Source of the DNA: a virus
IMG/VR virus record: IMGVR_UViG_3300042549_005931
Coordinates: 205,134-269,133 of that record
DNA: 64,000 bases
Direction: 5' to 3' (one strand)
This document shows positions 1 to 64,000 of this stretch, piece after piece. How positions within the stretch are numbered: position 1 is the stretch's first letter; every line of letters starts with the position of its first letter. A model generated the notes under the pieces. The model did no database searches and was not told the DNA's origin. It saw only the letters and a list, made by a program, of their open reading frames with translations. The translations under genes were made by a program, and so were the position numbers.

Positions 1-2
1 GA

Positions 3-69
3 GGTGTCTCGTATAACTAATACAATCCCCTAATAGGGACTGATGTAAGATTAAGATTCTTACGACACC
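3..69 (+). ncRNA. tRNA-like folded element (possible decayed tRNA)
   Basis: Bases 3-8 (GGTGTC) pair with 64-69 (GACACC). A 6-bp arm (45-50 with 58-63) closes a 7-base loop, and 26-29 pairs with 36-39, giving a reduced cloverleaf just upstream of a genuine tRNA. There is no GTTCGAAT T-loop and no convincing 7-base anticodon loop, so it is either a decayed tRNA, a processing signal or a chance fold. Confidence 0.3.
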
Positions 70-91
70 GAACGTGATTGGATTATTAACC

Positions 92-166
92 GCCCCTATC
101 GACAAGCGGTTAAGTCACGTCCCTTTCACGGATGAGTCACGGGTTCGATTCCCGTTGGGGGTACCA
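92..166 (+). tRNA. tRNA-Glu (TTC)
   Basis: Acceptor GCCCCTA pairs with TGGGGGT, the D stem is GAC/GTC, the anticodon arm CGTCC-CTTTCAC-GGATG presents TTC, and the T arm is ACGGG/CCCGT. The 3' CCA is encoded (164-166). It reads GAA/GAG and starts the tRNA island. Confidence 0.93.
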
Positions 167-177
167 AAAGTTTTATT

Positions 178-426
178 ATGTTAGAACAAATATTGGAGTA
201 CTTTGGGGAAGAAGAATTTCTTAAAGCGGACGGATTCGATGAAGCCGTTATTGGTGTTGAAGAAAGTTCGATGAGACTAATCTATTCAGTTACCAAATGT
301 CTTGAGATATTGGTTACCAATGAAGAGATGTCATTAGAAGAAGCTATTGAGTATTTTGACTTTAATGTTAGAAGTGCTTATGTAGGTGATAAAACACCCA
401 TTTGGTGTGAGGATGGTTTTATGTAA
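178..426 (+). CDS. conserved phage small acidic protein
   Basis: This 82-residue acidic protein begins 11 bases after the tRNA-Glu CCA. Its second half reads MSLEEAIEYFDFNV, followed by AYVGDKTPIW and an acidic tail. I recognise this wording from uncharacterised phage and bacterial proteins, but no function is known to me. It has no signal peptide or membrane segment. The next gene starts two bases after its stop, so the two are probably co-transcribed. Confidence 0.75.
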   Translation: MLEQILEYFGEEEFLKADGFDEAVIGVEESSMRLIYSVTKCLEILVTNEEMSLEEAIEYFDFNVRSAYVGDKTPIWCEDGFM

Positions 427-427
427 T

Positions 428-616
428 ATGAAAAAAATAATATATCTACTAATTGTAATTTTTACATTATCCGGTTGTTTTACTTATGTAAGAGAAACTG
501 GTAGATTTTACCCACGTAATAGAAATTTACAACCAAACCATAGAATGGGTATTAACGGTTACCATTTAAGAAATCAATATTATTTTAGACATATTCAACC
601 ATTAAAAAAAAGATAA
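428..616 (+). CDS. small lipoprotein
   Basis: The protein has 62 residues. MKK is followed by a hydrophobic stretch and a lipobox LSGC (Cys about residue 16), so it should be exported and lipid-anchored by host signal peptidase II. The mature part is short, basic and rich in Asn, Arg and Tyr. I chose the ATG at 428 because it puts the charged n-region directly before the hydrophobic core; an upstream in-frame ATG overlaps the previous gene and would bury the signal. A role in envelope modification or superinfection exclusion is possible but unproven. Confidence 0.7.
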   Translation: MKKIIYLLIVIFTLSGCFTYVRETGRFYPRNRNLQPNHRMGINGYHLRNQYYFRHIQPLKKR

Positions 617-658
617 AGGATTGATTTTCAACATTTTTATATTTATAATAAAAAAGAT

Positions 659-1006
659 ATGTTAGACTTAAAAGAACTTTTAATTATGCTAGGATTGGCG
701 GTTGGTGGACCATCACACAGTCAAGATATGACTTTTTATCGACAAAAATTATCTAATGAAATGGTTTTAGAACAAAAACTAAAAGAAGAAATTAAAGCCT
801 TAGAATATAGAAAACTTTGGGACGATGTAAATCAAAAAGAAAATGCAGATTTTGCAGTTAGGTGGTTTAAAGATAAAAAATCGGAAGATAAATTAGGTAG
901 TTCAAAAAAAGATTTAAATAACACAAGAAAAAAAATAAAAGTATTAAAAAATATCCTTGAAAAAGATTCATTAGATAAGGTAGTACCTCAAACTCAGGTA
1001 CTTTAA
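659..1006 (+). CDS. hypothetical coiled-coil protein
   Basis: The protein has 115 residues. A short hydrophobic N-terminus (LLIMLGLAVGG) is followed by a long charged helix rich in Lys and Glu with heptad-like spacing (about residues 30-110). An AT-rich TATTTATA-like box lies just upstream. I do not recognise a family. A membrane-tethered coiled coil or a virion component would fit. Confidence 0.6.
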   Translation: MLDLKELLIMLGLAVGGPSHSQDMTFYRQKLSNEMVLEQKLKEEIKALEYRKLWDDVNQKENADFAVRWFKDKKSEDKLGSSKKDLNNTRKKIKVLKNILEKDSLDKVVPQTQVL

Positions 1007-1018
1007 TTTATTTTCGGA

Positions 1019-1026
1019 TATTTATA
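1019..1026 (+). promoter_or_regulatory. candidate late promoter box TATTTATA
   Basis: This exact octamer lies 19 bases before the start of the next gene. The same octamer precedes many other genes in the window (for example 10017, 17497 and 34393 on plus; 41683, 43953 and 26390 read on minus), which suggests a phage-specific promoter element. Confidence 0.5.
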
Positions 1027-1045
1027 TATTATAAAAACAAAAATT

Positions 1046-1468
1046 ATGAAAAAATTATTATTTATTTTCGCGTTAGTTCTTGGTTGTACTTTTAGTTCAA
1101 CTGCTCAAGAATTGTTTGGTTCCGCAACTAACAAAGGTATGGACGGATACTTAACTGGTGGTTACATCAAAAAAGGATGGGGTGCCTATGTTGGTTTTAG
1201 ATATGATGCTGACCCTATGGTTAGTACTAAAACAGGTAGCTTTGATAAAACTATGAAATTTGGTGTTATTCGTATGTTTGCGAGTGAGAAAATTATGATG
1301 GGTGTGGGAATCCAACCTGTCGATAATGTTAACAAACCAAATGTTTTTATTGGTTACGCACCATTAAAATCGGAAGGATTGAAGATATGGGTTATTGGTA
1401 ATTTAGTAGGTTCTAATTTTACACCAGGTCTTGGTTTAACTTATAAATTATCACAAATTAATTTTTAA
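1046..1468 (+). CDS. exported outer-membrane-like protein
   Basis: The protein has 140 residues with a clear signal peptide (MKKLLFIFALVLGCTFSSTAQ, cleavage after about residue 21; the AQ end is typical of Bacteroidota). The mature part alternates Gly/aromatic-rich strands (GGYIKKGWGAYVGFRYDAD, FTPGLGLTYKL) as in small outer-membrane beta-barrels. It may coat or alter the host surface during infection. The family is unknown to me; the host-like signal suggests acquisition from the host. Confidence 0.7.
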   Translation: MKKLLFIFALVLGCTFSSTAQELFGSATNKGMDGYLTGGYIKKGWGAYVGFRYDADPMVSTKTGSFDKTMKFGVIRMFASEKIMMGVGIQPVDNVNKPNVFIGYAPLKSEGLKIWVIGNLVGSNFTPGLGLTYKLSQINF

Positions 1469-1494
1469 AAATTTACTATTAAATAAAACTTTTG

Positions 1495-1502
1495 TATATT
1501 TG
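1495..1502 (+). promoter_or_regulatory. host-type promoter core TATATTTG
   Basis: This matches the Bacteroidota -7 consensus TAnnTTTG. It lies about 18 bases before a small reading frame and a terminator, so a short transcript of roughly 1508-1685 is expected. Confidence 0.5.
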
Positions 1503-1520
1503 TATATACTTATTAGAAAA

Positions 1521-1625
1521 ATGAAGAATTTATTAACAACAATATCGCTTAGTTTGAACCCGTCATATAATGATAATGGGAGAGGCGTGCAGACGTTAAT
1601 AAGTTCGGACCAAATATTAGGATAG
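1521..1625 (+). CDS. possible 34-residue peptide
   Basis: ATG at 1521 opens a 34-codon frame directly downstream of a host-type promoter and upstream of an intrinsic terminator, so the unit looks like a complete small gene. The peptide has a mildly hydrophobic N-terminus and no recognisable motif. The transcript could equally be a small RNA without a coding role. Confidence 0.3.
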   Translation: MKNLLTTISLSLNPSYNDNGRGVQTLISSDQILG

Positions 1626-1649
1626 TAAATAAAAAAACTAAAATAAAGA

Positions 1650-1680
1650 AACCCGAACGACTTAAAAAATTGTTCGGGTT
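1650..1680 (+). terminator. intrinsic terminator
   Basis: AACCCGAAC (1650-1658) pairs with GTTCGGGTT (1672-1680) and is followed by a T-rich run. It ends the short unit before the tRNA operon promoter. Confidence 0.85.
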
Positions 1681-1704
1681 TTTTGTTTTAATGAAACTTT
1701 TACA

Positions 1705-1712
1705 TATATTTG
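1705..1712 (+). promoter_or_regulatory. host-type promoter of the tRNA operon
   Basis: TATATTTG fits the TAnnTTTG core and sits immediately after a terminator and about 58 bases before the first tRNA of the cluster. No other start signal is seen, so it is the likely promoter for the tRNA series. Confidence 0.6.
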
Positions 1713-1769
1713 TAAAACAGTTCATCACATAGGTGGTGAAAAATGTTCTTTGACATTGTGAGAAAAAAT

Positions 1770-1854
1770 GCTCGGGTGGTGTAATGGTAGCCACGAAGGA
1801 CTTAAAATCCTTTGGACAGAAATGTCCGTGCCGGTTCGAGTCCGGCCCCGAGTA
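1770..1854 (+). tRNA. tRNA-Leu (TAA)
   Basis: Acceptor GCTCGGG/CCCGAGT; anticodon arm AAGGA-CTTAAAA-TCCTT presenting TAA; a class II variable arm GGACA-GAAA-TGTCC; T arm GCCGG/CCGGC. CCA is not encoded. Confidence 0.93.
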
Positions 1855-1971
1855 CAAATGTAATGACTTAGAAATAAGTGACGGAACAGACGCTATGTAT
1901 GAAATGGAAACTTTCGAAACTCGTATAAAAGAGTGAATTAGACACAAACCGTACAGACATTACATTAAATT
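1855..1971 (+). other. folded tRNA spacer
   Basis: This is a 117-base gap between tRNA-Leu and tRNA-Arg. TGTAATG near its start can pair with CATTACA near its end, enclosing smaller hairpins such as ACTT-AGAAAT-AAGT. The flanking tRNAs would be exposed at the base of this helix, so it may guide processing. No coding frame is supported here. Confidence 0.4.
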
Positions 1972-2045
1972 GGTTCCGTAGCTCAGCTGGATAGAGCAAC
2001 TCTCTTCTAAAGAGTAGGTCTTTGGTTCGAATCCAAACGGAATCA
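1972..2045 (+). tRNA. tRNA-Arg (TCT)
   Basis: Acceptor GGTTCCG/CGGAATC; anticodon arm ACTCT-CTTCTAA-AGAGT presenting TCT, which reads AGA/AGG, the Arg codons favoured in AT-rich phage genes. The T loop is TTCGAAT and CCA is not encoded. Confidence 0.93.
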
Positions 2046-2050
2046 CATAT

Positions 2051-2125
2051 AGAGTAATGGGCTAATTGGTAAGCCGCTACATTTGGGTTGTAGACATCAT
2101 GGGGGTTCGAGTCCCTCTTATTCTA
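2051..2125 (+). tRNA. tRNA-Pro (TGG)
   Basis: Acceptor AGAGTAA/TTATTCT with one G-U pair; anticodon arm CTACA-TTTGGGT-TGTAG presenting TGG; T arm GGGGG/CCCTC. CCA is not encoded. Confidence 0.9.
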
Positions 2126-2133
2126 CATTAAAT

Positions 2134-2218
2134 GGTTTCGTTGCCGTAGTGGCCGAACGGTCCAGACTGTTAATCTGGTGAGTAACATCCATCGTAGGTT
2201 CGAATCCTACCGAGACCG
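2134..2218 (+). tRNA. tRNA-Asn (GTT) with long variable region
   Basis: Acceptor GGTTTCG/CGAGACC, anticodon arm CCAGA-CTGTTAA-TCTGG presenting GTT, T arm GTAGG/CCTAC, discriminator G. The odd part is a 15-base variable region, which is typical of class II tRNAs (Ser, Leu, Tyr) rather than Asn. The anticodon arm resembles the bacterial Tyr arm (compare 3030-3112, CTGTAAA), so it may be a Tyr-type body with a one-base anticodon change. Confidence 0.8.
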
Positions 2219-2270
2219 CTTGACTTTTTCGAATATTTTATGTATTTATTGTTAACTAAAAAAATTAATA

Positions 2271-2810
2271 ATGGGTAAGTACTTCGAAAAAATTATAGAT
2301 TTAAGAAATCAAGGAAAAACATATAAGGAAATATGTGTTGAATTAAACTGTGCAATGTCAACAGTGTCATATCACTGTAAGTTAAATAAATTGGGTGGCC
2401 ACACTGATAGACTGACAGATGAAGATAAGGTAGAACTTCAAAAATTATACAATGAAGTTGGCAGTTTAAAAAAAGTGGCTAAATTAAAAGGTTATGCATT
2501 TCAAACTGTTCAAAAATATGTAACAATAAAAAATAGAACAAAAAAAGTTTCAAAATCCGAAGCGGTAATAGAATGGAGAAAAAGAACTAAGATAAAATTA
2601 GTTGAATATAAAGGTGGTAAATGTCAAATTTGTGATTACAATAAATCATTCAATGCATTACATTTCCATCATATTAACCCAAATGAAAAAGATTTTTCAA
2701 TATCAGGTAAATCATTATCATTTGACAAATTAAAAACTGAGGTTGATAAATGTATTTTAGTATGTTCAAATTGTCATTCTGAAATACATGAAGGTTTAAT
2801 AACATTATAA
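2271..2810 (+). CDS. HNH endonuclease (free-standing, homing type)
   Basis: The protein has 179 residues. An N-terminal helix-turn-helix-like half (DLRNQGKTYKEICVELN, about 10-35) is followed by an HNH zinc-finger nuclease domain: CQIC (118-121), HFHHINP with the catalytic His pair (132-134), and CSNCH (165-169). Such enzymes cut DNA at specific sites and spread by repair-driven conversion. It sits inside the tRNA cluster between tRNA-Asn and tRNA-Leu, a classic spot for homing genes, and may have reshaped the cluster. It starts at ATG 2271 after an AT-rich TATTTATT box. Confidence 0.88.
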   Translation: MGKYFEKIIDLRNQGKTYKEICVELNCAMSTVSYHCKLNKLGGHTDRLTDEDKVELQKLYNEVGSLKKVAKLKGYAFQTVQKYVTIKNRTKKVSKSEAVIEWRKRTKIKLVEYKGGKCQICDYNKSFNALHFHHINPNEKDFSISGKSLSFDKLKTEVDKCILVCSNCHSEIHEGLITL

Positions 2811-2811
2811 C

Positions 2812-2887
2812 ACCCTTATGGACAAACGGCAAAGTCACTGGTTTTAGGCACCAGGTTTTATAGGTTCGAATCCTATTAGGGGTACCA
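2812..2887 (+). tRNA. tRNA with TAG anticodon (Leu codon) in class I body
   Basis: Acceptor ACCCTTA/TAGGGGT, D stem GAC/GTC, anticodon arm CTGGT-TTTAGGC-ACCAG presenting TAG (reads CTA/CTG), T arm ATAGG/CCTAT, encoded CCA (2885-2887). The variable loop has only 5 bases, whereas bacterial Leu tRNAs are class II. The body looks like the Glu/Gln type (compare 92-166). Which amino acid it accepts is therefore uncertain. Confidence 0.8.
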
Positions 2888-2904
2888 ACTAAATTTTTAA
2901 TATT

Positions 2905-3024
2905 ATGGCAGTTACATCAAAAAGAGTTGCAAAGAAAGCTAGTAAAGCTTTAAGTAGTAAAAAAACGAGTAAAACAACTAAGACTCTTGCAGGTAGTGCA
3001 TTGAGACAAAGAAGAAAAAAATAG
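2905..3024 (+). CDS. very basic 39-residue protein
   Basis: ATG at 2905 opens a 39-codon frame starting MAVTSKRVAKKASKAL, with repeated Lys, Ser and Thr and ending in RQRRKK. About a third of the residues are Lys or Arg, with no hydrophobic core, so nucleic-acid or RNA binding is the natural guess. It lies between two tRNAs 17 bases after the previous CCA, and its stop is five bases before tRNA-Tyr. Confidence 0.6.
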   Translation: MAVTSKRVAKKASKALSSKKTSKTTKTLAGSALRQRRKK

Positions 3025-3029
3025 TAATT

Positions 3030-3112
3030 GGGAGTGTTGAGCAACGGTTGCTTAGCAGACTGTAAATCTGTGGTCTACGACATTGGCGGTTCGAATCCGT
3101 CCACTCCCACCA
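3030..3112 (+). tRNA. tRNA-Tyr (GTA)
   Basis: Acceptor GGGAGTG/CACTCCC, anticodon loop CTGTAAA presenting GTA, class II variable arm, T loop TTCGAAT, encoded CCA (3110-3112). Confidence 0.93.
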
Positions 3113-3125
3113 AAACAAAAAAACT

Positions 3126-3686
3126 ATGGAATTCATTTACAGAAGAGAAAACGTATTATCAAAAGAACAATGTGATGAGATAATACAAAAGTTTGAAGAG
3201 TCTGATTTTAAATTGGCAGGTATTACCGCATCAGGTGTTAACGAATCTATTAAAAAATCTACAGACCTTACATTTCATCATAATACTTTAGATGATGAAA
3301 AAATTAATAATCTTTGGGGTGATACTGTTCGTAAAATTGTTCGTGATTTAAATTATCACATGAACAAATACAAGGAGGAAAATGAATACTTGAAATTTTT
3401 TAAAATAGAGATGGATTCATTCAACATTCAAAAGTACGAACCAAATGGTGGATTTTATACTTGGCATTGTGAAACCATTCATTGTTTAGATAGAGTTACC
3501 GCTTGGATGATATATCTTAATGATGTTGATGATGGTGGTACTGAGTTTATGAAACAAAAACACACGGAGAAAGCTGAAGCGGGTAAGTTAATTATATGGC
3601 CAGCAGATTGGACACATGCACATCGAGGTCAGGTTAGCACTACCAAAACAAAATATATTTTAACAGGTTGGTTTAGTCAAAAGTAA
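3126..3686 (+). CDS. 2OG-Fe(II) dioxygenase (prolyl-4-hydroxylase-like), copy 1
   Basis: The protein has 186 residues. It carries the double-stranded beta-helix oxygenase pattern: YTWHCE (112-116, H114 and E116 as iron ligands, an HxE variant of HxD), WMIYLNDVDDGGTEF (127-141), then WPADWTHAHRG (158-168) with the distal His and the Arg that would hold 2-oxoglutarate, and a YILTGW end. Such enzymes hydroxylate protein or small-molecule side chains. The next gene is a paralogue starting two bases after the stop, indicating a tandem duplication. Confidence 0.85.
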   Translation: MEFIYRRENVLSKEQCDEIIQKFEESDFKLAGITASGVNESIKKSTDLTFHHNTLDDEKINNLWGDTVRKIVRDLNYHMNKYKEENEYLKFFKIEMDSFNIQKYEPNGGFYTWHCETIHCLDRVTAWMIYLNDVDDGGTEFMKQKHTEKAEAGKLIIWPADWTHAHRGQVSTTKTKYILTGWFSQK

Positions 3687-3687
3687 T

Positions 3688-4254
3688 ATGGAATTCATTT
3701 ATAGAAAAGAAAATGCATTATCATTAGATTTATGTAATGATATAATTACTAAATTTAATGAATCTAATTTACCTGAACCGGGTGTAGTAGGAAAAGGTGT
3801 AGTTGAAGAAATAAAAAAATCGATAGATTTATCTTTCCATGCCGATTCATTAAACACTAAAGAATTACAAGATATATGGGGTCCACCATTGGGTGAAAGT
3901 ATTCCAATTATTAATTCATGTGTTCAAGAATATTGTGATAAATTTGAATATTTGAAAATGATGAGTTCATTTAAAATGGAAGCTTTTAATATTCAAAAGT
4001 ATGAACCGGGTGGTGGATTTTATACTTGGCATTGTGAAGCTACTTTAAAAATAAGACGTGTTGTTGTTTGGATGGTTTATTTAAACGATGTTGACGATGG
4101 AGGAACCGAATTTATACATCAAAACCATATCGAAAAAGCGGAAGCTGGTAAATTATTGTTGTGGCCGGTTGATTGGACACATGCACATAGAGGACAAATT
4201 AGTTATACCAAAACAAAATATATTTTAACAGGTTGGTATTCTATACCCCAATAA
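3688..4254 (+). CDS. 2OG-Fe(II) dioxygenase, copy 2
   Basis: The protein has 188 residues and is a close paralogue of the upstream gene: the same start (MEFIYR), the same YTWHCE iron-ligand motif, VWMVYLNDVDDGGTEF, and WTHAHRG with YILTGW at the end. The N-terminal halves have diverged more than the catalytic core, suggesting different substrates. A tandem pair in one operon could modify two target sites or act as a heterodimer. The substrate is unknown. Confidence 0.85.
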   Translation: MEFIYRKENALSLDLCNDIITKFNESNLPEPGVVGKGVVEEIKKSIDLSFHADSLNTKELQDIWGPPLGESIPIINSCVQEYCDKFEYLKMMSSFKMEAFNIQKYEPGGGFYTWHCEATLKIRRVVVWMVYLNDVDDGGTEFIHQNHIEKAEAGKLLLWPVDWTHAHRGQISYTKTKYILTGWYSIPQ

Positions 4255-4300
4255 TCGTTGAAATATACGATAACAGATTTTATCGTTAGATTAAACGATA
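4255..4300 (+). other. inverted repeats before tRNA-Met
   Basis: ACGATAA (4268-4274) pairs with TTATCGT (4281-4287), and flanking ATCGT/ACGAT copies offer alternative pairing. There is no T-run, so a processing or regulatory fold is more likely than a terminator. Confidence 0.4.
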
Positions 4301-4301
4301 T

Positions 4302-4375
4302 GGACTTATAGCTCAGATGGTTAGAGCAGGTCGCTCATAACGACAAGGTCACAGGTTCGAGCCCTGTTTGGTCCA
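4302..4375 (+). tRNA. tRNA-Met or tRNA-Ile2 (CAT)
   Basis: Acceptor GGACTTA/TTGGTCC with one T-T mismatch, anticodon loop CTCATAA presenting CAT on a 4-bp perfect stem, T arm ACAGG/CCTGT, no CCA. CAT may be elongator Met or, if lysidine-modified, Ile; the sequence alone does not decide. Confidence 0.85.
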
Positions 4376-4455
4376 CAAAAAGTGTCTTGGTATGCTCTGA
4401 CGAAAGTCAACGACAAGGTCTCGGTAGGCAGAACGCGTCTGATTCTACCCAAAAC
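4376..4455 (+). other. folded tRNA spacer
   Basis: This is an 80-base gap with two hairpins: TGAC-GAAA-GTCA enclosed by CTTG/CAAG, and GGTAG...CTACC enclosing CAGA-ACGCG-TCTG. It has no coding frame. Confidence 0.4.
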
Positions 4456-4529
4456 AGAAGATTAGCTCAGTTGGTTAGAGCATTTGGTTTACATCCAAAG
4501 GGTCATAGGTTCGAATCCTATATCTTCTA
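4456..4529 (+). tRNA. tRNA-Val (TAC)
   Basis: Acceptor AGAAGAT/ATCTTCT, anticodon arm TTTGG-TTTACAT-CCAAA presenting TAC, T arm ATAGG/CCTAT. CCA is not encoded. Confidence 0.93.
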
Positions 4530-4534
4530 CAGAA

Positions 4535-4592
4535 AACTGAGATAGGATATTATTGATATGGATACAATTCCTGATAATATTGCTACTCAGTT
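4535..4592 (+). other. long hairpin between tRNAs
   Basis: AACTGAG, TAG and ATATTAT on the left arm pair with ATAATAT, CTA and CTCAGTT on the right arm, giving about 17 bp with small bulges. It fills nearly the whole spacer between tRNA-Val and tRNA-Gly and has no T-run. It is a good substrate for double-strand-specific processing. Confidence 0.6.
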
Positions 4593-4596
4593 GATT

Positions 4597-4672
4597 GCGA
4601 AAGTAGCTCAGTTGGTAGAGCATTACCTTGCCAAGGTAAGGGTCGCGAGTTCGAATCTCGTTTTTCGCTCCA
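4597..4672 (+). tRNA. tRNA-Gly (GCC)
   Basis: Acceptor GCGAAAG/TTTTCGC, anticodon arm TTACC-TTGCCAA-GGTAA presenting GCC, discriminator T, encoded CCA (4670-4672). Confidence 0.92.
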
Positions 4673-4786
4673 TAAGGAGCTCCCGCTTTAAGGTGAAGGA
4701 CACGCGGGCGAATAACTTTCAGGGTAAGTTGTAAAAGAACTCGAAACCTTAAGTCTAGTGTGGGAGAGACTCCTACCCACACACAA
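4673..4786 (+). other. folded tRNA spacer
   Basis: This 114-base gap contains CCCGC...GCGGG and GTGTGGG...CCCACAC hairpins. No gene is seen. Confidence 0.4.
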
Positions 4787-4858
4787 GCGAATATAGCACA
4801 GCGGTTAGTGCTCTGGTCTTCCAAACCGGAAACGACAGTTCGAATCTGTCTATTCGCT
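4787..4858 (+). tRNA. tRNA-Gly (TCC)
   Basis: Acceptor GCGAATA/TATTCGC, anticodon arm CTGGT-CTTCCAA-ACCGG presenting TCC, T arm GACAG/CTGTC, discriminator T, no CCA. With 4597-4672 it covers all Gly codons. Confidence 0.92.
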
Positions 4859-4867
4859 CTATTAATC

Positions 4868-4940
4868 GGGATTGAGGTCAAACGGTTAAGATGTCGCCCT
4901 GTCACGGCGCACGGAGCGGGTTCAACTCCCGTCAGTCCCG
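4868..4940 (+). tRNA. tRNA-Asp (GTC)
   Basis: Acceptor GGGATTG/CAGTCCC, anticodon loop CTGTCAC presenting GTC on a CGCC/GGCG stem, T loop TTCAACT, discriminator G, no CCA. It has normal class I architecture, unlike the second GTC-bearing RNA at 5680. Confidence 0.9.
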
Positions 4941-4943
4941 CAT

Positions 4944-5014
4944 TCCTCTATGGTGTAACGGTAACACAACTGTTTTTGGTGCAGTTATTCATGGTTCGAA
5001 TCCATGTAGGGGGT
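4944..5014 (+). tRNA. tRNA-Gln (TTG)
   Basis: Acceptor TCCTCTA/TAGGGGG with G-U pairs, anticodon arm ACTGT-TTTTGGT-GCAGT presenting TTG, T arm CATGG/CCATG, no CCA. Confidence 0.88.
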
Positions 5015-5239
5015 CAATGAGTAAGAGATACTCAGCAGTCTTTAATCCAAGACTCATTTAAAAATGGATAGGATAATAGACTGGACATCCTTAAACGCCA
5101 GTCTCTTGGGAATAAAGCTGGAAAATCGTCCTTGCTCCCAGTAACGATTGACTTTTTAATGAGGGATGCCTCGCAGGTTTTTCAAACAGCTAAATAACCG
5201 AAATAACTACTCACATATAATCTCAATGTGGGGAAACAA
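5015..5239 (+). ncRNA. structured RNA candidate in the tRNA island
   Basis: The 225-base gap between tRNA-Gln and tRNA-Ser is densely foldable: AGTCTT/AAGACT; AGACTGG/CCAGTCT; TGGGA/TCCCA; GAGG-GATG-CCTC; and AATCGT/ACGATT, which overlaps the TGGGA helix and so could form a pseudoknot. No reading frame with a start signal is seen. It is longer and more elaborate than the other spacers, so a separate RNA is possible, but no known class is recognised. Confidence 0.4.
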
Positions 5240-5321
5240 GGAGAGGTGGACAATGGTCGTTGAGCGGTCTTGAAAACCGTCGGGTGTAAAAGCTTTGCAG
5301 GTTCGAATCCTGTCCTCTCCG
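5240..5321 (+). tRNA. tRNA-Ser (TGA)
   Basis: Acceptor GGAGAGG/CCTCTCC, anticodon arm GCGGT-CTTGAAA-ACCGT presenting TGA, class II variable arm, discriminator G, no CCA. Confidence 0.93.
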
Positions 5322-5378
5322 CACCCTACAATCCCATGTCGGCTCGAGTGGGTGAGAGTATAGGTATCGGGCCCTTAT

Positions 5379-5467
5379 AGAGGGTTGGGTGAGTGGCTTA
5401 AACCAGCAGTTTGCTAAACTGCGGATGGGGTTAAACCTGTCCACCGGTTCGAATCCGGTATCCTCTA
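5379..5467 (+). tRNA. tRNA-Ser (GCT)
   Basis: Acceptor AGAGGGT/ATCCTCT, anticodon arm around TTGCTAA presenting GCT, long variable arm, T arm ACCGG/CCGGT. The discriminator reads A, unusual for Ser (normally G); the acceptor could slide by one base, so the ends are uncertain by a base. Confidence 0.88.
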
Positions 5468-5481
5468 CACTATTTATATGA

Positions 5482-5676
5482 ATGATATTACAACTTAATC
5501 CAACAATACCAATTATACGTGTAAGTGACGGAATGAAAGGTTACGCATTTATGGTTATCGATTATTCTCAAGAACATGATTTATATTTCACATGTGGAAT
5601 GGATGATGGTGAAATTTGGACATTAAATAACAAAGAAATTAGGTTACAAAATAACATTACGTTAAATAGAAATTAA
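5482..5676 (+). CDS. conserved small phage protein
   Basis: The protein has 64 residues and starts MILQLNPTIPIIRV, then MVIDYSQEHDLYF, GEIWTLNNKEIR and QNNITLNR. I recognise this short pattern (LNPxIP...IDYxxEHxLxW...GExWTxxNxExRxxxNIT) from many tailed phages. Its function is unknown. It is wedged between two tRNA-type genes and is preceded by an ATTTATA box. Confidence 0.8.
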   Translation: MILQLNPTIPIIRVSDGMKGYAFMVIDYSQEHDLYFTCGMDDGEIWTLNNKEIRLQNNITLNRN

Positions 5677-5679
5677 CAT

Positions 5680-5831
5680 TGTAGTGTGACGAAATTGGCA
5701 GACGTACCCTCCTGTCTCGGGGGTGTGGAACAAGAAATAGATTGATAATATTAGGGGGTAGACCACCAGCTTGCAAGCGTCATGTTATCAGTTGAATCTC
5801 CACTTGAGTGGTTCGAATCCCTCCACTACAG
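5680..5831 (+). tRNA. tRNA-like gene, GTC anticodon, giant variable region
   Basis: Acceptor TGTAGTG/CACTACA, a Leu-like D region (ACG...CGT), anticodon arm CCCTC-CTGTCTC-GGGGG, and a T arm (GAG-T-GG/CC-CTC) with a TTCGAAT loop and one bulge. Between anticodon and T arms lie about 80 bases that nest as GTGGA/TCCAC, then TTGATAA/TTATCAG, then GAC/GTC around GCTTGCAAGC. Position 37 is T, which is unusual. A normal tRNA-Asp exists at 4868. It may be a hybrid or invaded tRNA, or a tRNA-like RNA that is not charged. Confidence 0.55.
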
Positions 5832-5833
5832 CT

Positions 5834-6679
5834 ATGAAAATATTATTTATTAACGATTTCCAAGGTGTTGATTATTTAAATGATACCATATTTCACGGTG
5901 GACGAAGTCTATTTGGTGAAAATTTTGTAGAATCAAATGATGCTTGGTACATGTATGATGATATAACACCACACACCAAAAGTTCATTATATGGTATGGG
6001 GTTTACTATTGCAGGTAAATTAAATAGGATATCTATCGACACCACTAATATTCTTGAAAAAATTAAAGATAGGTTTTTTGATTTAATAATTTATGGTTCA
6101 GTTCATAGAAATATTTCTTATTTTGATGAAGTAATCAAATCATATAAATCAAATGAAATTGTTTTTTTAGATGGTGAAGATGAAACATATTTTAATGAAA
6201 AAATAATTGGATATGGGGTTTATTTTAAAAGAGAATTAATCAAAGAAAGAGAATGTGTTTTACCAATAAGTTTTAGTATTCCAAAAGAATTGATTAATAT
6301 TAATACATGTAAAGAAAAAGTTTTAGCAATGCCTTCATCTTATGAAACGGGATATATTTTTAATAAAGAAAATGATTATTATGAAGAATATAAAAAATCA
6401 TATTTTGCATTAACAAAAAAGAAAGGCGGATGGGATTGTTTAAGACATTATGAAATATTAATGAATGGTTGTTTACCATTGTTTCATAATTTACACGAAT
6501 TACCCAAAAATATAATGATTCATTGGGATAAAAATTTGTTACAAGAATGCCTCAATCTATTTTGGGAATTCAGATTAGATGAACAAAAATACATAAATTT
6601 AAAATCTCGAGTTGTTGATAATCTCCATAATAATTTAACAACTGAAAGTATGGTTAATTATATATTATCAAAATTATGA
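5834..6679 (+). CDS. glycosyltransferase (exostosin/GT-B-like)
   Basis: The protein has 281 residues. The start is ATG 5834, right after the tRNA-like gene; the upstream ATG at 5771 lies inside that RNA and is rejected. The best motif is KKGGWDCLRHYEILMNGCLPLF near residues 198-219 (a substrate-side loop plus an EIL.GC.P strand), as seen in exostosin-like and related glycosyltransferases. The N-terminus (MKILFINDF) begins a Rossmann-like strand. It probably transfers a sugar in the cytoplasm; donor and acceptor are unknown. Confidence 0.7.
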   Translation: MKILFINDFQGVDYLNDTIFHGGRSLFGENFVESNDAWYMYDDITPHTKSSLYGMGFTIAGKLNRISIDTTNILEKIKDRFFDLIIYGSVHRNISYFDEVIKSYKSNEIVFLDGEDETYFNEKIIGYGVYFKRELIKERECVLPISFSIPKELININTCKEKVLAMPSSYETGYIFNKENDYYEEYKKSYFALTKKKGGWDCLRHYEILMNGCLPLFHNLHELPKNIMIHWDKNLLQECLNLFWEFRLDEQKYINLKSRVVDNLHNNLTTESMVNYILSKL

Positions 6680-6733
6680 TAGGACACTACAGCTAAACCA
6701 TTAAAATATTAATTGATAAAATGAAAAAATAAA

Positions 6734-7195
6734 ATGAAACAATTCAAAACCCTCCATGGTAAACCGATACCAGAGGTTGTAGAGTACATCAAGGATTACA
6801 TCTCAACAAGAGAGAATGTTCAAATTCTCATCGGTTCCGACTCACAATGTTATGCTAACACAAAGACCGTTTACGGTGTTGTTATTGCTCTTTACACTTC
6901 CGGTAAAGGTGCACATGTATTGTGTACACGTGAGACGGTTCCTATGGAGAGGAATATGAATCTTCGTTTAATGACTGAAGTTTGGAAGTCTATTGAACTT
7001 GCAGAATATCTTAGAGAAAACGGTATTCAAAAAGCCGACTTTATTGATATTGATTTAAACCCTGATAGAAAATACAAATCAAACAGTTCTTTAAGACAAG
7101 CAATTGGTTTTGTTGAGGGTATGGGTTATCAAGCAAGATGGAAACACGAAGGTGCAATTATAACATATGCCGCTAATCATTTAGTAAGATTATGA
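6734..7195 (+). CDS. YkuK/DUF458-type RNase H-like protein
   Basis: The protein has 153 residues. It begins MKQFKTLHGKPIPEVVEYIKDYI, then ILIGSDSQCYAN (residues 32-43, an RNase H-like first strand with Asp), FIDIDLNP (about 105-112) and a late GYQARWKHEGAIITYAANHLV. This matches the YkuK-like family (DUF458), proposed to have an RNase H fold. The function is unproven, perhaps RNA or R-loop processing. The next small gene overlaps its stop codon. Confidence 0.8.
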   Translation: MKQFKTLHGKPIPEVVEYIKDYISTRENVQILIGSDSQCYANTKTVYGVVIALYTSGKGAHVLCTRETVPMERNMNLRLMTEVWKSIELAEYLRENGIQKADFIDIDLNPDRKYKSNSSLRQAIGFVEGMGYQARWKHEGAIITYAANHLVRL

Positions 7196-7347
7196 GCAAG
7201 GATATGGACCGTCTTAGTGAAGACAATTACAAACAACGAAATGAATCTTATATTCAGAGACTTCGAGATGAACGTGAAGAGAAATTAAAGAAACGTTATG
7301 AAGAATTGAGAGGAACAAAACTGGAAGAAAAAAAAGAAGATAAATGA
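7192..7347 (+). CDS. small charged helical protein
   Basis: The protein has 51 residues; the ATG overlaps the stop of the upstream gene (ATGA), implying translational coupling. It is made almost entirely of Arg, Lys and Glu with a long predicted helix (YIQRLRDEREEKLKKRYEELR). No family is recognised. Confidence 0.6.
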   Translation: MSKDMDRLSEDNYKQRNESYIQRLRDEREEKLKKRYEELRGTKLEEKKEDK

Positions 7348-7394
7348 TTTCGTATTTTAAAATTTTTTATTTATATTTTTAAAAAATAAGAAAT

Positions 7395-7604
7395 ATGAAA
7401 TGTATCAAAAGTAAAGACGGTGAGATTCGTCGAGTGTCAGATGTAGATGCTGACAACAAAGTTAAAGTACATGGATGGAAGTTTGTACCGAAGTCTGAAT
7501 GGAAATTAAACGTAAGAGGTTCGGTAAATGTTAAACAAAACGCACCGAAAGAAAAGAAAGAAAAAGTAGTTAGTGAGTACAAAGAAAAAAAATCAAAAAA
7601 ATAA
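7395..7604 (+). CDS. small basic protein
   Basis: The protein has 69 residues. The first half reads MKCIKSKDGEIRRVSDVDAD and GWKFVPKSEWK, a compact globular look; the second half is a Lys/Glu-rich tail ending KKSKK. It is preceded by a TTTATATTTTT box. It may bind nucleic acid; the family is unknown. Confidence 0.65.
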   Translation: MKCIKSKDGEIRRVSDVDADNKVKVHGWKFVPKSEWKLNVRGSVNVKQNAPKEKKEKVVSEYKEKKSKK

Positions 7605-7637
7605 TTTAATATATTTTGTTTTTTAAATTTTTTTTCG

Positions 7638-7645
7638 TAAGTTTG
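7638..7645 (+). promoter_or_regulatory. host-type promoter of the large RNA
   Basis: TAAGTTTG fits the TAnnTTTG core. It sits between the previous gene and nearly 1 kb without a gene, so it most likely starts the large structured RNA near 7652. Confidence 0.6.
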
Positions 7646-7651
7646 TAAAAG

Positions 7652-8575
7652 AAATCACAACGGTGGTTTTTTAAAAGAGAAAGTTCTTTGAATTAAAGAT
7701 ATCGGCGGTCTATAGTCGTTAAATAAACTACGAAAGTAGGATAAAGTGAATCGAAAGTTATAAACGGTTTGCGGTTTCGGTAACGGAACTCGAGTAGACA
7801 AGCAAGACATCATCTGTCCTTAGTTCCGAGGGTAACACTGTAGGAAATGGATAGGTGACTTGGCAATCTGAGTTGTCAAGTTGAGGTGGGAACACTAATA
7901 AGAGTAACTTGTGGAACTTTACAAGAAATGGGACCTCCAATCTCACTATTGTGTTGTTCAATATCATGGGTACCTTAAAATCGAAAGGTATGGTGAAGTA
8001 CGAGTGGTGTCGTTATCATCCTTAATAAAACCCTACCAAGAGTTTTATTTTGAAGGTGTCCAAAAGTATGGAGGTTGGGAGACTTCAGAGAGTAGTTTAG
8101 TATTCTGTTGTTCAAAAGATAATGGAGCTGGCAGACGGGCCACTACTTTCAAGATTCGGAAACAAAAAACCCTTACAATGGTGTAAATCAAAAAAAAGGA
8201 AAAGTGCTCGTCAGTCGTTGGAAACAGGTGACTACATAGTCGTGAGATGTTCACGGCCATAGAAGACCCCAAGTCCGATATGATTTTTGAGAAAAGTTCT
8301 ATATAGTGCGGCGGTATTGTATAGAGAAGAGTAACGAGAGAGTATTCAACGACTTAAGGATTGGTTAATCTAATTGACCGTCACTGATTGGTACAGTTCA
8401 AAAGACTGTGGATAAGAGAAGAATCAATAATGTCTCTAAAGTCAATCACAAAATGGTGTAATCTCAGCCAAATTAAAAAGACATTTTTAGGTTTCTTGGA
8501 ACCATAATAATCCAAGTGGTGGAATTAACCTTAATCGGTTGGCCCTTAGGGATGGAGAAATCTATCCCTTTTTTT
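7652..8575 (+). ncRNA. candidate giant structured phage RNA (about 0.92 kb)
   Basis: The stretch has its own host-type promoter upstream, an intrinsic terminator at its end and no credible gene. It is full of local helices: CTAC-GAAA-GTAG (7728-7739), ACTTG-G-CAA...TTG-T-CAAGT (7857-7880), CTTGT/ACAAG, AATAAAAC/GTTTTATT (8024-8049), CGTGA/TCACG, ACAGT/ACTGT (8392-8408), and GGTT/AACC overlapping CTTGG/CCAAG, which suggests a pseudoknot. Longer pairings include GGAACT/AGTTCC and AGTAGT/ACTACT. Size, phage origin and proximity to tRNAs and tmRNA recall GOLLD and ROOL RNAs. I cannot confirm membership, so it may be a new class. A 91-codon frame inside lacks a start signal. Confidence 0.65.
8549..8575 (+). 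terminator. intrinsic terminator of the large RNA
   Basis: GGGATGGA pairs with TCTATCCC around a GAAA tetraloop, followed by seven T. Confidence 0.92.
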
Positions 8576-8603
8576 ATTCATTTATTTTATTTATATTTGT
8601 TTT

Positions 8604-9350
8604 ATGAGAATCGTTTGTATTTCTGACACCCATGACCTTCATCAAAAGATGACACATAAGTTACCGAAAGGTGATGTGTTAATCCATGCGGGTGATGTTA
8701 GTAATATTGGAGAACAACCCGATGTAACACGATTTATTCATTGGTTCATGAATATTGAAGGATATGATTCTAAAATATTTATTGCCGGTAATCACGACTT
8801 TGCATTTGAGAGAATTAATGAACCACACCATAAAGGTGATTTTGAATGGTTATCTAATTTAATCAATGAAGAAAATCTATCTCAATCTAATGTAACATAT
8901 TTGGAAGATAATTTCATTACCATTGAAAGTCCTGAATTCTCAAGACCAATTAAGATTTATGGTAGTCCTTGGCAACCTGAATTTTATAATTGGGCATTTA
9001 ACTTACCACGTGGTGGTGATGATATGTTTGAGAAATGGAATATGATACCCGATGATACAGATGTATTAATCACACACGGACCGGCAGAGAATGTTAGGGA
9101 CTTTGTTCCTAATGGTCAAATCGTTGGTTGTGGTATGTTAAGACATCGTATTGAAACAATTAGACCGGCATTACATGTATGTGGTCACATACATTACGCA
9201 TACGGTGTGTCTTTAGTTAATAGTATTATGTATGTGAATGCGGCAATATGTGATGAAAGATATTCACCATCAAATAAACCTATTGTCATTGACCTAAAAG
9301 AAGTTGATGGCGAGATTTTAGCTTACTTAGTAGAAGATGAATCCAATTAG
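8604..9350 (+). CDS. calcineurin-like metallophosphoesterase
   Basis: The protein has 248 residues with all metal-binding blocks: DTH (8-10), GDV (about 30-32), GNHD (about 61-64), HGP (about 156-158) and GHIH (about 196-199). Enzymes of this family cut phosphodiesters or phosphomonoesters in nucleotides, nucleic acids or proteins. The tight order and short length fit the small cytoplasmic class of 230-250 residues. The following glycosyltransferase starts 14 bases before its stop. The substrate is unknown. Confidence 0.88.
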   Translation: MRIVCISDTHDLHQKMTHKLPKGDVLIHAGDVSNIGEQPDVTRFIHWFMNIEGYDSKIFIAGNHDFAFERINEPHHKGDFEWLSNLINEENLSQSNVTYLEDNFITIESPEFSRPIKIYGSPWQPEFYNWAFNLPRGGDDMFEKWNMIPDDTDVLITHGPAENVRDFVPNGQIVGCGMLRHRIETIRPALHVCGHIHYAYGVSLVNSIMYVNAAICDERYSPSNKPIVIDLKEVDGEILAYLVEDESN

Positions 9351-10002
9351 TGTAGTTATCTCAACAAGAGAAATTGATAATGATTATTTGAAACATGTTA
9401 GTAAGGTGTTTTCACATCCTAAAACTGAAATCATTATTTACGAAAACCAAGGTGATTTTTCGTTACCTGAATTGTATAATAAGGGATTAAAGGATTCAAA
9501 AAATGAGGTTGTTGTGTTCATGCACGATGACCTCATCATTGAAACACCTAATTTAACCCCCAAAATCTTACGACTGTTCAACGATAATCCTGAGTATGGT
9601 ATAATCGGTGTTGCCGGTACTGATAATCTCCTGAGTGGAATGTGGTGGCAAGATAGAGAATCTATGCAAGGTCAAGTCGGTCATGAACATGAAGGAAGAA
9701 AACATACCAACAAATACTCCGGTACATTTGGTGAAAACTTAAAAGAAGTTGTTGTAATTGATGGTTTGTTTATGTGTATTCATAAGGAGAGAATTAAACA
9801 TAACTTCAACGAACAATTTGAAGGATTTCACTTCTACGATTTACCAATCTGTTTGGAGAATTATCTTGACGGAGTAAAAATTGGTGTAACAACCAAAATT
9901 AAATTAACACATAAGTCAATTGGTGTTACAAATAAAAAGTGGGAGAAAAATAAGTTGTTATTTGAAGCTCTATATGAGAAGAAATTACCAATTAAGATTT
10001 AA
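9337..10002 (+). CDS. glycosyltransferase, family 2-like
   Basis: The protein has 221 residues. It starts MNPISVVISTRE (the first beta strand of a GT-A fold), has NKGLKDSKNEVVVFMHDDL (about 48-66) with HDD as the metal/donor site, GVAGTDNLLSG, and DGLFMCIHKE (about 143-152), a common pattern of GT2-like transferases. It overlaps the metallophosphoesterase by 14 bases and so is co-translated with it. The sugar and acceptor cannot be read from sequence. Confidence 0.75.
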   Translation: MNPISVVISTREIDNDYLKHVSKVFSHPKTEIIIYENQGDFSLPELYNKGLKDSKNEVVVFMHDDLIIETPNLTPKILRLFNDNPEYGIIGVAGTDNLLSGMWWQDRESMQGQVGHEHEGRKHTNKYSGTFGENLKEVVVIDGLFMCIHKERIKHNFNEQFEGFHFYDLPICLENYLDGVKIGVTTKIKLTHKSIGVTNKKWEKNKLLFEALYEKKLPIKI

Positions 10003-10016
10003 CCCTAATAATCAAA

Positions 10017-10024
10017 TATTTATA
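10017..10024 (+). promoter_or_regulatory. candidate late promoter box TATTTATA
   Basis: The octamer lies 13 bases before the ATG of the next gene, in the same arrangement as at 1019 and 17497. Confidence 0.5.
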
Positions 10025-10037
10025 TATAAAAAACATT

Positions 10038-10289
10038 ATGAAAAAATTAATAGAATTTATTAAAAACCTTTTTGTTAAAGTTGATAAGATTGAACAAGAA
10101 GTAGAACAAATGGTTGAAAAAAGTAATGCTTCACCTGAAACTAAAGTTAAACTTAAAAAAGAGTTAAAGAAAATTGATGCGGTTGAAGAACAAGCTAAAG
10201 AAGCCGTTATTGACGCTGTCGAGAAAGTTGAAGTGGCAGTTGAGGTTGTAAAGAAAAAGAAACGTTATTACAGACCAAAGAAAAAATAA
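10038..10289 (+). CDS. small coiled-coil protein
   Basis: The protein has 83 residues: an amphipathic N-terminus (MKKLIEFIKNLFVKV), a long Val/Glu/Lys coiled coil (about 18-72), and a basic end (KKKKRYYRPKKK). It could associate with membrane or DNA. The family is unknown. Confidence 0.65.
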   Translation: MKKLIEFIKNLFVKVDKIEQEVEQMVEKSNASPETKVKLKKELKKIDAVEEQAKEAVIDAVEKVEVAVEVVKKKKRYYRPKKK

Positions 10290-10313
10290 ATTGGTATAGT
10301 AAAATATTTTACA

Positions 10314-10321
10314 TACATTTG
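10314..10321 (+). promoter_or_regulatory. host-type promoter of tmRNA
   Basis: TACATTTG fits TAnnTTTG and ends 14 bases before the tmRNA 5' end, giving a short leader. Confidence 0.65.
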
Positions 10322-10335
10322 TAAAACATTTACAT

Positions 10336-10737
10336 GGGGATGACCGGCATTTGACTGGCGTTTGTATTGTAAGTGGGCACGTAGTCAGACTTCATCTATG
10401 ACTTAAATAAACGGTGGAAACTTTTAGACGGCAACGTTTACAAAAACATGGAAATTGCGGGTATTCTTGCAACTTCTAACGTAGCAGTAGCCTAAGGCAA
10501 ACCTACAACGGGTCGACTGACATATAACCTAGGAACAGAAGTCTTCAAAGTGTGATACCACTCAGAGTGTCAAAGGTCTCGTTCAGAGTGCTACCTTAAG
10601 TGAACTCGACACAGTTATTGGTAACGATGTCAAAATAGGAACCAATTATTTGTCTATTGAGAACTAATAGAATAAACGTGTAGTCCATTTATTATTCGGC
10701 GGACAGGACCAGGGTTCGAATCCCTGCATCTCCACCA
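10336..10737 (+). ncRNA. ssrA: tmRNA (transfer-messenger RNA)
   Basis: The 402-base gene has 5' GGGGATG paired with 3' CATCTCC, a tRNA-like T arm (CAGGG-TTCGAAT-CCCTG) and encoded ACCA, plus the typical start GGGGATGACCGGCATTTGAC. The tag frame opens with GGC at 10430 after TTAGAC, matching the resume-site context of bacterial tmRNAs, and ends with TAA at 10493-10495. It codes for 21 residues beginning GNVYKNME and ending SNVAVA. Typical tags are about 10 residues and end in LAA, so this one is long and has an unusual end. It rescues stalled ribosomes and tags the product; the tag end may alter protease targeting. Confidence 0.93.
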
Positions 10738-10744
10738 AAACAAA

Positions 10745-10892
10745 AACCCATCATTTGATGGGTTTTTTTATATCTTTATGTTCTCAGGTCCTATAACGAC
10801 CAAAAGGTCCGAAGACCCTTTTGTCGAGATTTAAGAACACCTCCTTTTCGTTTATAAAAGTTATCGTCTAACGGCGACCAAACCAATCAGAC
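10745..10892 (-). ncRNA. candidate small structured RNA
   Basis: Read on minus, the stretch starts after a TATTTATA box and ends at the shared terminator. It holds an outer helix TGTTCT/AGAACA around an inner stem CGAC...GTCG whose tip is GTC-TTCG-GAC, a very stable C(TTCG)G tetraloop. That tetraloop exists only on the minus strand, so the RNA is probably made from that strand. There is no ATG frame. It contains AGGAGG, which could mimic a ribosome-binding site. Confidence 0.45.
10746..10769 (+). terminator. intrinsic terminator of tmRNA (bidirectional shape)
   Basis: ACCCATC pairs with GATGGGT and is followed by seven T; an A-run on the other side lets it also serve the minus strand. Confidence 0.88.
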
Positions 10893-10897
10893 TCTCT

Positions 10898-10905
10898 TAT
10901 AAATA
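10898..10905 (-). promoter_or_regulatory. candidate late promoter box TATTTATA
   Basis: The octamer reads TATTTATA on minus, just after the terminator of the upstream minus-strand gene and just before the candidate small RNA. Confidence 0.5.
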
Positions 10906-10917
10906 TCGCAAAAAAAA

Positions 10918-10940
10918 GAGTTAGACGATTTATCTAACTC
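10918..10940 (-). terminator. intrinsic terminator
   Basis: GAGTTAGA pairs with TCTAACTC around a 7-base loop; on minus it is followed by a long T-run. It ends the virion-type gene at 10961-13105. Confidence 0.88.
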
Positions 10941-10960
10941 TTTTAATGAAAAAAATTCAA

Positions 10961-13105
10961 TTATCTTTTTTGCCAAACATAACGAGCACCCTTGTCTGTG
11001 GCAGTCACATTAGAAGGGTCATATTCCATTTTATCTAAATACCTATCAAGTTTTTGTTTTTCTGACGGTTCAAGTGCCGGACCATTATATGCTGTTCTAC
11101 CAAGTACACCTGTTGCATTAAACAAACCATTCTGAACTAATGAATTATAATATGCGGCATCTGTCATACCTTCAGATGCCGATGCTCCCGACGCTGATGT
11201 ATTTGCACTTGGTATTTTAGGAAGGTCAACCGATTTCATTTGAATTGGAGTTCTTAAGTATTTAACATCAGCACCACCCTCAGTTGAAGTTGCTGTTTGT
11301 GCAACACTACCTTGTTTACAATCTGCCATTACTTTATCATATATAGCTTTAGTAATACCATTTTTTACATCATGTCCCTTTTCAATTAATTTATTACGAG
11401 TATTAGGTCCAAATTTACCATCAGATGAAAGGCCTAAACATGCTTGAATCTGTGCGATTTTTTGGTCTTTACATCCGTATGTTAATGGAGTAGTTTCAAT
11501 ATTTACATTCGAACAATCATAATATGTTCTACGAGTGGTACTTCCACCACCTCCTGAGTTTCCGTCTCCACCACCTGGTTTTCTGTCTTTGTCCCATACA
11601 ATTTTTAAATCACTTTCTTCACTTTGTTCACCAATAATGTTTACTTTTCTTGGTGATTGTTGTTGGTTAGGGTTGGTTTGTGTGGGTGTTACTGGTACAA
11701 CTTTACCACTTTCAATTTGGTCAAGTAATGCAATTAATTTTTCCTTTAATCTTACCGAACCTGGTTGAGATGTATATATCATCTTTAATGTTGTACGTAA
11801 ACTTGTATTTAAAAAATGTCCAGATTTTTCATAATAATGTAAAAAATCTTGAACTTTAGGACTAGTTGAATACTTAACTAATAAATTATATGCCTTTTGT
11901 AAATCACTTTGACTTACCGGAAAATCTAAAAAGTCAATCATATAATTAACATCCCTATCAACCTCAACGTCAGATTGCTCCATTAAGTATCTTTCATTCA
12001 ATACTCTTTTCACGATTTGACTCAGACTTTCATTTACTTGAGTTTTACCCATGTTTTCGTTTGTTTGAGCTTTACCAGCGGTACATGTCCATGTACCCAT
12101 ATCTTTATTTTGAAGATTCATTATTCTACCATTAGGATAAAATCGTAATCCACTTGGATACTTTTCAGAAGCTGGTGTAGTTACACCAACTTGTCCCGAT
12201 TTTGTTGTTGAAAGTTGTGCTTGTTTATTTTTAAGCATTGATGTTAAACAAGGACCCCAATTTGTTGGGGAAGTGTCTTCTATTGGGTTTCCATTTTCAT
12301 CAACAAGTACTACCGCAGTATCGTCAGTTGATTGATAGAAATAATAAAGTGCCGCTGCCCCTAATCCCACAGCTGTAAGTGTTGATAACATCTTATTATT
12401 TACAACTACTTTTTTAACTCTACCAGGGAATTTCATTAACCCTTCTTTAGTAGTTTTAAAAATACCTTTTACTGTTTTAATTACCACATTATTACCAAGA
12501 CCCTTGGCAATATTTGCTCCAGTACCTGTTGTTACTTTTGCATCTTTAGCAAGTAGTTTTTGGACTTGATTAATACTAATCTTATCCATACCCGAAATTG
12601 TTTTCTGAGCGTTAGCCCATTTTGACTGCATTTTACTTGCATTTTGAAATTCCTTGGTTGCCAATGATATATCTTTACTTGTGGCATTAGCATCTTTTGA
12701 TACTTTATTAATGTTACTTTTAGCGGCCTTAACATCAGCGGAGGCTAAACCTTTAGTATTTGCTGCTGTTTCAGCTATCTGTCTTTCTATACCTTCTTGT
12801 ACACTGTCCACCAATTTTTGTGCTTCGTTTTTATTAACTTTAACCAAATCATCAAACGACATTTTATGTTTTACTCTACACGCTTCTTGTGTTAATTCCT
12901 TAAGTGATTGTGCATATTCAGGAGTTTTACGGAATGAAGCTGCGGTAAATTTCTTACCACTTTTAACAACGTCATTTAATGCTTTATTTATTGCAGCTTC
13001 GGCTGCTGCACCAATTGTACTCTTAAAATTTTTACCAAATATTGAACTTATAAATTTTTGGAGAGCTCCTTCATTTAATAGTACTGATGTTTTATTGTTT
13101 TCCAT
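10961..13105 (-). CDS. large virion-type protein with membrane segment and peptidoglycan-binding-like domain
   Basis: The protein has 714 residues. It starts MENNKTSVLLNEGALQKF and has an Ala/Lys/Asn helical region (20-235), a hydrophobic segment (239-258), a second VNESLSQIVKRVLNE motif (357-371) like the N-terminal tags of the 35-46 kb genes, a Gly-rich linker (510-521) and a PG-binding-like module (545-575, IAQIQACLGLSSDGKFGPNTR). It could be an internal or tail protein that reaches the cell envelope and is cut at the LNE sites by a prohead protease. The exact role is unknown. It is followed by its own terminator and lies 18 bases after the next minus gene. Confidence 0.65.
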   Translation of the reverse strand: MENNKTSVLLNEGALQKFISSIFGKNFKSTIGAAAEAAINKALNDVVKSGKKFTAASFRKTPEYAQSLKELTQEACRVKHKMSFDDLVKVNKNEAQKLVDSVQEGIERQIAETAANTKGLASADVKAAKSNINKVSKDANATSKDISLATKEFQNASKMQSKWANAQKTISGMDKISINQVQKLLAKDAKVTTGTGANIAKGLGNNVVIKTVKGIFKTTKEGLMKFPGRVKKVVVNNKMLSTLTAVGLGAAALYYFYQSTDDTAVVLVDENGNPIEDTSPTNWGPCLTSMLKNKQAQLSTTKSGQVGVTTPASEKYPSGLRFYPNGRIMNLQNKDMGTWTCTAGKAQTNENMGKTQVNESLSQIVKRVLNERYLMEQSDVEVDRDVNYMIDFLDFPVSQSDLQKAYNLLVKYSTSPKVQDFLHYYEKSGHFLNTSLRTTLKMIYTSQPGSVRLKEKLIALLDQIESGKVVPVTPTQTNPNQQQSPRKVNIIGEQSEESDLKIVWDKDRKPGGGDGNSGGGGSTTRRTYYDCSNVNIETTPLTYGCKDQKIAQIQACLGLSSDGKFGPNTRNKLIEKGHDVKNGITKAIYDKVMADCKQGSVAQTATSTEGGADVKYLRTPIQMKSVDLPKIPSANTSASGASASEGMTDAAYYNSLVQNGLFNATGVLGRTAYNGPALEPSEKQKLDRYLDKMEYDPSNVTATDKGARYVWQKR

Positions 13106-13123
13106 GTTTATATTTTTATTTTT

Positions 13124-14266
13124 TTATTTTATTCCTGCCATTTGTAGTATTAAGTCACCTTCCTCATCTGAAAATTTAGCCTTTCCTAAACCTGTCATCT
13201 TTTGTAATTTTTGGTCAAATGATGCAATTGCTGTACCTACTTTATTCCCCTTATCAACTGTACTTATTCCGTGTTCAACACCTTTACCCACACCATAAAC
13301 CGCAACACCTGTTGCGGTTGCTTTTGCACCTTCTTTAGAGAATAATTTACTTAAGAAAGCTGAAAATTTAGTTAATACATTATCAATAAATCCTAAAATT
13401 TTAGATATAACACCAGTCGAACTTTTTCCTAATTTTTTTGATAATGTGTTAGCTACACTTTTTAATTGACCCTTTAAAGATGGAATTTTTGTTGCCAATG
13501 ATTCAAGCATCTTTACCATTGTTGGGGCGGCTTTTTTTACACCTTTTTTAGCTATTGCTGGTACCGTTTTTCTAAATGCTAAAGCCGCACCACCCGTAAA
13601 AACACACCCAATTAAATCGGCGATTAAGAAGAAAAACGGCATTTGCATTCTTCCTGGGTCTTGTGGGTCATAATCTCCAGTACCAATTTCGTATATATCT
13701 AATAGTACAACCACAAACCACACAATTGCGTTTGTCTTTGCGGCTAATATTGAAACAATAACGTCAATTACAATACCAACACCCGTATAAAGTCCACGTC
13801 TTACCCACCTTAATGCCGGTAGAACACCCTGATTAAATACCGTTTTTGCAGTTTCTATTGCCGCAGAACCTAATGTGGAACCAATATTTTTAATCCCTGA
13901 GGTTATTGAATCCCAAATACCTTCCGAAATAACTCCTTTGTCGGCAATCCATTCGGAAACTAATTCTTTTTTCCATACGATTGATTCCACAATATTGTTA
14001 ATGTTAACTTTAACTTCCTCATTTAAAGTTTCCATTTTGGAAATTGATTCGTTAATTAGTTCATTAAAAATATATGTATGTTCCCAAATTGAACCAATTG
14101 TATTTCCGTCACCACCTGCAACAAATACATTGTCCATGATGATTACATATTTTTCATTTTCAGTCAATACAAAATCGAACACAAAGTCTTTTGATTTTTT
14201 GGGCTCATATAAAGACCTAATTCTATCTCTTTCAGATTCCGTAATTATCATTTTTTGACGTACCAT
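13124..14266 (-). CDS. membrane-associated virion-type protein
   Basis: The protein has 380 residues. The N-terminus MIITESERDRIRSLYE is the recurring tag motif. Hydrophobic stretches lie near 150-195 (VGIVIDVIVSIL, IVWFVVVLLDIYEIG) and 205-228 (FFFLIADLIGCVFTGGAALAF), followed by a basic helical region and a Gly-rich end. It starts one base from the small gene downstream of 14540 and precedes the large 10961 gene, so the three form a minus operon. It could be an ejected or membrane-pore protein; the family is unknown. Confidence 0.6.
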   Translation of the reverse strand: MVRQKMIITESERDRIRSLYEPKKSKDFVFDFVLTENEKYVIIMDNVFVAGGDGNTIGSIWEHTYIFNELINESISKMETLNEEVKVNINNIVESIVWKKELVSEWIADKGVISEGIWDSITSGIKNIGSTLGSAAIETAKTVFNQGVLPALRWVRRGLYTGVGIVIDVIVSILAAKTNAIVWFVVVLLDIYEIGTGDYDPQDPGRMQMPFFFLIADLIGCVFTGGAALAFRKTVPAIAKKGVKKAAPTMVKMLESLATKIPSLKGQLKSVANTLSKKLGKSSTGVISKILGFIDNVLTKFSAFLSKLFSKEGAKATATGVAVYGVGKGVEHGISTVDKGNKVGTAIASFDQKLQKMTGLGKAKFSDEEGDLILQMAGIK

Positions 14267-14267
14267 A

Positions 14268-14540
14268 TTATTTTAATTGATTTGCTTTACCTCTCTTTAA
14301 TGTGGAACCTACAATGTCAGACCATTTAGTCACACCAATTTGATTGGCAGGACCTCTTGTAAGACCACTTTCCCACTTACCAACTGATGGATAACCTTGA
14401 CCACCAGATTGAGTACTTGATGTGCCTGCACTTGGTGTAGAAGAAACAGGTTCAGCTTCCGATTGTTCATCAATTTCTTGATTTTGAACTTCGTTTGAAA
14501 GGATTAACTTTAACTGTTTTTCGGTTATGATATATTCCAT
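14268..14540 (-). CDS. small protein with ITEKQL N-terminal tag
   Basis: The protein has 90 residues. I place the start at 14540 because it gives MEYIITEKQLKLILSNE, matching the tag seen in many neighbours; the longer frame has no start signal. The rest is Ser/Thr/Gly/Gln-rich and probably disordered, ending in a basic stretch. It is the first gene of the minus operon ending at 10961, with a TATTTATT box upstream. Confidence 0.65.
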   Translation of the reverse strand: MEYIITEKQLKLILSNEVQNQEIDEQSEAEPVSSTPSAGTSSTQSGGQGYPSVGKWESGLTRGPANQIGVTKWSDIVGSTLKRGKANQLK

Positions 14541-14613
14541 AGTTAATAAATATCGACAAATCTCTTTGTGGTTTATATAAAATATGTAATTTTGTAAAAA
14601 ATATAAACATAAC

Positions 14614-15189
14614 ATGAAAAAATTACTGTTATTTTCATCATTATTACTATCAGGATGTCAAGTATATGAGTTTCCAAACGAGACACCGAGGTTGACAGGA
14701 GGTAAATGGGTATTATCAAACTACGATATTGTTGTAATTAATTCAATATCTAATGTTACTGTTATTAAAAACGATACTGTTTGTATCAACGCATTTAATG
14801 GGCAGAGTTATGTTAGTGGAAATGTTTTGATGAAACAATTTTATAACCAAACGGCAAAAGACAGAAGATTTGTAATTGGTAAAACAACTTGGGAATTTGA
14901 CAGTAACAGTAATCACTTATATTGTGATTTTATGGATAAAAATGGTTCATTAATGCCTACACATAATCCATATTGGGTTAACATGTCAGGATATACAAGA
15001 AATATATCAATAAGTAATGTTGAAAATGGTGGTGTAACAAATTATACGTTTGAAACAAACACTGTTGGTGTAAACCCACCTAAAATATTAAAATTATTGA
15101 GTCCCGAAATTGTAACTGATTTATATGTTGATGGTGGTAAAAGAGATAAGGGTGTGACAGTTAGAATACTATTAACCTTTATGAGATAA
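14614..15189 (+). CDS. lipoprotein
   Basis: The protein has 191 residues: a signal MKKLLLFSSLLLSGC with the lipid-bearing Cys at about 15. The mature part is a beta-rich, Asn- and Thr-rich globular domain with no motif I know. It faces away from the minus operon and converges with the zincin gene, leaving a one-base gap. It probably acts in the host envelope. Confidence 0.7.
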   Translation: MKKLLLFSSLLLSGCQVYEFPNETPRLTGGKWVLSNYDIVVINSISNVTVIKNDTVCINAFNGQSYVSGNVLMKQFYNQTAKDRRFVIGKTTWEFDSNSNHLYCDFMDKNGSLMPTHNPYWVNMSGYTRNISISNVENGGVTNYTFETNTVGVNPPKILKLLSPEIVTDLYVDGGKRDKGVTVRILLTFMR

Positions 15190-15190
15190 A

Positions 15191-15562
15191 TTACTCATCA
15201 TATATAGTTTCATCTAACCTTGAAAACATCTTGATAAACTGACCCGCCTTAGCGTTTGCCTCGTCTTCAATCTCACCACCAATATCCGGTGGTTTTGGTC
15301 CATCTAAACGACCATCTTCAAATTGTTTGTGATGTACGAGTTCATGTGCAATACTTCTCATCACATCGACTAACGCACGATTCTTACCGTATACCTTAAC
15401 GACTTTGTTTTCTTGTCTGTAATCGTAATTTGCGGTGGTTTTAAGACCATCTCTTGTTGCCTTCACTAATATCTCCGGCATATTTTTAATGTCTAACTCC
15501 TTTTTAACGAATTTAACAAATTCACTTAACTTATTTTCTTTCTTCTCGTCTAAAAAACTCAT
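15191..15562 (-). CDS. zinc metallopeptidase-like protein
   Basis: The protein has 123 residues from the start at 15562 (chosen over 15601 because the longer frame adds a poor AT-rich leader). The zincin motif is IAHELVHHKQ (71-80: H73, E74, H77), with a downstream GEIEDEANAKAG supplying the third ligand (E99 or E101). It resembles small SprT-like or Bacteroidota DUF metalloproteases. It may cleave a virion or host protein. It has no signal peptide. Confidence 0.8.
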   Translation of the reverse strand: MSFLDEKKENKLSEFVKFVKKELDIKNMPEILVKATRDGLKTTANYDYRQENKVVKVYGKNRALVDVMRSIAHELVHHKQFEDGRLDGPKPPDIGGEIEDEANAKAGQFIKMFSRLDETIYDE

Positions 15563-15632
15563 ATTAATAAATATAGAAAAATATATAAAATGATTATACA
15601 AAAAAATAACTATATTATGTATAATTAACGAT

Positions 15633-15959
15633 ATGATAGATTGGTATACTATAGAGTACTTGTACCCTAAGGCATTTAAAGAATTTAGTAAGAAGATGTT
15701 CCCTAATGTTGGGGTATTGAGTATATCGTCATTGGAGTTTTATGATACAAAGAAATTATATCATTTCTTTGATAAGGAAGGTGTTTATATGACAATTGAA
15801 ATGTATAATCCAAAACAATGGGTATTTTCCATATCATTACATAGTGGTATCGTATTAGGTCCAAGACAAGAATCTAAAACTACAAGAGAAGAGACAGAAC
15901 TTGATGGTTTTATTGAATGTTTTAAAGTTTTAGATAACTTAATTAAAGATAAAAAGTAA
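15633..15959 (+). CDS. hypothetical protein
   Basis: The protein has 108 residues, beginning MIDWYTIEYLYPKAFKEFSKKMFPN, then KLYHFFDKEGVYMTIEMYNPKQWVFSISL. This is a mixed alpha/beta domain seen in uncharacterised large-phage proteins. It is in tandem with two following plus genes (gaps of 2 and 1 bases). No known function. Confidence 0.7.
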   Translation: MIDWYTIEYLYPKAFKEFSKKMFPNVGVLSISSLEFYDTKKLYHFFDKEGVYMTIEMYNPKQWVFSISLHSGIVLGPRQESKTTREETELDGFIECFKVLDNLIKDKK

Positions 15960-15961
15960 TT

Positions 15962-16258
15962 ATGGATATGTCTATTAATTTCTTATTGCAAGCAACCAGA
16001 GTATTGAACTTTGGTCATTATGACGAGGTTGAACTATCAATGACGTATAATTATATTACTGCACTTGACAATGAGATACTAAATGATTATTTTAATACAT
16101 GTACAATACTATCATATGATAATGACCTCGAATTATATATTGAGATTGTTGAAACATTAATCTTAGTGTTTGAAGAAAGAGAAGAATATGAAAAATGTGC
16201 AAAACTAAAACGTAAAAAAGAAGAATCAATAAAAATAATCAATACAAACAAAATATAA
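15962..16258 (+). CDS. hypothetical helical protein
   Basis: The protein has 98 residues, all-helical and acidic in the first half, with a Lys-rich end. It starts two bases after the previous stop. It is not recognised. Confidence 0.65.
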   Translation: MDMSINFLLQATRVLNFGHYDEVELSMTYNYITALDNEILNDYFNTCTILSYDNDLELYIEIVETLILVFEEREEYEKCAKLKRKKEESIKIINTNKI

Positions 16259-16259
16259 T

Positions 16260-16355
16260 ATGGGTACAATTTTTCCTTGGTTTTTTTCATTTGCATTTGT
16301 TATCACGGGTTGCATTGTTATAATGATTGTCGATTATATCACTAAAAAAAGATAA
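16260..16355 (+). CDS. 31-residue membrane peptide
   Basis: ATG 16260 lies one base after the previous stop. A single hydrophobic helix (about residues 5-25, including WFFSFAFVITGCIVIMIV) ends in ITKKKR, giving an N-out/C-in topology. It could be a small holin-like or regulatory membrane peptide. Confidence 0.5.
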   Translation: MGTIFPWFFSFAFVITGCIVIMIVDYITKKR

Positions 16356-16455
16356 AATATAACCAAGTTATTATTTTAAATTTCTATATATTATAGCAAT
16401 AATATAATAATCAATAAATAGTTTTATTATATTTATGTATATATAAAATATACAA

Positions 16456-17493
16456 ATGAAACAATCTAAAATATTGTTTATCTTAAAAATAAAACAAAAT
16501 TATGGTGTCACTAACGATTATAGTATAGGACTAAGCACGGGTCTTTACAATTCAGCTCAATTTATGAATGAAATGTTAATAGATGGTGGATTTGATTCTC
16601 AAATGGTAAGTGTTGTTGACAACAATGATATTGATAGAGAGGTAACATTACACAAACCAACCCACGTTATTATTGAGGCACTTTGGGTTGTCCCATCTAA
16701 ATTCGAAGTTCTTTGCAAATTACACCCAAATGTTAAATGGGTAATTCGTTTACATAGTGAAATACCATTTTTAGCTAACGAAGGAATGGCGATGGATTGG
16801 TTAGGTGAATATTCAAAATATGATAATGTAATAATATCATGTAACTCACCTCAAACCACTAAAGATATTGAATTTTTTATTCGAGCCAAAACGGGTATTG
16901 ATAAAAAAATTGTATTTTTACCAAATTTTTATCCACAAGAATATAAAACAAAATCATTTAATTATAAAAGTGATATAATCCATGTGGGATGTTTTGGTGC
17001 GGTTAGACCACTTAAGAATCATCTTATACAAGCGGTCGCGGCAATTAAATTTGCAGATGAATTAGGTAAAAAATTACATTTTCATATTAATTCGGATAGG
17101 ATTGAACAAAAAGGAGAACCAATATTAAATAACCTATTAGGTATGTTTAATCATTTAGAACATAAAGGACATCAATTGGTACACCATGAATGGAGTGTTA
17201 GAGAAGAATTTATTCAATTATGTTCCACAATGGATATAGGTATTCAAATATCCTTTAATGAAACTTTTAATATAGTAGGGGCTGATGTGATTTCACAGGG
17301 GGTTCCGTTAGTATCATCACCAGAAATACCTTGGGCTAATTCATTATTTACCGCAAGACAAACAAATACGGATGATATTGTAAATTCATTATTATGTACT
17401 TACAAATACCCTAAAATTAATGTGTTATTAAATCAAAGAGGTCTTAAACAATATACAAATAAAACAAAAAAAATATGGTTTAAGTTTTTTTAA
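16456..17493 (+). CDS. glycosyltransferase, GT4-like (GT-B fold)
   Basis: The protein has 345 residues. HVGCFGAVRPLKNHLIQAVAA (about 176-196) is the start of the C-terminal GT-B domain with the nucleotide-sugar loop. FNETFNIVGADVISQGVPLVSS (about 272-293) matches the E-x7-E type donor-binding region of family 4 transferases. A 96-base AT-rich gap upstream holds ATTTAT boxes. Acceptor and sugar are unknown; it lies next to the minus-strand glycosylation island and probably works with it. Confidence 0.8.
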   Translation: MKQSKILFILKIKQNYGVTNDYSIGLSTGLYNSAQFMNEMLIDGGFDSQMVSVVDNNDIDREVTLHKPTHVIIEALWVVPSKFEVLCKLHPNVKWVIRLHSEIPFLANEGMAMDWLGEYSKYDNVIISCNSPQTTKDIEFFIRAKTGIDKKIVFLPNFYPQEYKTKSFNYKSDIIHVGCFGAVRPLKNHLIQAVAAIKFADELGKKLHFHINSDRIEQKGEPILNNLLGMFNHLEHKGHQLVHHEWSVREEFIQLCSTMDIGIQISFNETFNIVGADVISQGVPLVSSPEIPWANSLFTARQTNTDDIVNSLLCTYKYPKINVLLNQRGLKQYTNKTKKIWFKFF

Positions 17494-17496
17494 CGA

Positions 17497-17504
17497 TATT
17501 TATA
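17497..17504 (+). promoter_or_regulatory. candidate late promoter box TATTTATA
   Basis: The octamer lies 17 bases before the ATG of the 46-residue gene. Confidence 0.5.
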
Positions 17505-17521
17505 TAGGTAAATAATATAAT

Positions 17522-17662
17522 ATGGCATTATTAAAAATTTCTGACGAGGAACGAAATAGAATTTCGGAACAACATAAAAAACTTGAAAAACAAGTCCAAC
17601 AAAATAAAGACGAATTAAAAAAAGGTTTACAACCACCTGAAAATAAAAAAACCTCCAATTAG
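17522..17662 (+). CDS. 46-residue protein with ESER-type tag
   Basis: The frame starts MALLKISDEERNRISEQHKKLEKQ, a version of the shared N-terminal motif (compare LTESEREQILKQH at 43936), followed by a charged helix and a Pro/Lys-rich end. Box TATTTATA upstream and terminator overlapping the stop make a complete unit. It may be just the packaging tag with a short cargo. Confidence 0.6.
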   Translation: MALLKISDEERNRISEQHKKLEKQVQQNKDELKKGLQPPENKKTSN

Positions 17663-17668
17663 GAGGTT
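17650..17668. terminator. bidirectional terminator
   Basis: AACCTCC/GGAGGTT around AATTA, with A-run and T-run on both sides, lies between convergent genes. Confidence 0.88.
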
Positions 17669-17674
17669 TTTTTA

Positions 17675-20029
17675 TTAGTTTTCTCTACGTTCATCTCTAT
17701 TATAATGTTCAAAACGATTGTGTTCGGTTGGTGTTGCCAACAATATACCAAAATTCATTTTACCTTTAACGGTGTCTTGATACATTTGAGACATCCATGT
17801 TTGTTCATATGGATGTTGCCATTTGGTATCTAAAAACATTTTCTTATTACCTTCTCTTGAAACCACTTGTGGCCAATTACAATAGTAAATTTCACCGGTT
17901 GCGTATGGTAATTGTCTATGTGACTTTATATTTTTAAATTTCTGAAATGGGGCCAAGTTAACATCATCAGAATTTTTTATTGGTACTTCAGGGAATAATT
18001 CCGCTCTTACGTGTGCCGGAACATTATGCCAAGCCCATTGTTTTGTATTATCACCAAAAAACTCACTAAAATTCCATTTAAGAAAATCAAAGTTTTCCAT
18101 CCATATAATATTCATCATGATATTATAGAAGTCATTTATTTTTCTTCTAAATCCATTTCTACAAAACTCATCTTTACCCAAGTAAAAAAACATATCATCC
18201 TCAAAAAAGAAATGATAATCAAATTCATTTTCTTCAGCATGTTCAGCAATAAATTGTCTACCACCACATATACCTAAATTATCTTTTTTAATCTCAACAA
18301 ATCCATATTTCTCACATAATTCTTTATACTTTTCATCAGTTGATTTATCGATTGAATTATTTAATAGGAATTTTTTTGGTTGGGTTAAAAAGTTATTATC
18401 ATATATTTCAAATGAAGTGCATAATTTTTCAAATTGACTTGGAGAGTTATAAGTTAATACATATAAAGCTACATTATTCATGTTATGTTCATTAATTTTT
18501 ACGTTACCACCTGATTCAACCTTAGGTGTTAAGTTATCGGTTTTTAAATTTTCAAAAAACAAACCCAATAATCCATTATGTTCTATTTCAAAATATTGGA
18601 AATATTCCGGGTACTTGTATAGTAAAATAGTAAATAAACTTTCTTCAGTACCCATATATCCCATACCCAATGTTGTGGACATCAAATTATAATACAACTC
18701 ATTAACCTTTGGTATTAAATGTTTTGGACCACCAAATATGCCGCCTCTTGCAACTTTATCTACCTCACCGCCAGCATATTCACACATTGGAGAATATTCA
18801 AATCCATGTATTTCAACTTTACCATCATAAGGGAAAGATACAAAACTAAATTTGGAAAAATACTTGTCAATTTTTTTAATAACGTTATCATGTGAAAAAT
18901 AACCTTCATGCACGGTATTGGTTAATGCACCATCAATCCAAACTAAATGTGATGAATTAAATGGGTCCATAATCATCGCATCATTTAATAAAAACATTTT
19001 TGACATAACAATTGGATTGTACATATCTAACTTTGCTTGAGTGCTTTCAACTAACCAACCAACTTGATTATACCAATCTGGATTTGTTCTAATCTTTTGT
19101 ATTTTATCATACAATTCCCCGTTATTCTTAAACCAATCTAATTCTTTAACAATAATTAAAGTGTTATGTTCTGACCTACGTTCCTTAACAAAATCTTTAT
19201 ATTTTTCTTCGATGAAAATAATCATATTATCTTCAACTAACATAAGTTTCTTTAGATGGTTAAGATAGTGGTCGAATTTTCTACTCCAACCTTCAGTAAG
19301 TTCTTCTCTTTTAATATCCCATATTCCCGTCACAATTGTAGTACCGCCATAGTTAATCTCTTTTTTCGGTTCTTTCTGTGGATTTAAATTTTCAACAACA
19401 CCATTCTTTTTGTATACACCTAATTGTTCACATACTTCGATAACAGTATACTCGACACCTCTTTCTTTAAATGTATCCTCAATTGCAGCTCTAACACCAG
19501 GTAAATCAAATCGTTGATAATCATGAAAACAAATATAACCTCCGTCACTAACTCTATCAAAAATTTTATTTAAACTATCATAAATCGAATCGTAAAAGTC
19601 ACCATCTAAAAATGCAAATGATATTTTTTCTGGTAATTTATCTTCAGGAACATCTTTAAACCAATCCTTATGAATAATTGGTGTTGGTATGTTATTTTGT
19701 TCAAAATTTGAGATTAGAATTTCTTCAGTACTTTTTAATGTTCCCGCTTTCCATCCAGTGTTTTCTTCCCATTTTGATAACGGAGGTAAACCCTCAAAAG
19801 AATCATAAACATATAATTTTTTTTCTGATTCCATCTCAATTAATGTCTTCATCAAATACTTTGATGATTCCCCAACATAGCAACCAAATTCTGTAACGTC
19901 ACCCTCTATGTTCTCTTCAATTGATTTAATCAAAAAACTAACTAAATTTTTTATTTGGTCATCGTTTATTATTGATGAGTCAATTTTTTTATTTTCAAAT
20001 TTTAAAATATTATCTTTTTTACTAATCAT
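17675..20029 (-). CDS. three-domain protein: TylF-like methyltransferase, HtrL/YibB-like domain and GT2-like transferase
   Basis: The protein has 784 residues. Domain 1 (about 1-205) is a SAM methyltransferase of the macrocin O-methyltransferase type: VTEFGCYVGES, VYDSFEGLPP, FAFLDGDFYDS, GGYICFHDYQ. Domain 2 (about 225-490) matches WlaTC/HtrL (YibB): TIVTGIWDIKRE, MIIFIEEKY, LVWIDGALTNTVHEGYF. Domain 3 (about 517-784) is GT-A like: VALYVLTYNSP, ICGGRQFIAEHA, FFFEDDMFF. The fusion would methylate and glycosylate the same glycan. It is the last gene of the minus glycosylation operon and overlaps the upstream gene by 4 bases. I see no frameshift. Confidence 0.82.
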   Translation of the reverse strand: MISKKDNILKFENKKIDSSIINDDQIKNLVSFLIKSIEENIEGDVTEFGCYVGESSKYLMKTLIEMESEKKLYVYDSFEGLPPLSKWEENTGWKAGTLKSTEEILISNFEQNNIPTPIIHKDWFKDVPEDKLPEKISFAFLDGDFYDSIYDSLNKIFDRVSDGGYICFHDYQRFDLPGVRAAIEDTFKERGVEYTVIEVCEQLGVYKKNGVVENLNPQKEPKKEINYGGTTIVTGIWDIKREELTEGWSRKFDHYLNHLKKLMLVEDNMIIFIEEKYKDFVKERRSEHNTLIIVKELDWFKNNGELYDKIQKIRTNPDWYNQVGWLVESTQAKLDMYNPIVMSKMFLLNDAMIMDPFNSSHLVWIDGALTNTVHEGYFSHDNVIKKIDKYFSKFSFVSFPYDGKVEIHGFEYSPMCEYAGGEVDKVARGGIFGGPKHLIPKVNELYYNLMSTTLGMGYMGTEESLFTILLYKYPEYFQYFEIEHNGLLGLFFENLKTDNLTPKVESGGNVKINEHNMNNVALYVLTYNSPSQFEKLCTSFEIYDNNFLTQPKKFLLNNSIDKSTDEKYKELCEKYGFVEIKKDNLGICGGRQFIAEHAEENEFDYHFFFEDDMFFYLGKDEFCRNGFRRKINDFYNIMMNIIWMENFDFLKWNFSEFFGDNTKQWAWHNVPAHVRAELFPEVPIKNSDDVNLAPFQKFKNIKSHRQLPYATGEIYYCNWPQVVSREGNKKMFLDTKWQHPYEQTWMSQMYQDTVKGKMNFGILLATPTEHNRFEHYNRDERREN

Positions 20030-20778
20030 ATCTCATTTTTTAATAATTCTAAATCATACGGAACATTTGTCCCATTAATTTTTTGAAATGTCACTTCTTT
20101 ATTATCACTTTTGTATTCTTCCATAAATTTTAAATTTTCTTCAAGAAGATGTGACATTGTCCATCCTAATTTATGACAAAACCATCTACTCACATTCGCA
20201 TTTAATGGTTCTCTATCCATTATTATTAGTCTATCATATTGTCTTGAAATAAAATACATTAAATGTTCAAAACCTTCTGGATTTGGTATTGAATAGAGAT
20301 AATCAAAAAATTCAACACTGTGTAATTTCATATCTTCAAAAATATTATTTTTGTTTGTATTGGCAAAGAATATATCGGTAGACATATTAATTCTTTTGTA
20401 CCATATATTACCAGCATATGCACAATTTTGATTTTCAATATTCTTTAATATTTGAATTAATTTTTTTTCGTCCAATAACCAACTATCGATGGATAGTTTT
20501 ACCCATAAATTTACCCCGTTTGATTTTAGAAAATCATATCCACCTAATGTTAACTCACAATCTGCATCCGCATAATCACATCCACTTGGGTGTCTATCAT
20601 TACCTCTACCCCCATTAGGTTTATATTGACATCTAAAATCACATTCAAAATTTTCATCCGAACCATTATAACATAATGCAACATGTGGTTTTATTATTTC
20701 ATATGAATCTAATATTTTTTTTAGTTCAGGCCAATACTCCTCTCTATTATAACAAGTAATTATAAAATTAACATTCAT
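20026..20778 (-). CDS. glycosyltransferase-like protein
   Basis: The protein has 250 residues. MNVNFIITCYNREEYWPEL is a GT2-like first strand; later NLWVKLSIDSWLL may hold the metal site, and an FEHLMYF segment follows. The Cys-rich patch (FECDFRCQYK, SGCDYADADCEL) is unusual. It lies between two other transferase genes, overlapping one and separated from the other by three bases. Confidence 0.65.
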   Translation of the reverse strand: MNVNFIITCYNREEYWPELKKILDSYEIIKPHVALCYNGSDENFECDFRCQYKPNGGRGNDRHPSGCDYADADCELTLGGYDFLKSNGVNLWVKLSIDSWLLDEKKLIQILKNIENQNCAYAGNIWYKRINMSTDIFFANTNKNNIFEDMKLHSVEFFDYLYSIPNPEGFEHLMYFISRQYDRLIIMDREPLNANVSRWFCHKLGWTMSHLLEENLKFMEEYKSDNKEVTFQKINGTNVPYDLELLKNEI

Positions 20779-20781
20779 ACT

Positions 20782-22299
20782 CTACAAAGGATTATTTTTA
20801 ATATATTCTTCTCCATTTATTTCCGGTGTGGATTTACTTCCTCCCTGATATCTTCTTGATGCGTCGGTATGACCAACATATGGACCCTCACCTAAATTAC
20901 CATATAAAAAAGTACCCCAATCATCTTTGATGTCATCCCACTTATTTTCCGATATAATTTTTCTATATGTCGGTATCATTGTCTCCTCAACATTATGTTG
21001 ACCTTGATGTATTTTACCTACACCACCATTATCGATATATAATTCAAACCACTCTTTCATTTTAGATAATCGAAACATTGCCGGATTGTTAGACCATCTA
21101 CAAACCGTAATTAAATCAACCTCACTAACTCTATTTTCTAAATCAAAAGGTGTTACGTTATTATCAATATCTGTGGCAATATCAAACCCTCGCATGACAT
21201 TATCATCTTTAGAAAACCAAACCGCATTTATAAAGTTGTGGTTATTAAACGCATCAATTAAAGATAAAAAATCAATGTTGTCCTTTTTAAGGAAAACCCA
21301 ATCATGCTCTAAAAATATAAAATATGGTGTACGTATTTTTTTCACCATACTATCTAAACTATTAATTAATCCACCAAATCCGGTTGAAAGTGTTATATTA
21401 AATTCACTAATATAATCTCTGAAATATGCATTTAATCTAACCTGTTCAAGTCTAACATCAAACCCACTCGTCTCATCATAATGGATTAAAATTTTACATT
21501 TTTTTAATTCATTAGGTAAACTATGGAATAAATATTTTAAGTAAAACATATAATTTTCAACAAAGTGACCTGTAATAACAATTGTAACTTCTTTTTCTAT
21601 TTTATTTTCCATAAAGTTTTCTTTGTAATTATCAAATAAAAATCTATGATAATTTCCTTGAATCCATGTACTATAATCAACGGGACCTCTTGGTTGAAGA
21701 GTTGAAACAAATCCACTTGCATGGTTAATTAGTAATGGTAAAGTTGTTAATGTTTTAAATCCGTAATTATTTAACAGGGGAAGATAATCGTCTATTGCAA
21801 TGTAATCTCTTTTGTAATTGGAATTATCCAATAAAAATTGATAAGCTCTTTTCTTAATCAAATATGCCCACGCTCCCGTACTTTTATCAACCACACCTAA
21901 ATTTTCGGTAATTGGTACTATAAATGATTTAGGATTACACCCAAATAAAAGTACATCCCATTCTACATTTTCTAAATCACTTTTAACCTTTTCTATAGAG
22001 TCTTTAAAAAATGTTTTTTCTGTTTTTATTGGGAGATAACATTCATCTTCAATATTAATATCATCCTCAACAACAAATATAATTTCTAAATCTTCATCTA
22101 ATGATTGTTTGAATATACCTAAATGACTTTTGGTGCAAGAAAATTGTATCATTTCATCAGTCAATGCATCAAATCTTTCTAACCCCTCTATTTGATATTT
22201 TAAAATTAAATTTTCTATGTGTTCTTTTCTGTCAACAGATGACGATAGATTAATATAAAATCCCTTATCGGCAAAAGTATTACCTAATATACTAAACAT
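20782..22299 (-). CDS. two-domain glycosyltransferase (GT25-like plus second GT-A domain)
   Basis: The protein has 505 residues. The N-terminal half (about 1-225) reads FYINLSSSVDRKEHIENL, RFDALTD, SCTKSHLGIFKQSL and IIFVVEDDINIED, a clear LPS glycosyltransferase family 25 pattern. The C-terminal half (about 230-505) reads VTIVITGHFVENY, YFIFLEHDWVFL and WSNNPAMFRLSKM, another GT-A domain. It probably adds two successive sugars. It overlaps the FkbM gene by 8 bases. Confidence 0.8.
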   Translation of the reverse strand: MFSILGNTFADKGFYINLSSSVDRKEHIENLILKYQIEGLERFDALTDEMIQFSCTKSHLGIFKQSLDEDLEIIFVVEDDINIEDECYLPIKTEKTFFKDSIEKVKSDLENVEWDVLLFGCNPKSFIVPITENLGVVDKSTGAWAYLIKKRAYQFLLDNSNYKRDYIAIDDYLPLLNNYGFKTLTTLPLLINHASGFVSTLQPRGPVDYSTWIQGNYHRFLFDNYKENFMENKIEKEVTIVITGHFVENYMFYLKYLFHSLPNELKKCKILIHYDETSGFDVRLEQVRLNAYFRDYISEFNITLSTGFGGLINSLDSMVKKIRTPYFIFLEHDWVFLKKDNIDFLSLIDAFNNHNFINAVWFSKDDNVMRGFDIATDIDNNVTPFDLENRVSEVDLITVCRWSNNPAMFRLSKMKEWFELYIDNGGVGKIHQGQHNVEETMIPTYRKIISENKWDDIKDDWGTFLYGNLGEGPYVGHTDASRRYQGGSKSTPEINGEEYIKNNPL

Positions 22300-22960
22300 A
22301 CTTTAATAGTTCTTTTTTAATTATTAATTTATTTCCCTCCTCATATTGAACTTCGGCAATGTCGTCAATTAAAACTACCTCATCCATATTGTTAATCCGT
22401 TCAATTAAATCAGAAAACCCTCTAACTTTATCATTGTTTATATGTAGATTTATATCCTCAAATAAAATTAAATCAGGGATAATGTTGTTATCAAAAGCCT
22501 GTAGAATAATTTCACTATCCATTCCCTCACAATCAATTTTTAAAAAATTAATTTTATCAATTTCATATTTTTCAATGAGGTCTTTAAATGTTATTTTAGT
22601 TACAGGTATTTTATCGGTATATTCACTTTCTTCTCTAAAAAAAGAACATAACCCTCTTGAATCATCATTTTTTGGTGTTATTAAAAAATCCTCACCTTTT
22701 TCAATGTGTATCGCCGAATTTTCGTACTTAAAATTGTTATTCGGGTAATGTTGTTGATAATTACTCACGAGCAAATCAAATCTCTCTTTAACAGGTTCAA
22801 CAAATAAACTTGACCAATTTATGTTTAATAAATTAGATAGGAAAACCTCATCTACAAAGATACCATCATTTGCACCTATTGAAACGAATGTGAAATTTTC
22901 GTTATCACTAATGTTACTTAATATTTTTTTTAATTTTATCATATTAATATCTATCTTCAA
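22292..22960 (-). CDS. FkbM-family methyltransferase
   Basis: The protein has 222 residues. FVSIGANDGIFVDEVFL (about 25-41) is the SAM-binding motif, LFVEPVKERF (about 51-60) follows, and INFLKIDCEGMDSEIILQAF (about 133-152) is the FkbM signature. It O-methylates a sugar. It overlaps both neighbours (8 and 17 bases), so translation is coupled in the operon. Confidence 0.85.
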   Translation of the reverse strand: MKIDINMIKLKKILSNISDNENFTFVSIGANDGIFVDEVFLSNLLNINWSSLFVEPVKERFDLLVSNYQQHYPNNNFKYENSAIHIEKGEDFLITPKNDDSRGLCSFFREESEYTDKIPVTKITFKDLIEKYEIDKINFLKIDCEGMDSEIILQAFDNNIIPDLILFEDINLHINNDKVRGFSDLIERINNMDEVVLIDDIAEVQYEEGNKLIIKKELLKYV

Positions 22961-23696
22961 ATACGTGATGAGTCACAAAAAGTGTATCAGTATGTATTAA
23001 TTTATAATCCGACATCGGTATTACAAACGATAAGTTTGATAGATATCCGGTTTTATATCCGTAAGGTTTTTCATAACCATAGTTGGCAATGAAATCCCAT
23101 TTATTGAAAAAGTTTAATAAGCTTTCTTTATCTTTTCCAAAAAATAATTGATTTGTTCCATCCAAAGTGTCGTAGTCATCACCAAATTTTAAATTTAAAT
23201 CATCAATATATTGTTGGTGGTAATAAAATAATTCTTGATTTGGATGTCTGTGTTTATAAACAAATCGTGCGGAAGACGTTTTAACGGTATTTGGTTCGTA
23301 TAAACTCATTAAATGATTCATAACTACTTCTTTTGAAAAACCGTCTTTTATTTTAGTGTCACATTCTAAAAAATATAAACCTAAATAACCATCTTCGGCA
23401 GCCTTTCTAAGAATAAACCGTCTCAAATTCCACGGATATCTAGCCGGATATAAACCCGCCGGGTCTTCAGGTAACGGCTCATTAATTTTTGAATTTTCAT
23501 TATCTTTTCTTAAATCTTCAATATCAAAAACTTTTATTAGTGGATGATTTTCATATTCACTAAATTCTTTTTTTAGATTTGTTGAGATATAAAATGGTAT
23601 ATCCAAACCCAATTCTAAAAATCTTTTAATATTATAATCCTTTACTCTCTTGACGTAATTAGGATAATTGGCCTCAGTTAAAAAACAAATATTCAT
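22944..23696 (-). CDS. glycosyltransferase-like protein
   Basis: The protein has 250 residues. It begins MNICFLTEANYPNYVKRVKDYN and contains YPARYPWNLRRFILRKAAEDGYLGLYFLECDTKI, where LECDTKI is a probable DxD metal site (about 113). It fits GT-A transferases of phage glycan operons. It ends 17 bases inside the FkbM gene and starts one base after the next gene. Confidence 0.65.
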   Translation of the reverse strand: MNICFLTEANYPNYVKRVKDYNIKRFLELGLDIPFYISTNLKKEFSEYENHPLIKVFDIEDLRKDNENSKINEPLPEDPAGLYPARYPWNLRRFILRKAAEDGYLGLYFLECDTKIKDGFSKEVVMNHLMSLYEPNTVKTSSARFVYKHRHPNQELFYYHQQYIDDLNLKFGDDYDTLDGTNQLFFGKDKESLLNFFNKWDFIANYGYEKPYGYKTGYLSNLSFVIPMSDYKLIHTDTLFVTHHVFEDRY

Positions 23697-23697
23697 A

Positions 23698-24951
23698 TTA
23701 TAAAACCCCCGTTAATCTTTCTCCCCACCCATGTTTTTCAGAATGTGCCCAAACGACCCATTTATGTGGTTTTTTAACTGTATCAAAACTTCTCCAAACC
23801 TTACAATAACCATCCGGGTCGTTTTTCATCATTCTAATTTCATTAACATCGGCATCCTTTCTGTAAATCTCAACCCCATCCTCATCTTCAAATGCGACGG
23901 CCCAAAATGTATAATCATCATGTGGTACTTGACTATAATTAATATCGATACAATGTTTGAATATTTGTGAGAATGATTTTTGATACTCATCAAAATCTTC
24001 AATTACAGGATTCGGTGCCAAATTATTTTCTAACGTATATTGTTGTACACCACGTTTTTTAAACGATAAACCCGAATACGCTTCATATTCCGCCAATGTT
24101 CTTTTTGTACCAAAGTCATATACACCAAAATCAACATCTTTAACTTCACCGTCCATCTCAAATAATTTACGATTACGTTTATGACAATTATTATTTCTTG
24201 TTACCCAAACAGGGTCATCGTCCCATTGTTTCTTTCTACCTTTTCTTGTGTATTCATGCCAAACAAGTACTTTATGTGGGTGAAATAAATCATACCCATT
24301 AGTAAAAGCTCTAACAGCAATTGAAATTTCTTCACCATGAAAATAATACTCAGGGTCGTGAGGCACCTCAACGGTAAACTGACCTAATGTAAAACAAAAG
24401 TGTGCGGAATAGAATCTTGCCGGTACGGGTTCCGTTCTTTCTTGATAATCATCAATAGTTGCAGGAATAAAAAATACCGCACCTTCTGGAATAAATCTAT
24501 CAAAATTCATTTTCCAAGGTTGTAAAACTCTACCCGATGGGTCGTTGTCAGGGTCAAATGACGAAACATAACCGGTTAATAAAGGTTTCTCATGACCTTT
24601 CTTTTGGAGTTGTTTAATCATACCAATTGCCTCAACATCCCAATCTTGAATAAATCTATGATGTGAATCTAATTGAAGTGTGTATTCTTCACCGTCATAT
24701 TGTTGTTGTAATTGATTTCTCGCCCAACAAGCACCTTGACTATCTTTATAATCGATATCAATAATTTTGAATCTTTTATCTTTTTTAAACTCATCAAGAT
24801 TGTCCCACTCATCTTCAGGTGAATGTTGCCAAGCAATTGAAAAAACCAATTTTTTAGGGTTTTTTGCCTTTTCAATACAATCTTTAATAGTTGGAATTAA
24901 TTGAGGGTCTCTATAAGAGGCTATTTGAATAAATATTTTTCCGTTTCCCAT
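23698..24951 (-). CDS. GlcNAc transferase, Skp1-type
   Basis: The protein has 417 residues. IFIQIASYRDPQLIPTIKDCIEKA (5-28), SQGACWARNQLQQQY (about 72-86), YTLQLDSHHRFIQDWD (about 90-105) with a DSH metal site, and FYFHGEEISIAVRAFTNGYDLFHPHKVLVWHEY (about 203-235) match the family of the Skp1 hydroxyproline GlcNAc transferase. In amoebae that enzyme modifies a hydroxylated proline; the acceptor here is unknown. It is the first gene of the minus operon, with an AT-rich divergent region upstream. Confidence 0.85.
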   Translation of the reverse strand: MGNGKIFIQIASYRDPQLIPTIKDCIEKAKNPKKLVFSIAWQHSPEDEWDNLDEFKKDKRFKIIDIDYKDSQGACWARNQLQQQYDGEEYTLQLDSHHRFIQDWDVEAIGMIKQLQKKGHEKPLLTGYVSSFDPDNDPSGRVLQPWKMNFDRFIPEGAVFFIPATIDDYQERTEPVPARFYSAHFCFTLGQFTVEVPHDPEYYFHGEEISIAVRAFTNGYDLFHPHKVLVWHEYTRKGRKKQWDDDPVWVTRNNNCHKRNRKLFEMDGEVKDVDFGVYDFGTKRTLAEYEAYSGLSFKKRGVQQYTLENNLAPNPVIEDFDEYQKSFSQIFKHCIDINYSQVPHDDYTFWAVAFEDEDGVEIYRKDADVNEIRMMKNDPDGYCKVWRSFDTVKKPHKWVVWAHSEKHGWGERLTGVL

Positions 24952-25030
24952 GTAATGTTTTTTTTATAATGTAGGTAAAAAAATTCATTTAATAAACCTA
25001 ATGATATTTTTTTTAATAAAAATATTGTAG

Positions 25031-25038
25031 TATATTTG
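25031..25038 (+). promoter_or_regulatory. host-type promoter core TATATTTG
   Basis: The core ends 24 bases before the IMPDH/GMP-reductase start, in the divergent gap behind the glycosylation operon. Confidence 0.6.
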
Positions 25039-25062
25039 GTCGTTAAACTAAACAATAAAGGT

Positions 25063-26136
25063 ATGTCAAAACAACTTTTCGATTTCGATGATATTCTAAT
25101 TCAACCGGCAGATGTGACCCGAATTGAAAGCCGTAGTGAAATTAATGCACGTTACCGTGATTATTTACCACTCATGACCGCACCAATGGATACTGTTGTT
25201 AGTGAAGAGAACAAACGTCTATTTGATGATTTAGGTATTAGGGTTGTGTTACCAAGAATAAGTAACCCGAACGATAACTACGTTTCAAGTAGTGAATTCC
25301 TATCATATAGTTTAACTGACTTTGAAAGAATATTCTTGGATAGAACACCGGAACGTAAGTACCGCAAAATGTGTGCACTAATTGATGTGGCTAATGGCCA
25401 TATGGAAAATGTATATGAGTTTGCCAAATCCGCAAAGATAAAATACGAAGATGACTTGATATTAATGGTTGGTAACGTAGCCAATCCGGATACATATTAT
25501 AGATTCGCATCAATTAATGTTGATTATGTGAGAATTGGAATTGGTAATGGTGCGGGTTGTTTAACCACACAACAGACCGGCATTGGTTACCCTATGGCAT
25601 CGTTGATTGAAGAATGTGGTAATATACAAACAAAAAAATTTTACATGGGTAATTGTAATCCATATGAAACAAAAATTGTTGCTGATGGTGGATTCCAAAA
25701 ATACTCTGACGTTATCAAAGCTTTAGCCTTAGGTGCTGATTATGTTATGTTGGGGTCTATATTCAATAAAGCTTTGGAAAGTGCGGGAGAGACACAAAAA
25801 ATGATTCATCACCAAATGGGTGGGTGGGAAACTATTGACCAATATAGTGATGGAGCCAAACAAATGTTAGAATCTGATATTCGTCTTAAAAAAGTGTTTA
25901 GAGGCATGAGTACCAAAGAAGTCCAACGTGATTGGGGTAAAGAGAAGTTAACAACATCAGAAGGTGTGGTTAGAGAACATAGAGTAGAATATACTTTAAG
26001 TCAATGGGTGGAGAACTTTGAAGATTATCTTAAATCGGCAATGAGTTATACCAATAAAAAAACCTTACCGGAGTTTATCGGTAAGGTTAAATATAACTTT
26101 ATTACTATGAATAGTTTAAAAAGATTCAGTAAGTAA
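25063..26136 (+). CDS. IMP dehydrogenase / GMP reductase homologue
   Basis: The protein has 357 residues from ATG 25063, 24 bases after the promoter core. It has FDFDDILIQPAD and PLMTAPMDTVVS at the N-terminus, the flavin-free TIM-barrel active loop RIGIGNGAGCLTTQQTGIGYP with catalytic Cys166, VADGGFQKYSDVIKALALGADYVMLGS, and a VFRGMSTKE flap. CBS domains are absent, as in GMP reductases. It rebalances host purine pools during infection, and may serve a modified nucleotide since an Nmad1-type gene is nearby. A perfect hairpin lies near the 3' end of the coding region. Confidence 0.88.
   Translation: MSKQLFDFDDILIQPADVTRIESRSEINARYRDYLPLMTAPMDTVVSEENKRLFDDLGIRVVLPRISNPNDNYVSSSEFLSYSLTDFERIFLDRTPERKYRKMCALIDVANGHMENVYEFAKSAKIKYEDDLILMVGNVANPDTYYRFASINVDYVRIGIGNGAGCLTTQQTGIGYPMASLIEECGNIQTKKFYMGNCNPYETKIVADGGFQKYSDVIKALALGADYVMLGSIFNKALESAGETQKMIHHQMGGWETIDQYSDGAKQMLESDIRLKKVFRGMSTKEVQRDWGKEKLTTSEGVVREHRVEYTLSQWVENFEDYLKSAMSYTNKKTLPEFIGKVKYNFITMNSLKRFSK
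26061..26088 (+). other. hairpin inside coding sequence
   Basis: AACCTTACCG pairs perfectly with CGGTAAGGTT around 8 bases, near the 3' end of the IMPDH-like gene, preceded by A7. There is no T-run, so it is not a simple terminator; it may protect the 3' end or slow ribosomes. Confidence 0.6.
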
Positions 26137-26373
26137 TTAGATGTCGAAATCTTTTTCTTCTTGAGCAGATAATTCACCATCTCTTTTCATACCCTCTTTA
26201 ATATATGTTCTAATTAATTTAGATACTTCCATACCTTTGTGTTCTGCAACCTTTTCGATTTCATTGAAATAAGCAGGTACCACTCTAAAGGTTACCATCT
26301 TAATTAATTGCTTATGTTTTGGTTGGTCTGAATGTCCGATAGGGGACGAATCATTTGATTTTTTAGATGCCAT
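26137..26373 (-). CDS. ribbon-helix-helix regulator
   Basis: The protein has 78 residues. MVTFRVVPAYFNEIEKVAEHKGMEVSKLIRTYIKEGM (about 27-63) is a beta strand plus two helices of the Arc/CopG class, with a disordered charged N-terminus. It binds DNA as a dimer and probably represses phage genes. Its stop abuts the stop of the IMPDH-like gene (convergent). A TATTTATA box lies upstream on minus (26390-26397). Confidence 0.78.
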   Translation of the reverse strand: MASKKSNDSSPIGHSDQPKHKQLIKMVTFRVVPAYFNEIEKVAEHKGMEVSKLIRTYIKEGMKRDGELSAQEEKDFDI

Positions 26374-26445
26374 TGTATTACATTTTATATATAAATATTT
26401 GATAAAGTCTTAATTATTCACTATATTAGTAAAAAAAACAAAAAT

Positions 26446-26796
26446 ATGTCAGAAGAAGCAAAAAGTACAACAAAACAGTGTGAGGAATTGTATCCTGAAA
26501 CAACATCCGAATTTAAAAAAATCTTAAAAGAACAATATGATTTGTTCTGTAGAAAACAATTAAATTACGGACCCGATAATATTTCAGTAGGAACTCGTTG
26601 TGAGAAACCTGAAGAAATTAAATTGTCTCAAACGGGTTTGTGGTTCCGTATGAATGACAAAATACAGAGACTTAAGCAATTGGTATTATTAGGTCACGAT
26701 GATACTGTTGGTGAAAGTATTCAAGATAGTTATCAAGATTTATCGGTCTACGGCATTATTGCTCAGATTGTAAGTCGTGGTAAATGGGGAAAATAA
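26446..26796 (+). CDS. Nmad1 / DUF1599 protein (nucleotide-modification associated)
   Basis: The protein has 116 residues: FCRKQLNYGPDNISVGTRC, WFRMNDKIQRLKQLVLLG and VGESIQDSYQDLSVYGIIAQIV are the hallmark pieces of DUF1599 (R/K..YG..NI, R..DK..RL, ES..D...DL..Y). The family is found near thymidylate-synthase-like and base-modification genes and is linked to phage nucleotide modification; its activity is unproven. The downstream gene begins 46 bases later. Confidence 0.82.
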   Translation: MSEEAKSTTKQCEELYPETTSEFKKILKEQYDLFCRKQLNYGPDNISVGTRCEKPEEIKLSQTGLWFRMNDKIQRLKQLVLLGHDDTVGESIQDSYQDLSVYGIIAQIVSRGKWGK

Positions 26797-26842
26797 TCCC
26801 CATTTATTTTTTGATGACTATTTATTGAAAACGAAAAAAAAA

Positions 26843-27196
26843 ATGAAAGTGAACATAAATCAACAATCCTTTGTGGCATTTTTAGAAAATGTTACGGAGA
26901 CTATAGTTTCAAACGTTAATGTTGAAAACTATTTTTCATTACCCCAAGATAAAAAGATGAATGTTCTTTATGTAGTTTTTAAATTAATGAAAAATTCATT
27001 AAAAGTAAGAACAAAATTTAGTGACGAAGACTTAAAAGATTTTGTTAACGTTCTTATGAAAAGTAACGTAAACTCAGAAAATTATGAATTTGCTGCAATT
27101 CTAAAAGACATTAGTAACAATTTTGATTCAATCAATGAGGTTACTAAACCGGTTAAAAGACAAACAAGAACAATTAAGACCGGTCCTAAGGAGTAA
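26843..27196 (+). CDS. hypothetical helical protein
   Basis: The protein has 117 residues from ATG 26843, after a TATTTATT box and a poly-A leader; a longer frame would overlap the previous gene. The N-terminus is helical (NINQQSFVAFLENVTETIVSNVNVENYF) and the C-terminal tail is basic (VKRQTRTIKTGPKE). Unknown. Confidence 0.6.
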   Translation: MKVNINQQSFVAFLENVTETIVSNVNVENYFSLPQDKKMNVLYVVFKLMKNSLKVRTKFSDEDLKDFVNVLMKSNVNSENYEFAAILKDISNNFDSINEVTKPVKRQTRTIKTGPKE

Positions 27197-27401
27197 TATC
27201 CTCAAATTCAACATCTTTAATTTCTCGTAAAAACAAATAAACCCCACCATATTGTGGGGTTTTTAATAATATATCACATAACCACAAATCTTTAAGATAC
27301 CTTGCGTAATCTTCTTCAATACGGTCAATCCTTATTCTCTTAAACCCTAAGTAGAGTTTACCGTTATATGGGAATAATTTATTGGTTAAAGTAGTTGTCA
27401 T
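27186..27401 (-). CDS. small hypothetical protein
   Basis: The protein has 71 residues from the ATG at 27401 (MTTTLTNKLFPYNGKLYLGFKRIRID). Its 3' end overlaps the convergent plus gene by 11 bases. A GC-rich hairpin with T-run on plus (27239-27265) lies inside its coding sequence and can terminate the convergent gene. Confidence 0.6.
   Translation of the reverse strand: MTTTLTNKLFPYNGKLYLGFKRIRIDRIEEDYARYLKDLWLCDILLKTPQYGGVYLFLREIKDVEFEDITP
27239..27265 (+). terminator. terminator embedded in an opposing gene
   Basis: AACCCCAC-CATATT-GTGGGGTT with five T on plus serves the 26843 gene while lying inside the minus-strand coding region, where it encodes in-frame residues TPQYGG. Confidence 0.7.
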
Positions 27402-27473
27402 CAAATAGTCGAAACATGAGATATGTAATCCCAATTAACAATATAACAGAAATTACTACAATAATAAACATTA

Positions 27474-28103
27474 TTACTTAAATGTAAAACCTGTTAATTT
27501 TTCTATTTGTGACACCGGTACTTCGTTATTTTCAAACCCATCTGGATTTGATAAATCATTGTTAAATAAGTACGCATGCCATTTTCCAGCAACCTGAACT
27601 ACTTTCCAACATTGTGTGGGAACCGATACCAACCCAATTTTCTTTGCTTCACCAACTGAACCACTCCATACTCTCACTTTTGCACTAATTAATGCCCAAT
27701 TTCTGGTTGCGGTTTCTAATGATTTCCAATCTCCAGCATTTAATCTATGTGTTTGTGCAACCATATTTGAGAAATAAAAACATTCATCTTGTACCGCTTG
27801 GGTTTGGCAAAGGTTGTCAGCTGCCGGCATTACATGTCCTCTATCGTATCCACTTTTTACATAGTAAACTGCAATATTAGTTTCATCTACCAATTGTGGG
27901 TCGGGCTTAAAGTTATCCTTTCTTTTTAATGGAGTTGGACAACCTACCATCGCTTTTGTTGTTTCCCATTGTACCAACACTGGATATCTTTTTGATTTAC
28001 TGAAGTGTGTTGTGTAATTTGTGTGTTTTAAGACAACGATGTCTTGAGCAATTATACTAAAAGGTAATATACCAATTAGTAAAAGTAACATTAGTTTTTT
28101 CAT
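27474..28103 (-). CDS. secreted DNA/RNA non-specific endonuclease
   Basis: The protein has 209 residues. A signal peptide (MKKLMLLLLIGILPFSIIAQ, cut after about 20) is followed by a beta-beta-alpha-metal nuclease: GYDRGHVMPAADN (86-97, DRGH with general-base His90), FSNMVAQ with metal-ligand Asn113, and HRLNAG. These enzymes cut DNA and RNA without sequence preference. Export to the periplasm or medium is unusual for phages; it could destroy entering or released DNA. The signal resembles host genes, suggesting acquisition. Confidence 0.85.
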   Translation of the reverse strand: MKKLMLLLLIGILPFSIIAQDIVVLKHTNYTTHFSKSKRYPVLVQWETTKAMVGCPTPLKRKDNFKPDPQLVDETNIAVYYVKSGYDRGHVMPAADNLCQTQAVQDECFYFSNMVAQTHRLNAGDWKSLETATRNWALISAKVRVWSGSVGEAKKIGLVSVPTQCWKVVQVAGKWHAYLFNNDLSNPDGFENNEVPVSQIEKLTGFTFK

Positions 28104-28127
28104 AGTTTGTTTTGTTTAAAATTGTGT

Positions 28128-28937
28128 TTATAAATTTATACCCACTCCGATAATGCCATTTCTTCGTATTGGGTCATAGTCTAGTTTAATGGTGGCATAT
28201 TTGAAATCGTGTATTATACCAAATTTCATTGTCATAAAGTCCGAATTATATTTTGGGAATGTGATGTATCCAATTCTATCTTTTCCTTGAAATCTCACTT
28301 CCTCATTTCCTAAACCCAAAGATATGTGCATTCCGTTTCTACCATATCGTTTACCGATACCTGCGTAGAATACTTTGTTAGATACCCAATCCTCAACTAA
28401 TGGGAAATCAACAATATCTAAATTACCAAATGGAAAATATGACGATGAATTTTTTTGCGTTGATTGTTGATATTCCAATAATACATAGTTTACATGTCCT
28501 ATTGCCAACCAACCACCAATCTGATTACCTTTTGATGTTTGTACACCAAATGCCCAACGCATTGGTTTAACACTTATAGTGTCTCTCTTACCATCTTTGT
28601 AGATACGAACTTGACCTCTTTGTCTATATCCAAAGTCATCATAGAAATAATATGGATACATGTTGTAATATCCAAATCCATTAAACCATGGATACACACC
28701 ACCCACCCAAACTTGTCTGTTACGGTAATATGGGGTATTTGGATATTCTCTATATTGTGGTGTACTTCTCCATCTACTCACACCTTCATTACGATTTGGT
28801 TGTGAGTATTCTCTATTTGATGGTACGTTTACGCTACTCCTTTGTTGTGGTGCAGTTGTTGCACCACTTCTCCAAGAGGATACTTGTCCTAATAACAATG
28901 TTGGTAATAACAAAAATAATAATATTAATTGTTTCAT
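28128..28937 (-). CDS. exported outer-membrane beta-barrel-like protein
   Basis: The protein has 269 residues. The signal ends about residue 18 (MKQLILLFLLLPTLLLGQ). A Ser/Arg/Gln/Tyr-rich low-complexity part (19-90) is followed by alternating strands (MRWAFGVQTSKGNQIGGWLA, YAGIGKRYGRNGMHISLGLG) and a terminal GVGINL, typical of an outer-membrane barrel's last strand. It probably alters the host surface. A TATTTATA box lies upstream on minus (28958-28965). Confidence 0.72.
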   Translation of the reverse strand: MKQLILLFLLLPTLLLGQVSSWRSGATTAPQQRSSVNVPSNREYSQPNRNEGVSRWRSTPQYREYPNTPYYRNRQVWVGGVYPWFNGFGYYNMYPYYFYDDFGYRQRGQVRIYKDGKRDTISVKPMRWAFGVQTSKGNQIGGWLAIGHVNYVLLEYQQSTQKNSSSYFPFGNLDIVDFPLVEDWVSNKVFYAGIGKRYGRNGMHISLGLGNEEVRFQGKDRIGYITFPKYNSDFMTMKFGIIHDFKYATIKLDYDPIRRNGIIGVGINL

Positions 28938-28985
28938 AGTTATAATTATTTTACAACTATAAATATCAATTAAACAATTATCTTA

Positions 28986-29753
28986 TTACGCACCCACCGC
29001 TTTACTGAATCCATTAGGACAAGTTTTAGTACATACCAAAGATGCAACAACCGGTGCAACTGCCGCTCCGATTGCAATACCAACTCCCGCAGGTGTTGCC
29101 CATAAAGCTGCCGAATCTAAACTGTAGTAAATACAATTTGATATTACATTTTTTAATAGTTGAGAATCAACACTTCCACCAACACCGGGTATTTCTAAAA
29201 ATGCGTTCGCCACTATTGAACCCATTGCGGTTGCTACCGTTGATTTGACAGCAATATCGGCAGTATAAAGAACCGGTGTTGCCATTAACGACAATGTGGT
29301 TGAAGTTGCAGCTCCCGCAGGTTGTGCGGGTGTGAATGCTGCAACACAACCCATAGAAATTGCCGCAGTTATTCCAATTGTACAAGCATTTGCATCTGCC
29401 CATTTATATGCTGACACCGCACCCGCTGCAACTATTTCAACGCCTGCCACAATTTGTTGTTCAGCTTGTTTGGATAATTGAATAAATTCGCTTTGAGTTA
29501 CATCAAATCCCACCTTTGCAAATTCCTCAGTACTACTTGCAATGGTACAAGCCACGCTTTCTACTCTATGCGCACTATCGGTGGCAAATGTTGCTGAATA
29601 ATTGTATGCATCTACTACACCACCTATTGCAACGTTTATACCATCTCCTATTGGTTTAATAACTGCATCATTAATTGGTTGAATTACGTTATCATTAATT
29701 GTATTTCCCAAATCTACAAATGCGTTTTCAATTGCTTTTCCTGCTCCGCCCAT
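28986..29753 (-). CDS. Ala/Val-rich hydrophobic protein
   Basis: The protein has 255 residues, rich in Ala, Val, Gly and Thr: repeated amphipathic valine helices (EQQIVAGVEIVAAGAVSAYKWAD) and an Ala/Val-rich stretch near 196-245 with Cys pairs. It has no signal peptide. It could be a structural or membrane-inserting virion protein; the family is unknown. Confidence 0.55.
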   Translation of the reverse strand: MGGAGKAIENAFVDLGNTINDNVIQPINDAVIKPIGDGINVAIGGVVDAYNYSATFATDSAHRVESVACTIASSTEEFAKVGFDVTQSEFIQLSKQAEQQIVAGVEIVAAGAVSAYKWADANACTIGITAAISMGCVAAFTPAQPAGAATSTTLSLMATPVLYTADIAVKSTVATAMGSIVANAFLEIPGVGGSVDSQLLKNVISNCIYYSLDSAALWATPAGVGIAIGAAVAPVVASLVCTKTCPNGFSKAVGA

Positions 29754-29780
29754 AATTTTTGTTTTTTTTAGTTCAATAGT

Positions 29781-30089
29781 TTATTTTATTTCCATTTTCA
29801 TTAAGTATAGTTCATCATTTTCAAAAAAATCTTTGAATCCAAACATTTTTGCTAATTTCTTTGCTTTTAGATTACCTTTTACAGGTGCTCCATATATTTC
29901 AGTATATCCCTCATCCTTAAAGTTTTGAAGAATACTATTATAAATATTTAACATTCTTTTAAAAAAAGAATATGACCATACCTCCTCATTAAAACTTACA
30001 TGTATTGCAATTTTTGTTCTATTAAAAAGATAATCACACTCCACCAATACTTCTTCATCTTCATATAGTGTAACCCGTATCGATGTCAT
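29781..30089 (-). CDS. GNAT-like small protein
   Basis: The protein has 102 residues. The pattern GYTEIYGAPVKGNLKAKKLAKMFGFKDFFENDELYLMKMEI (about 62-101) resembles the C-terminal half of GNAT acetyltransferases, without the acetyl-CoA loop. A partial or decayed fold is possible. Confidence 0.45.
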   Translation of the reverse strand: MTSIRVTLYEDEEVLVECDYLFNRTKIAIHVSFNEEVWSYSFFKRMLNIYNSILQNFKDEGYTEIYGAPVKGNLKAKKLAKMFGFKDFFENDELYLMKMEIK

Positions 30090-30092
30090 ACA

Positions 30093-30653
30093 TTATTTTA
30101 TAAGATGATTTTTGGTTATATAATTAAAAATATCTAAAGACGTTTCTTGGTTAACATTAAAATCTATAAAATCTATGTTATTACTTACCAGCTTATGTTT
30201 TATTTCCTCGTCAATTTGTTTTGATTCGTTTAAGTCTTGGAACCTACCATTTTGGTCATAGGTTTCATCGTTTCTATTGAGGAATATGTTTAGACTATTG
30301 TACTTCTTAAATAAGCTTAAAATGAAAGTATCATATGTTTCATCATAGAACGTTGCAGGATACTCCGGCGTATCATTATATCTTTCCTTATATACCAAAC
30401 CTAATATGATTGGTGAATCAACAATTATATAATCAACTTTTCCATACAACCTACTAATGTTCCTATGTTGATTGGCCGTAATATAAAATTGGTCTTTAAT
30501 TGCTGAGAAGTTTTCCTCCCAAGCAACAATCTTAGGAAACTCAAATGTTAGTTCAACATCCATGTGATGTTTTTTCATTTCGGTAAATAAACCCGATGAT
30601 TGTGTGGACTTTCCGATGCCTGGACCGCCAAAGAAATTAATTATTAAGCTCAT
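30093..30653 (-). CDS. P-loop nucleotide kinase-like protein
   Basis: The protein has 186 residues from ATG 30653 (the upstream start is non-ATG). Walker A is FFGGPGIGKST (about 7-17) and the Walker B-like VDYIIVDSPI lies near 73-82. No lid motif decides the substrate; nucleoside or nucleotide kinase is the best guess. It is the first gene of a two-gene minus unit, with a TATATTTG just before the start. Confidence 0.75.
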   Translation of the reverse strand: MSLIINFFGGPGIGKSTQSSGLFTEMKKHHMDVELTFEFPKIVAWEENFSAIKDQFYITANQHRNISRLYGKVDYIIVDSPIILGLVYKERYNDTPEYPATFYDETYDTFILSLFKKYNSLNIFLNRNDETYDQNGRFQDLNESKQIDEEIKHKLVSNNIDFIDFNVNQETSLDIFNYITKNHLIK

Positions 30654-30718
30654 ATCCAAATATATATTTTTTTTGTGTAAATAACAATATATTTATTTAT
30701 TTAAAGGTATTTATTACT

Positions 30719-31024
30719 ATGGAAAACATGTACACCGTATTATTAACCGCAGTCACAGTATTAGGCTCTGCCGGGGCTTGGAGGTTCTACGAAAGAAGAG
30801 CATTACACAAAGAAAGAGATGAAGATTTTATTCGTCATGACTGTAAAGATAGAATTTCTAAGTTAGAAGGATTATTAGAATCGGCATCAAAAGAGAAAGA
30901 TGAATTACGTACAATGGTTTTAACGTTAACCAGAGAAGTTGCGGCATTAAGTGTTAAAGTTGAATATCTAACCAAAGAAAACGAAGTATTACATAAAACA
31001 ACAACAAGAACCAAAAAAGTTTAA
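30719..31024 (+). CDS. membrane-anchored coiled-coil protein (i-spanin or holin-like)
   Basis: The protein has 101 residues: an N-terminal membrane segment (about 5-22, TVLLTAVTVLGSAGAWRF), then a charged coiled coil to the end. This topology fits an inner-membrane spanin or an accessory lysis protein; no lipoprotein partner overlaps, so the role is tentative. It is preceded by GGTATTTATTA. Confidence 0.6.
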   Translation: MENMYTVLLTAVTVLGSAGAWRFYERRALHKERDEDFIRHDCKDRISKLEGLLESASKEKDELRTMVLTLTREVAALSVKVEYLTKENEVLHKTTTRTKKV

Positions 31025-31590
31025 CAACTTTTGGTTAACAAATCGAATATAGTTATAATATCTTCCAAACACAAATAATTATAACATTCGGAATATCCTG
31101 AGAAGGATTCTAAAACGGGTCTGTATTTTTTTACAGACCTTTTTTTATTTAACGTATCTTTAATATCTGATTCAAGTTTTTCAGCATTTGGTGTATCAAT
31201 CCTTCTCAATATAGATTCAACCACATATCCATCATAACCATATGCTTTACTGAATCTCCTCATAATAAAACGTTTTGATGTGATACCAACTTTGACAAAT
31301 GTTTTACCGGTACTCTCTTCTTTAATTAATACAAGATAAAGTGATTTGGGTAACTTAGATATTTTCTTTTTCTTATCTTGTGATTTTTTTACCAACTTTA
31401 AATTAACATAATCTTTGGCCTTATCCAATGTTTTAAATTCTTTTACATCACGATATGGATTTGCAACAACTTTCTTAAAACGTTCAATAAAGATTGTCTT
31501 ACCACTATCTACTTGATATTTCACACCCTTCAATGTTTTAATCTCATAGATTGAATAATATCCAATGTTTAATAATAGTTTTTGTGACAT
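31021..31590 (-). CDS. GIY-YIG / T5orf172-like protein
   Basis: The protein has 189 residues. YLVLIKEESTGKTFVKVGITSKRFIMRRFSKAYGYDGY (about 84-121) matches the KVGIT and R-rich core of the T5orf172/MUG113 branch of GIY-YIG nucleases. The N-terminal half is basic and may bind DNA. It is convergent with the 30719 gene, overlapping by four bases. It may be a homing enzyme. Confidence 0.68.
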   Translation of the reverse strand: MSQKLLLNIGYYSIYEIKTLKGVKYQVDSGKTIFIERFKKVVANPYRDVKEFKTLDKAKDYVNLKLVKKSQDKKKKISKLPKSLYLVLIKEESTGKTFVKVGITSKRFIMRRFSKAYGYDGYVVESILRRIDTPNAEKLESDIKDTLNKKRSVKKYRPVLESFSGYSECYNYLCLEDIITIFDLLTKSC

Positions 31591-31666
31591 AATAATAGAT
31601 ATAGTATAATCAATAAATCCTTGATTTTGTAGATAAAAAAAGATATTTATTTAATATTTATGTATT

Positions 31667-33403
31667 ATGGATATTAAAAAAATCATTCGTCAATTTTTAT
31701 TAGAACAAGAGGGTGAAGAGGCGGCACCACAACAACCACAGTTAACAAGACAACAAAGAGAATCATATGACCGTTTAGCTGCAAAATGGAAACAAGAAAA
31801 TCCTGAATTAAGTGATGATGAGGCAATGAAAATTTTCGTTGAGTTTAGAAAGGCATTATCCTTAATAAAAGATGAAACTCAGCCAGAAGTAAAATCATTT
31901 TTATTTCGAGGTAATGGTAAGTACACCATTAACGACTTAAGAACACCAAACAAAGTAAGTCTTCAAGACCTATTAGATTTTTTACTTGAATTAACAAGAT
32001 TCCGTATTAAACTTGGTGGTGGTGTAGACGAAAGAGCCAATTTAGAAAGACAAAGAATTGACAACATTTTTAATGAAAAAGTTGATAGAGGAGGTACAGG
32101 TTCCATCACACCAAAAAAGATTGAAGAATCTAAAAAAATGTGGGAAGGTCAACAAAATCTTGTAATTGATGAGGGTAACTTTAGAGTATACGAAATTAAT
32201 ACACAACAAGACGCTCAAAGATTTGGATACTATTATCAAGAAAAACTTAGAGAATTAGTTACTTACAATGTTGATAACCAAGTTGGTTCACTTATTGACA
32301 TATATAGGTCAAAGGATGATTACGCAAATCAACCTAGAACAAGATACTCGGTAACACCTTGGTGTGTTTTTAGTAGAGGTGAAGACCAAAAAGTGAGTTA
32401 CAAAAATCAAATGATTGTAAATCCAATTCGTAACATGTATACCAGTTATCGAAATGGTGCATTTTTCTATGTAGCAATTGATGAATCGAAAGATTTATTT
32501 GCACCGGGTGGCGAATATTACATTAGTACAATAATGGCAAGAAGTGATGGTGGTTTTAAAATCGCTTCAATGTATAATGGTGAATATAACGTATCACAAC
32601 AAGAGTTATTAAAAATTTATCCAAAATTACAAGGTCATTTTGATTCGTTTAATTATAAACCATTTGACCGTAACGCTGAGACTGACGAAAATGTCCCACA
32701 AAGCATAACTGACATCGTCAATGAAAATGAAGGTTCACCTAATGCTTTTTGGATGCAAACAATTGACACTAAAAGAGCATTTATTGAAGCTGGTGGATTT
32801 TTGAAAAATCCAAAATCGTGGGAAGCTATGAATAATGATTTGAGAAAAGAATATATAGACTCACTTCAAGACCACGATGCAAGACAAAAGATTGGTTCGG
32901 AAGAATTTATGAAGGCAATTTTCAAATCGGGTACCGCACTTAAACAAAGATTAGATAACAAATTGAAAGCCCTTGGTTTTTCAGGCATTGGTTATTTGGT
33001 TGACGACTTTATGAAAATTAATTACGGACCAGATTTTTATGGTAAGAAAAATAGTTTGATTAGAATATACAAAAACATTCATACTAAGTTGTATGGTATC
33101 TATGATGTTAATGAGGGTACTTGGTTAAATAGAGATGGAGTTGAGTATGAAGCCGAATTTACATTACGGTCATTACCAAAATCTGAAGATGTGTTTGATG
33201 ATGAAAATGATAAAATTTATACTGTAAATGAATTTGTTTCACCAAACGCTAAGTTCTATACATTAACTGACTTGGATGATAATGATTATAAAGTATATAT
33301 ACTATCTGAAAAGAAATATCGTGAATTAAAAGAAAAATTGGGTGATGACATTACACAACCTGATTTTGATACTGATACCGATATTGGTGAACAACACATA
33401 TAA
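31667..33403 (+). CDS. large protein with packaging-type N-terminus and SYR-YF domain
   Basis: The protein has 578 residues. It starts MDIKKIIRQFLLEQEGEEAA, in the style of a cut capsid-targeting peptide (FLLE then Q). A Gln/Arg-rich segment follows. In the middle, WCVFSRGEDQ, then NMYTSYRNGAFFYVAIDESKDLF (about 225-275) resembles CIGQPG, SMYQSYRDN and FYFIVDKNK of the 38399 protein. The C-terminal 200 residues are acidic. It could be a virion-packaged effector; the family is unknown. Confidence 0.7.
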   Translation: MDIKKIIRQFLLEQEGEEAAPQQPQLTRQQRESYDRLAAKWKQENPELSDDEAMKIFVEFRKALSLIKDETQPEVKSFLFRGNGKYTINDLRTPNKVSLQDLLDFLLELTRFRIKLGGGVDERANLERQRIDNIFNEKVDRGGTGSITPKKIEESKKMWEGQQNLVIDEGNFRVYEINTQQDAQRFGYYYQEKLRELVTYNVDNQVGSLIDIYRSKDDYANQPRTRYSVTPWCVFSRGEDQKVSYKNQMIVNPIRNMYTSYRNGAFFYVAIDESKDLFAPGGEYYISTIMARSDGGFKIASMYNGEYNVSQQELLKIYPKLQGHFDSFNYKPFDRNAETDENVPQSITDIVNENEGSPNAFWMQTIDTKRAFIEAGGFLKNPKSWEAMNNDLRKEYIDSLQDHDARQKIGSEEFMKAIFKSGTALKQRLDNKLKALGFSGIGYLVDDFMKINYGPDFYGKKNSLIRIYKNIHTKLYGIYDVNEGTWLNRDGVEYEAEFTLRSLPKSEDVFDDENDKIYTVNEFVSPNAKFYTLTDLDDNDYKVYILSEKKYRELKEKLGDDITQPDFDTDTDIGEQHI

Positions 33404-33409
33404 AAAAAA

Positions 33410-33431
33410 GGGACATTAAGTCCCTTTTTTT
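33410..33431. terminator. bidirectional terminator
   Basis: GGGAC-ATTAA-GTCCC with A-run and T-run on both sides, between convergent genes. Confidence 0.88.
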
Positions 33432-34272
33432 ATGCTAACAATTTATAATATTCTTTAAAGTGTTTTATACGGTCAGCCAATCCAATTGTACCTCCGTTAA
33501 CTCTTTTAGTAATCTTTGTCACAACTGCATCAGAAGAACCTTCATCTGCCATCTTATGTAACCCATTCTTAGAGAAGAACCAAGCTGCGGATAATAATGC
33601 ATAACTTGATGCAACCTTGTCAGGATTTGAACATATATCTTCATTAATTGATTTACCAAATGATGTATAGTTTTCTTTACCGGTCAATTGAATATATCCA
33701 CGACCTCTAAATTTATATCCCTCTTGTGTTGGTTCGGGACCATTACCCATTCTACCACCATAAACCTTAGAAGCTATCTTCACAGGATTTCTAGCGTAAG
33801 GTGTTGCCGCAGCCTCAGTTGGAAAATATTTCTTAAACGTTCCAGTTAACCCCTTAGCTGAATAATTTAAGTTTTCTTGTGTAGCTCTAAAACCTCCCGA
33901 TTCGTGTCCACATTGTGCCAAGAAATGTGCTAATCTTAATGGTGTGTTAATTGCAAATTTAGCAGCAGTGTCAGGTATCTGTGCGATAACTGCATCAGGT
34001 ATATGACCACGTAACTTCTCAAGTTTTAGACCACCAGCAGATGCCACTGGTGCCGGTTCTGTAATTAGTGTTGGTGCGGATACCGTACTCTCACTAAACA
34101 TTTTACCCCATGTACCATCACCAACAATACCATCAGCAGTCAATCCATGTTTAGATTGCCATTCTCTAACGGCTGCGTCAGTCTTTGGTCCAAACTTTCC
34201 TATTGGGTCTACTCCCAATTTTTGTTGGAGTTTCTTTACATCTTCTCCTTCGGAACCTAATTTTAATAACAT
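33430..34272 (-). CDS. endolysin: PG-binding domain plus GH19 chitinase-like muramidase
   Basis: The protein has 280 residues. Residues 1-57 form a peptidoglycan-binding repeat (LGSEGEDVKKLQQKLG, GKFGPKTDAAVREWQ, DGIVGDGTWGKMF). A Pro/Ala linker leads to a glycoside hydrolase 19 domain (about 83-280): LAHFLAQCGHESGGF with catalytic Glu124, then GYKFRGRGYIQLTGKENY (about 181-198). There is no signal peptide, so it needs a holin for release. The length matches GH19 endolysins. Confidence 0.92.
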   Translation of the reverse strand: MLLKLGSEGEDVKKLQQKLGVDPIGKFGPKTDAAVREWQSKHGLTADGIVGDGTWGKMFSESTVSAPTLITEPAPVASAGGLKLEKLRGHIPDAVIAQIPDTAAKFAINTPLRLAHFLAQCGHESGGFRATQENLNYSAKGLTGTFKKYFPTEAAATPYARNPVKIASKVYGGRMGNGPEPTQEGYKFRGRGYIQLTGKENYTSFGKSINEDICSNPDKVASSYALLSAAWFFSKNGLHKMADEGSSDAVVTKITKRVNGGTIGLADRIKHFKEYYKLLA

Positions 34273-34392
34273 ATTTGTGTTTGTTTTATAGTTTATTATA
34301 TACTATAAATACTTGGAAAAAGGATTACTTTCGTTAGTCAAAGTTTTAAATGATAATAACACATTTTAAAATCTTTTTGATGATTTGTAGGA

Positions 34393-34400
34393 TATTTATA
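34393..34400 (+). promoter_or_regulatory. candidate late promoter box TATTTATA
   Basis: The octamer lies 22 bases before the secreted glucosaminidase start. Confidence 0.5.
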
Positions 34401-34422
34401 AATTCATACCTATTTTTGTGAT

Positions 34423-34884
34423 ATGAAGAAAACAATTTTTGCATCCGCGATTGTTCTTTTTTCATTCGTATCTTTTGGTAACACATTAGATTCTTTATCG
34501 AAAAAAGACACCATTAAGAGTAAAATTGGTGAAATCAACAAGAATACCTTGTACAATCAGATTGTCGAAGCGGGTATTCAATTTCCTCAAATCGTTCTGG
34601 CTCAAGCTCTTTTAGAATCAGGACATTTTAAATCCAAACTGTTTAAGTATAATAACAATTTGTTTGGTATGCGTTTGCCCAAAGCAAGAAAGACCACAGC
34701 TATTGGAAAGAAACGTCATTACGCCGTTTATAAAGATTGGATAGGTTCAGTCGAAGATTATAAACATTGGCAAAATAAAATCCCAAATAAACACAAGAGT
34801 TCTAAGAAGGCTTACTTGAGGTACTTAAGTCGTTATTACTCGAAATCGGGAAATTATAGTAAAAAATTGAAAAAAATTATCTAA
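34423..34884 (+). CDS. secreted glucosaminidase, GH73/FlgJ-like
   Basis: The protein has 153 residues: signal peptide 1-20, then FPQIVLAQALLESGHFKSKLFKYNNNLFGMR (about 54-84) with catalytic Glu65, and YAVYKDWIGSVEDYKHW. It cleaves glycan strands of peptidoglycan and, being exported, could act without a holin. It may open the wall for genome entry or help lysis alongside the GH19 enzyme. Confidence 0.88.
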   Translation: MKKTIFASAIVLFSFVSFGNTLDSLSKKDTIKSKIGEINKNTLYNQIVEAGIQFPQIVLAQALLESGHFKSKLFKYNNNLFGMRLPKARKTTAIGKKRHYAVYKDWIGSVEDYKHWQNKIPNKHKSSKKAYLRYLSRYYSKSGNYSKKLKKII

Positions 34885-34890
34885 TAAAAA

Positions 34891-34917
34891 ACCCCTCATT
34901 TTGTGAGGGGTTTTTTT
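34891..34917. terminator. bidirectional terminator
   Basis: ACCCCTCA/TGAGGGGT around TTTTG, with T8 on plus and A-run on minus, ends the 34423 gene and the convergent block. Confidence 0.9.
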
Positions 34918-35351
34918 TATAAGAATCTTTTAAAATTTGCTTTTATTTTTTGAACAGATTCGTTCATCATTTCATTCTCTTCTTCCTCATCTTCTTCTTC
35001 TTCCTTCTCATCTTCTTTTTCTTCGTCACCCATCACAGGAACTTCATTTTCTTCTTCCTCCTCATCCTCTTCTTCTTCCTCATCTTCTTTCTCTTCACTC
35101 TTACCACTTAAGATAGTACTTTTTGCTAAACTAAAAATCCCTTCAATATAGTCTGGGTCTTTGCAGTTATCAGGGAATAATTCACAATATAAATCGGCAA
35201 TCTTTTCGATTGACTCGTGAGTAGATTCTTCTTTCTCTTCTTCTTCGTTAGCTTCTTTAGCAAAACCAAATCCTGCTTGTTGCTCTTGAATATTCTTTGA
35301 TTTAATAATTCTTTTTAATTGTTCTTCGGTAATTTTGATTTTATTTGCCAT
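34917..35351 (-). CDS. acidic tagged protein
   Basis: The protein has 144 residues. The N-terminal tag KIKITEEQLKRIIKSKNIQEQQ is followed by a Cys-bearing helical part (CELFPDNCKDPDY) and a highly acidic Glu/Asp region (about 85-127), then MMNESVQKIKANFKRFL, a second copy of the helix motif also seen at 10961 and 44020. It could mimic DNA or bind basic proteins in the head. A TATTTATA box lies upstream on minus (35365-35372). Confidence 0.7.
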   Translation of the reverse strand: MANKIKITEEQLKRIIKSKNIQEQQAGFGFAKEANEEEEKEESTHESIEKIADLYCELFPDNCKDPDYIEGIFSLAKSTILSGKSEEKEDEEEEEDEEEEENEVPVMGDEEKEDEKEEEEDEEEENEMMNESVQKIKANFKRFL

Positions 35352-35391
35352 TTTGATTTTATTATATAAATATATGGATTTTAATAAAAAA

Positions 35392-35418
35392 GGGATAAGA
35401 GTAGCGAATTCTTATCCC
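35392..35418 (-). terminator. intrinsic terminator
   Basis: On minus, GGGATAAG pairs with CTTATCCC around 11 bases, followed by T6. It separates the 35473 gene from the 34917 gene. A second fold (TTGGGT/ACCCAA) lies just upstream in the same gap. Confidence 0.85.
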
Positions 35419-35472
35419 GACACCTGAGGCCATTACTAACCCGGTCCTAAGTTGGGTCTTCAAACCCAATTA

Positions 35473-35832
35473 TCATTCGTCACCACGCCATCTTCCTGGT
35501 GCGTTTTGGTATATATCTGACATCATGTTAACATAATTTTTTTCAACCTCATCTCTATTTGTAACACTTGCAATTAGTTTTGGAATCATATTGGAAATGT
35601 TTTCAATCGATAATTTAATACTTTCAATATATTCCTTTTCTGCCGGTGTGTATTTGCCATCTCCAAATAACATGGTTGACGTAGCATCGGCAATATGACC
35701 ATTTACCTTCTCAAGAAAAAAATTGCCTCTATATAAATTATATATTAGTTGGTTATCCTTATCGGATAAATCTTCATTAACTAATGAGGTAGTTATTCTT
35801 TTTAATTGTTCTTCACTTATTTTGACTTTCAT
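35473..35832 (-). CDS. tagged hypothetical protein
   Basis: The protein has 119 residues. The N-terminus MKVKISEEQLKRITTSLVNED is the shared tag (with predicted cleavage after LVNE). The remainder is helical (NQLIYNLYRGNFFLEKVNGHIAD, AEKEYIESIKLSIENISNMIPKLI). No family is recognised. Its start is 4 bases from the stop of the metallopeptidase gene. Confidence 0.7.
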   Translation of the reverse strand: MKVKISEEQLKRITTSLVNEDLSDKDNQLIYNLYRGNFFLEKVNGHIADATSTMLFGDGKYTPAEKEYIESIKLSIENISNMIPKLIASVTNRDEVEKNYVNMMSDIYQNAPGRWRGDE

Positions 35833-35835
35833 ATC

Positions 35836-36465
35836 TTATAACTTAGGTTTTATCATATTATAAATTAATTCACTAATATCTTCAGGGTCAGTGATTCCCG
35901 CTTTCTGTACTTTACCTTTTAACATGTTAAGATACCCCTCAAACATTTTATCGGTATAATTGTCATAACCACCTGTATCTCTAACATTTTGGTCTGCCGG
36001 TATAACACCCATTGATTGTAGTTGTCTACATTTTCTCAATGCAAATTGGTCAGCAACATTCTCAATATATCTTAAAAATCCAACGGCACCATCTGTTTCC
36101 AATTCACCTGTATACATATCATATATCAATTCCTTACTATATTTGTTGTATTGGTGTTGATGCGCAATCTCATGAAAAATAACAAACATCAAATCAGCCA
36201 ACGCATTTGGATTTGGTTTTAATCCATCTTCTAAAAGTCCACTTGATATTACAACTCTATTGTGTAACGATAAACCATTTGCCATTGACATTGGTTCGAA
36301 ACCAATATTCTGACATCCTGATTTTTCAATATTTGATTTAATAGTATTCCTATGTTCATCAAGTTCAGGGAATTTATTAACTATTTGGTCAATAAATAAA
36401 TCCATACCACCAGTTTCCTCGTTGAGTAATTTAAAATATTGACTTTCAGTTAAAATGATATTCAT
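35836..36465 (-). CDS. tagged zinc metallopeptidase
   Basis: The protein has 209 residues. The tag MNIILTESQYFKLLNE (1-16) is followed by FVIFHEIAHQHQY (94-106; H98, E99, H102) and RYIENVADQF with E135/D139, giving a complete zincin active site. It has no signal peptide. If packaged in the head it could be injected to cut a host protein or process virion proteins. It overlaps the next gene by one base. Confidence 0.85.
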   Translation of the reverse strand: MNIILTESQYFKLLNEETGGMDLFIDQIVNKFPELDEHRNTIKSNIEKSGCQNIGFEPMSMANGLSLHNRVVISSGLLEDGLKPNPNALADLMFVIFHEIAHQHQYNKYSKELIYDMYTGELETDGAVGFLRYIENVADQFALRKCRQLQSMGVIPADQNVRDTGGYDNYTDKMFEGYLNMLKGKVQKAGITDPEDISELIYNMIKPKL

Positions 36466-36884
36466 TACTTATGTTTTATAATTAATTCTCCCAAAACTTC
36501 TAAACGACCCACTTCTTTTTGGAATGTAGTTTGGTCCATCTCTAATGAAATACTTTTTAATGTTTCTTTAAATTCTTTTTTTGCATCATCAACATCAAAC
36601 TTACCTTCTTTCGCTTTTTTATAATATGGAAATTTCACTTTAAAGTGATGATAGGTTAACATTGCCGGACCACCTTTTCTTTTTGAATTCTCAGCAATCT
36701 TTTCGGCCCCACCTAATCTTTTCTCCGCAAACTCATCAAATACTCTTGGTGAATTGTTTCTACCACATTTATGACAAAGATACGGTTTTTTACCACCTTC
36801 AGATTTTTTCCAAGACCAACCACATTGACATTCAATATTGTCAACTTTCTCTTCAAATAATAAGTCAATTAATTTAATTCCCAT
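36465..36884 (-). CDS. zinc-ribbon protein
   Basis: The protein has 139 residues: MGIKLIDLLFEEKVDN (a short LFE end), then a zinc ribbon C-x-CGWSW...KPYLCHKCG (about 19-41). This module occurs at the front of many marine-phage proteins. The remainder is basic and helical (GGPAMLTYHHFKVKFPYYKKAKEG). A role in DNA or protein binding is likely. It overlaps both neighbours by a base. Confidence 0.75.
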   Translation of the reverse strand: MGIKLIDLLFEEKVDNIECQCGWSWKKSEGGKKPYLCHKCGRNNSPRVFDEFAEKRLGGAEKIAENSKRKGGPAMLTYHHFKVKFPYYKKAKEGKFDVDDAKKEFKETLKSISLEMDQTTFQKEVGRLEVLGELIIKHK

Positions 36885-37390
36885 TATACTTCAGAATCTT
36901 CGTTAAACATTAAATCATACCAAGACATCGGTAATACAACAGATATTTTAGTTTTTTTATCGTTGACATCGACTCTAATAAGATTATTCATACTATCACG
37001 ATATTCCATACCACCAAATATACGTAACACCTCATTATAAATTTCTTCAGTAAAATCTAAACGAATAGCAAACAAATCATTGGAAGTTTCTGGTTTAATC
37101 AATTTATATCCTTGAGCTTCACCTAATTCTCTTAATTCTCTTGCCATTACCTCATCATCACCTTCACCACCCTCAATAAATGATTGTCTTTCAGGTTCTC
37201 TAAATGATTCAGGTATATCAGTTTCACCACCACTTTTTAAGTAGTCAATTTCATCTTGAGCCATACCCTCTAACCCAACTTCATTATATTTGTCAAGTAT
37301 TAAATCGTATATATGTGAATCAAAATCCTCATTGATTAATGATGAAATTCTTTTCAATTGTTCTTCTGTTAATATAATTTTCTTTCCCAT
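36884..37390 (-). CDS. tagged hypothetical protein
   Basis: The protein has 168 residues from ATG 37390 (MGKKIILTEEQLKRISSLINED); a longer in-frame start is rejected because the tag then sits at the N-terminus. After the tag it is acidic with a final alpha/beta part (FAIRLDFTEEIYNEVLRIFGG, KISVVLPMSWYDLMF). Unknown. A TATTTATA box lies upstream (37394-37401 on minus). Confidence 0.7.
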   Translation of the reverse strand: MGKKIILTEEQLKRISSLINEDFDSHIYDLILDKYNEVGLEGMAQDEIDYLKSGGETDIPESFREPERQSFIEGGEGDDEVMARELRELGEAQGYKLIKPETSNDLFAIRLDFTEEIYNEVLRIFGGMEYRDSMNNLIRVDVNDKKTKISVVLPMSWYDLMFNEDSEV

Positions 37391-37406
37391 GTATATAAAT
37401 ACTATT

Positions 37407-38390
37407 TTATTTTGAATCTTCAGCAAATTTTGCTCTTGCACGAATAAGTCCTTGTTCTGCCGGTGTAAATTTGTTTAATGGATAATACCAATAAAATGCA
37501 TATGCAAATTCCGGGTCATAATTTTTACACATATAAAAGACTTTATCACGATGAAATTCAGCTAGCTGTTTTTTTGACATTTGAGATAATACTGTTATTA
37601 CGTTATCCGCTCTAAGTTTTTTAATATAAACTCCCGGATAAATATTTTTAGGTCCTTCTTTCACCAATTTTATTATTAATTCAGTCACCAAATTAAAACC
37701 TTTACCCGAAGATTCAGGAAAATTGTCGGCATATTCAATAATCGCCTCAACTTCAACACTATTTAAGTTAGAACCTTTAGCGTCAACAATTTTATTGGCA
37801 ATTATTATGGTATATTTAAATAGACCACAATAATGTAACAACGCGGTTACCGCATCATCATATGTTTCATTATGTGGATTATTTTTTAAATAATTTTCAG
37901 TATAATATCTAATTAAATAAAATCTTTTTTCATGAATATCTAACGTATCTTCTTGCCACGAGGTGACGTTTTCTCTCATAGAGTATAATACCGCTCTCAA
38001 AATATCGGTTTTCATATTGGGGCCCAATACGTCAATTATTTTTTTACCGGTACTCACCACATCCTGTGAATTAGAAATCATTAACTCAATTAATGAAACA
38101 TCACCATTTAACTTTTCACCTTTATATTTTATGAAGTTATCAATTACAGCGTCACCATGTTTTTTTAAAAGGAATAAATAAACATCTTGATAAAATGACT
38201 GAAAATTTTCATATAGTTTAGGAATTAATTCTTCGGGTAATAATTTTAGTTCATAATATTCTAAATTACCAACAAGCACTCGTTTTCTTAAATAAGTTTT
38301 TAAAATATTTGGCGAAAGTCTTTCTACCTGATACCGAGTTAATCTTACACCACTATCCGCATATTGTCTTAATAAATCCTTATTATCCAT
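37407..38390 (-). CDS. hypothetical helical protein
   Basis: The protein has 327 residues, all-helical repeat-like (LPEELIPKLYENF, VSLIELMISNSQDVV, GFNLVTELIIKLVKEG, ITVLSQMSKKQLAEF). It resembles large-phage proteins of unknown role. The shared N-terminal tag is absent, so it may not be a cargo protein. It starts 8 bases after the 38399 gene stop. Confidence 0.68.
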   Translation of the reverse strand: MDNKDLLRQYADSGVRLTRYQVERLSPNILKTYLRKRVLVGNLEYYELKLLPEELIPKLYENFQSFYQDVYLFLLKKHGDAVIDNFIKYKGEKLNGDVSLIELMISNSQDVVSTGKKIIDVLGPNMKTDILRAVLYSMRENVTSWQEDTLDIHEKRFYLIRYYTENYLKNNPHNETYDDAVTALLHYCGLFKYTIIIANKIVDAKGSNLNSVEVEAIIEYADNFPESSGKGFNLVTELIIKLVKEGPKNIYPGVYIKKLRADNVITVLSQMSKKQLAEFHRDKVFYMCKNYDPEFAYAFYWYYPLNKFTPAEQGLIRARAKFAEDSK

Positions 38391-38398
38391 TTTAGAGA

Positions 38399-39352
38399 TT
38401 ATTTACCCAATAAATAATCAAATTGTTCATCGGTTAATATGTGACCACGCCCAATATATTTTGATTTATAATCATATGGTAATTTAATAAACCATTCCAA
38501 ATCTGTGTTACGAAAACCTAATAATTGTTGTTCACGTTCCTCTTCAGGTGTTTTTGGTCTATTCTGCAACAACTCATCAACAGGTACTCCCATTGATTTC
38601 AAATATTGAACATATCCATTTGCATCGTTTCCATATTCCGAAATATTACCTGTGTGATTATCGGCATCTGTTAATAATGGACCTCTTTGTGTGTGGTCAA
38701 ATACTACAATATGTAATGGGTCACTTAAATCAACCGAACCATCCTCATTTGTTTTCATCTTATTTTTGTCTACAATAAAATAAAATGTTGAAGTTTGATT
38801 ATCTCTATAAGATTGATACATACTATTTCCTGGTTGACCAATACAGAAACTATATCTTTTACCCGTCAATCCACCTTGTGTATATTTTATACATCTACCA
38901 ACATCAACACCATCATAAATGTCAATGTTGTTACCTGACCACATTGTTTTATCCATGGCCTCAATGTCCTCATCATCCATAGAATATGAACTTGATTTTG
39001 GTTTTTCAGCATATTTGTTTTTTTCTCCGTGGATAAATTCTGAGAATGCAATAAAATTATCATATGTATTGTTACCAACCATTAAACGACCTTTAGAAAC
39101 TTGAGCCGGCATAATTCTTTTTTTGGTAACCAATTCGTCATAATCATTCATCACATCAACAATATTACCAAGGTCTTTATAACCACCAGCATATAATACC
39201 GCCATCAACGGGATGTTCTTTTGATTTTGAGATTGGTCATTTGCCGCAAAATAACTAATTATTTTTTCAGGTGATTCTACATTGGACTTCTTAAGATAAG
39301 CCAAACCTGTGGCTTCAGTGGCTCTTGATTCAAATAAATCTATTAATTTCAT
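38399..39352 (-). CDS. protein with SYR-YF domain, tagged start
   Basis: The protein has 317 residues and starts MKLIDLFESRATEATGLAYL (LFE then S). Middle segment CIKYTQGGLTGKRYSFCIGQPG, SMYQSYRDN, FYFIVDKNK (about 158-205) is shared with the 31667 protein; later HIVVFDHTQRGPLLTDADNHTGN. Its end is RGHILTDEQFDYLLGK, an inverted-position version of the tag motif. Possibly an enzymatic effector. A TATTTATA box lies upstream (39357-39364 on minus). Confidence 0.68.
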   Translation of the reverse strand: MKLIDLFESRATEATGLAYLKKSNVESPEKIISYFAANDQSQNQKNIPLMAVLYAGGYKDLGNIVDVMNDYDELVTKKRIMPAQVSKGRLMVGNNTYDNFIAFSEFIHGEKNKYAEKPKSSSYSMDDEDIEAMDKTMWSGNNIDIYDGVDVGRCIKYTQGGLTGKRYSFCIGQPGNSMYQSYRDNQTSTFYFIVDKNKMKTNEDGSVDLSDPLHIVVFDHTQRGPLLTDADNHTGNISEYGNDANGYVQYLKSMGVPVDELLQNRPKTPEEEREQQLLGFRNTDLEWFIKLPYDYKSKYIGRGHILTDEQFDYLLGK

Positions 39353-39364
39353 ACTATATAAATA

Positions 39365-40051
39365 TTACACATCGAAACATTTTACGTTTCCTTCTTTATC
39401 TAATCCAAATTGTTCAAAACTTCTATCAAAATATTCAAACCTCCCCATAGTACCCTCAACACCAAGAACACAATCACGTAGATTAATGAAAAAATCCGAA
39501 ATTGATGGGTCGTACTCATTTAATTTATCAACAACCTCCCCATATTTCTTTTCATTTTTTGAACCATCAATCAAACCAAATATACCTCTTGAAAAACCAA
39601 TCTCCTCGATGGCGTTTTGTAATTTAATACACTCTTGTTTGAAACCCTTCGTATCTAATCTATCCATAATGGCAACACCAAGGTTACTATAATATAAATT
39701 TTTATATGGTTTTACTTTATGAATTGAAACATAAAGGTTAGGATATTTGTCAAAGAATTCTTTTTCTTTAACTAAATCCTCGTAACCCCATAATTTAAAA
39801 ACCAAATCAGGATTGGTGTGTGATAAATAAACTTCACGTTCCCTACCTTTACCTAATATTTTTTTTTCTCTAGTTCTAACCTCATCAAGGTCCCTTACTT
39901 CCTTATCATATTCTTTAAAACGTAAAGGATTGGACATCATTGCAGATTTAGGGAACAAACGTTTCTTTCTTGTGTTTGCAAGTGTACGACCCCTCTCGTC
40001 TAATTCAGATTCTATATGTTTAATTTGGGATTCGGTTAGTATAACTTTCAT
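39365..40051 (-). CDS. kinase-like N-lobe protein, tagged
   Basis: The protein has 228 residues. The tag MKVILTESQIKHIESELDER is followed by a kinase-like N-lobe: ILGKGREREVY (65-75, glycine loop), LVFKLW with candidate Lys86, E96 or E98 (EKEFF) and a hinge VAIMDRLDT (about 126-134). The protein ends at GNVKCFDV, where a kinase would have the DFG-type Asp, so most of the C-lobe is missing. It may be a truncated or pseudokinase, perhaps injected into the host. It is recognised only by motif. Confidence 0.65.
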   Translation of the reverse strand: MKVILTESQIKHIESELDERGRTLANTRKKRLFPKSAMMSNPLRFKEYDKEVRDLDEVRTREKKILGKGREREVYLSHTNPDLVFKLWGYEDLVKEKEFFDKYPNLYVSIHKVKPYKNLYYSNLGVAIMDRLDTKGFKQECIKLQNAIEEIGFSRGIFGLIDGSKNEKKYGEVVDKLNEYDPSISDFFINLRDCVLGVEGTMGRFEYFDRSFEQFGLDKEGNVKCFDV

Positions 40052-40062
40052 ATTATTAAATA

Positions 40063-40800
40063 CTACTTATTCACCCATTTATCGATTGCACTCATATAAT
40101 TCTCACCCATATGGTCCTTAATAGTTTCACCAGAAAATAATGATTTAATATAATCCCAATAATACCCTAATGTATTCTCACCCTTCTTAACATTACCATC
40201 ACTATCAAGTCTCAATTGGAAATTAACATGTTGAAATCCAATGTATGGTGTATGTGTAACCAAATCATTATTATGAACAACACGGATACTTTCTATATCA
40301 CTCTTATCAAAGTTTTGTTTGAATACCTTGTTACCCACACGTGGACTACCAATTGTACAACACTCCACATGAAATCCGTAAAATCTGTCCTTAATACTAT
40401 AAGCCATCAATGTTGCAACCGCGCCACCCAAACTATGTCCACATACAACCACACTATCAACTGTGCTCATCCCCTCATTAGCTTCCCTAATTGCAGAATA
40501 AACATCTTCAGCCACCGGTTCCCAACAAGACTTAAATCCAATGTGAACCTTCTCACCCTCCTTGATAAATGGTACTTTCTGAATAGAACCATCATTCTGA
40601 AAATCTTTCTTCGATTCACTTCCTCTGAATACAACATATATTCTTCTATTCTTTATCGCAACAAACCCCTGTGTGTCCGATGGCTTGTGCTCAATCCATT
40701 TTACCAAACCTAACTTATGGTTTTCCCAATCAATGGATTCCCGTGTCTGATATGCAAGAACAGCAAGTCTCGCATTGTATTGTATTTCTTTGTTTGTCAT
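40063..40800 (-). CDS. class 3 lipase
   Basis: The protein has 245 residues. VVVCGHSLGGAVATL (117-131) carries the nucleophile Ser123. IGSPRVGNKVF (150-160) and HNNDLVTHTPYIGFQHVN with Asp179 and His191 complete a lipase class 3 triad. It has no signal peptide and no shared tag. It could attack host membranes during lysis or, if packaged, at entry. It overlaps the membrane-coil gene by 4 bases. Confidence 0.88.
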   Translation of the reverse strand: MTNKEIQYNARLAVLAYQTRESIDWENHKLGLVKWIEHKPSDTQGFVAIKNRRIYVVFRGSESKKDFQNDGSIQKVPFIKEGEKVHIGFKSCWEPVAEDVYSAIREANEGMSTVDSVVVCGHSLGGAVATLMAYSIKDRFYGFHVECCTIGSPRVGNKVFKQNFDKSDIESIRVVHNNDLVTHTPYIGFQHVNFQLRLDSDGNVKKGENTLGYYWDYIKSLFSGETIKDHMGENYMSAIDKWVNK

Positions 40801-41069
40801 TTTCTTTCAATTAAATCTTCAACAAATTTATCGCGTTGTTCTCTTAGATATTTTTCTCTATCCAATAAACGTTGTCTCTCATCTTCAGTTAACTTTAATA
40901 CCAAAGCTTCTTTCTCATCAATCATCTTTTTATACTCCTCAAGTTGTGATTTAAAATTCACATTCTGATAGTACAATATCCCAACCAATAATATAATGGT
41001 AAATGATTGTTCTTTTAACTTATTAAAAAATGTATCGGTGATAGTACCACCTTTGTTTTCTGTACTCAT
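40797..41069 (-). CDS. membrane-anchored coiled-coil protein, lysis candidate
   Basis: The protein has 90 residues: a soluble start, one membrane helix (about 22-38, FTIILLVGILYY), then a charged coiled coil to the end, similar in architecture to 30719. It overlaps the lipase gene, suggesting joint function at the membrane. i-spanin or holin accessory. Confidence 0.6.
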   Translation of the reverse strand: MSTENKGGTITDTFFNKLKEQSFTIILLVGILYYQNVNFKSQLEEYKKMIDEKEALVLKLTEDERQRLLDREKYLREQRDKFVEDLIERK

Positions 41070-41075
41070 ATTAAA

Positions 41076-41678
41076 TTATTCCTCCAATTTTAATTCCAAA
41101 ATATTAATTTGTTTTTTAATTTTTTCTTTTTCTTCTTTATAATCGGCAAGATATATTTTATAATAATCCCAAACATATTTATCATTAGGGTCCAATAATC
41201 CCTTTTCAGTTAACTCAATAGTTCTATTCAAACTATTTAACTTATCCGTTAGTTCTTTTAATTTAATTTTTAATTTAAGTTTATCCATCCCAATTTTACG
41301 TTGCTTTTTTCTTTCTCTCTCTTCTCTTTTGGCAATTTCTTCTTCTTCATCTTCTTTTTCTACAGTATTTAAATCAACACCATATTCGTTATATTTTTTT
41401 GGTCCATTATTATATGGTAATGGTTCAATACCATAAGAACTACCTCCCCCAAACATATAATTGTCATATTCATCACCATCCAATTTAAAATCAATTTCGT
41501 GACCATATTTAACCAACTCCATGTACAATTTTGGATTTTTTTCTCTTATTTCATCCATATTATCATAATGAGCGGCATCATTCATTAAAGTCACGATATA
41601 ATCATCGTCTGTTAATTGTGGGGTTGAAATCTCTGATATTACGTATTTAATTTGTGTTTCACTTAATATTATTTTCAT
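41076..41678 (-). CDS. tagged coiled-coil protein
   Basis: The protein has 200 residues. Tag MKIILSETQIKYVISEISTPQ; acidic middle with a Gly/Tyr patch (YMFGGGSSYGIEPLPYNNG); C-terminal Lys/Glu coiled coil. Unknown. A TATTTATA box lies upstream (41683-41690 on minus). Confidence 0.68.
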   Translation of the reverse strand: MKIILSETQIKYVISEISTPQLTDDDYIVTLMNDAAHYDNMDEIREKNPKLYMELVKYGHEIDFKLDGDEYDNYMFGGGSSYGIEPLPYNNGPKKYNEYGVDLNTVEKEDEEEEIAKREERERKKQRKIGMDKLKLKIKLKELTDKLNSLNRTIELTEKGLLDPNDKYVWDYYKIYLADYKEEKEKIKKQINILELKLEE

Positions 41679-41691
41679 AATATATAAATAC

Positions 41692-42267
41692 CTATATTTT
41701 CACATTAAAGTTTATCACACATCGAACATTCTCAGTAGGTCCACTACTCGAATGATACCGGTTACCATTAAACACCAATACCCTACCCTTCTTTGGTGTA
41801 ACCGTTTGAATTACATTTAGTTCACCGGTCCTATCACCCAATACCTTATCGAAAATATACGTATCACCATCCGAATCATTTACGTAGTATAATACAACCA
41901 AATGTTCATATGACACATCAATATGTGGATTGTCAAATTCCTTTCTTTTGTTTAATGGGAATTGTATAAAAGACCTACCATTACAGATATCCTTTAATGT
42001 GAAATTAAAATTATTACATACAAGTTCCGGTATCACCCTTGTCTGTGATAAAAGATAGTCATTAACATATGGTGGATTATCTTGTTTGATGTAACAACCA
42101 ATTCCCGGTGTAACATCTTTAATTCCTAATCTCTTTATTTCGTCAGGTGATAATGCAATGTCTTGAAAGAATATCCAAGGCAATGGTGATGATAAAAATA
42201 GTTGTTCCATTTTATCTTGAACGTCCAATGGAATCACATCGTCCAATATATAAATTTCATTTATCAT
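41692..42267 (-). CDS. 2OG-Fe(II) oxygenase
   Basis: The protein has 191 residues from ATG 42267; the upstream ATG at 42303 gives a hydrophobic leader that does not fit the fold. NPHIDVSYEHLVVLYYVND (about 114-132) holds HxD, then PKKGRVLVFNGNRYHSS supplies the distal His and VRCVINFNV the Arg. Third oxygenase of this fold in the window but of a different subfamily from the 3126 and 3688 pair. Substrate unknown. Confidence 0.78.
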   Translation of the reverse strand: MINEIYILDDVIPLDVQDKMEQLFLSSPLPWIFFQDIALSPDEIKRLGIKDVTPGIGCYIKQDNPPYVNDYLLSQTRVIPELVCNNFNFTLKDICNGRSFIQFPLNKRKEFDNPHIDVSYEHLVVLYYVNDSDGDTYIFDKVLGDRTGELNVIQTVTPKKGRVLVFNGNRYHSSSGPTENVRCVINFNVKI

Positions 42268-42287
42268 AAAGAACAATATAAATAAAA

Positions 42288-42309
42288 AACCCCAAGTTTC
42301 CAAGGGGTT
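42288..42309 (-). terminator. terminator
   Basis: AACCCC/GGGGTT around a 10-base loop with T-run on minus ends the 42334 gene. Confidence 0.75.
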
Positions 42310-42333
42310 ATTTTATTATACAATAATTAATTG

Positions 42334-42969
42334 TTACTTGTTCCTATTCTTTAAATACAAATTAGTATGATATTCCATATGACTATTCAATAATTTAATA
42401 TCATTTTCTACATCAGAATAAAATTTCTCCTCATCTCGTAATTCTATGGCCATTGAAGTAGGTGTAAAATTAGTGTATGGTTTAAATTTATAAAATATTC
42501 TCGTCAATGTCTTAAACGTACTTATTACATTTAACCATTTTAATAATTCCAATTTTACTTTTTCCCATAATTCAAATTCTATGCTCTTCAGTGCAAATTC
42601 TTTTTTTATCTCACCATCATCATCTCTACGAATACGTTCAACATTCCAAAATATTTGTAATGTTAACATACACATTTCAATATCTTCAAATTTACTGTAC
42701 CCTTTTTTTGTGGTAAATATTGGGATATCAAAAACCATTGTTACATAACCTGGATACATACTCCCTTTTTCCTCATTTTTTCCCAAAAATTGTATGTTTT
42801 TAACAAATTCTCCGTCTGAATTAGGTTCAATATCATTATCTTGGTTTATCTCAGGTTCAACATTATTATCAACTTCAGGTTCCTCATCATCAAACCAACC
42901 GGAATTTTGTTCGTTTAAACCCATAATTTTTTTTATATGGGATAGCTCTTCGTTTAAATTAGTTTTCAT
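42334..42969 (-). CDS. protein with LNEE-type tag
   Basis: The protein has 211 residues. The N-terminus MKTNLNEELSHIKKIMGLNEQ is the second form of the shared tag (compare 45818: MKKNINEEVLRIREVMG). Then an acidic linker and an alpha/beta domain (PIFTTKKGYSKFEDIEMCMLTLQIFWNVERI). Unknown. A 20-base palindrome overlaps its promoter region. Confidence 0.68.
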   Translation of the reverse strand: MKTNLNEELSHIKKIMGLNEQNSGWFDDEEPEVDNNVEPEINQDNDIEPNSDGEFVKNIQFLGKNEEKGSMYPGYVTMVFDIPIFTTKKGYSKFEDIEMCMLTLQIFWNVERIRRDDDGEIKKEFALKSIEFELWEKVKLELLKWLNVISTFKTLTRIFYKFKPYTNFTPTSMAIELRDEEKFYSDVENDIKLLNSHMEYHTNLYLKNRNK

Positions 42970-42980
42970 ATGTTTAATAA

Positions 42981-43000
42981 ATATACCGGAACCGGTATAT
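42981..43000. promoter_or_regulatory. 20-base perfect palindrome (operator candidate)
   Basis: ATATACCGG-AA-CCGGTATAT lies 12 bases upstream of the 42334 gene start, right at its TATTTAT box, and the terminator of the upstream gene follows. Confidence 0.5.
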
Positions 43001-43010
43001 GTGCATAAAA

Positions 43011-43033
43011 AACCCCCTTGTTTCCAAGGGGTT
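43011..43033 (-). terminator. terminator
   Basis: AACCCCCTTG pairs with CAAGGGGTT (one bulge) around TTTC; T6 follows on minus. It ends the 43062 gene. Confidence 0.85.
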
Positions 43034-43061
43034 CGTTATTTTAATTTAATGGGATTGTTTG

Positions 43062-43595
43062 TTAGCGTTCGGCACCCATTACATCCCCTTTAATTTTTTG
43101 ACCTTCAATATCGGCAATAACTTTACCATCAACCTTAATGTTGAAGTATAACATCTTTGCAACATTGTTGATATTCTGTGTTAAATAACCCTGTGGTTTA
43201 TTCCCAACGATTGCGTTATTGGTCAATCTTGCACCCAACGTGGTTTGTATCTTTGATATGATTGGACCATTTATTTTAACAATGTTTGGGTCAATAAATG
43301 TGATGGTCATTGCCATAGCACCAACCGCAGGGTTCACCTCAGATTGTGTGAAAGTAATGGTTGATGTTAATTTATTTTCTAACGTATAACTTAGTTGATT
43401 ATCATTATCAACCACGTAATCATATGTAAGTTTCATATAGTTAGCAAAACCTTTCCACGAATCTATTTTCATTGTTGGTTGTGCAACTGCTGTGGTTTTT
43501 GCCGGTACATTAAACTTATTACTTACCGCTTGCTCATTAATCATTCCATCAATGACCTTCTTAATTTGTTCTTCTGTGAATATATATTTTTTCAT
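43062..43595 (-). CDS. tagged protein, paralogue of 45818
   Basis: The protein has 177 residues from ATG 43595: tag MKKYIFTEEQIKKVIDGMINEQ. The remainder aligns with the 45818 protein (TYDYVVDNDNQLSYTLENKLTST, DPNIVKINGPIISKIQTTLG, GYLTQNINNVAKMLYF), so the two are duplicates with diverged sequence and different tags. Function unknown. It overlaps the next gene's stop by one base. Confidence 0.7.
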   Translation of the reverse strand: MKKYIFTEEQIKKVIDGMINEQAVSNKFNVPAKTTAVAQPTMKIDSWKGFANYMKLTYDYVVDNDNQLSYTLENKLTSTITFTQSEVNPAVGAMAMTITFIDPNIVKINGPIISKIQTTLGARLTNNAIVGNKPQGYLTQNINNVAKMLYFNIKVDGKVIADIEGQKIKGDVMGAER

Positions 43596-43936
43596 TATGC
43601 GTACATGTCGTTTGTAATAGAGTAATATAATTTTTCCCAATCTCTAACAGTTATACTATCATTAGGATTTACAAATTGTTTGATTGTTTCTTTCAATACC
43701 TCAACCATTTTTTCTGGTGTCACATTCGAATCTTCAGTATGACCACCATCTAAATGTTCCACAATAAACAATAATTGTTCTTGTAGATTAATACCATTTG
43801 ATTTAGTTTCACTTTCCATATCAGATGAATAATCTTCGAAAGATTGTTCATTCAATCCTTTCTTATATCCATGTGACTGATGTTGTTTAAGGATTTGTTC
43901 CCTTTCAGATTCTGTTAAATTAAAATTCTTATACAT
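43595..43936 (-). CDS. tagged small protein
   Basis: The protein has 113 residues from ATG 43936: MYKNFNLTESEREQILKQHQSHGYKKGLNEQSFED carries the tag with two helices, ending GLNE. The rest is helical (EQLLFIVEHLDGGHT, MVEVLKETIKQFVN). Unknown. TATTTATA upstream (43953-43960 on minus). Confidence 0.68.
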   Translation of the reverse strand: MYKNFNLTESEREQILKQHQSHGYKKGLNEQSFEDYSSDMESETKSNGINLQEQLLFIVEHLDGGHTEDSNVTPEKMVEVLKETIKQFVNPNDSITVRDWEKLYYSITNDMYA

Positions 43937-43977
43937 AATAAATTGTTTTCTATATAAATACCCTATAAGCATAAAAA

Positions 43978-43999
43978 AACCCCACCATATGGTGGGGTT
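43978..43999. terminator. bidirectional terminator
   Basis: AACCCCACC/GGTGGGGTT around ATAT, with A-run on one side and T-run on the other, ends the 44020 gene. Confidence 0.88.
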
Positions 44000-44019
44000 T
44001 TTATCTTAAATTAAAATCT

Positions 44020-44805
44020 TTAATCGAGTGTACCGTTTTCTCTCCTTAATTCAAAGTCTTTTAATCGAGCATTTAATTTTTTTCTCTCACTGTCACGGTA
44101 GTCATCAAATGAAGCATATTTGGCATCATATGGTTCCTCTAAATTCGGGTCTCTTCTACTTTGTCTAACCTCCTTCTCAAAAGATGCCGCATTTGGTGAT
44201 TTTCTATACTTACCATATACATCATTATTGATGTGGTCTTCATATTTTTGAATGTCTTCAATTCTTCCATTCCAATCATACCATTCATTTGGTCCAAACT
44301 CCACAGCGATTCTACCGTTATAACTATTTTGAAATTTGTTGGTCATTGCAACTTTTTCTTCGTCGGTTAATTGTTTAGGTGAGTCTATTTTAATTTTAGT
44401 TAACCAAATCATACCCATACCCTCATTTAATGATTTTTTAAATCTATTAAGTATTTTTTGGATTGATTCTTGAAGTGGCTCAAGTTCCGCCGGTTCAGGT
44501 TTAGTCACCTCTTCGTCATGTTTAATTTCTGGAGGTAAAAATTTTGTAGTAGTTACATAAGGGATTGTCTTTTCATTTGGTGATTTTATTTTATTTTTAG
44601 GATTCGCAGCATTAAACTTTTGCATGTATTGTGCGGGTGTAATTTTACCTTTTCTTTTTAAATCCCATAAATTTGAGTTGTAATCGTTCAAATCACTTAA
44701 TCTTTTGGATTCCTCGGGTGAAATTGCGTTTACTTGTTGTTCTGACACAATCCCACGTATCAATTCAACCAATTTCGATTCTGTTAGTCTAACTATTTTT
44801 TTCAT
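44020..44805 (-). CDS. tagged protein with internal second tag
   Basis: The protein has 261 residues. MKKIVRLTESKLVELIRGIVSEQQ at the N-terminus, and LQESIQKILNRFKKSLNEG near residues 112-130 repeats the helix motif, like a processing boundary. Between them a Pro/Lys-rich linker. The end is basic and charged. Unknown. Confidence 0.68.
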   Translation of the reverse strand: MKKIVRLTESKLVELIRGIVSEQQVNAISPEESKRLSDLNDYNSNLWDLKRKGKITPAQYMQKFNAANPKNKIKSPNEKTIPYVTTTKFLPPEIKHDEEVTKPEPAELEPLQESIQKILNRFKKSLNEGMGMIWLTKIKIDSPKQLTDEEKVAMTNKFQNSYNGRIAVEFGPNEWYDWNGRIEDIQKYEDHINNDVYGKYRKSPNAASFEKEVRQSRRDPNLEEPYDAKYASFDDYRDSERKKLNARLKDFELRRENGTLD

Positions 44806-44869
44806 TTTAAAAGTTTTTTATTATAAATATATTATATCATATAAAAATCCCGGTTCCGGCGTACGAGTT

Positions 44870-45805
44870 TTATTTTAATATGTCTGGAACATATACCCAA
44901 GCATTCTGTTTATACGTGCCGTACTTCTTAAGCGCGGATGTTGTTCTGTGCCAACCCTCCTGAAGTTCATACTTACCATCTTTTGTTTGAATAACAATAA
45001 TTGGTTCGGGAGATACCCCAACCTTTTCCAATTGGGATTGTTGGGTGTTATGTCTCTCCTCATCTTTTGGTATGTCGGTTCTAACAAAACCACCCATCTT
45101 CTTTATTAAATCCTTTTTGTTATTATCTGTGAATATATCTATGGAAACATCTAATATCCGGTATTCCCACTGTCCCTTACCATGACCCTCCACAAAACTT
45201 TCCACAAAGGACTTAATTAATCTTCTATGTAAATCAGCACTACCTTGGTCATATTTCTTTGTCTCGTAATTGGGAAGATATTCTTTGCTGTTCTTGTATA
45301 ACCAATCCCTTAACACATACTCAGGCCAATCTTGTCCTGTAAGTTCTTTTGTTTTGGTTCTAACATAGTTCATCCACGAATTCCTAATCTCAGTGACAAT
45401 ACCCACATTCTCCTCTAACTTTAATTTCTTCTTATACTTAACATCCTTCTCCGGTATTATAATAACCTTGGCATTCTTAACACCCATCTGTTTAAGTGCC
45501 GTATACCTATGATGTCCATCAATTATCTCATACCCACCCTTTACCTTATGTACCAACATCGGCATTACCTTCTTATGTTTCTTATAATACTTGATTATAC
45601 CATCAACCTTATCCTGATACTCCTTCTCCTGTTCATCACTCTTTGGTTGATTGAATTTTAATTTACTCAAGGGTACACTAACCTTATCAGTCTTCTCAAG
45701 GTCACCCTTAGCCCAATTGAACTTAGCCCCCTCACCCTTTTGAATATGAGCCCATATCCTTTCACGTAAACTACCAACTTGAGATTCTGTAAGAATAATA
45801 TTCAT
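44870..45805 (-). CDS. tagged ParB/Srx-like nuclease-domain protein
   Basis: The protein has 311 residues. The tag MNIILTESQVGSLRERI precedes a ParB-like domain: VMPMLVHKVKGGYEIIDGHHRYTALKQMG (about 80-108). A second similar element, PIIVIQTKDGKYELQEGWHRTTSALKKYG (about 267-297), suggests a duplicated ParB-type half. ParB-like domains bind or cut DNA or hydrolyse CTP. Possibly an injected DNA-acting protein. Confidence 0.78.
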   Translation of the reverse strand: MNIILTESQVGSLRERIWAHIQKGEGAKFNWAKGDLEKTDKVSVPLSKLKFNQPKSDEQEKEYQDKVDGIIKYYKKHKKVMPMLVHKVKGGYEIIDGHHRYTALKQMGVKNAKVIIIPEKDVKYKKKLKLEENVGIVTEIRNSWMNYVRTKTKELTGQDWPEYVLRDWLYKNSKEYLPNYETKKYDQGSADLHRRLIKSFVESFVEGHGKGQWEYRILDVSIDIFTDNNKKDLIKKMGGFVRTDIPKDEERHNTQQSQLEKVGVSPEPIIVIQTKDGKYELQEGWHRTTSALKKYGTYKQNAWVYVPDILK

Positions 45806-45817
45806 AATGTATTTGTT

Positions 45818-46339
45818 TTAATTTTTTCTTGTTGATTGAAATGTATTATAATCACCGTAATCCCTAATATTATCATCCGGTGTATTTGCAATGGTATAAC
45901 CATTAATCTTAATCACATTGAATAATATATTGGCAACCTTATCAATGGTTTGTATTAAATAACCCTCAGGACTATTTCCCATAATGGTATTATCAACCAA
46001 CTTGGTTTTTAATAAAGTCTGAATCGTAGATATACTTGCACTATTCGTTTTGATTATATTAGGGTCATTGATTTTTATCTCCATTGATATTCTACCGGTG
46101 TTCATATCAATTGGTGTCCAAGCAATAACCATGGTAACCAATTTTTCAAAGTCATATGTTAATCTGTTTTCATTCTCTATGGTATATCCATATGTTGATT
46201 CCAAGTGATTACTTAAGTTATCCCAATTATGTTGTGTTGCCGGACTAATTACACGTTTAACTGTCTGTTCATTTAATGGTTCCTTATATCCCATAACCTC
46301 GCGGATACGTAAAACCTCTTCGTTGATATTCTTTTTCAT
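45818..46339 (-). CDS. LNEE-tagged protein, paralogue of 43062
   Basis: The protein has 173 residues. Tag MKKNINEEVLRIREVMGYKEPLNEQ (ends LNE). The core matches the 43062 protein: DPNIIKTNSASISTIQTLL, NSPEGYLIQTIDKVANIL. Unknown function, possibly a pair forming a complex. It starts six bases after the tail-collar gene stop. Confidence 0.7.
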   Translation of the reverse strand: MKKNINEEVLRIREVMGYKEPLNEQTVKRVISPATQHNWDNLSNHLESTYGYTIENENRLTYDFEKLVTMVIAWTPIDMNTGRISMEIKINDPNIIKTNSASISTIQTLLKTKLVDNTIMGNSPEGYLIQTIDKVANILFNVIKINGYTIANTPDDNIRDYGDYNTFQSTRKN

Positions 46340-46345
46340 ATTGTA

Positions 46346-46720
46346 TTACGGTCTTGATGGAAATATACCTTCCACACATATTATATAATTTAATCCCAAA
46401 TATTGCGAGTCAAGTATTGCACATGGCATTTGATTAGCATAAGTTAATGTGGGTACAATCGATTCGGTACCACCGGACTCACCCAATGTAACCGTTTGTG
46501 TACCTGACGCGTTTACACCGGTACCCTTTACAAATTTACTACATAAGTTCGGTAATTGAAAATTGTTATTCTGTATATCACCACCATATGTATTTCCCAA
46601 TATTGCATATAATGCTTCATGTTCATTTATTGCTAATGTCTGTCCTTGACATAACATATAACCTTGCGGTGCAAAGTTTCCAGCAAATAATTTTATTACT
46701 CCTATTAGTTCGTCATTCAT
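46346..46720 (-). CDS. tail-collar / MdpB-like protein
   Basis: The protein has 124 residues. IGVIKLFAGNFAPQGYMLCQGQTLAINEHEALYAILGNTYGGDIQNNNFQLPNLCSK (6-62) is the phage tail-collar domain (short version). Tail-fibre or adhesin. A TATTTATT box precedes it on minus. Confidence 0.88.
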   Translation of the reverse strand: MNDELIGVIKLFAGNFAPQGYMLCQGQTLAINEHEALYAILGNTYGGDIQNNNFQLPNLCSKFVKGTGVNASGTQTVTLGESGGTESIVPTLTYANQMPCAILDSQYLGLNYIICVEGIFPSRP

Positions 46721-46760
46721 AATATATTTCTTTTACAATAAATATTGGTACAATAAAAAA

Positions 46761-46784
46761 ACCCACCTAATGGTGGGTTTTTAT
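46761..46784 (-). terminator. terminator
   Basis: AACCCACC/GGTGGGTT around TAAT with T-run on minus ends the 46786 gene. Confidence 0.85.
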
Positions 46785-46785
46785 G

Positions 46786-47721
46786 TTATTTAAGAAAGAA
46801 CTGATATCTATCCATTAACTTTTCCTTACTCGGAGCGAGCAAGTTACCATTTTTCTTCTTCTTAATCGTATCATAATTAATGAAACAATCAAAACCATAT
46901 AAAATGGCCGATACAAGTGGTTTGGCATTTGCGTAACTCAATGAGGTCCAAATAAGTGACAATTCCTCATAAAGAACATTAAATACATAATGAACCCCAT
47001 CCATCTCAACATCATTGTTAACCGTGGTATATCCATTACGATACATCTTAATTAATTGATGAACCATTGGGTTATTAATACCATATTTTTTGGTAATTAA
47101 TAACAAGGTAACCAAGACAGCTCCCGACATACGTTTAAACGTATCCAAGTTTTGTGAATCAATGAATTGTAACTCATCCCAAAAATAATCCAACAACAAC
47201 TCAAAATCCACCTTCTGTAATAAGACACCATTCTCATTGTGAGCATAATATCCGGCAAACTCCAATGCTATCTTGTATTTCCCCTGTCTGAAAATCTTGC
47301 TGACCGGTTCAAACTCTCTCTCACGATGAAGACCGGTAATCTTCTCATTGGACTTCTCGGCCGATACCTGATTGTCAATACTACCATATAATCTCTTGGT
47401 CTCCCCCTCATCATCACACTCATATATGGTGATGTCCATCGGAAACGGTGGAATTAAATCCGGTCGTCTTTTATACACCTCTGTACGTGTATTACCATCC
47501 AACAAGAACATATCACCAACTTTATACTTCCCAAAATTTTTCACCGCAAGACCCACCTTAAACTCTGATTGAGTTGGTGTATATGACTCCTCCAAAATTT
47601 TTGTTACCTTAGGTACACGAGGAAGAACATCACGATTACGATTGTATGGTTTAATCGAACTAACCTTGTCAAATGACCACTCTGTTTTAGTTGTTTTGTA
47701 CTTTTTGAAATTCGGTTTCAT
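46786..47721 (-). CDS. ParB-like protein
   Basis: The protein has 311 residues. GDMFLLDGNTRTEVYKRRP (69-87) matches the ParB/sulfiredoxin-like core (GxxRxxxxxR variant DGNTR), with VLPRVPKVTKILEE upstream. The C-terminal two thirds is helical (YHVFNVLYEELSLIW). Adjacent to the nuclease-like gene at 47723 with a two-base gap, so a two-protein unit is plausible. Confidence 0.7.
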   Translation of the reverse strand: MKPNFKKYKTTKTEWSFDKVSSIKPYNRNRDVLPRVPKVTKILEESYTPTQSEFKVGLAVKNFGKYKVGDMFLLDGNTRTEVYKRRPDLIPPFPMDITIYECDDEGETKRLYGSIDNQVSAEKSNEKITGLHREREFEPVSKIFRQGKYKIALEFAGYYAHNENGVLLQKVDFELLLDYFWDELQFIDSQNLDTFKRMSGAVLVTLLLITKKYGINNPMVHQLIKMYRNGYTTVNNDVEMDGVHYVFNVLYEELSLIWTSLSYANAKPLVSAILYGFDCFINYDTIKKKKNGNLLAPSKEKLMDRYQFFLK

Positions 47722-47722
47722 A

Positions 47723-48643
47723 TTATTTTTCTTTTATTAGTTGAACGTTAAATTTTGTTTTTTCATTAATCATACGAATTGTTAATAAAGTATCACGTAG
47801 TGAAAACTTTGGATTGAAGTAGTACCCGTTACCAATGTACTCATGACACGGCTTCATCTCCTTACCCAATTGTGACCTCCATATTATACCCTCCAATTTT
47901 TTAGGACCAATCTCCTTAACCAACCGAAACATACTATCCTTGTTATTCTTACCCTTAATGTGTTTCCCCCTATATACGAAAGATACTGTGGACGCTTTTT
48001 CACGTTGAGTCTTAATGTCCACCACAATTGGTTGCTCAATAACAGATACCGGTACTTCAATCACCTTATTACAAGACTCAATAAATTTCAATACATGCTT
48101 ATATGATGTACCCTCCAATAAATTGTGTTCTTTAAAGTAGAAATTAACATCTTCCTGTTTAATACTCACAGACATACCAACCTTATCATTGTTCATGTTG
48201 GATAACTTCGTACCATTTTGATAACTCAACTTTAATGATTGATTATTTGTAATAACATCCTTATTCACACAATAATACTTGGCCTTAAAGTTATCATTCG
48301 AATTAACAAAACATAAAATGAAATAATCAAATTTTTGCCACCCACGAATGTTACGAATACTGTAAGTACCCTGTTTACTGATAAATGAAATCTTTAACTC
48401 CGAGTATTTGGTTTTACCAATACGACAATCACCTAACTCTAATGCCGGTGATACCTCTACCATTCCATTATCGGAATCGTAACAAACCTTCTTCGGGAAT
48501 AATGACCCGTAAACGTTGGGTGTACATTTATATGATAAACCACAGATGAATTCATCCATCGGTAAATCATAATCAGACCCATCAACGTTGTTTGAAATGG
48601 ACTTACGTTCCTTCGCCATCTCAATGTAATGTTTTCTTTTCAT
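47723..48643 (-). CDS. possible PD-(D/E)xK nuclease
   Basis: The protein has 306 residues. GD (71-72) followed by ELK (82-84) and a QGTYSIRNIRGWQKFDYFILCFVN strand/helix resembles the PD-(D/E)xK restriction-nuclease core (D72, E82, K84). The C-terminal part is basic and could bind DNA. First gene of the minus block next to the strand switch; paired with the ParB-like 46786. The activity is inferred only from motif spacing. Confidence 0.5.
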   Translation of the reverse strand: MKRKHYIEMAKERKSISNNVDGSDYDLPMDEFICGLSYKCTPNVYGSLFPKKVCYDSDNGMVEVSPALELGDCRIGKTKYSELKISFISKQGTYSIRNIRGWQKFDYFILCFVNSNDNFKAKYYCVNKDVITNNQSLKLSYQNGTKLSNMNNDKVGMSVSIKQEDVNFYFKEHNLLEGTSYKHVLKFIESCNKVIEVPVSVIEQPIVVDIKTQREKASTVSFVYRGKHIKGKNNKDSMFRLVKEIGPKKLEGIIWRSQLGKEMKPCHEYIGNGYYFNPKFSLRDTLLTIRMINEKTKFNVQLIKEK

Positions 48644-49139
48644 ATATTATTTTTTTTTGATGTCACAAAGATATACGGTTAATTTTTTCCCTCCAAACAA
48701 ATTGGTAAAAAAAATATTCGATTTTCTAAAAAAAAATTATTCGTGGAGGGGAAATATAATATACACAATTATTATATAATGTTCTATTGAGATGTATTGG
48801 ACGTTTATTAACTTTTTAAAGGTTCCTAATTTTTTTAAAATTTTCCGGAAATTTTTTTTTCCGATATGGGGGTATATTGGATATTACCGGATTTTTTCCG
48901 GAAAAATTTTCATCGAGGTATTGTCCCCCCTATATAGACCCCCCAAAAAACACTATATAAGGGGGGATACGGGGAGGGGGGTCCCCCCCACATAGGGTGT
49001 AGGGGGTATGTCACCCCGGTAACGTTCCCCCACAGTTTAGGGCGTCCTATTCTTCAGACTCTGTAAAAAAATATTACCTTACCTATTGTATATTAAATTG
49101 TAATCAGTTATATTTGTGTGTACCAAATGTAATAATGAA
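48644..49139 (+). other. strand-switch region with G-runs and C-runs
   Basis: This is a 0.5 kb gap between the minus block and the plus early region. It has long A/T runs (48655-48895), then alternating G6/C6 runs (48928-49013) that can form snap-back pairs or quadruplexes, an ACCGG/CCGGT half-site and an early promoter. No gene is supported; a 67-codon frame at 48792 has no start signal. A divergent control region or replication origin would fit. Confidence 0.55.
49109..49116 (+). promoter_or_regulatory. early host-type promoter core TATATTTG
   Basis: The core follows a TTGTATATTAA upstream element that recurs before many genes here. It drives the first early genes. Confidence 0.65.
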
Positions 49140-49247
49140 ATGAGAAATCAAAAAAAGAGAGATATCTCTCACGACCTTTCCCTCGATGTTATCGGTGTAA
49201 CTATCTTGGGTATGATTGTATGTATGTTCTTATCCTTAATCCTTTAA
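49140..49247 (+). CDS. 35-residue membrane peptide
   Basis: ATG 49140 sits in the conserved context AATGAAATG after a promoter. The peptide is MRNQKKRDI then a hydrophobic stretch to the end; the next gene starts 5 bases later. Confidence 0.5.
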   Translation: MRNQKKRDISHDLSLDVIGVTILGMIVCMFLSLIL

Positions 49248-49251
49248 TGTT

Positions 49252-49440
49252 ATGATGAATAGTTTAAAAAAATCTTTGTTGTTTGGTGGGGTAATCATAT
49301 CCTTTATTGGAATTTTATATCACGTTATCCAAATGATATCAACGAATGAGTTTGTTCATTTTGTATGTTTCTTTTTATGGATGGTTATTAGTGGTGGTCT
49401 TGTCCTATGGTTTGGTCACGAAGAAAATAAGTATTCTTAG
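49252..49440 (+). CDS. two-helix membrane protein
   Basis: The protein has 62 residues with hydrophobic segments at about 8-30 and 36-54 and a short charged end. Unknown; possibly a small ion or holin-type protein, or involved in exclusion. Confidence 0.6.
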   Translation: MMNSLKKSLLFGGVIISFIGILYHVIQMISTNEFVHFVCFFLWMVISGGLVLWFGHEENKYS

Positions 49441-49483
49441 TTCGATTTTTTGTGTTTAATTTTTGTTGTTAGCGATTTTTAAA

Positions 49484-49516
49484 AATCCCTCGGTCTTATA
49501 GGTCGGGGGATTTTTG
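49484..49516 (+). terminator. terminator
   Basis: ATCCCTCG...CGGGGGAT hairpin followed by a T-run ends the first early module. Confidence 0.7.
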
Positions 49517-49865
49517 TTTAAGGAGAATTCTCTACAAGGTTGTAAAGGTGAAAAACTTACCGGGACAATATACCCCGGTAACATATTTTCAGGAACCTGT
49601 TGGTGAGGTCATCGGAACCTTCCGATAGTGTAACGGGAACCTTCCGTAAATTACTCAACCTGGTAATGTTTATCACCCGGACGACCGGTTAATAATTTCT
49701 CAAAAAAAATGTAACCTGGTAATGTTTTCGTGAAGAGAAAAAGTTTTTTCTGTTTTCATTTTTCAACCTGGTAATGTTTTTAAACAAAAGGGGACGTCTG
49801 GTTTTTTTCTTATTTAGAATGAATATAAATTTCATGGGGGTATTGTGTATTCAAGATAAAATCGT

Positions 49866-49873
49866 TATATTTG
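49866..49873 (+). promoter_or_regulatory. early promoter core TATATTTG
   Basis: Same architecture as at 49109; the next gene starts 68 bases later. Confidence 0.55.
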
Positions 49874-49940
49874 TTCACGGTTTTAAAGTAAACCTCAACA
49901 TCGGAAATGGTTCCGAGTTGTCACTCTAATGTTTAATGTT

Positions 49941-50237
49941 ATGGTCTATACCAAAGAAATTATCCAAGAGAAGTTGTCATCAGACATTCGTTGGATTGAG
50001 AGAGGTGTTCTTGTTTTGTTCGGTCGTCAAACCGAGGATGAGAAATCTTCACAAGTTACCAAGTGGGAAAATGGTCGTGGGTTCAATAGTTCAGATAGTC
50101 GTTATCTGACTTATGTTTCAAAGTACCTAATGGGTGGTCGTCATCTATCGGGTAGACATCTTGAAAAGGTGTCCTTGAAGTTACCAAAGTATTGGAAACA
50201 GATTCAAGAAGAAATTCAATTAAAGGGGGGTAGTTAA
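49941..50237 (+). CDS. conserved phage protein
   Basis: The protein has 98 residues. I prefer the start at 49941 because it sits in the AATGTTATG context; an in-frame ATG lies 12 bases upstream. VYTKEIIQEKLSSDIRWIERGVLVLFGRQTEDE, then NGRGFNSSDSRYLTYVSKYLMGGRHLSGRHLEKV and LPKYWKQIQEE are hallmark words of a widely spread uncharacterised phage family. A terminator overlaps its stop. Confidence 0.75.
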   Translation: MVYTKEIIQEKLSSDIRWIERGVLVLFGRQTEDEKSSQVTKWENGRGFNSSDSRYLTYVSKYLMGGRHLSGRHLEKVSLKLPKYWKQIQEEIQLKGGS

Positions 50238-50250
50238 CCCCTCTTTTTTT
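50224..50250 (+). terminator. terminator
   Basis: AGGGG/CCCCT around the stop codon, followed by T7. Confidence 0.6.
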
Positions 50251-50711
50251 GTGTCTGAAGTGAAAACTTTACCGGGATGATAACTTATATGGTTTAAGGA
50301 ATTATCGTGTCTTAAATCAAAGATTCATCCTGGTAAAGTTTGTCTGGTTCTCATCTGGTTTTTTTTCTGTGTGTTTGGTAATGTATCCTGGTAAACTTTT
50401 GTTTATTTTCCGGTCCGGATGTAACCTTACATCTATTGGTAATACAACCTGGTAAAGTTTATGGGACGAGAAAAAAAATATCATAATATTCTTGTTTTAT
50501 ATACCGGTTTGCCCTACCTTTGTATTGTACCAAATGAGATAATGAAATGAAATAGTCGAAACACAAACTGACAAATAAAAAATAAAAGAAGGAGATGAGG
50601 TTGTTAAAGTTTACCGGGTTGAAAAAGCTTCACCGGTCAGGAACCCTCATAACTTTACCAGGATAAATCCGTCTAAGAAGAAAACAATCACACATTAAAT
50701 TTATAAAACGT
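50238..50711 (+). repeat. ACCGGGA element cluster
   Basis: This 0.47 kb gap holds TTTACCGGGAT (50268), inverted ATCCTGGTAAAGTTT (50326), two more CCTGGTAAA sites (50392 and 50451), TACCTTTG (50515, promoter core) and TTTACCGGG plus CTTTACCAGG (50608-50655). A 23-codon frame at 50594 has a GAAGGAG site but looks like a decayed remnant. No real gene. Confidence 0.65.
50515..50522 (+). promoter_or_regulatory. early promoter core TACCTTTG
   Basis: Fits TAnnTTTG and is followed by the AATGAAATG start context, but only a tiny frame follows. Confidence 0.5.
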
Positions 50712-51023
50712 ATGTATATTACCTTAACTAATTCAAAGTCAAAAAGAAAAACTATTATCAATTGGGGACAAGTTCATTCTTGTTATGAGTTGTTGGATAG
50801 AGAAACGAGAAGTAGAGTAACTAAGATTAACTTTAGTAAAGATAGTTACATCATTGTATCGGAGAAGTTGGAGGACATCCACAAACTATTAACGAAATTA
50901 AACTTTGGTTTATCCCAAGATGTTGAGTGGGATAGTGAACCGAATTTCGATGAGGTTATCGAAGATGAGTATAACACGAACCGTAGAGGAAATTACCGGG
51001 AACGTGATTACAATAGATTTTAG
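50712..51023 (+). CDS. hypothetical protein
   Basis: The protein has 103 residues: MYITLTNSKSKRKTIINWGQVHSCYEL, then INFSKDSYIIVSEKLEDIHKLL, and an acidic/Asn-Arg-rich C-terminus containing an embedded TTACCGGGA word (50993). Unknown. Confidence 0.65.
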   Translation: MYITLTNSKSKRKTIINWGQVHSCYELLDRETRSRVTKINFSKDSYIIVSEKLEDIHKLLTKLNFGLSQDVEWDSEPNFDEVIEDEYNTNRRGNYRERDYNRF

Positions 51024-51050
51024 ATTGTCAAAAGAGTAGTGTAGATTAAA

Positions 51051-51082
51051 AACCCTCAATCTTATAGGTTGGGGGTTTTTTG
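51051..51082 (+). terminator. terminator
   Basis: AACCCTCAA...TTGGGGGTT with a T-run. Confidence 0.75.
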
Positions 51083-51237
51083 TCGCCTTTAGAAAAAAGG
51101 TGTATTACACTATGGGGGTATTGTATTACACATAAGGGTCGTATTACGTATCCCGGTAAAATAAGGTACCAGGTCCTGACGGTCATGGTCTTGAAAATAA
51201 ATTTATTATGGAGTGTTGTATATTAAGAGAATAGTGT

Positions 51238-51245
51238 TATATTTG
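51238..51245 (+). promoter_or_regulatory. early promoter core TATATTTG
   Basis: Upstream element GTTGTATATTAAGAG, then GTTATATTTG; 22 bases before the gene start. Confidence 0.65.
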
Positions 51246-51267
51246 TGAGAACAAAATGATAAATGAT

Positions 51268-51585
51268 ATGAGAACTTTTTCAAGAACTTACTACACAGAG
51301 AAACTGAACATTACGATTAGAATAAAAAGAGATGAATTATGTTCGATGGGTTGTCGATTGACAATAAAAGATAGAATGAAAAGAGATTATTGGGGTATGG
51401 ATAGAATTGTTTATTCACAATTTTACAACGATAAGAAGATGTTTACAAAATATCGGAGACAAATGATTGAAACAAAAGTACCGGGAAAGGTGGTTAATGA
51501 AATCATTGACGATATTAAGATGAACCTTAGGTTTGAAAAAGTTGTGGTGTATCAACCAATCGAAACAAAAATGTTTTGGGATTAA
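51268..51585 (+). CDS. hypothetical protein
   Basis: The protein has 105 residues from ATG 51268, chosen because of the AAATGATATG context. It is basic and beta-rich (MRTFSRTYYTEKLNITIRIKRDEL). A TACCGGGAA word lies in the coding sequence (51478). Unknown. Confidence 0.65.
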   Translation: MRTFSRTYYTEKLNITIRIKRDELCSMGCRLTIKDRMKRDYWGMDRIVYSQFYNDKKMFTKYRRQMIETKVPGKVVNEIIDDIKMNLRFEKVVVYQPIETKMFWD

Positions 51586-51655
51586 TTACCGGGATTTTAT
51601 CCCGTATGAGGTTATCCCGGTAAATTAATGAACCGGGTCCTGACCCGGTCATGGT
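51584..51655 (+). repeat. ACCGGGA element pair
   Basis: ATTACCGGGATTTTATCCCG, then TATCCCGGTAAAT and ACCGGGTCCTGACCCGGT, an extended inverted set. Confidence 0.7.
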
Positions 51656-51712
51656 TGTTATTTAGAATCATTATAAATTTCATTGGGGTATTGTATATTA
51701 AATTAAAAGAGT

Positions 51713-51720
51713 TATATTTG
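51713..51720 (+). promoter_or_regulatory. early promoter core TATATTTG
   Basis: Preceded by TTATTTAGAATCATTATAAATTTCATTGGGG and TTGTATATTAAAT, modules seen before other early genes. Confidence 0.65.
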
Positions 51721-51741
51721 TATCAATTAAATGATAATGAT

Positions 51742-52551
51742 ATGAAACTAAATGACAAATCCTTAATTAATGTATTGGACAGTAAAGGGTTCAAAGAACA
51801 CCATTTATCGTGGACACAAAAAAATGTTGAGTATTTTTTTACTCACTATGATAAGTTCATGGAAAAATATGGTGATGATAATATTTTTGAGAATTTTTCT
51901 TGTAAAGAGTATTTTTATTCACAAAAAGTTACAAGAAGATTAATTTTTTCAAAAAAGTCTTTGAGTAATTTGGATAACTACCAAGTACCAAAAGAAATAA
52001 GAGTGGAAGTATTAAGAACATTACCTAATCGAGTGGACTTGATACAATTAAATAATGATGAAGTAGTAAAGTATGTAAAAACCGATAAAATGGTTTGTGT
52101 TACTTTTAATATCGAAGATAACCATACTAATGAAATCAAAACGTTTTTCTTTTCAATCAATTTAGAAACGGGTTATGTTTCGTATGATAATTACGATTAT
52201 CAAACTAATAGAGAGATTGAGTTTAATGAAATGAAAGAAAAGTATTACAACAAGTTTATGGTTGTGGTTACTTATTTGGAATTAACCCCCGTTACTTATT
52301 CAATCATTGAGGGTCAAAGAAGTTACGGAACAAAGAAAGAAGATAAGGTAAAGAACGAAACAAATAAACGTTTCATTATGGTAAAAACTAATTGGAACGT
52401 GGAAACAATTAGTCTATTCGATATTCATGTTCGAGGTCATTGGAGATTACAACCTCACGGAGTAGGTCGTTCACAATACAAGTACATCTACATTCAACCT
52501 TTTGAAAAAGGTATTACAAGAAGATTATCACAAAGAGAGTTGGTTTCGTAA
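51742..52551 (+). CDS. hypothetical protein
   Basis: The protein has 269 residues from ATG 51742 (AATGATATG context; the longer frame is rejected). A mixed domain with MVCVTFNIEDNHTNEIKTFFFSINLETGYVSYDNYDYQ and IMVKTNWNVETISLFDIHVRGHWRLQPHGVGRSQYKYIYIQPFEKG. Unknown; the last part recalls uncharacterised proteins of large phages. Confidence 0.68.
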   Translation: MKLNDKSLINVLDSKGFKEHHLSWTQKNVEYFFTHYDKFMEKYGDDNIFENFSCKEYFYSQKVTRRLIFSKKSLSNLDNYQVPKEIRVEVLRTLPNRVDLIQLNNDEVVKYVKTDKMVCVTFNIEDNHTNEIKTFFFSINLETGYVSYDNYDYQTNREIEFNEMKEKYYNKFMVVVTYLELTPVTYSIIEGQRSYGTKKEDKVKNETNKRFIMVKTNWNVETISLFDIHVRGHWRLQPHGVGRSQYKYIYIQPFEKGITRRLSQRELVS

Positions 52552-52566
52552 CCAACTTTTTTTTTG
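52538..52566 (+). terminator. terminator overlapping the stop codon
   Basis: AGTTGGTT-TCGT-AACCAACT then T8; the stop codon lies within the loop. Confidence 0.88.
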
Positions 52567-52581
52567 TCCTGAGATGGAACA

Positions 52582-52625
52582 ATTTACCGGGATGTTCTAA
52601 AAGTATTACGTCCCGGTAAACTAAT
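52582..52625 (+). repeat. ACCGGGA inverted pair
   Basis: TTTACCGGGATG (52583) and GTCCCGGTAAA (52610) in inverted arrangement. Confidence 0.7.
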
Positions 52626-52706
52626 TACCTGAGACTCATCTCAAGTTGGTCAAAAAAAAATTAAATTATTTTTTCATATTGTGTTGTATATTAATTTATT
52701 ATGACT

Positions 52707-52714
52707 TATATTTG
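52707..52714 (+). promoter_or_regulatory. early promoter core TATATTTG
   Basis: Upstream TTGTATATTAATTTATTATGACT and then CTTATATTTG; AATGAAATG start context follows. Confidence 0.65.
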
Positions 52715-52736
52715 TTCACACAAAACAAATAATGAA

Positions 52737-52940
52737 ATGGAAAAAGTTAATGTAGTCCAAACAAGGTACAAGAATCTCACTAATGGTATGAGAGGTACGT
52801 TCAAATTATCCGATGGTACACAAACCAAATTCGAGGTATTCGACAATGGGGAAGTGAAACAAACGGGTACAACCGAAGCTAATCTGTCGGTAACATTCCC
52901 ACACTTAATTGAGTTAGTTCACTTTTTCACCAACCAATAA
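52737..52940 (+). CDS. small hypothetical protein
   Basis: The protein has 67 residues from ATG 52737: MEKVNVVQTRYKNLTNGMRGTFKLSDG, then LSVTFPHLIELVHFF. A small beta-rich domain. Unknown. Confidence 0.6.
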   Translation: MEKVNVVQTRYKNLTNGMRGTFKLSDGTQTKFEVFDNGEVKQTGTTEANLSVTFPHLIELVHFFTNQ

Positions 52941-53033
52941 AAATGAAAAGTTTACCGGGGTGGTTAATAGAATTCATAGAATTCCTATTACTCTTATGTG
53001 TATTTATATCTTATTCAGTTAAACTTATCTATA

Positions 53034-53222
53034 ATGGAAAAGACACAACTAATCGGTAAGAGAATCCGAATCAATCACATGGACGACATGTTACCCGTAC
53101 CTGATGGGACAGAAGGGATAATTACCGGGATTGACGACATCGGACAAATACAAGTGAAATGGGATAATGGAAGTACCTTATCCGTAATAGATGATATTGA
53201 TGACTACGAAATCTTAAACTAA
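53034..53222 (+). CDS. DUF4314-like small protein
   Basis: The protein has 62 residues: MEKTQLIGKRIRINHMDDMLPVPDGTEGIITGIDDIGQIQVKWDNGSTLSVID matches the DUF4314 style (GxRIR...DPxxPxPxGTxGxV...IxVxWDNG). It contains the TTACCGGGA word in the ITG codons. Its stop overlaps the next start (TAATG). Confidence 0.8.
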   Translation: MEKTQLIGKRIRINHMDDMLPVPDGTEGIITGIDDIGQIQVKWDNGSTLSVIDDIDDYEILN

Positions 53223-53395
53223 TGAACGAACAATTTGTAAAATACATAATGGATATGTTAGAAACTTATCCACAACATAGAAACGATATTCGAGATTTGT
53301 TCAGACTTTGTAAGGACGAAATTAGGGAGGGTGGTTCCCCACAACACGAAATGGACTTATGTCGTAATGACATTGAGGAGTTGGTGAAGGGTTAG
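53222..53395 (+). CDS. small acidic protein
   Basis: The protein has 57 residues (MNEQFVKYIMDMLETYPQHRNDIRDLFRLCKDE...), coupled to the previous stop. Helical; unknown. Confidence 0.6.
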   Translation: MNEQFVKYIMDMLETYPQHRNDIRDLFRLCKDEIREGGSPQHEMDLCRNDIEELVKG

Positions 53396-53399
53396 AAAG

Positions 53400-53455
53400 T
53401 TTACCGGGATAAAGTCTGTATTACTTGTCCCTATCGTATTACATCCTGGTAATAT
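53400..53455 (+). repeat. ACCGGGA inverted pair
   Basis: TTTACCGGGATA and ATCCTGGTAATATTT. Confidence 0.7.
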
Positions 53456-53558
53456 TTTTCCCATCTCCTCGATGAGTGGAGTAAAAAAAATATATCATAT
53501 AATACTTGTTAATATTATAATTGTTTTATAATTTTACTAAACAAAAAATGATATTATA

Positions 53559-54056
53559 ATGAAAAAAAATCAATTAAAAGGTATTTTTACTGAATTAAAT
53601 GAAACTATCACACGTAAGAGTGCATTTAATTCTTTTATTGAAACGGAGAACATTTCAACCGATGTTACTTTGGAAATGTCAAGAATTGGTCTCATTCGTA
53701 AAAATGCATATAAACAATTACAAGAATTAAAAACTGATTATATCAATCTGATTAACGACAAGAAGGTTAAAGAATTGTTTGAGAAGTTTGAGAAGTTAGA
53801 AACTGCAATTGTCCAACATAGAAGTATATTAGCGACAGAAGTTAAATTGGGTTTAATAAATCAAAAGAGAGGTAGAAGTGAAACAAGTTACGTAATTGCT
53901 CGAGCACCCTTCTATCACCCAAACAAAGTGAAATCAGAAATTTCTGTGTATTTAGGTAAGACCGAAATTTTAGGTAATGATTTGGTAAAGTTATCCAATG
54001 ACAATGAGTTTATGAAGAGAGCTGAATTAGAATTGGTTTCATCAATGTTGCGTTAA
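53559..54056 (+). CDS. hypothetical helical protein
   Basis: The protein has 165 residues, mostly helical and charged (MKKNQLKGIFTELNETITRKSAFNSF..., QLQELKTDYINLINDKKVKELFEKFEKLETAI). A final part has the sequence YVIARAPFYHPNKVKSEISVYLGKTEIL. Unknown. Poor early promoter match upstream. Confidence 0.68.
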   Translation: MKKNQLKGIFTELNETITRKSAFNSFIETENISTDVTLEMSRIGLIRKNAYKQLQELKTDYINLINDKKVKELFEKFEKLETAIVQHRSILATEVKLGLINQKRGRSETSYVIARAPFYHPNKVKSEISVYLGKTEILGNDLVKLSNDNEFMKRAELELVSSMLR

Positions 54057-54072
54057 AGATATTGACAATAAA

Positions 54073-54120
54073 ACTTTACCGGGACAACGTCCCAATATAG
54101 TTACATCCTGGTAAAGTATT
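54073..54120 (+). repeat. ACCGGGA inverted pair
   Basis: CTTTACCGGGACAACG and ATCCTGGTAAAG. Confidence 0.7.
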
Positions 54121-54220
54121 TGGTGTCGTTACATCAGTCGGTTCTTCCTTATTTAGAATGATTATAAATTTCATTAAAGTATAAAAATATTTTAGGTTAT
54201 ATTAGTATAAGTCGTATTAA

Positions 54221-54829
54221 ATGACGACCTTTGTTAAGTCGATAATGACACAGAACCTTAAAAGTTTTAAAATGGAAACTTTAATGAATGAGAATGGTGT
54301 AATCACCAAAAATGATTTGGTCTTAATTACTAAGACACAAATGTTAGGTCTGTTTTTGGGAGTAACAAAACCCGAAATGATTAACTTGATAACGGAAACC
54401 AATGTAAAAACCAACAAAACGGGTAACCCCTATTACAAACAACTTGTGAAGAAGTCGAAGTGTAACTATTTGTTATGTTCGGATTATACTACAAGGGTAA
54501 ATAATAACCGAGTTAAAGAGGGTAAAGAAACGGATTTTGTTTCAGAAAAGTCAAGTGGTAAATTTCATATTTCCCCTTGTGTATTGATGGATGAAAAAAC
54601 ACAAACAAAACACTACCTAATGGTGGAGAGGTTTGTGGAGGTTAAACCAAAGGTTCAGTATTTTTTTAATGAAGAACCGATTGAGTTTGATATGTTCAAA
54701 CAATTCTTATCACCAATTAGTGAAAACAAATCACAAGGGTTGGATAGGAAAGTAATTGTAAATACTCCTTTGTTCGATTCGATTGTAGGATTCACTTTCA
54801 GAGGTCGTAAGTATAGTGTAATTGAGTAG
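54221..54829 (+). CDS. conserved phage protein
   Basis: The protein has 202 residues; an alternative start at 54272 (METLMNENG) is possible. TKTGNPYYKQLVKKSKCNYLLCSDYTTRVNNNRVKEGKETDFV, then FHISPCVLMDEKTQTKHYLMVERFVE is the pattern of a widely distributed phage family (NPY, VNxxRxxEG, YL). Role unknown. Confidence 0.78.
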   Translation: MTTFVKSIMTQNLKSFKMETLMNENGVITKNDLVLITKTQMLGLFLGVTKPEMINLITETNVKTNKTGNPYYKQLVKKSKCNYLLCSDYTTRVNNNRVKEGKETDFVSEKSSGKFHISPCVLMDEKTQTKHYLMVERFVEVKPKVQYFFNEEPIEFDMFKQFLSPISENKSQGLDRKVIVNTPLFDSIVGFTFRGRKYSVIE

Positions 54830-54860
54830 TTCGTTTTTTTCATAGTTTGGTGGTTAAAAG

Positions 54861-54888
54861 GGTAGGACAATGTTCTACCTTTTTTTTT
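54861..54888 (+). terminator. terminator
   Basis: GGTAGGA/TTCTACC with T9; the same hairpin recurs at 56178 and 57258. Confidence 0.85.
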
Positions 54889-54910
54889 GTCTGATGTTCT
54901 GAGATGGTAA

Positions 54911-54995
54911 AAGTTTACCGGGATAAGTTAAGTATTACACGGGGGACGAAGAAGACTGGAAAACTTTACCAGGATGGATTTGTCCCGGTAAATTT
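54911..54995 (+). repeat. ACCGGGA element cluster
   Basis: AAGTTTACCGGGATAAG, later AACTTTACCAGGATGG and TTGTCCCGGTAAA. Confidence 0.7.
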
Positions 54996-55111
54996 CCTAC
55001 CTGTCGTTACTGTGTCAGGATTTGTCAAAAAAAATTAAATCTTTTTTGGTATAAGTGTTGGAATTGTAATACCTATTTTGTAATTTAGATATGTCAAATA
55101 AAAACAATGAT

Positions 55112-55450
55112 ATGAATACGAAAACCGTTTACAATGTAATGAGAGGAATTGAACCTTTCACACAAAGAGAATTTGATGTTCACCAAACATTAAAAGTTCT
55201 AACCCACAACAAACTTATTTGGATAACGTGGGGAGTCAATCTTCGAAGTATCTGTGGACTTGAACGTAAGTGTCTTGTCTTCAAACCCAACGGACAATAT
55301 TTTAAAGACTTTGTCTGTGTAACTCTTGGATGGGATGATGTTTACCAGGTTCATTTTATGAACGACAAGTACAAAGTCGTTAAGTCAATTGAAGGTGTGT
55401 ACTTTGATATGTTGGTGGATGTGATTGACGGATACATTGAAACTCGATAA
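55112..55450 (+). CDS. hypothetical protein
   Basis: The protein has 112 residues from ATG 55112 (AATGATATG context). MNTKTVYNVMRGIEPFTQREFDVHQTLKVL, then WGVNLRSICGLERKCLVF and TLGWDDVYQVHFMNDKY. Similar to small conserved phage proteins; function unknown. Confidence 0.68.
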   Translation: MNTKTVYNVMRGIEPFTQREFDVHQTLKVLTHNKLIWITWGVNLRSICGLERKCLVFKPNGQYFKDFVCVTLGWDDVYQVHFMNDKYKVVKSIEGVYFDMLVDVIDGYIETR

Positions 55451-55515
55451 TTTACCGGGAGGAGAAATCCTCCCGTTAACAAGAGCTACGGTACCAAACT
55501 TTACCGGGATAAAAA
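55450..55515 (+). repeat. ACCGGGA element cluster
   Basis: ATTTACCGGGAGGAGAAATCCTCCCG and CAAACTTTACCGGGAT. Confidence 0.65.
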
Positions 55516-55543
55516 TAAGTTTTGTAAAATGAAATTAATGTTA

Positions 55544-55551
55544 TATCTTTG
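55544..55551 (+). promoter_or_regulatory. early promoter core TATCTTTG
   Basis: Fits TAnnTTTG; the gene starts 20 bases later. Confidence 0.6.
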
Positions 55552-55571
55552 TAACCCAAACAAATGACACA

Positions 55572-56153
55572 ATGAATATTAGAGAAGAAAGAATTGACAA
55601 TTACATTTTGAGATTATTTTATGATGAGAGTCCGACGAATCCTCGAGAGGACTACAATCTTACCAGGATGGTGTGTTTCCACAAGAGATACGACTTGGGG
55701 GATAGTCACGACTACAAACACGATGACTACGATAGTTGGGATGAGATGGAGAAGAACATTACCAGGATGGAGAACCCTATTGTTATCAAACCCTTGTATA
55801 TGTACGAACATGGTGGAGTTACTATTAAGACAAGTCCGTTTGGTGATAGATGGGATAGTGGTCAAATTGGTTTTGTCTTTATCCGTAAGGATGATGTACG
55901 GAATGAATTCTCAATCAAGAGATGTGGTCAGAACATGGTGGAGAGATGTGATGTATTACTTGAAGGGGAGGTTGACGTGTATGACAAGTACCTACAAGGA
56001 CAAGTATATGGGTATGAGATAGGTAAAATAAATGAAGATGGTCAGGAAGAAGGTTTAGAAAGATGTGGAGATTATCTTGATGAAGACCAATGTGTTCACG
56101 ATGGAATGGTATCATTGAATTGGTTTAAAGAAAATGAGAAAGTATTGGTTTAG
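55572..56153 (+). CDS. conserved phage protein
   Basis: The protein has 193 residues. MYEHGGVTIKTSPFGDRWDSGQIGFVFIRKDDV (about 76-108) matches the pattern found in many phages (xHxGxxIxTxPFxxxWDSGQxGF). The acidic start holds two TTACCAGGATGG words (55660 and 55759) in frame. Unknown function. Confidence 0.78.
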   Translation: MNIREERIDNYILRLFYDESPTNPREDYNLTRMVCFHKRYDLGDSHDYKHDDYDSWDEMEKNITRMENPIVIKPLYMYEHGGVTIKTSPFGDRWDSGQIGFVFIRKDDVRNEFSIKRCGQNMVERCDVLLEGEVDVYDKYLQGQVYGYEIGKINEDGQEEGLERCGDYLDEDQCVHDGMVSLNWFKENEKVLV

Positions 56154-56177
56154 GTTTTCCTTATTATTGTTTAAAAG

Positions 56178-56204
56178 GGTAGGACGATGTTCTACCTTTT
56201 TTTT
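56178..56204 (+). terminator. terminator
   Basis: GGTAGGA/TTCTACC hairpin and T9. Confidence 0.85.
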
Positions 56205-56245
56205 TGTATTACACTTGAGGAGTCTGAAGTCAGGACCTGAACCAA

Positions 56246-56283
56246 AAGTTTACCGGGATGAGATGTATTACCCCGGTAAAGTT
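56246..56283 (+). repeat. ACCGGGA inverted pair
   Basis: AAAAGTTTACCGGGATG and TACCCCGGTAAAGTT, spaced by 12 bases. Confidence 0.7.
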
Positions 56284-56368
56284 ATGAGTCGGAGAAAAAT
56301 TATTTGGTCTTCCAAAAAATAATTAAATTAATTTTTGACAAGTAGTAGGATATTAACTTACTATCAGT

Positions 56369-56376
56369 TATATTTG
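56369..56376 (+). promoter_or_regulatory. early promoter core TATATTTG
   Basis: Upstream AGTAGGATATTAACTTACTATCAGTTATATTTG. Confidence 0.65.
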
Positions 56377-56398
56377 TGAACATTTAAACAATAATGAT

Positions 56399-56644
56399 AT
56401 GTCAGTACAACAAAAAGAAATGATTGAAAAGTGGGACAAGGTTTCACAAGATGTTTTGAAAGGTAGAACTATTGTAGAAGTTCGTTACCTTAACGATGAG
56501 GAAATGGAAATGATGGGTTGGTATAATAGACCAATTTGTTTTTTCTTGGACAATGGTGTTAGTTGTATCCTATCATCTGATGATGAGGGGAACGATGGTG
56601 GAGTTTTATTCTACGGAGAAAATGGAGTGTTACCAACCCTTTAA
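56399..56644 (+). CDS. hypothetical protein
   Basis: The protein has 81 residues starting in AATGATATG context. MSVQQKEMIEKWDKVSQDVLKGRTIVEVRYLNDEEMEMMGWYNRPICFFLDNGVS; the last part is like small cyanophage-type conserved proteins. Unknown. Confidence 0.68.
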   Translation: MSVQQKEMIEKWDKVSQDVLKGRTIVEVRYLNDEEMEMMGWYNRPICFFLDNGVSCILSSDDEGNDGGVLFYGENGVLPTL

Positions 56645-56655
56645 ACAATAATGTT

Positions 56656-56871
56656 ATGTTAATTACAAGAACAAGTCAGATTTCAAGAACCGATTTTACA
56701 ATGGAGTTGGATATTACCTACGACCAATTGGATAGGATTAATAATCGTTACGAGACCAAAGAACTCATTCAGAACATTGTACCAAACTTGTCGAAGGAGG
56801 AACGGGAGTTTTTAATTACCGGGATAACCCCAAAAGAATGGAATGAATTGTTTAACCCAATTGATGTGTAA
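56656..56871 (+). CDS. hypothetical protein
   Basis: The protein has 71 residues (AATGTTATG context). Helical: MELDITYDQLDRINNRYETKELIQNIVPNLSKEEREFLITGITPKEWNELF. The embedded TTACCGGGATAAC word lies at ITGIT. Unknown. Confidence 0.65.
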   Translation: MLITRTSQISRTDFTMELDITYDQLDRINNRYETKELIQNIVPNLSKEEREFLITGITPKEWNELFNPIDV

Positions 56872-56872
56872 A

Positions 56873-57013
56873 ATGGAAGTTAAAATCGAAGACCTTATCA
56901 AATTACTTGAAGAACAAGTTAGTAAGGGAGTAACCAAAGTACAACTTAATGGTACTTTAATGTCCGAAGAGGATGGTAACTTAATTATTTTGTCCACCGA
57001 AAAACAAATGTAA
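56873..57013 (+). CDS. small hypothetical protein
   Basis: The protein has 46 residues: MEVKIEDLIKLLEEQVSKGVTKVQLNGTLMSEEDGNLIILS. Starts one base after the previous stop region; unknown. Confidence 0.6.
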   Translation: MEVKIEDLIKLLEEQVSKGVTKVQLNGTLMSEEDGNLIILSTEKQM

Positions 57014-57014
57014 A

Positions 57015-57230
57015 ATGAAAGTAGTATCAGTCCGTATTACAGAACAACCAAAAGACTTGTTCGACCCACTACCAAGAGTATTCGTAACAACCGAAGATGG
57101 TGTGGAACATTTCCTTTACCAATATTACCCCGATGAGATTAGTTTCACGGAGAGTGAGTTGATGGGATTAACATTAGAAGAGTGTGGTAGATTATATACC
57201 GAGAAAGATATTAGATATTTGAGGTCGTAG
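57015..57230 (+). CDS. hypothetical protein
   Basis: The protein has 71 residues: VVSVRITEQPKDLFDPLPRVFVTTEDGVEHFLYQYYPDEISFTESELMGLTLEECG. Similar wording is common in phage small proteins. It starts one base after the previous stop. Confidence 0.7.
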   Translation: MKVVSVRITEQPKDLFDPLPRVFVTTEDGVEHFLYQYYPDEISFTESELMGLTLEECGRLYTEKDIRYLRS

Positions 57231-57257
57231 TGGTTTTTTTGTTTGTGGTTATAAAAG

Positions 57258-57284
57258 GGTGGGACAATGTTCCACCTTTTTTTA
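57258..57284 (+). terminator. terminator
   Basis: GGTGGGA/TTCCACC with T7. Confidence 0.85.
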
Positions 57285-57316
57285 TGGACTGAAGTCAGGA
57301 ATCTTCTGAGATGGAA

Positions 57317-57415
57317 AAGTTTACCGGGATGGTGGAGTGTATTACGTCCTGGTAATGTTTGTCTGGCGCAGCTCTGGTCCATCAGGTTATTTATCCCGGT
57401 AAACTTATGAGTCAC
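57317..57415 (+). repeat. ACCGGGA element cluster
   Basis: Within the 0.3 kb gap 57231-57540: AAAGTTTACCGGGATGG, GTCCTGGTAATGTTT, and TTATCCCGGTAAACTT. No gene is seen; no clear TAnnTTTG core precedes the next gene. Confidence 0.7.
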
Positions 57416-57540
57416 AGAAAAATTCTTGGATGTTCCAAAAAAAATAATTGTTTTTTTTTCATATAACATTTGTAATTGTAATATTAATTGACTAATTTAG
57501 TGTTGTAGATAATGGTATCTACATTAACCCCTTTAATGTT

Positions 57541-57876
57541 ATGAGTACAATGGTAGTAAATCAAGAAGTCGAGTTTTCAATGGATGATATTGATAACGAG
57601 GTGTATTTTGAAATCACGGGTAAAATGGTTTTCAACGAGATTTTGGTTCAAGAAATTTTTGATGTGATTGTGGAATCGGATTGGTTCGTTCAAGGTAACA
57701 AGACCGAAGGTCTATTGTCAATCGGTCAGAGATTGAAAAATGGTATCGAGGTTAATCTCGATTGGAAGTCAATCACAATGGGTGAGGATTGGGATTCGGA
57801 TGAAACGGAAGAACACGAAAAGGATTTTATCCTATCGTGGGATGAGGATAATAAGATTGTCCTTACACCAAGGTAA
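57541..57876 (+). CDS. acidic hypothetical protein
   Basis: The protein has 111 residues: MSTMVVNQEVEFSMDDIDNEVYFEITGKMV, then EILVQEIFDVIVESDWFVQGN, GEDWDSDETEEHEKDFILSWDEDN. Acidic; unknown. Confidence 0.65.
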   Translation: MSTMVVNQEVEFSMDDIDNEVYFEITGKMVFNEILVQEIFDVIVESDWFVQGNKTEGLLSIGQRLKNGIEVNLDWKSITMGEDWDSDETEEHEKDFILSWDEDNKIVLTPR

Positions 57877-57882
57877 TACGAA

Positions 57883-57909
57883 GGGAGAACGAAAGTTCTC
57901 CTTTTTTTT
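57883..57909 (+). terminator. terminator
   Basis: GGAGAAC-GAAA-GTTCTCC and T8. Confidence 0.9.
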
Positions 57910-57924
57910 GTCCCTGATGGTAAA

Positions 57925-57952
57925 AGTTTACCGGGATACCCTGGTAAAGTTT
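57925..57952 (+). repeat. ACCGGGA inverted pair, tight spacing
   Basis: AAAGTTTACCGGGATA directly abuts CCCTGGTAAAGTTTT. Confidence 0.7.
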
Positions 57953-58032
57953 TCTACCCGTCACTGTCGACAGGTGATAAAAATTAATTAATTTTTTTTG
58001 TTACAAGGTGTTGTTTATATCGAAAATTAAAC

Positions 58033-58040
58033 TATCTTTG
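58033..58040 (+). promoter_or_regulatory. early promoter core TATCTTTG
   Basis: 40 bases before the DUF932 gene start. Confidence 0.65.
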
Positions 58041-58079
58041 TGTGTGGATAATGGTGTCCACAATAATCCAATAAACAAA

Positions 58080-58988
58080 ATGGAAACACAACTCGTTTTA
58101 AATGACCGTATTACACAATTATTAGACCAAACCAACCTGAATTGGAAGGTGAAAGAATCACCTATCTATACTAAGGTAGATGACAATGAGATTTTAGTAT
58201 CAGATAAAAAAGTATTACTTCGTGAAGACACACACGAGATTTTAGGTTTACACTCTGATGGATATGTACCGTTCCAAAATTATGAGATGTTAGAATTACT
58301 TGATAAGGTTTCTCAACAAACGGGTTTACCAATTCATAGAGGTGGTTTGTTTGGTAACGGTAAGAAGGTGTATATCCAACTTCAATCACACGAGTTCAGA
58401 ATTCAGAATGTTGGTGGAGTTTGGGACACTATCTCAGGATATGTTACCGGGATAAACTCATTCGATGGTTCCACTTCATTATCATTTGGTCCTAGTACCA
58501 AAACAATCTCATGTCAAAATACTTTCTTTGGAGCTTATAAGGAAATGGGTACAAAGATTCGTCACACAAAAAACATGGGGGTAAAGATTGACGAGGTGTG
58601 TAGACGAATTGAAGGTGTGTTGGTAGAGGAGAGAAACAACTTCGAAAATATCAAGAAGATGTCTGAAAGTCCTTTTGAGATGAACACATTAGATTCTGTA
58701 ATACGAACTATGTTTGACCTTGACCGTAATGTGGATTTAAAAGATACTGATAAATTATCGGGGGTAACTCGTAATAAATTATCTCGATTCTATATCGACC
58801 TTAACGGTGAACTTCGTGAGAAGGGTAACAATGTTTGGGGATTGATGTCGGGTGTAACAAAATATACTACTCACTCTGTGATTAAGGGTGATAACTCCGA
58901 GAAAAAGATGTTTGGTAGTACGGGTAATCGTGAGAGAAAGATTTTCTCCGACCTTGTAAACTATACCAACCACTTGGAACTCGTTTAA
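58080..58988 (+). CDS. DUF932 protein
   Basis: The protein has 302 residues from ATG 58080. KKVLLREDTHEILGLHSDGYVPFQNYEMLELLDKVSQQTG, GGLFGNGKKVYIQLQ, YVTGINSFDGSTSLSFGPSTKTISCQNTFFGAYKEMGTKIRHTKNM match the DUF932 family (phage/plasmid-like). Role unknown, probably DNA-related. Contains a TTACCGGGATAAAC word in frame (58444). Followed by a structured RNA stretch. Confidence 0.85.
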   Translation: METQLVLNDRITQLLDQTNLNWKVKESPIYTKVDDNEILVSDKKVLLREDTHEILGLHSDGYVPFQNYEMLELLDKVSQQTGLPIHRGGLFGNGKKVYIQLQSHEFRIQNVGGVWDTISGYVTGINSFDGSTSLSFGPSTKTISCQNTFFGAYKEMGTKIRHTKNMGVKIDEVCRRIEGVLVEERNNFENIKKMSESPFEMNTLDSVIRTMFDLDRNVDLKDTDKLSGVTRNKLSRFYIDLNGELREKGNNVWGLMSGVTKYTTHSVIKGDNSEKKMFGSTGNRERKIFSDLVNYTNHLELV

Positions 58989-58992
58989 GATT

Positions 58993-59158
58993 TGTTGTCG
59001 ATAGGTGAAAACCTAAATTAACTCACCGATGTCTTGGTGAGAGAAGAATAAGGATAAGTATTACAGGGTGTCCCTACCGACAATGTTGGACTTAAAATAT
59101 TCACCCCGTATTACCGAGTGTGGGAGGTTTTGTAAAATCATTAACCCACATCCTTATT
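58993..59158 (+). ncRNA. structured RNA candidate downstream of DUF932
   Basis: TAGGT-GAAA-ACCTA (59002-59015), CTCACC/GGTGAG (59022-59041), a 9-bp closing helix AATAAGGAT/ATCCTTATT (59047-59055 with 59150-59158), GGGTG/CACCC (59066-59070 with 59102-59106) and TGTGGG/CCCACA (59119-59124 with 59145-59150); TTGTCG/CGACAA can form a crossing pair. No coding frame fills the 0.43 kb gap 58989-59415. It ends with a terminator. A small RNA or a mRNA-stabilising 3' structure. Confidence 0.55.
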
Positions 59159-59168
59159 AAAGACACTA

Positions 59169-59198
59169 AAACCCTCTACCCAACGGAGGGTTTTTTTA
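59169..59198 (+). terminator. terminator
   Basis: AAACCCTC/GAGGGTTT and T7, after the structured RNA. Confidence 0.88.
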
Positions 59199-59234
59199 TT
59201 GCCCTCAGGAACCTGAAGACAGGACCTGGGTGAA

Positions 59235-59325
59235 AAGTTTACCGGGATATCCTGGTAATGTTTCCACCATGCGCTGGAGCTGCGCTGTAATCGTCCCGGT
59301 AAAGTATTGGAGCTGCGCTGTACTG
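59235..59325 (+). repeat. ACCGGGA element cluster plus direct repeat
   Basis: AAAAGTTTACCGGGATATCCTGGTAATG and TCGTCCCGGTAAAG; TGGAGCTGCGCTGTA occurs twice (59274 and 59309). Confidence 0.7.
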
Positions 59326-59378
59326 TGTTAATTAAAAAAATTATTTAACAAAGTAGTATGATATTAACTTAATAGTGT

Positions 59379-59386
59379 TATCTTTG
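59379..59386 (+). promoter_or_regulatory. early promoter core TATCTTTG
   Basis: Upstream AGTAGTATGATATTAACTTAATAGTG, same form as at 56369. Confidence 0.65.
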
Positions 59387-59415
59387 TAAATCGTTTCACA
59401 TAAACAATAAATGAT

Positions 59416-59751
59416 ATGAAAAGTGGTAACATTGTGGATTTAAGTAACCTCGATACACGGGATTTAATCGAGGAGTTACAGAACAGGGGGTATATGACCG
59501 GTTTGTTATTTTGTAGGGAGGATGTAGACCTTCAACTTGAAAGTTTAAATGATGGGTATCGTGGTCTAAACCTTACCTTGACTGATGAGGAAAAGGACGA
59601 AATCCTTGAAGGAGACTTACCTATTGATTGGACTTGTGAAAGAATCAATGAGAGTATCTATGATGGTGTCTTTAATTTTTTCAGTGAGGAGATTAATAAG
59701 TGGGAGGAAAAAGATTTGGGTGAGAAGATGAGAAACGGATTTGGAAACTAA
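59416..59751 (+). CDS. hypothetical protein
   Basis: The protein has 111 residues starting in AAATGATATG context: MKSGNIVDLSNLDTRDLIEELQNRGYMTGLLFCREDVDLQLESL, then helical, acidic. The start recalls small phage proteins with the phrase DLIxELxxRGY. It overlaps none. Confidence 0.68.
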   Translation: MKSGNIVDLSNLDTRDLIEELQNRGYMTGLLFCREDVDLQLESLNDGYRGLNLTLTDEEKDEILEGDLPIDWTCERINESIYDGVFNFFSEEINKWEEKDLGEKMRNGFGN

Positions 59752-59767
59752 TAAATTACCAGGATAT

Positions 59768-60031
59768 ATGGAAACATTTCAATTTTACAAAGACGAAAAG
59801 ATGACGATTTGGTATCGTGGTAAGTTCGAGGTCGAAGCTAACTCGGAGGAGGAAGCTATCGAGATGGTTAAGGAACTTGAAAAGACAAATAAGTTAGATA
59901 ACTACGATGTTTATTGGGAAATTTTGGATGACACTATGGAAGGGTTAACGGTGGGAGATAATGGTGGTTATTCCACAGAAGAAATATACACAGGTAGTGG
60001 AGACATAATTTGGGCCAATGGAAAGGAATAG
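59768..60031 (+). CDS. hypothetical protein
   Basis: The protein has 87 residues from ATG 59768: METFQFYKDEKMTIWYRGKFEVEANSEEEAIEMVKELEK is the common phage phrase (xxRxxFxVxAxSxEEA). I choose this start as the longer frame begins inside the previous gene. A TTACCAGGAT word lies just upstream. Confidence 0.65.
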   Translation: METFQFYKDEKMTIWYRGKFEVEANSEEEAIEMVKELEKTNKLDNYDVYWEILDDTMEGLTVGDNGGYSTEEIYTGSGDIIWANGKE

Positions 60032-60242
60032 TGTAATCAAGAAACTCAGGGACGGTGAACCATTGGAACTTTACCGGGATGGATTGTTCATTACTCTCCA
60101 ACTAAACAAACGACATAAAAGAATTTGTTGGGAACGATGGGTATCTGTTAACAAAACCTCTTGGATGAATTGGAATTTATTCTTATCTTTACGGGACGTA
60201 ATACAAATCTATAATGATTATGAAAAAAGAAAAACTGATTAA
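60018..60242 (+). CDS. small hypothetical protein
   Basis: The protein has 74 residues, overlapping the previous gene by 14 bases and the next by up to 29. It carries an in-frame TTACCGGGATGG word (60071; residues YRDG). Basic, aromatic (WERWVSVNKTSWMNW). Unknown. Confidence 0.6.
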   Translation: MERNSVIKKLRDGEPLELYRDGLFITLQLNKRHKRICWERWVSVNKTSWMNWNLFLSLRDVIQIYNDYEKRKTD

Positions 60243-60543
60243 GAAAATCCAACAGGTGTTGGATGACTTGGACACTCGTAGTATTAATGTACATGAGTTA
60301 GACACGGAATCATCGATTAACATTGGTGATTTGGCCAACGGTGATATAACGGAATGTGTAGAAACACTTCGTTACGATGATGTATCCACCATAGTTTACC
60401 ACAACGGTAACGAGATAGAGTGGAGTGATAAAGATTACCGGGACTTACCTCTCAATACATTAGAGGAAATCCTTGAAGCTTTACAATACTATAAAATAGG
60501 TTTTGACAAAACATTAGACGTAATACGAGATGAAAACTATTAA
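60220..60543 (+). CDS. hypothetical helical protein
   Basis: The protein has 107 residues from ATG 60220 (or 60214): MKKEKLIKKIQQVLDDLDTRSINVHEL, acidic, with a second half DYRDLPLNTLEEILEALQYYKIG and an in-frame TTACCGGGAC word (60435). Unknown; overlaps both neighbours. Confidence 0.6.
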   Translation: MKKEKLIKKIQQVLDDLDTRSINVHELDTESSINIGDLANGDITECVETLRYDDVSTIVYHNGNEIEWSDKDYRDLPLNTLEEILEALQYYKIGFDKTLDVIRDENY

Positions 60544-60823
60544 AACGATTGACCAAATTATTTCAGAGAGTGTAGAAGAGCACGTACTAACTTGTATTGA
60601 CCGGGTTAATAAGGGATTTAAAGTTGTAGAGGTTGAGGTTCCATTAGAATATTCATCCAAAGTGTTTACCTTACTAAACGATGAGATTAGTTATGGTGTT
60701 AGAATGTATGGGTGGAAGTTCGGAGTTTTCTCACAGGGAGAGTTCGAAGGTAAGATGGCTCAAACTATTTTAAAAGAAAACAATAGAGTGTTTAAAAGAT
60801 ATTTTTTAAAATACACTTTATAA
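60530..60823 (+). CDS. hypothetical protein
   Basis: The protein has 97 residues: MKTIKTIDQIISESVEEHVLTCIDRVNKGFKVVEVEVPLEYSSKVFTLLNDEISYGVRMYGWKFG. Overlaps the previous gene by 14 bases. Unknown. Confidence 0.6.
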   Translation: MKTIKTIDQIISESVEEHVLTCIDRVNKGFKVVEVEVPLEYSSKVFTLLNDEISYGVRMYGWKFGVFSQGEFEGKMAQTILKENNRVFKRYFLKYTL

Positions 60824-60889
60824 TTTGTAAGATGTTACTTATATTTTGATTACAAATTATTTGTGTTCATATTTTGTGTTTGGGAAAAG

Positions 60890-60916
60890 GGTTGGCAGAA
60901 ATGTCAACCTTTTTTT
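60890..60916 (+). terminator. terminator
   Basis: GGTTGGCA-GAAA-TGTCAACC and T7. Confidence 0.88.
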
Positions 60917-60956
60917 GTGCTCGTGTATTACCTGTGCACTGTACCTGCACAGCAGT

Positions 60957-61015
60957 GAAGTTTACCGGGACAACCTGGTAATGTATTACCTGCAGCAACT
61001 GCAGAGCCTTCAGGT
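60957..61015 (+). repeat. ACCGGGA element cluster
   Basis: GAAGTTTACCGGGACAACCTGGTAATG, with CTGCAGCAACTGCAG next to it. Confidence 0.65.
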
Positions 61016-61090
61016 AAAAAAAGTTATTAAATAATGTTTGTTATATTGAAAACTATTTTGTAATTTTAATCCATCAAATAAACAAATGAT

Positions 61091-61858
61091 ATGGAATTTA
61101 AAAACTTAACACAAACAAAAAAGGATTTAGGACTTAACTATTTAGGTTCGGTTAGTAAAACCACCAAACATATTAAGTCAATTGAGTACAACGAATTGGT
61201 TTACACTATCTACTTGTCACCTGCAGACAGTAGTGGGTATGAGGTGTGTCCATTACGAAACGACGAATGTACCGACCTTTGCCTTAATGAGTCCGGTATG
61301 AACCGAATGAGTATGAATGACGAATTGATTAATAGAAGTCGTATCAAAAAAACTAAATTGTTTTTTGAGAACCGTGAATACTTTGTCAAGTGGATGGTAT
61401 ACGAAATCGAATCCACCAAACTAAAAGCTGAAAAACTTGGTATGAGTTTTAGTGTACGTATCAATAATACTTCAGACATTAATCCTTTATCATTTTATCT
61501 TGAAGTTAACGGAAAAAAATTAAATGTATTGGATTTATTCCCCGATGTACAATTTTACGATTATACAAAAGTTCCCAACCGAATGAAGTTAATGATGTTA
61601 TATCCTAATTACGATTTGACATTTTCTTATGACGGTTATAATAAAGATACTTGTCTACAGATGTTAGAAAATAATGTTAGGGTGGCCGTTGTGTTTGATA
61701 AGTTACCGGGAGAATTATGGGGGTACAAAGTTATCGATGGTGACTTGTATGACATGAGATATCGAGATGAGAAAAATGTAATTGTCGGACTGAAGTTCAA
61801 ACGAGTTCGAAAGAAACTACATAAGGATTATAAGTTCGTAATACAAAACCCACAATGA
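61091..61858 (+). CDS. conserved phage protein (DUF7227-like)
   Basis: The protein has 255 residues in AAATGATATG context. YTIYLSPADSSGYEVCPLRNDECTDLCLNESGMN, then RSRIKKTKLFF, SVRINNTSDINPLSF, LFPDVQFYDYTKVPNRM, NYDLTFSYDGYN, VAVVFDKLPGELWGYKVIDGDLYDMRYRDEKNVIVGLKFK. This is a well-conserved phage family (SPAxxSGxxVCPxxxxxCxxxCL...RxNxTSDI...FYDYTK...VIDGDxxDxRxxD). Function unknown. The KLPGEL codons carry a TTACCGGGA word (61703). Confidence 0.85.
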   Translation: MEFKNLTQTKKDLGLNYLGSVSKTTKHIKSIEYNELVYTIYLSPADSSGYEVCPLRNDECTDLCLNESGMNRMSMNDELINRSRIKKTKLFFENREYFVKWMVYEIESTKLKAEKLGMSFSVRINNTSDINPLSFYLEVNGKKLNVLDLFPDVQFYDYTKVPNRMKLMMLYPNYDLTFSYDGYNKDTCLQMLENNVRVAVVFDKLPGELWGYKVIDGDLYDMRYRDEKNVIVGLKFKRVRKKLHKDYKFVIQNPQ

Positions 61859-61872
61859 TGTGGGTTTTTTTA
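61847..61872 (+). terminator. terminator overlapping the stop
   Basis: AACCCACA/TGTGGGTT with the stop codon in the loop and T7. Confidence 0.88.
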
Positions 61873-61906
61873 TGCACTCAGGAATCTGAAGGCAGGACCT
61901 GGATGA

Positions 61907-61990
61907 AAAGTTTACCGGGATATCCTGGTAAAGTTCCATTTGGGAAACACAGCAGCGCAAAACCATCCCGGTAAAGTTTCCCTGGCAACA
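61907..61990 (+). repeat. ACCGGGA element cluster
   Basis: AAAAGTTTACCGGGATATCCTGGTAAAGTTCC and ACCATCCCGGTAAAGTTTCCC with CAGCAGCGC repeats on both sides. Confidence 0.7.
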
Positions 61991-62062
61991 ACAGCAGCGC
62001 TGACTTCAGAAAAAAAATTAAAATATTTTTTACCTATGTGTTGTGATTTAGTAAAAATGTAT

Positions 62063-62070
62063 TATCTTTG
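62063..62070 (+). promoter_or_regulatory. early promoter core TATCTTTG
   Basis: 38 bases before the gene start; AATGTTATG context. Confidence 0.65.
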
Positions 62071-62108
62071 TACAAGTAATAAGTCAAACAATTTAAACTT
62101 TTAATGTT

Positions 62109-62657
62109 ATGGGATTAGATATGTATCTATCGAAAAAGACCTATGTTAAACAATGGTCACACGACAAACCCGAAGAACAATTCGAGGTGTCTGTTAAACG
62201 AGGTGGTAAACCTTTCAAGAAAATCGAATCAAGTCGGGTTTCTTATGTTACGGAAGAATTGATGTATTGGAGAAAAGCCAATCAGATTCATGGATGGTTT
62301 GTACACAACACACAGGAAATTGTGGAGGAAGTCAAATACTATGTAACCAAAGAAGATTTGGATAACTTACTTGATGTTTGTAAACAAGTATTGGATGTTA
62401 TGAGTAAGTCCAAGATGAAGACAGTCCAAGTTCGTAGTGGTTGGAGTGGTGGTGAGGAAACTTATTCCGATGTTGAAACTTACGATTGTGAGGATGAGAT
62501 TAGAGAATTACTCCCACCAACAGAAGGATTCTTCTATGGTTCTTACGAGATTGATGAGTGGTATAAACAAGCCATCGAGGAAACTGTGGAGTTCTTGGAA
62601 AAAGAATTACCAAAGTCCGATGAACACGATGACTTCGAGTATTACGCGAGTTGGTAA
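62109..62657 (+). CDS. conserved phage protein MGLDMYL type
   Basis: The protein has 182 residues: MGLDMYLSKKTYVKQW, then LMYWRKANQIHGWFVHN, VRSGWSGGEETYSDVETY, FFYGSYEIDEWYKQAIEET. This family (MGLDMYLxxKxYV, WRKANxIHxWFV) is common in phages and bacteria; function unknown. Confidence 0.85.
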   Translation: MGLDMYLSKKTYVKQWSHDKPEEQFEVSVKRGGKPFKKIESSRVSYVTEELMYWRKANQIHGWFVHNTQEIVEEVKYYVTKEDLDNLLDVCKQVLDVMSKSKMKTVQVRSGWSGGEETYSDVETYDCEDEIRELLPPTEGFFYGSYEIDEWYKQAIEETVEFLEKELPKSDEHDDFEYYASW

Positions 62658-62672
62658 TATAAAAAAATAATC

Positions 62673-62704
62673 GGGATATCGTTTGGAATAATGGTATCCC
62701 TTTT
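62673..62704 (+). terminator. terminator
   Basis: GGGATATC/GGTATCCC and T4. Confidence 0.65.
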
Positions 62705-62719
62705 ATAATTTTGTAAACG

Positions 62720-62968
62720 ATGAAAGATTTATTCAATAATTCAAGACCAGTTCAGATTGAAATCGGTGAATGGTGGTTCAACGGGAGATTCATCCAAAAA
62801 CAGGTGCATCCGTTGCTTAGTCCTTATGTATCCTTTAATGATAATGAGGATGGTTATATGGTTCAAACTCACACAACCTTTAAGGAAGCAACTAAGTATT
62901 GTTTGGATAATCCTTGTAATACCCCACAACACCAACCAAAAGATTTTATAAGTTCATTTAAAAACTAA
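62720..62968 (+). CDS. hypothetical protein
   Basis: The protein has 82 residues: MKDLFNNSRPVQIEIGEWWFNGRFIQKQVHPLLSPYVSFNDNEDGYMVQTHTTFKEATKYC. Reminiscent of small conserved proteins; unknown. Confidence 0.65.
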   Translation: MKDLFNNSRPVQIEIGEWWFNGRFIQKQVHPLLSPYVSFNDNEDGYMVQTHTTFKEATKYCLDNPCNTPQHQPKDFISSFKN

Positions 62969-62974
62969 TATCAT

Positions 62975-63682
62975 ATGCCCAATTGGTGTAGTAACTATAT
63001 TACGATTTCGGGAGAGGAATCTAATATGAAACCCTTATACGATTTTTTTCGTGAAGGTGAAGAAATAGTCGAAACGTATTACAAACAATTCAGAGAATTC
63101 CGTGAGAACTTTCCTGATGAGGACGCGTTTAACTCAATAGGTATGAAAGAGGTATTCGTTATGTCTACCCTTGTACCTGAGGATGAGGAATTTGAAAAGA
63201 TTAAAGAGAGTGGTCAATATCTGTTATCACCTTACACAGAATTTTGGGGTTGTAAGTGGGACATCCATATTCACGACGGACTAATCACTGAGTGTACTCC
63301 AACAAAGATTCAATTATCACCAATAACCGCTTGGTCACCACCTGAACCATTCTGTAAAAGATTGTCAAAGAAGTATGGTGTTGATGTGGAGATTAGTTTT
63401 TTCGAGGGTGGAGCTAACTTCGCTGGTCGTAGTCGTTTTTCAAACGGAAAAGAAATCGAGAGTGTAATGTATACCTATCGTGAAGGGATGTATTACTTGG
63501 AAACTGAAATTTTTTGGGGGGAGACCTATAGTGATTTAGAATGGATGTTCTGTGAAAATCCAAATATCACATTCGACGAAGTGTTAGGACAGATGTACCC
63601 TTTCGTTAAAGATGAGAATGATATAAAAGAATTAAACGAACTCTATCATAATTTTAAAGTAGATGAAACAACAGGAGAATAA
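62975..63682 (+). CDS. DUF1281 / Api92-like protein
   Basis: The protein has 235 residues: MPNWCSNYITISGEESNMKPLYDFF, FWGCKWDIHI, ITAWSPPEPFCKRLSKKYGVDVEISFFEGGANFAGR are the marks of the DUF1281/Api92-like family, ferredoxin-like fold. Role unknown. Overlaps the next gene by 20 bases. Confidence 0.85.
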   Translation: MPNWCSNYITISGEESNMKPLYDFFREGEEIVETYYKQFREFRENFPDEDAFNSIGMKEVFVMSTLVPEDEEFEKIKESGQYLLSPYTEFWGCKWDIHIHDGLITECTPTKIQLSPITAWSPPEPFCKRLSKKYGVDVEISFFEGGANFAGRSRFSNGKEIESVMYTYREGMYYLETEIFWGETYSDLEWMFCENPNITFDEVLGQMYPFVKDENDIKELNELYHNFKVDETTGE

Positions 63683-63938
63683 ATTGAGAGTAAAGTATAG
63701 TAACTTTCAAACCAATATGAATTTCAACGAGTGGGCACAAACCTTTAAGGTGTCCACTCTTGTCCCTGAACAATTTGATAGATGGGACAGCAAGTTAGAT
63801 AAGTGTAATGAGAGTGAAAAACGAATGATGATTACTTCCATGTATGAGAACGATATCACCATCCCAATCAGTACAAGAATTTTAAGTAGTATAAAACAAT
63901 TAATAAATAAAGAAAGATGTCAAGAGAAAACAGATTAA
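63663..63938 (+). CDS. hypothetical protein
   Basis: The protein has 91 residues, helical, with NEWAQTFKVSTLVPEQFDRWDSK; overlaps both neighbours. Unknown. Confidence 0.6.
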   Translation: MKQQENKLRVKYSNFQTNMNFNEWAQTFKVSTLVPEQFDRWDSKLDKCNESEKRMMITSMYENDITIPISTRILSSIKQLINKERCQEKTD

Positions 63939-64000
63939 CAGGTGGAGTATTTACCGGGATTGTAGGTACCTCCGAAAAAATTAGTTCATACGATAAGTTT
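63917..64000 (+). CDS. partial gene at window edge
   Basis: ATG 63917 opens a frame that stays open to the end (28 codons: MSRENRLTGGVFTGIVGTSEKISSYDK). A TTACCGGGAT word is in frame (63951; FTGI). Unknown. Confidence 0.5.
   Translation, partial: MSRENRLTGGVFTGIVGTSEKISSYDKF

Follow-up and report, generated by a model that had tools for sequence, protein, structure and literature searches.

The question raised by this locus is why one short, asymmetric word is packed into the early region of a large phage, inside as well as between genes, and what kind of factor reads it. The window, that is the whole stretch of 64,000 nucleotides analysed, covers the last 64 kb of a contig of 269,133 bp that belongs to a jumbo phage of Bacteroidota-type bacteria; its promoters are of the Bacteroidota type, and Gp23, terminase, gp32 and sheath mark it as T4-like. 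It (G000) was compared with six relatives (G001-G006), all partial contigs, whose early regions are syntenic with that of the window phage, the order of the early genes being mostly kept, with a few swaps. The early region of the window phage runs off the end of the contig, its 3' boundary lying outside, and in G004 it is internal (91-114 kb of 168 kb).

The plus strand has 23 and the minus strand seven copies of TTACCGGGA, all within 49,557-63,951, and these 30 copies are also the only ones in the whole contig, that is, the word is confined to its last 14.5 kb. The pattern TTACC[AG]GG was found 31 times on the plus and 23 times on the minus strand after 49.0 kb, not once earlier in the window and five times in the remaining 205 kb of the contig. 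The original prediction of a word that is dense from 49.5 kb and unseen before about 48.9 kb agrees with these counts. The copies on the two strands belong to different subtypes, AAAAGTTTACCGGGAT on the plus and AAACTTTACCAGGAY on the minus strand, the latter being looser. All copies and cassettes are listed in Table 1.

Inside genes, only the plus strand carries the word, as had been claimed. TTACC[AG]GG was counted 11 times in sense and never in antisense, compared to 0.52 and 0.40 in codon-preserving shuffles, and TTACC[AG]GGA ten times and never, compared to 0.26 and 0.19; neither sense count was reached in any of 5000 shuffles. With this enrichment and the unequal strands, the idea of a polarised signal stands. 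The predicted three reading frames were confirmed as ITG, YRD/YRE and LPG. The predicted in-gene positions were correct to within two bases, but the copy at 51478 has one mismatch (GTACCGGGA) and the one at 55342 had been overlooked; the A variant is present at 55660 and 55759. None of the in-gene copies has cassette flanks, and the genes concerned include those for DUF932 and GP88.

Between genes, the word is found in both orientations, as the two subtypes, and is part of a cassette with the order terminator, word, inverted partner, A-rich stretch and promoter, which is the same in G001, G004, G005 and G006. At several intergenic words a T-run lies 19-46 bp upstream and a TAnnTTTG box about 90-150 bp downstream. 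Since the words are that far upstream of the promoter box and do not overlap it, it is not obvious that they would repress initiation directly. The assumption that intergenic copies are paired with an inverted copy is usually true, but three lone minus copies are present at 49.66-49.77 kb.

Table 1 Copies of the word, cassettes and second word in the window (positions are those of the window)
Feature	Position	Strand	Remark
Word TTACCGGGA 49557 (+), minus partner 49574-49581	49557..49581	.	Intergenic; first plus copy of array
Three unpaired minus copies TTACCAGG (49659, 49715, 49767)	49659..49774	-	5' edge of early region
Cassette: TTTACCGGGAT (+) 50268; minus 50329, 50387, 50448	50268..50455	.	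Terminator T-run end 19 bp upstream; MFE z -4.3
Two intergenic plus copies: TTACCGGGT 50611, TTACCAGGA 50655	50611..50663	+	
In-gene copy	50993..51001	+	ORF 50712-51023, YR frame
Intergenic minus copy	51152..51159	-	Immediately after GTATTAC at 51141
In-gene one-mismatch copy GTACCGGGA	51478..51486	+	ORF 51256-51585
Cassette: plus 51586, minus 51616	51586..51623	.	
Cassette: plus 52584, GTATTAC 52603, minus 52612	52583..52619	.	Terminator upstream; promoter box TATATTTG 52707
Intergenic plus copy TTACCGGGG	52952..52960	+	
In-gene copy	53122..53130	+	ORF 53034-53222, ITG frame
Cassette: plus 53401, GTATTAC 53418 and 53436, minus 53445	53401..53452	.	
Cassette: plus 54076, minus 54107	54076..54114	.	
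Cassette: plus 54915 and 54966, GTATTAC 54932, minus 54984	54914..54991	.	
In-gene copy TTACCAGG	55342..55349	+	ORF 55091-55450
Two intergenic plus copies 55452, 55501	55452..55509	+	
In-gene copy TTACCAGGA	55660..55668	+	ORF 55572-56153
In-gene copy TTACCAGGA	55759..55767	+	ORF 55572-56153
Cassette: plus 56250, GTATTAC 56265, minus 56272	56249..56279	.	Promoter box TATATTTG 56369
In-gene copy	56816..56824	+	ORF 56656-56871
Cassette: plus 57321, GTATTAC 57339, minus 57348 and 57395	57320..57402	.	
Tight palindromic cassette TTTACCGGGATACCCTGGTAAA	57927..57948	.	
In-gene copy	58444..58452	+	DUF932 gene 58080-58988
Cassette: plus 59239, minus 59251 and 59295	59238..59302	.	Promoter box TATCTTTG 59379
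Plus copy TTACCAGGA	59756..59764	+	Between two genes
In-gene copy	60071..60079	+	ORF 60018-60242, YRD frame
In-gene copy	60435..60443	+	ORF 60220-60543
Tight palindromic cassette TTTACCGGGACAACCTGGTAA, then GTATTAC 60983	60961..60981	.	
In-gene copy	61703..61711	+	GP88 gene 61091-61858, LPG frame
Cassette: plus 61912, minus 61924 and 61967	61911..61974	.	Promoter box TATCTTTG 62063
In-gene copy	63951..63959	+	ORF from 63917, truncated by contig end
GTAT[TG]AC, 25 sense / 8 antisense	51102..63496	+	Second, lineage-wide word
GTAT[TG]AC sense starts, part 1	51102 51123 51141 52242 52511 52603 53418 53436 54932 55953 55979 56206 56265		
GTAT[TG]AC sense starts, part 2	57034 57339 58108 58212 59058 59108 60925 60983 61747 62639 63076 63490		

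The relatives keep the cassette but with other words (AATAATGTTTGGC; TTAGTGGGGCAA; GCCAAAGAATATT; TTAATTGGCAA), giving five different words among the seven contigs. In G001-G003, TGTTTGGC, which is unrelated to the word of the window phage, is found in sense inside genes five, four and three times (about 0.3 expected) and never in antisense. Among these three phages the in-gene copies are retained in 5/5 and 4/5 cases, compared to 34% of random coding 8-mers, and the intergenic copies in 7/10 and 8/10, compared to 25-28%. G004, G005 and G006 have the cassette and no clear in-gene copies, so the use of the word inside genes is not universal. The phage-specific word also accumulates near the end of the early region, where the last 1.7 kb hold six to seven copies in G001-G003, 0.3 kb holds seven in G005, and G006 has three tandem TTGCCAATTAA. 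Outside this group, a nucleotide search of cultured phages and a search of viral contigs with DUF932 as bait gave no match, IMG/VR, searched for the exact pattern AAAAGTTTACCGGGAT, gave just seven contigs, unrelated and with 46-50% GC, and the words were absent from the 150 kb examined of the cultured Flavobacterium phage immuto, which is T4-like and has DUF932.

A Chi-like or primase site had been considered. The word is indeed short, polar and multi-copy, as a Chi-type recombination signal of host or phage or a replication site (initiator or primase) might be, and as all early genes point one way, the directions of transcription and replication are inseparable within one phage. However, a Chi sequence, the target of the host RecBCD/AddAB, is expected to be spread over the genome, whereas all copies of TTACCGGGA lie in one 14.5-kb region; moreover, the early region is internal in G004, the inverted partners are closely spaced, the intergenic copies clearly follow terminators and the word changes between relatives. 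A signal of this kind is highly improbable.

In promoter-early stem-loop (PeSL) cassettes, a terminator and an early promoter lie between small early genes, and the cassettes of one phage resemble each other but not those of another phage. They were reportedly described in T4-like phages by Comeau, Arbiol and Krisch in 2014, a study cited in PMC5931544. The arrangement found here, an early promoter beside a stem-loop terminator among the small genes that make up the early region in a T4-like phage, is the same, but it has an additional inverted-repeat word between terminator and promoter, and this word recurs in genes and in 3' clusters. It could be argued that the word is a mere part of such cassettes, kept alike by recombination and helping to shuffle genes; the T4-like nature of the phage, the likeness of cassettes within but not between phages and the loops of G004, found in either orientation as would be expected had the arms recombined, are in line with this. 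Homogenisation of intergenic cassettes, however, cannot make in-gene copies that are flankless, in three frames, sense-only and conserved in position in G001-G003, and the promoterless clusters at the 3' end are left unexplained. We consider this explanation, taken alone, unlikely. An integron attC-type site for cassette exchange, with imperfect inverted repeats between gene cassettes of the same direction, would account for about one site per gene cassette, variable loops, a systematic mismatch of the arms and the inverted loops in G004. Yet no tyrosine or serine recombinase (Phage_integrase, PF00589, or Resolvase) was detected in G000-G006, of which the relatives are partial, with control genomes positive for PF00589, and single copies inside genes do not fit. 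Targets of an integrase or resolvase were rejected as neither enzyme was found, and an attC-type site has hardly any probability left.

A second word, GTAT[TG]AC, is shared by all members of the lineage and shows an enrichment in their early regions. GTATTAC is enriched in coding DNA in antisense as well as in sense and is, therefore, not strictly polar. In coding DNA outside the early region (G001, G002, G003 and G005 pooled), GTATTAC/GTATGAC was found neither in sense (25 expected) nor in antisense (19 expected), and this absence from both strands points to recognition of DNA, not RNA. In a composition control (G002 and G005 pooled), two out of 420 7-mers of the same composition had zero copies, GTATTAC being one of them; in single contigs 14-36 such 7-mers were also at zero. 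The avoidance is thus only moderately unusual and is support, not proof. The densest 600 bp of sense GTATKAC lie at or within 0.5 kb of the early-region end in G001, G002, G003, G005 and G006, which is the point where the genes switch strand. A MotA-like -30 box with GTATTAC as -10 was rejected, since the spacing from word to GTATTAC is too variable and G005 has no such relation.

T4 RegB is an endoribonuclease that acts on early mRNA. By analogy, early mRNA or read-through RNA might carry the sense word as a target that a phage RNA-binding protein binds or a phage endoribonuclease cuts, or as an antitermination signal. The sense polarity inside genes would agree with this, as would the intergenic stretches, which fold better than shuffles (MFE z -1.4 to -4.6), and GTATKAC, which is located in some of the loops. 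But little RNA is expected at intergenic copies placed after a terminator and before the next promoter; the arms, being of distinct subtypes, would as RNA form mismatches (G.G, G.U and three A.C), which disfavors an RNA stem; unpaired minus copies are present; in four contigs neither strand carries the shared second word outside the early region; and a search of Rfam gave no match above chance. A signal at the RNA level is distinctly unlikely. The word also resembles the CsrA-type RNA site RUACARGGAUGU, which was rejected because the words of the relatives lack GGA.

As to the reading protein, ParB_N was found only in G000 (window 44870-45805) and is absent from the six relatives; ParB/parS was rejected since this domain is not common to the contigs bearing the words. 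HTH_3 was detected only in G006 among G000-G006, and an AlphaFold model of a shared early protein of 202 amino acids (pLDDT 78) gave no PDB match below E 0.001.

The original prediction that no element of such form has been described was too strong, as both stoperators (PMC9283540, PMC6550527) and PeSL cassettes are known. Stoperators are the many asymmetric sites, oriented with transcription, of the L5-type immunity repressor in cluster A mycobacteriophages (PMC9283540, PMC6550527), and their effect is abolished when the orientation is reversed (PMC9283540). Like the word described here, they are short asymmetric sites with about 20-30 copies per genome that are oriented with transcription and lie at promoters, in short gaps between genes and within some genes, and their motif varies between related phages, there along with the repressor. 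In contrast, stoperator phages are temperate and use genome-wide sites for prophage silencing, whereas here no lysogeny genes were found and the sites are in the early region only; nor do stoperators have the inverted second subtype within terminator-promoter cassettes. Neither stoperators nor PeSL cassettes cover everything seen in these phages. A further parallel is the 15-bp SPBRE of Bacillus phage SPbeta, present in the promoter regions of about ten prophage genes and bound by MrpR, a protein with a tyrosine-recombinase fold (PMC10516654). It is likewise a repeated regulatory element read by a single phage master regulator, the reader being putative here; SPBRE is not known to have sense-only copies inside genes, and the fold of MrpR contrasts with the absence of PF00589 from the seven contigs.

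The sequence supports the claim of a polarised nucleic-acid signal that is probably bound by a phage protein. We give an even chance to the proposal that the word is a double-stranded DNA site at which a putative phage protein blocks or limits transcription of the early region in a direction-dependent manner. It is based on the confinement to the early region, the sense polarity in genes, the placement between terminator and Bacteroidota-type promoter, the inverted looser subtype, the 3' clusters of relatives and the different words per lineage within the same architecture. Our best reading is that the sites are functionally like mycobacteriophage stoperators, located in PeSL-like cassettes of phages without detected lysogeny genes. 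Intergenic copies would reinforce the terminator and shield each promoter-gene cassette from its neighbours, the cluster at the 3' end would stop early transcription running into genes on the opposite strand, and in-gene copies would allow a protein made later to switch early transcription off. The recognised word may drift between phages along with its protein, and GTAT[TG]AC may be recognised by a factor that all members of the lineage share.

To our knowledge, early-gene shut-off in large lytic phages is poorly understood except in a small number of models, T4 and T7 among them. It is tempting to speculate, but only tentatively, that a two-word DNA code marks the early region of a lytic phage for directional shut-off, even inside coding sequence, with the lineage-wide GTAT[TG]AC and a self-specific word that has a co-evolved reader. 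If true, this would be early silencing without lysogeny, and a phage could distinguish its early region from the one of a co-infecting relative. If a stoperator-like system operates in a lineage in which no lysogeny genes were detected, polar transcription stops would not be limited to prophages, and the retention of short non-coding words inside genes that are under codon constraint would be explained. The fixed architecture with changing words is a natural series in which the reader protein may be found by co-variation.

In the early region of this phage, a short directional DNA word is packed within and between genes. In the form TTACCGGGA it occurs 23 times on the plus and 7 times on the minus strand and, with the whole contig counted, is absent from the rest; with the A variant included (TTACC[AG]GG), 31 plus and 23 minus copies lie in the early region and 5 in the remaining 254 kb. 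This region, in which minus-strand genes end and small plus-strand genes start and which continues past the contig end, is probably early, judged by that layout and host-type promoters. Within genes, taken as mechanical ORF calls, the original prediction of a word confined to the sense strand and in excess over codon-preserving shuffles holds: there are 11 sense and 0 antisense copies, compared to 0.52 and 0.40 in the shuffles, and 0 of 5000 shuffles gave 11 sense copies. The in-gene copies are indeed read in three frames, as had also been noted. Their core is that of the intergenic copies but the AAAAG flank is absent, which, together with the three frames, indicates that they are not simply pasted from the intergenic cassettes.

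In the usual cassette the stop codon is followed by an intrinsic terminator and, 19-46 bp further on, by the plus word; GTATTAC often comes next, then one or more minus words, an A-rich stretch, the promoter and finally the start codon. Plus and minus copies are separate subtypes, AAAAGTTTACCGGGAT for the former and mostly AAACTTTACCAGGAY or AAACATTACCAGG for the latter. As RNA, the arms would have a G.U mismatch, commonly also G.G and in three cases A.C, and the spacing between them runs from zero (TTTACCGGGATATCCTGGTAAA) up to about 60 bp; nonetheless, cassette stretches fold better than shuffles. Since the subtypes differ, the arms mismatch as RNA and their spacing varies, the anatomy fits a pair of DNA sites better than a selected RNA stem.

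With the GP88 protein as query in viral contigs, relatives were found at 53-66% identity, all partial metagenomic contigs. Six of them (G001-G006) have early genes in common, whose order is mostly kept; many core genes of our phage recur in G004 and G006, often at 50-80%. TTACCGGGA is used by none of the six. The word differs by lineage and stays within the early region: G001-G003 have AATAATGTTTGGC, G004 has TTAGTGGGGCAA...TTGCCCCACTAA, G005 has GCCAAAGAATATT and G006 has TTAATTGGCAA...TTGCCAATTAA, and all hold the same place between terminator and promoter. Of their word, which is unrelated to ours, G001-G003 carry 5, 4 and 3 sense copies in genes (about 0.3 expected) and no antisense copy; G004-G006 make little or no such use. 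Among G001-G003, in-gene positions are conserved in 5/5 and 4/5 cases (baseline 34%), intergenic positions in 7/10 and 8/10 (baselines 25-28%). In G004, the loop between the inverted arms is found in both orientations, differing by cassette, which suggests recombination or inversion between the arms. Around GP88 in two other phage contigs, L040 (371 kb) and L035 (366 kb), the palindrome CCAGTACTGG is packed in genes and intergenic spaces, accompanied by a polar companion, ACAATGTAC; its 9-mer reaches about 20-29 copies in 20 kb (about 0.05 expected). This may be a comparable code built on a symmetric word.

Features of the phage contig and of compared records
Feature	Record	Position	Strand
Window, right end of the contig	IMGVR_UViG_3300042549_005931 (269,133 bp)	205,134-269,133	
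Fourteen tRNA genes and a tmRNA gene	window	92-5468 and 10336-10737	
ParB N-terminal domain protein (E 4.5e-7), adjoining the early region; not in the relatives searched	window	44870-45805	-
Start of early region	window	~48.6 kb	
All TTACCGGGA copies	window	49,557-63,951	+/-
GP88	window	61091-61855	
Two-way loops	G004:C1 (L126)	about 91.7-93.5 kb	
Run of ACCCGT-type words, 1-kb stretch preceding a small-gene cluster	immuto (L139, 66.3 kb)	about 16260-16380	

A second word, GTAT[TG]AC, is enriched in early regions across the lineage, in our phage and in the records L016-L022. Among the 7-mers shared by all the early regions, GTATTAC shows the strongest enrichment, outranking the promoter box, and GTATGAC follows closely; GTATTAC has 106 sense and 44 antisense copies there against 9.3 expected. 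In coding DNA, GTAT[TG]ACA occurs 37 times sense (7.5 in shuffles) and GTATTAC is enriched antisense as well (22 versus 4.9). GTAT[TG]AC is the sole word in the further relative L022, with 21 sense copies in genes versus 2.7. Outside the early region, neither strand of coding DNA in G001, G002, G003 and G005 has a GTATTAC or GTATGAC, with about 44 expected; by a stricter same-composition control this avoidance is unusual, not unique (2/420 words at zero for G002 and G005 pooled), and it is not seen in G006.

In G001, G002, G003, G005 and G006 the early region ends where the genes switch strand, and the densest 600-bp stretch of sense GTAT[TG]AC lies at this end or within 0.5 kb of it. The phage-specific word clusters there too: the final 1.7 kb of the early region holds six or seven near-consensus copies in G001-G003, G005 has seven within 0.3 kb and G006 has three in tandem; G001-G003 being close kin, this counts as three independent lineages. 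Of the observations made, this clustering speaks most strongly for transcription stopping. Because our contig stops short of its own 3' boundary, such a cluster is a prediction for this phage.

The location, polarity, conservation, architecture and divergence of the word, all shown here by sequence statistics, support double-stranded DNA sites that a protein reads and whose orientation matters in genes. We infer protein binding, elongation block and timing at the words: a putative phage protein would bind the word as double-stranded DNA and, once there, would block elongation depending on direction. HTH_3, ParB_N, integrase and resolvase searches gave no candidate reader common to the phage and its relatives, and the AlphaFold model of one shared early protein had no structural match.

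The contig encodes a Gp23 major capsid protein, prohead protease, gp17-like terminase, gp32-like protein and tail sheath, as well as a family B DNA polymerase and a sigma-70 region 2 protein; searches for an integrase or resolvase gave nothing. Its closest cultured relatives by terminase and capsid, all distant, include Flavobacterium phage immuto, Rhodothermus phage RM378 and a Microcystis phage. By gene set and relatives it is a T4-like jumbo phage, and the relatives together with TAnnTTTG promoters suggest a host of the phylum Bacteroidota. The ACCCGT-type run in immuto may be another, unrelated word array.

The closest working model is the mycobacteriophage stoperator, an asymmetric site that, in line with transcription, stops elongation and loses this effect on reversal (PMC9283540), and whose motifs vary among related phages (PMC6550527). 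The lysogeny context that defines stoperators was looked for and not found in our phage, and the array is therefore not classed with them. The intergenic part agrees with the structural definition of the PeSL cassettes of T4-like phages, which are cited in PMC5931544, but PeSLs leave the in-gene copies and 3' clusters unexplained. There is a real chance that this word system lies further from known systems.
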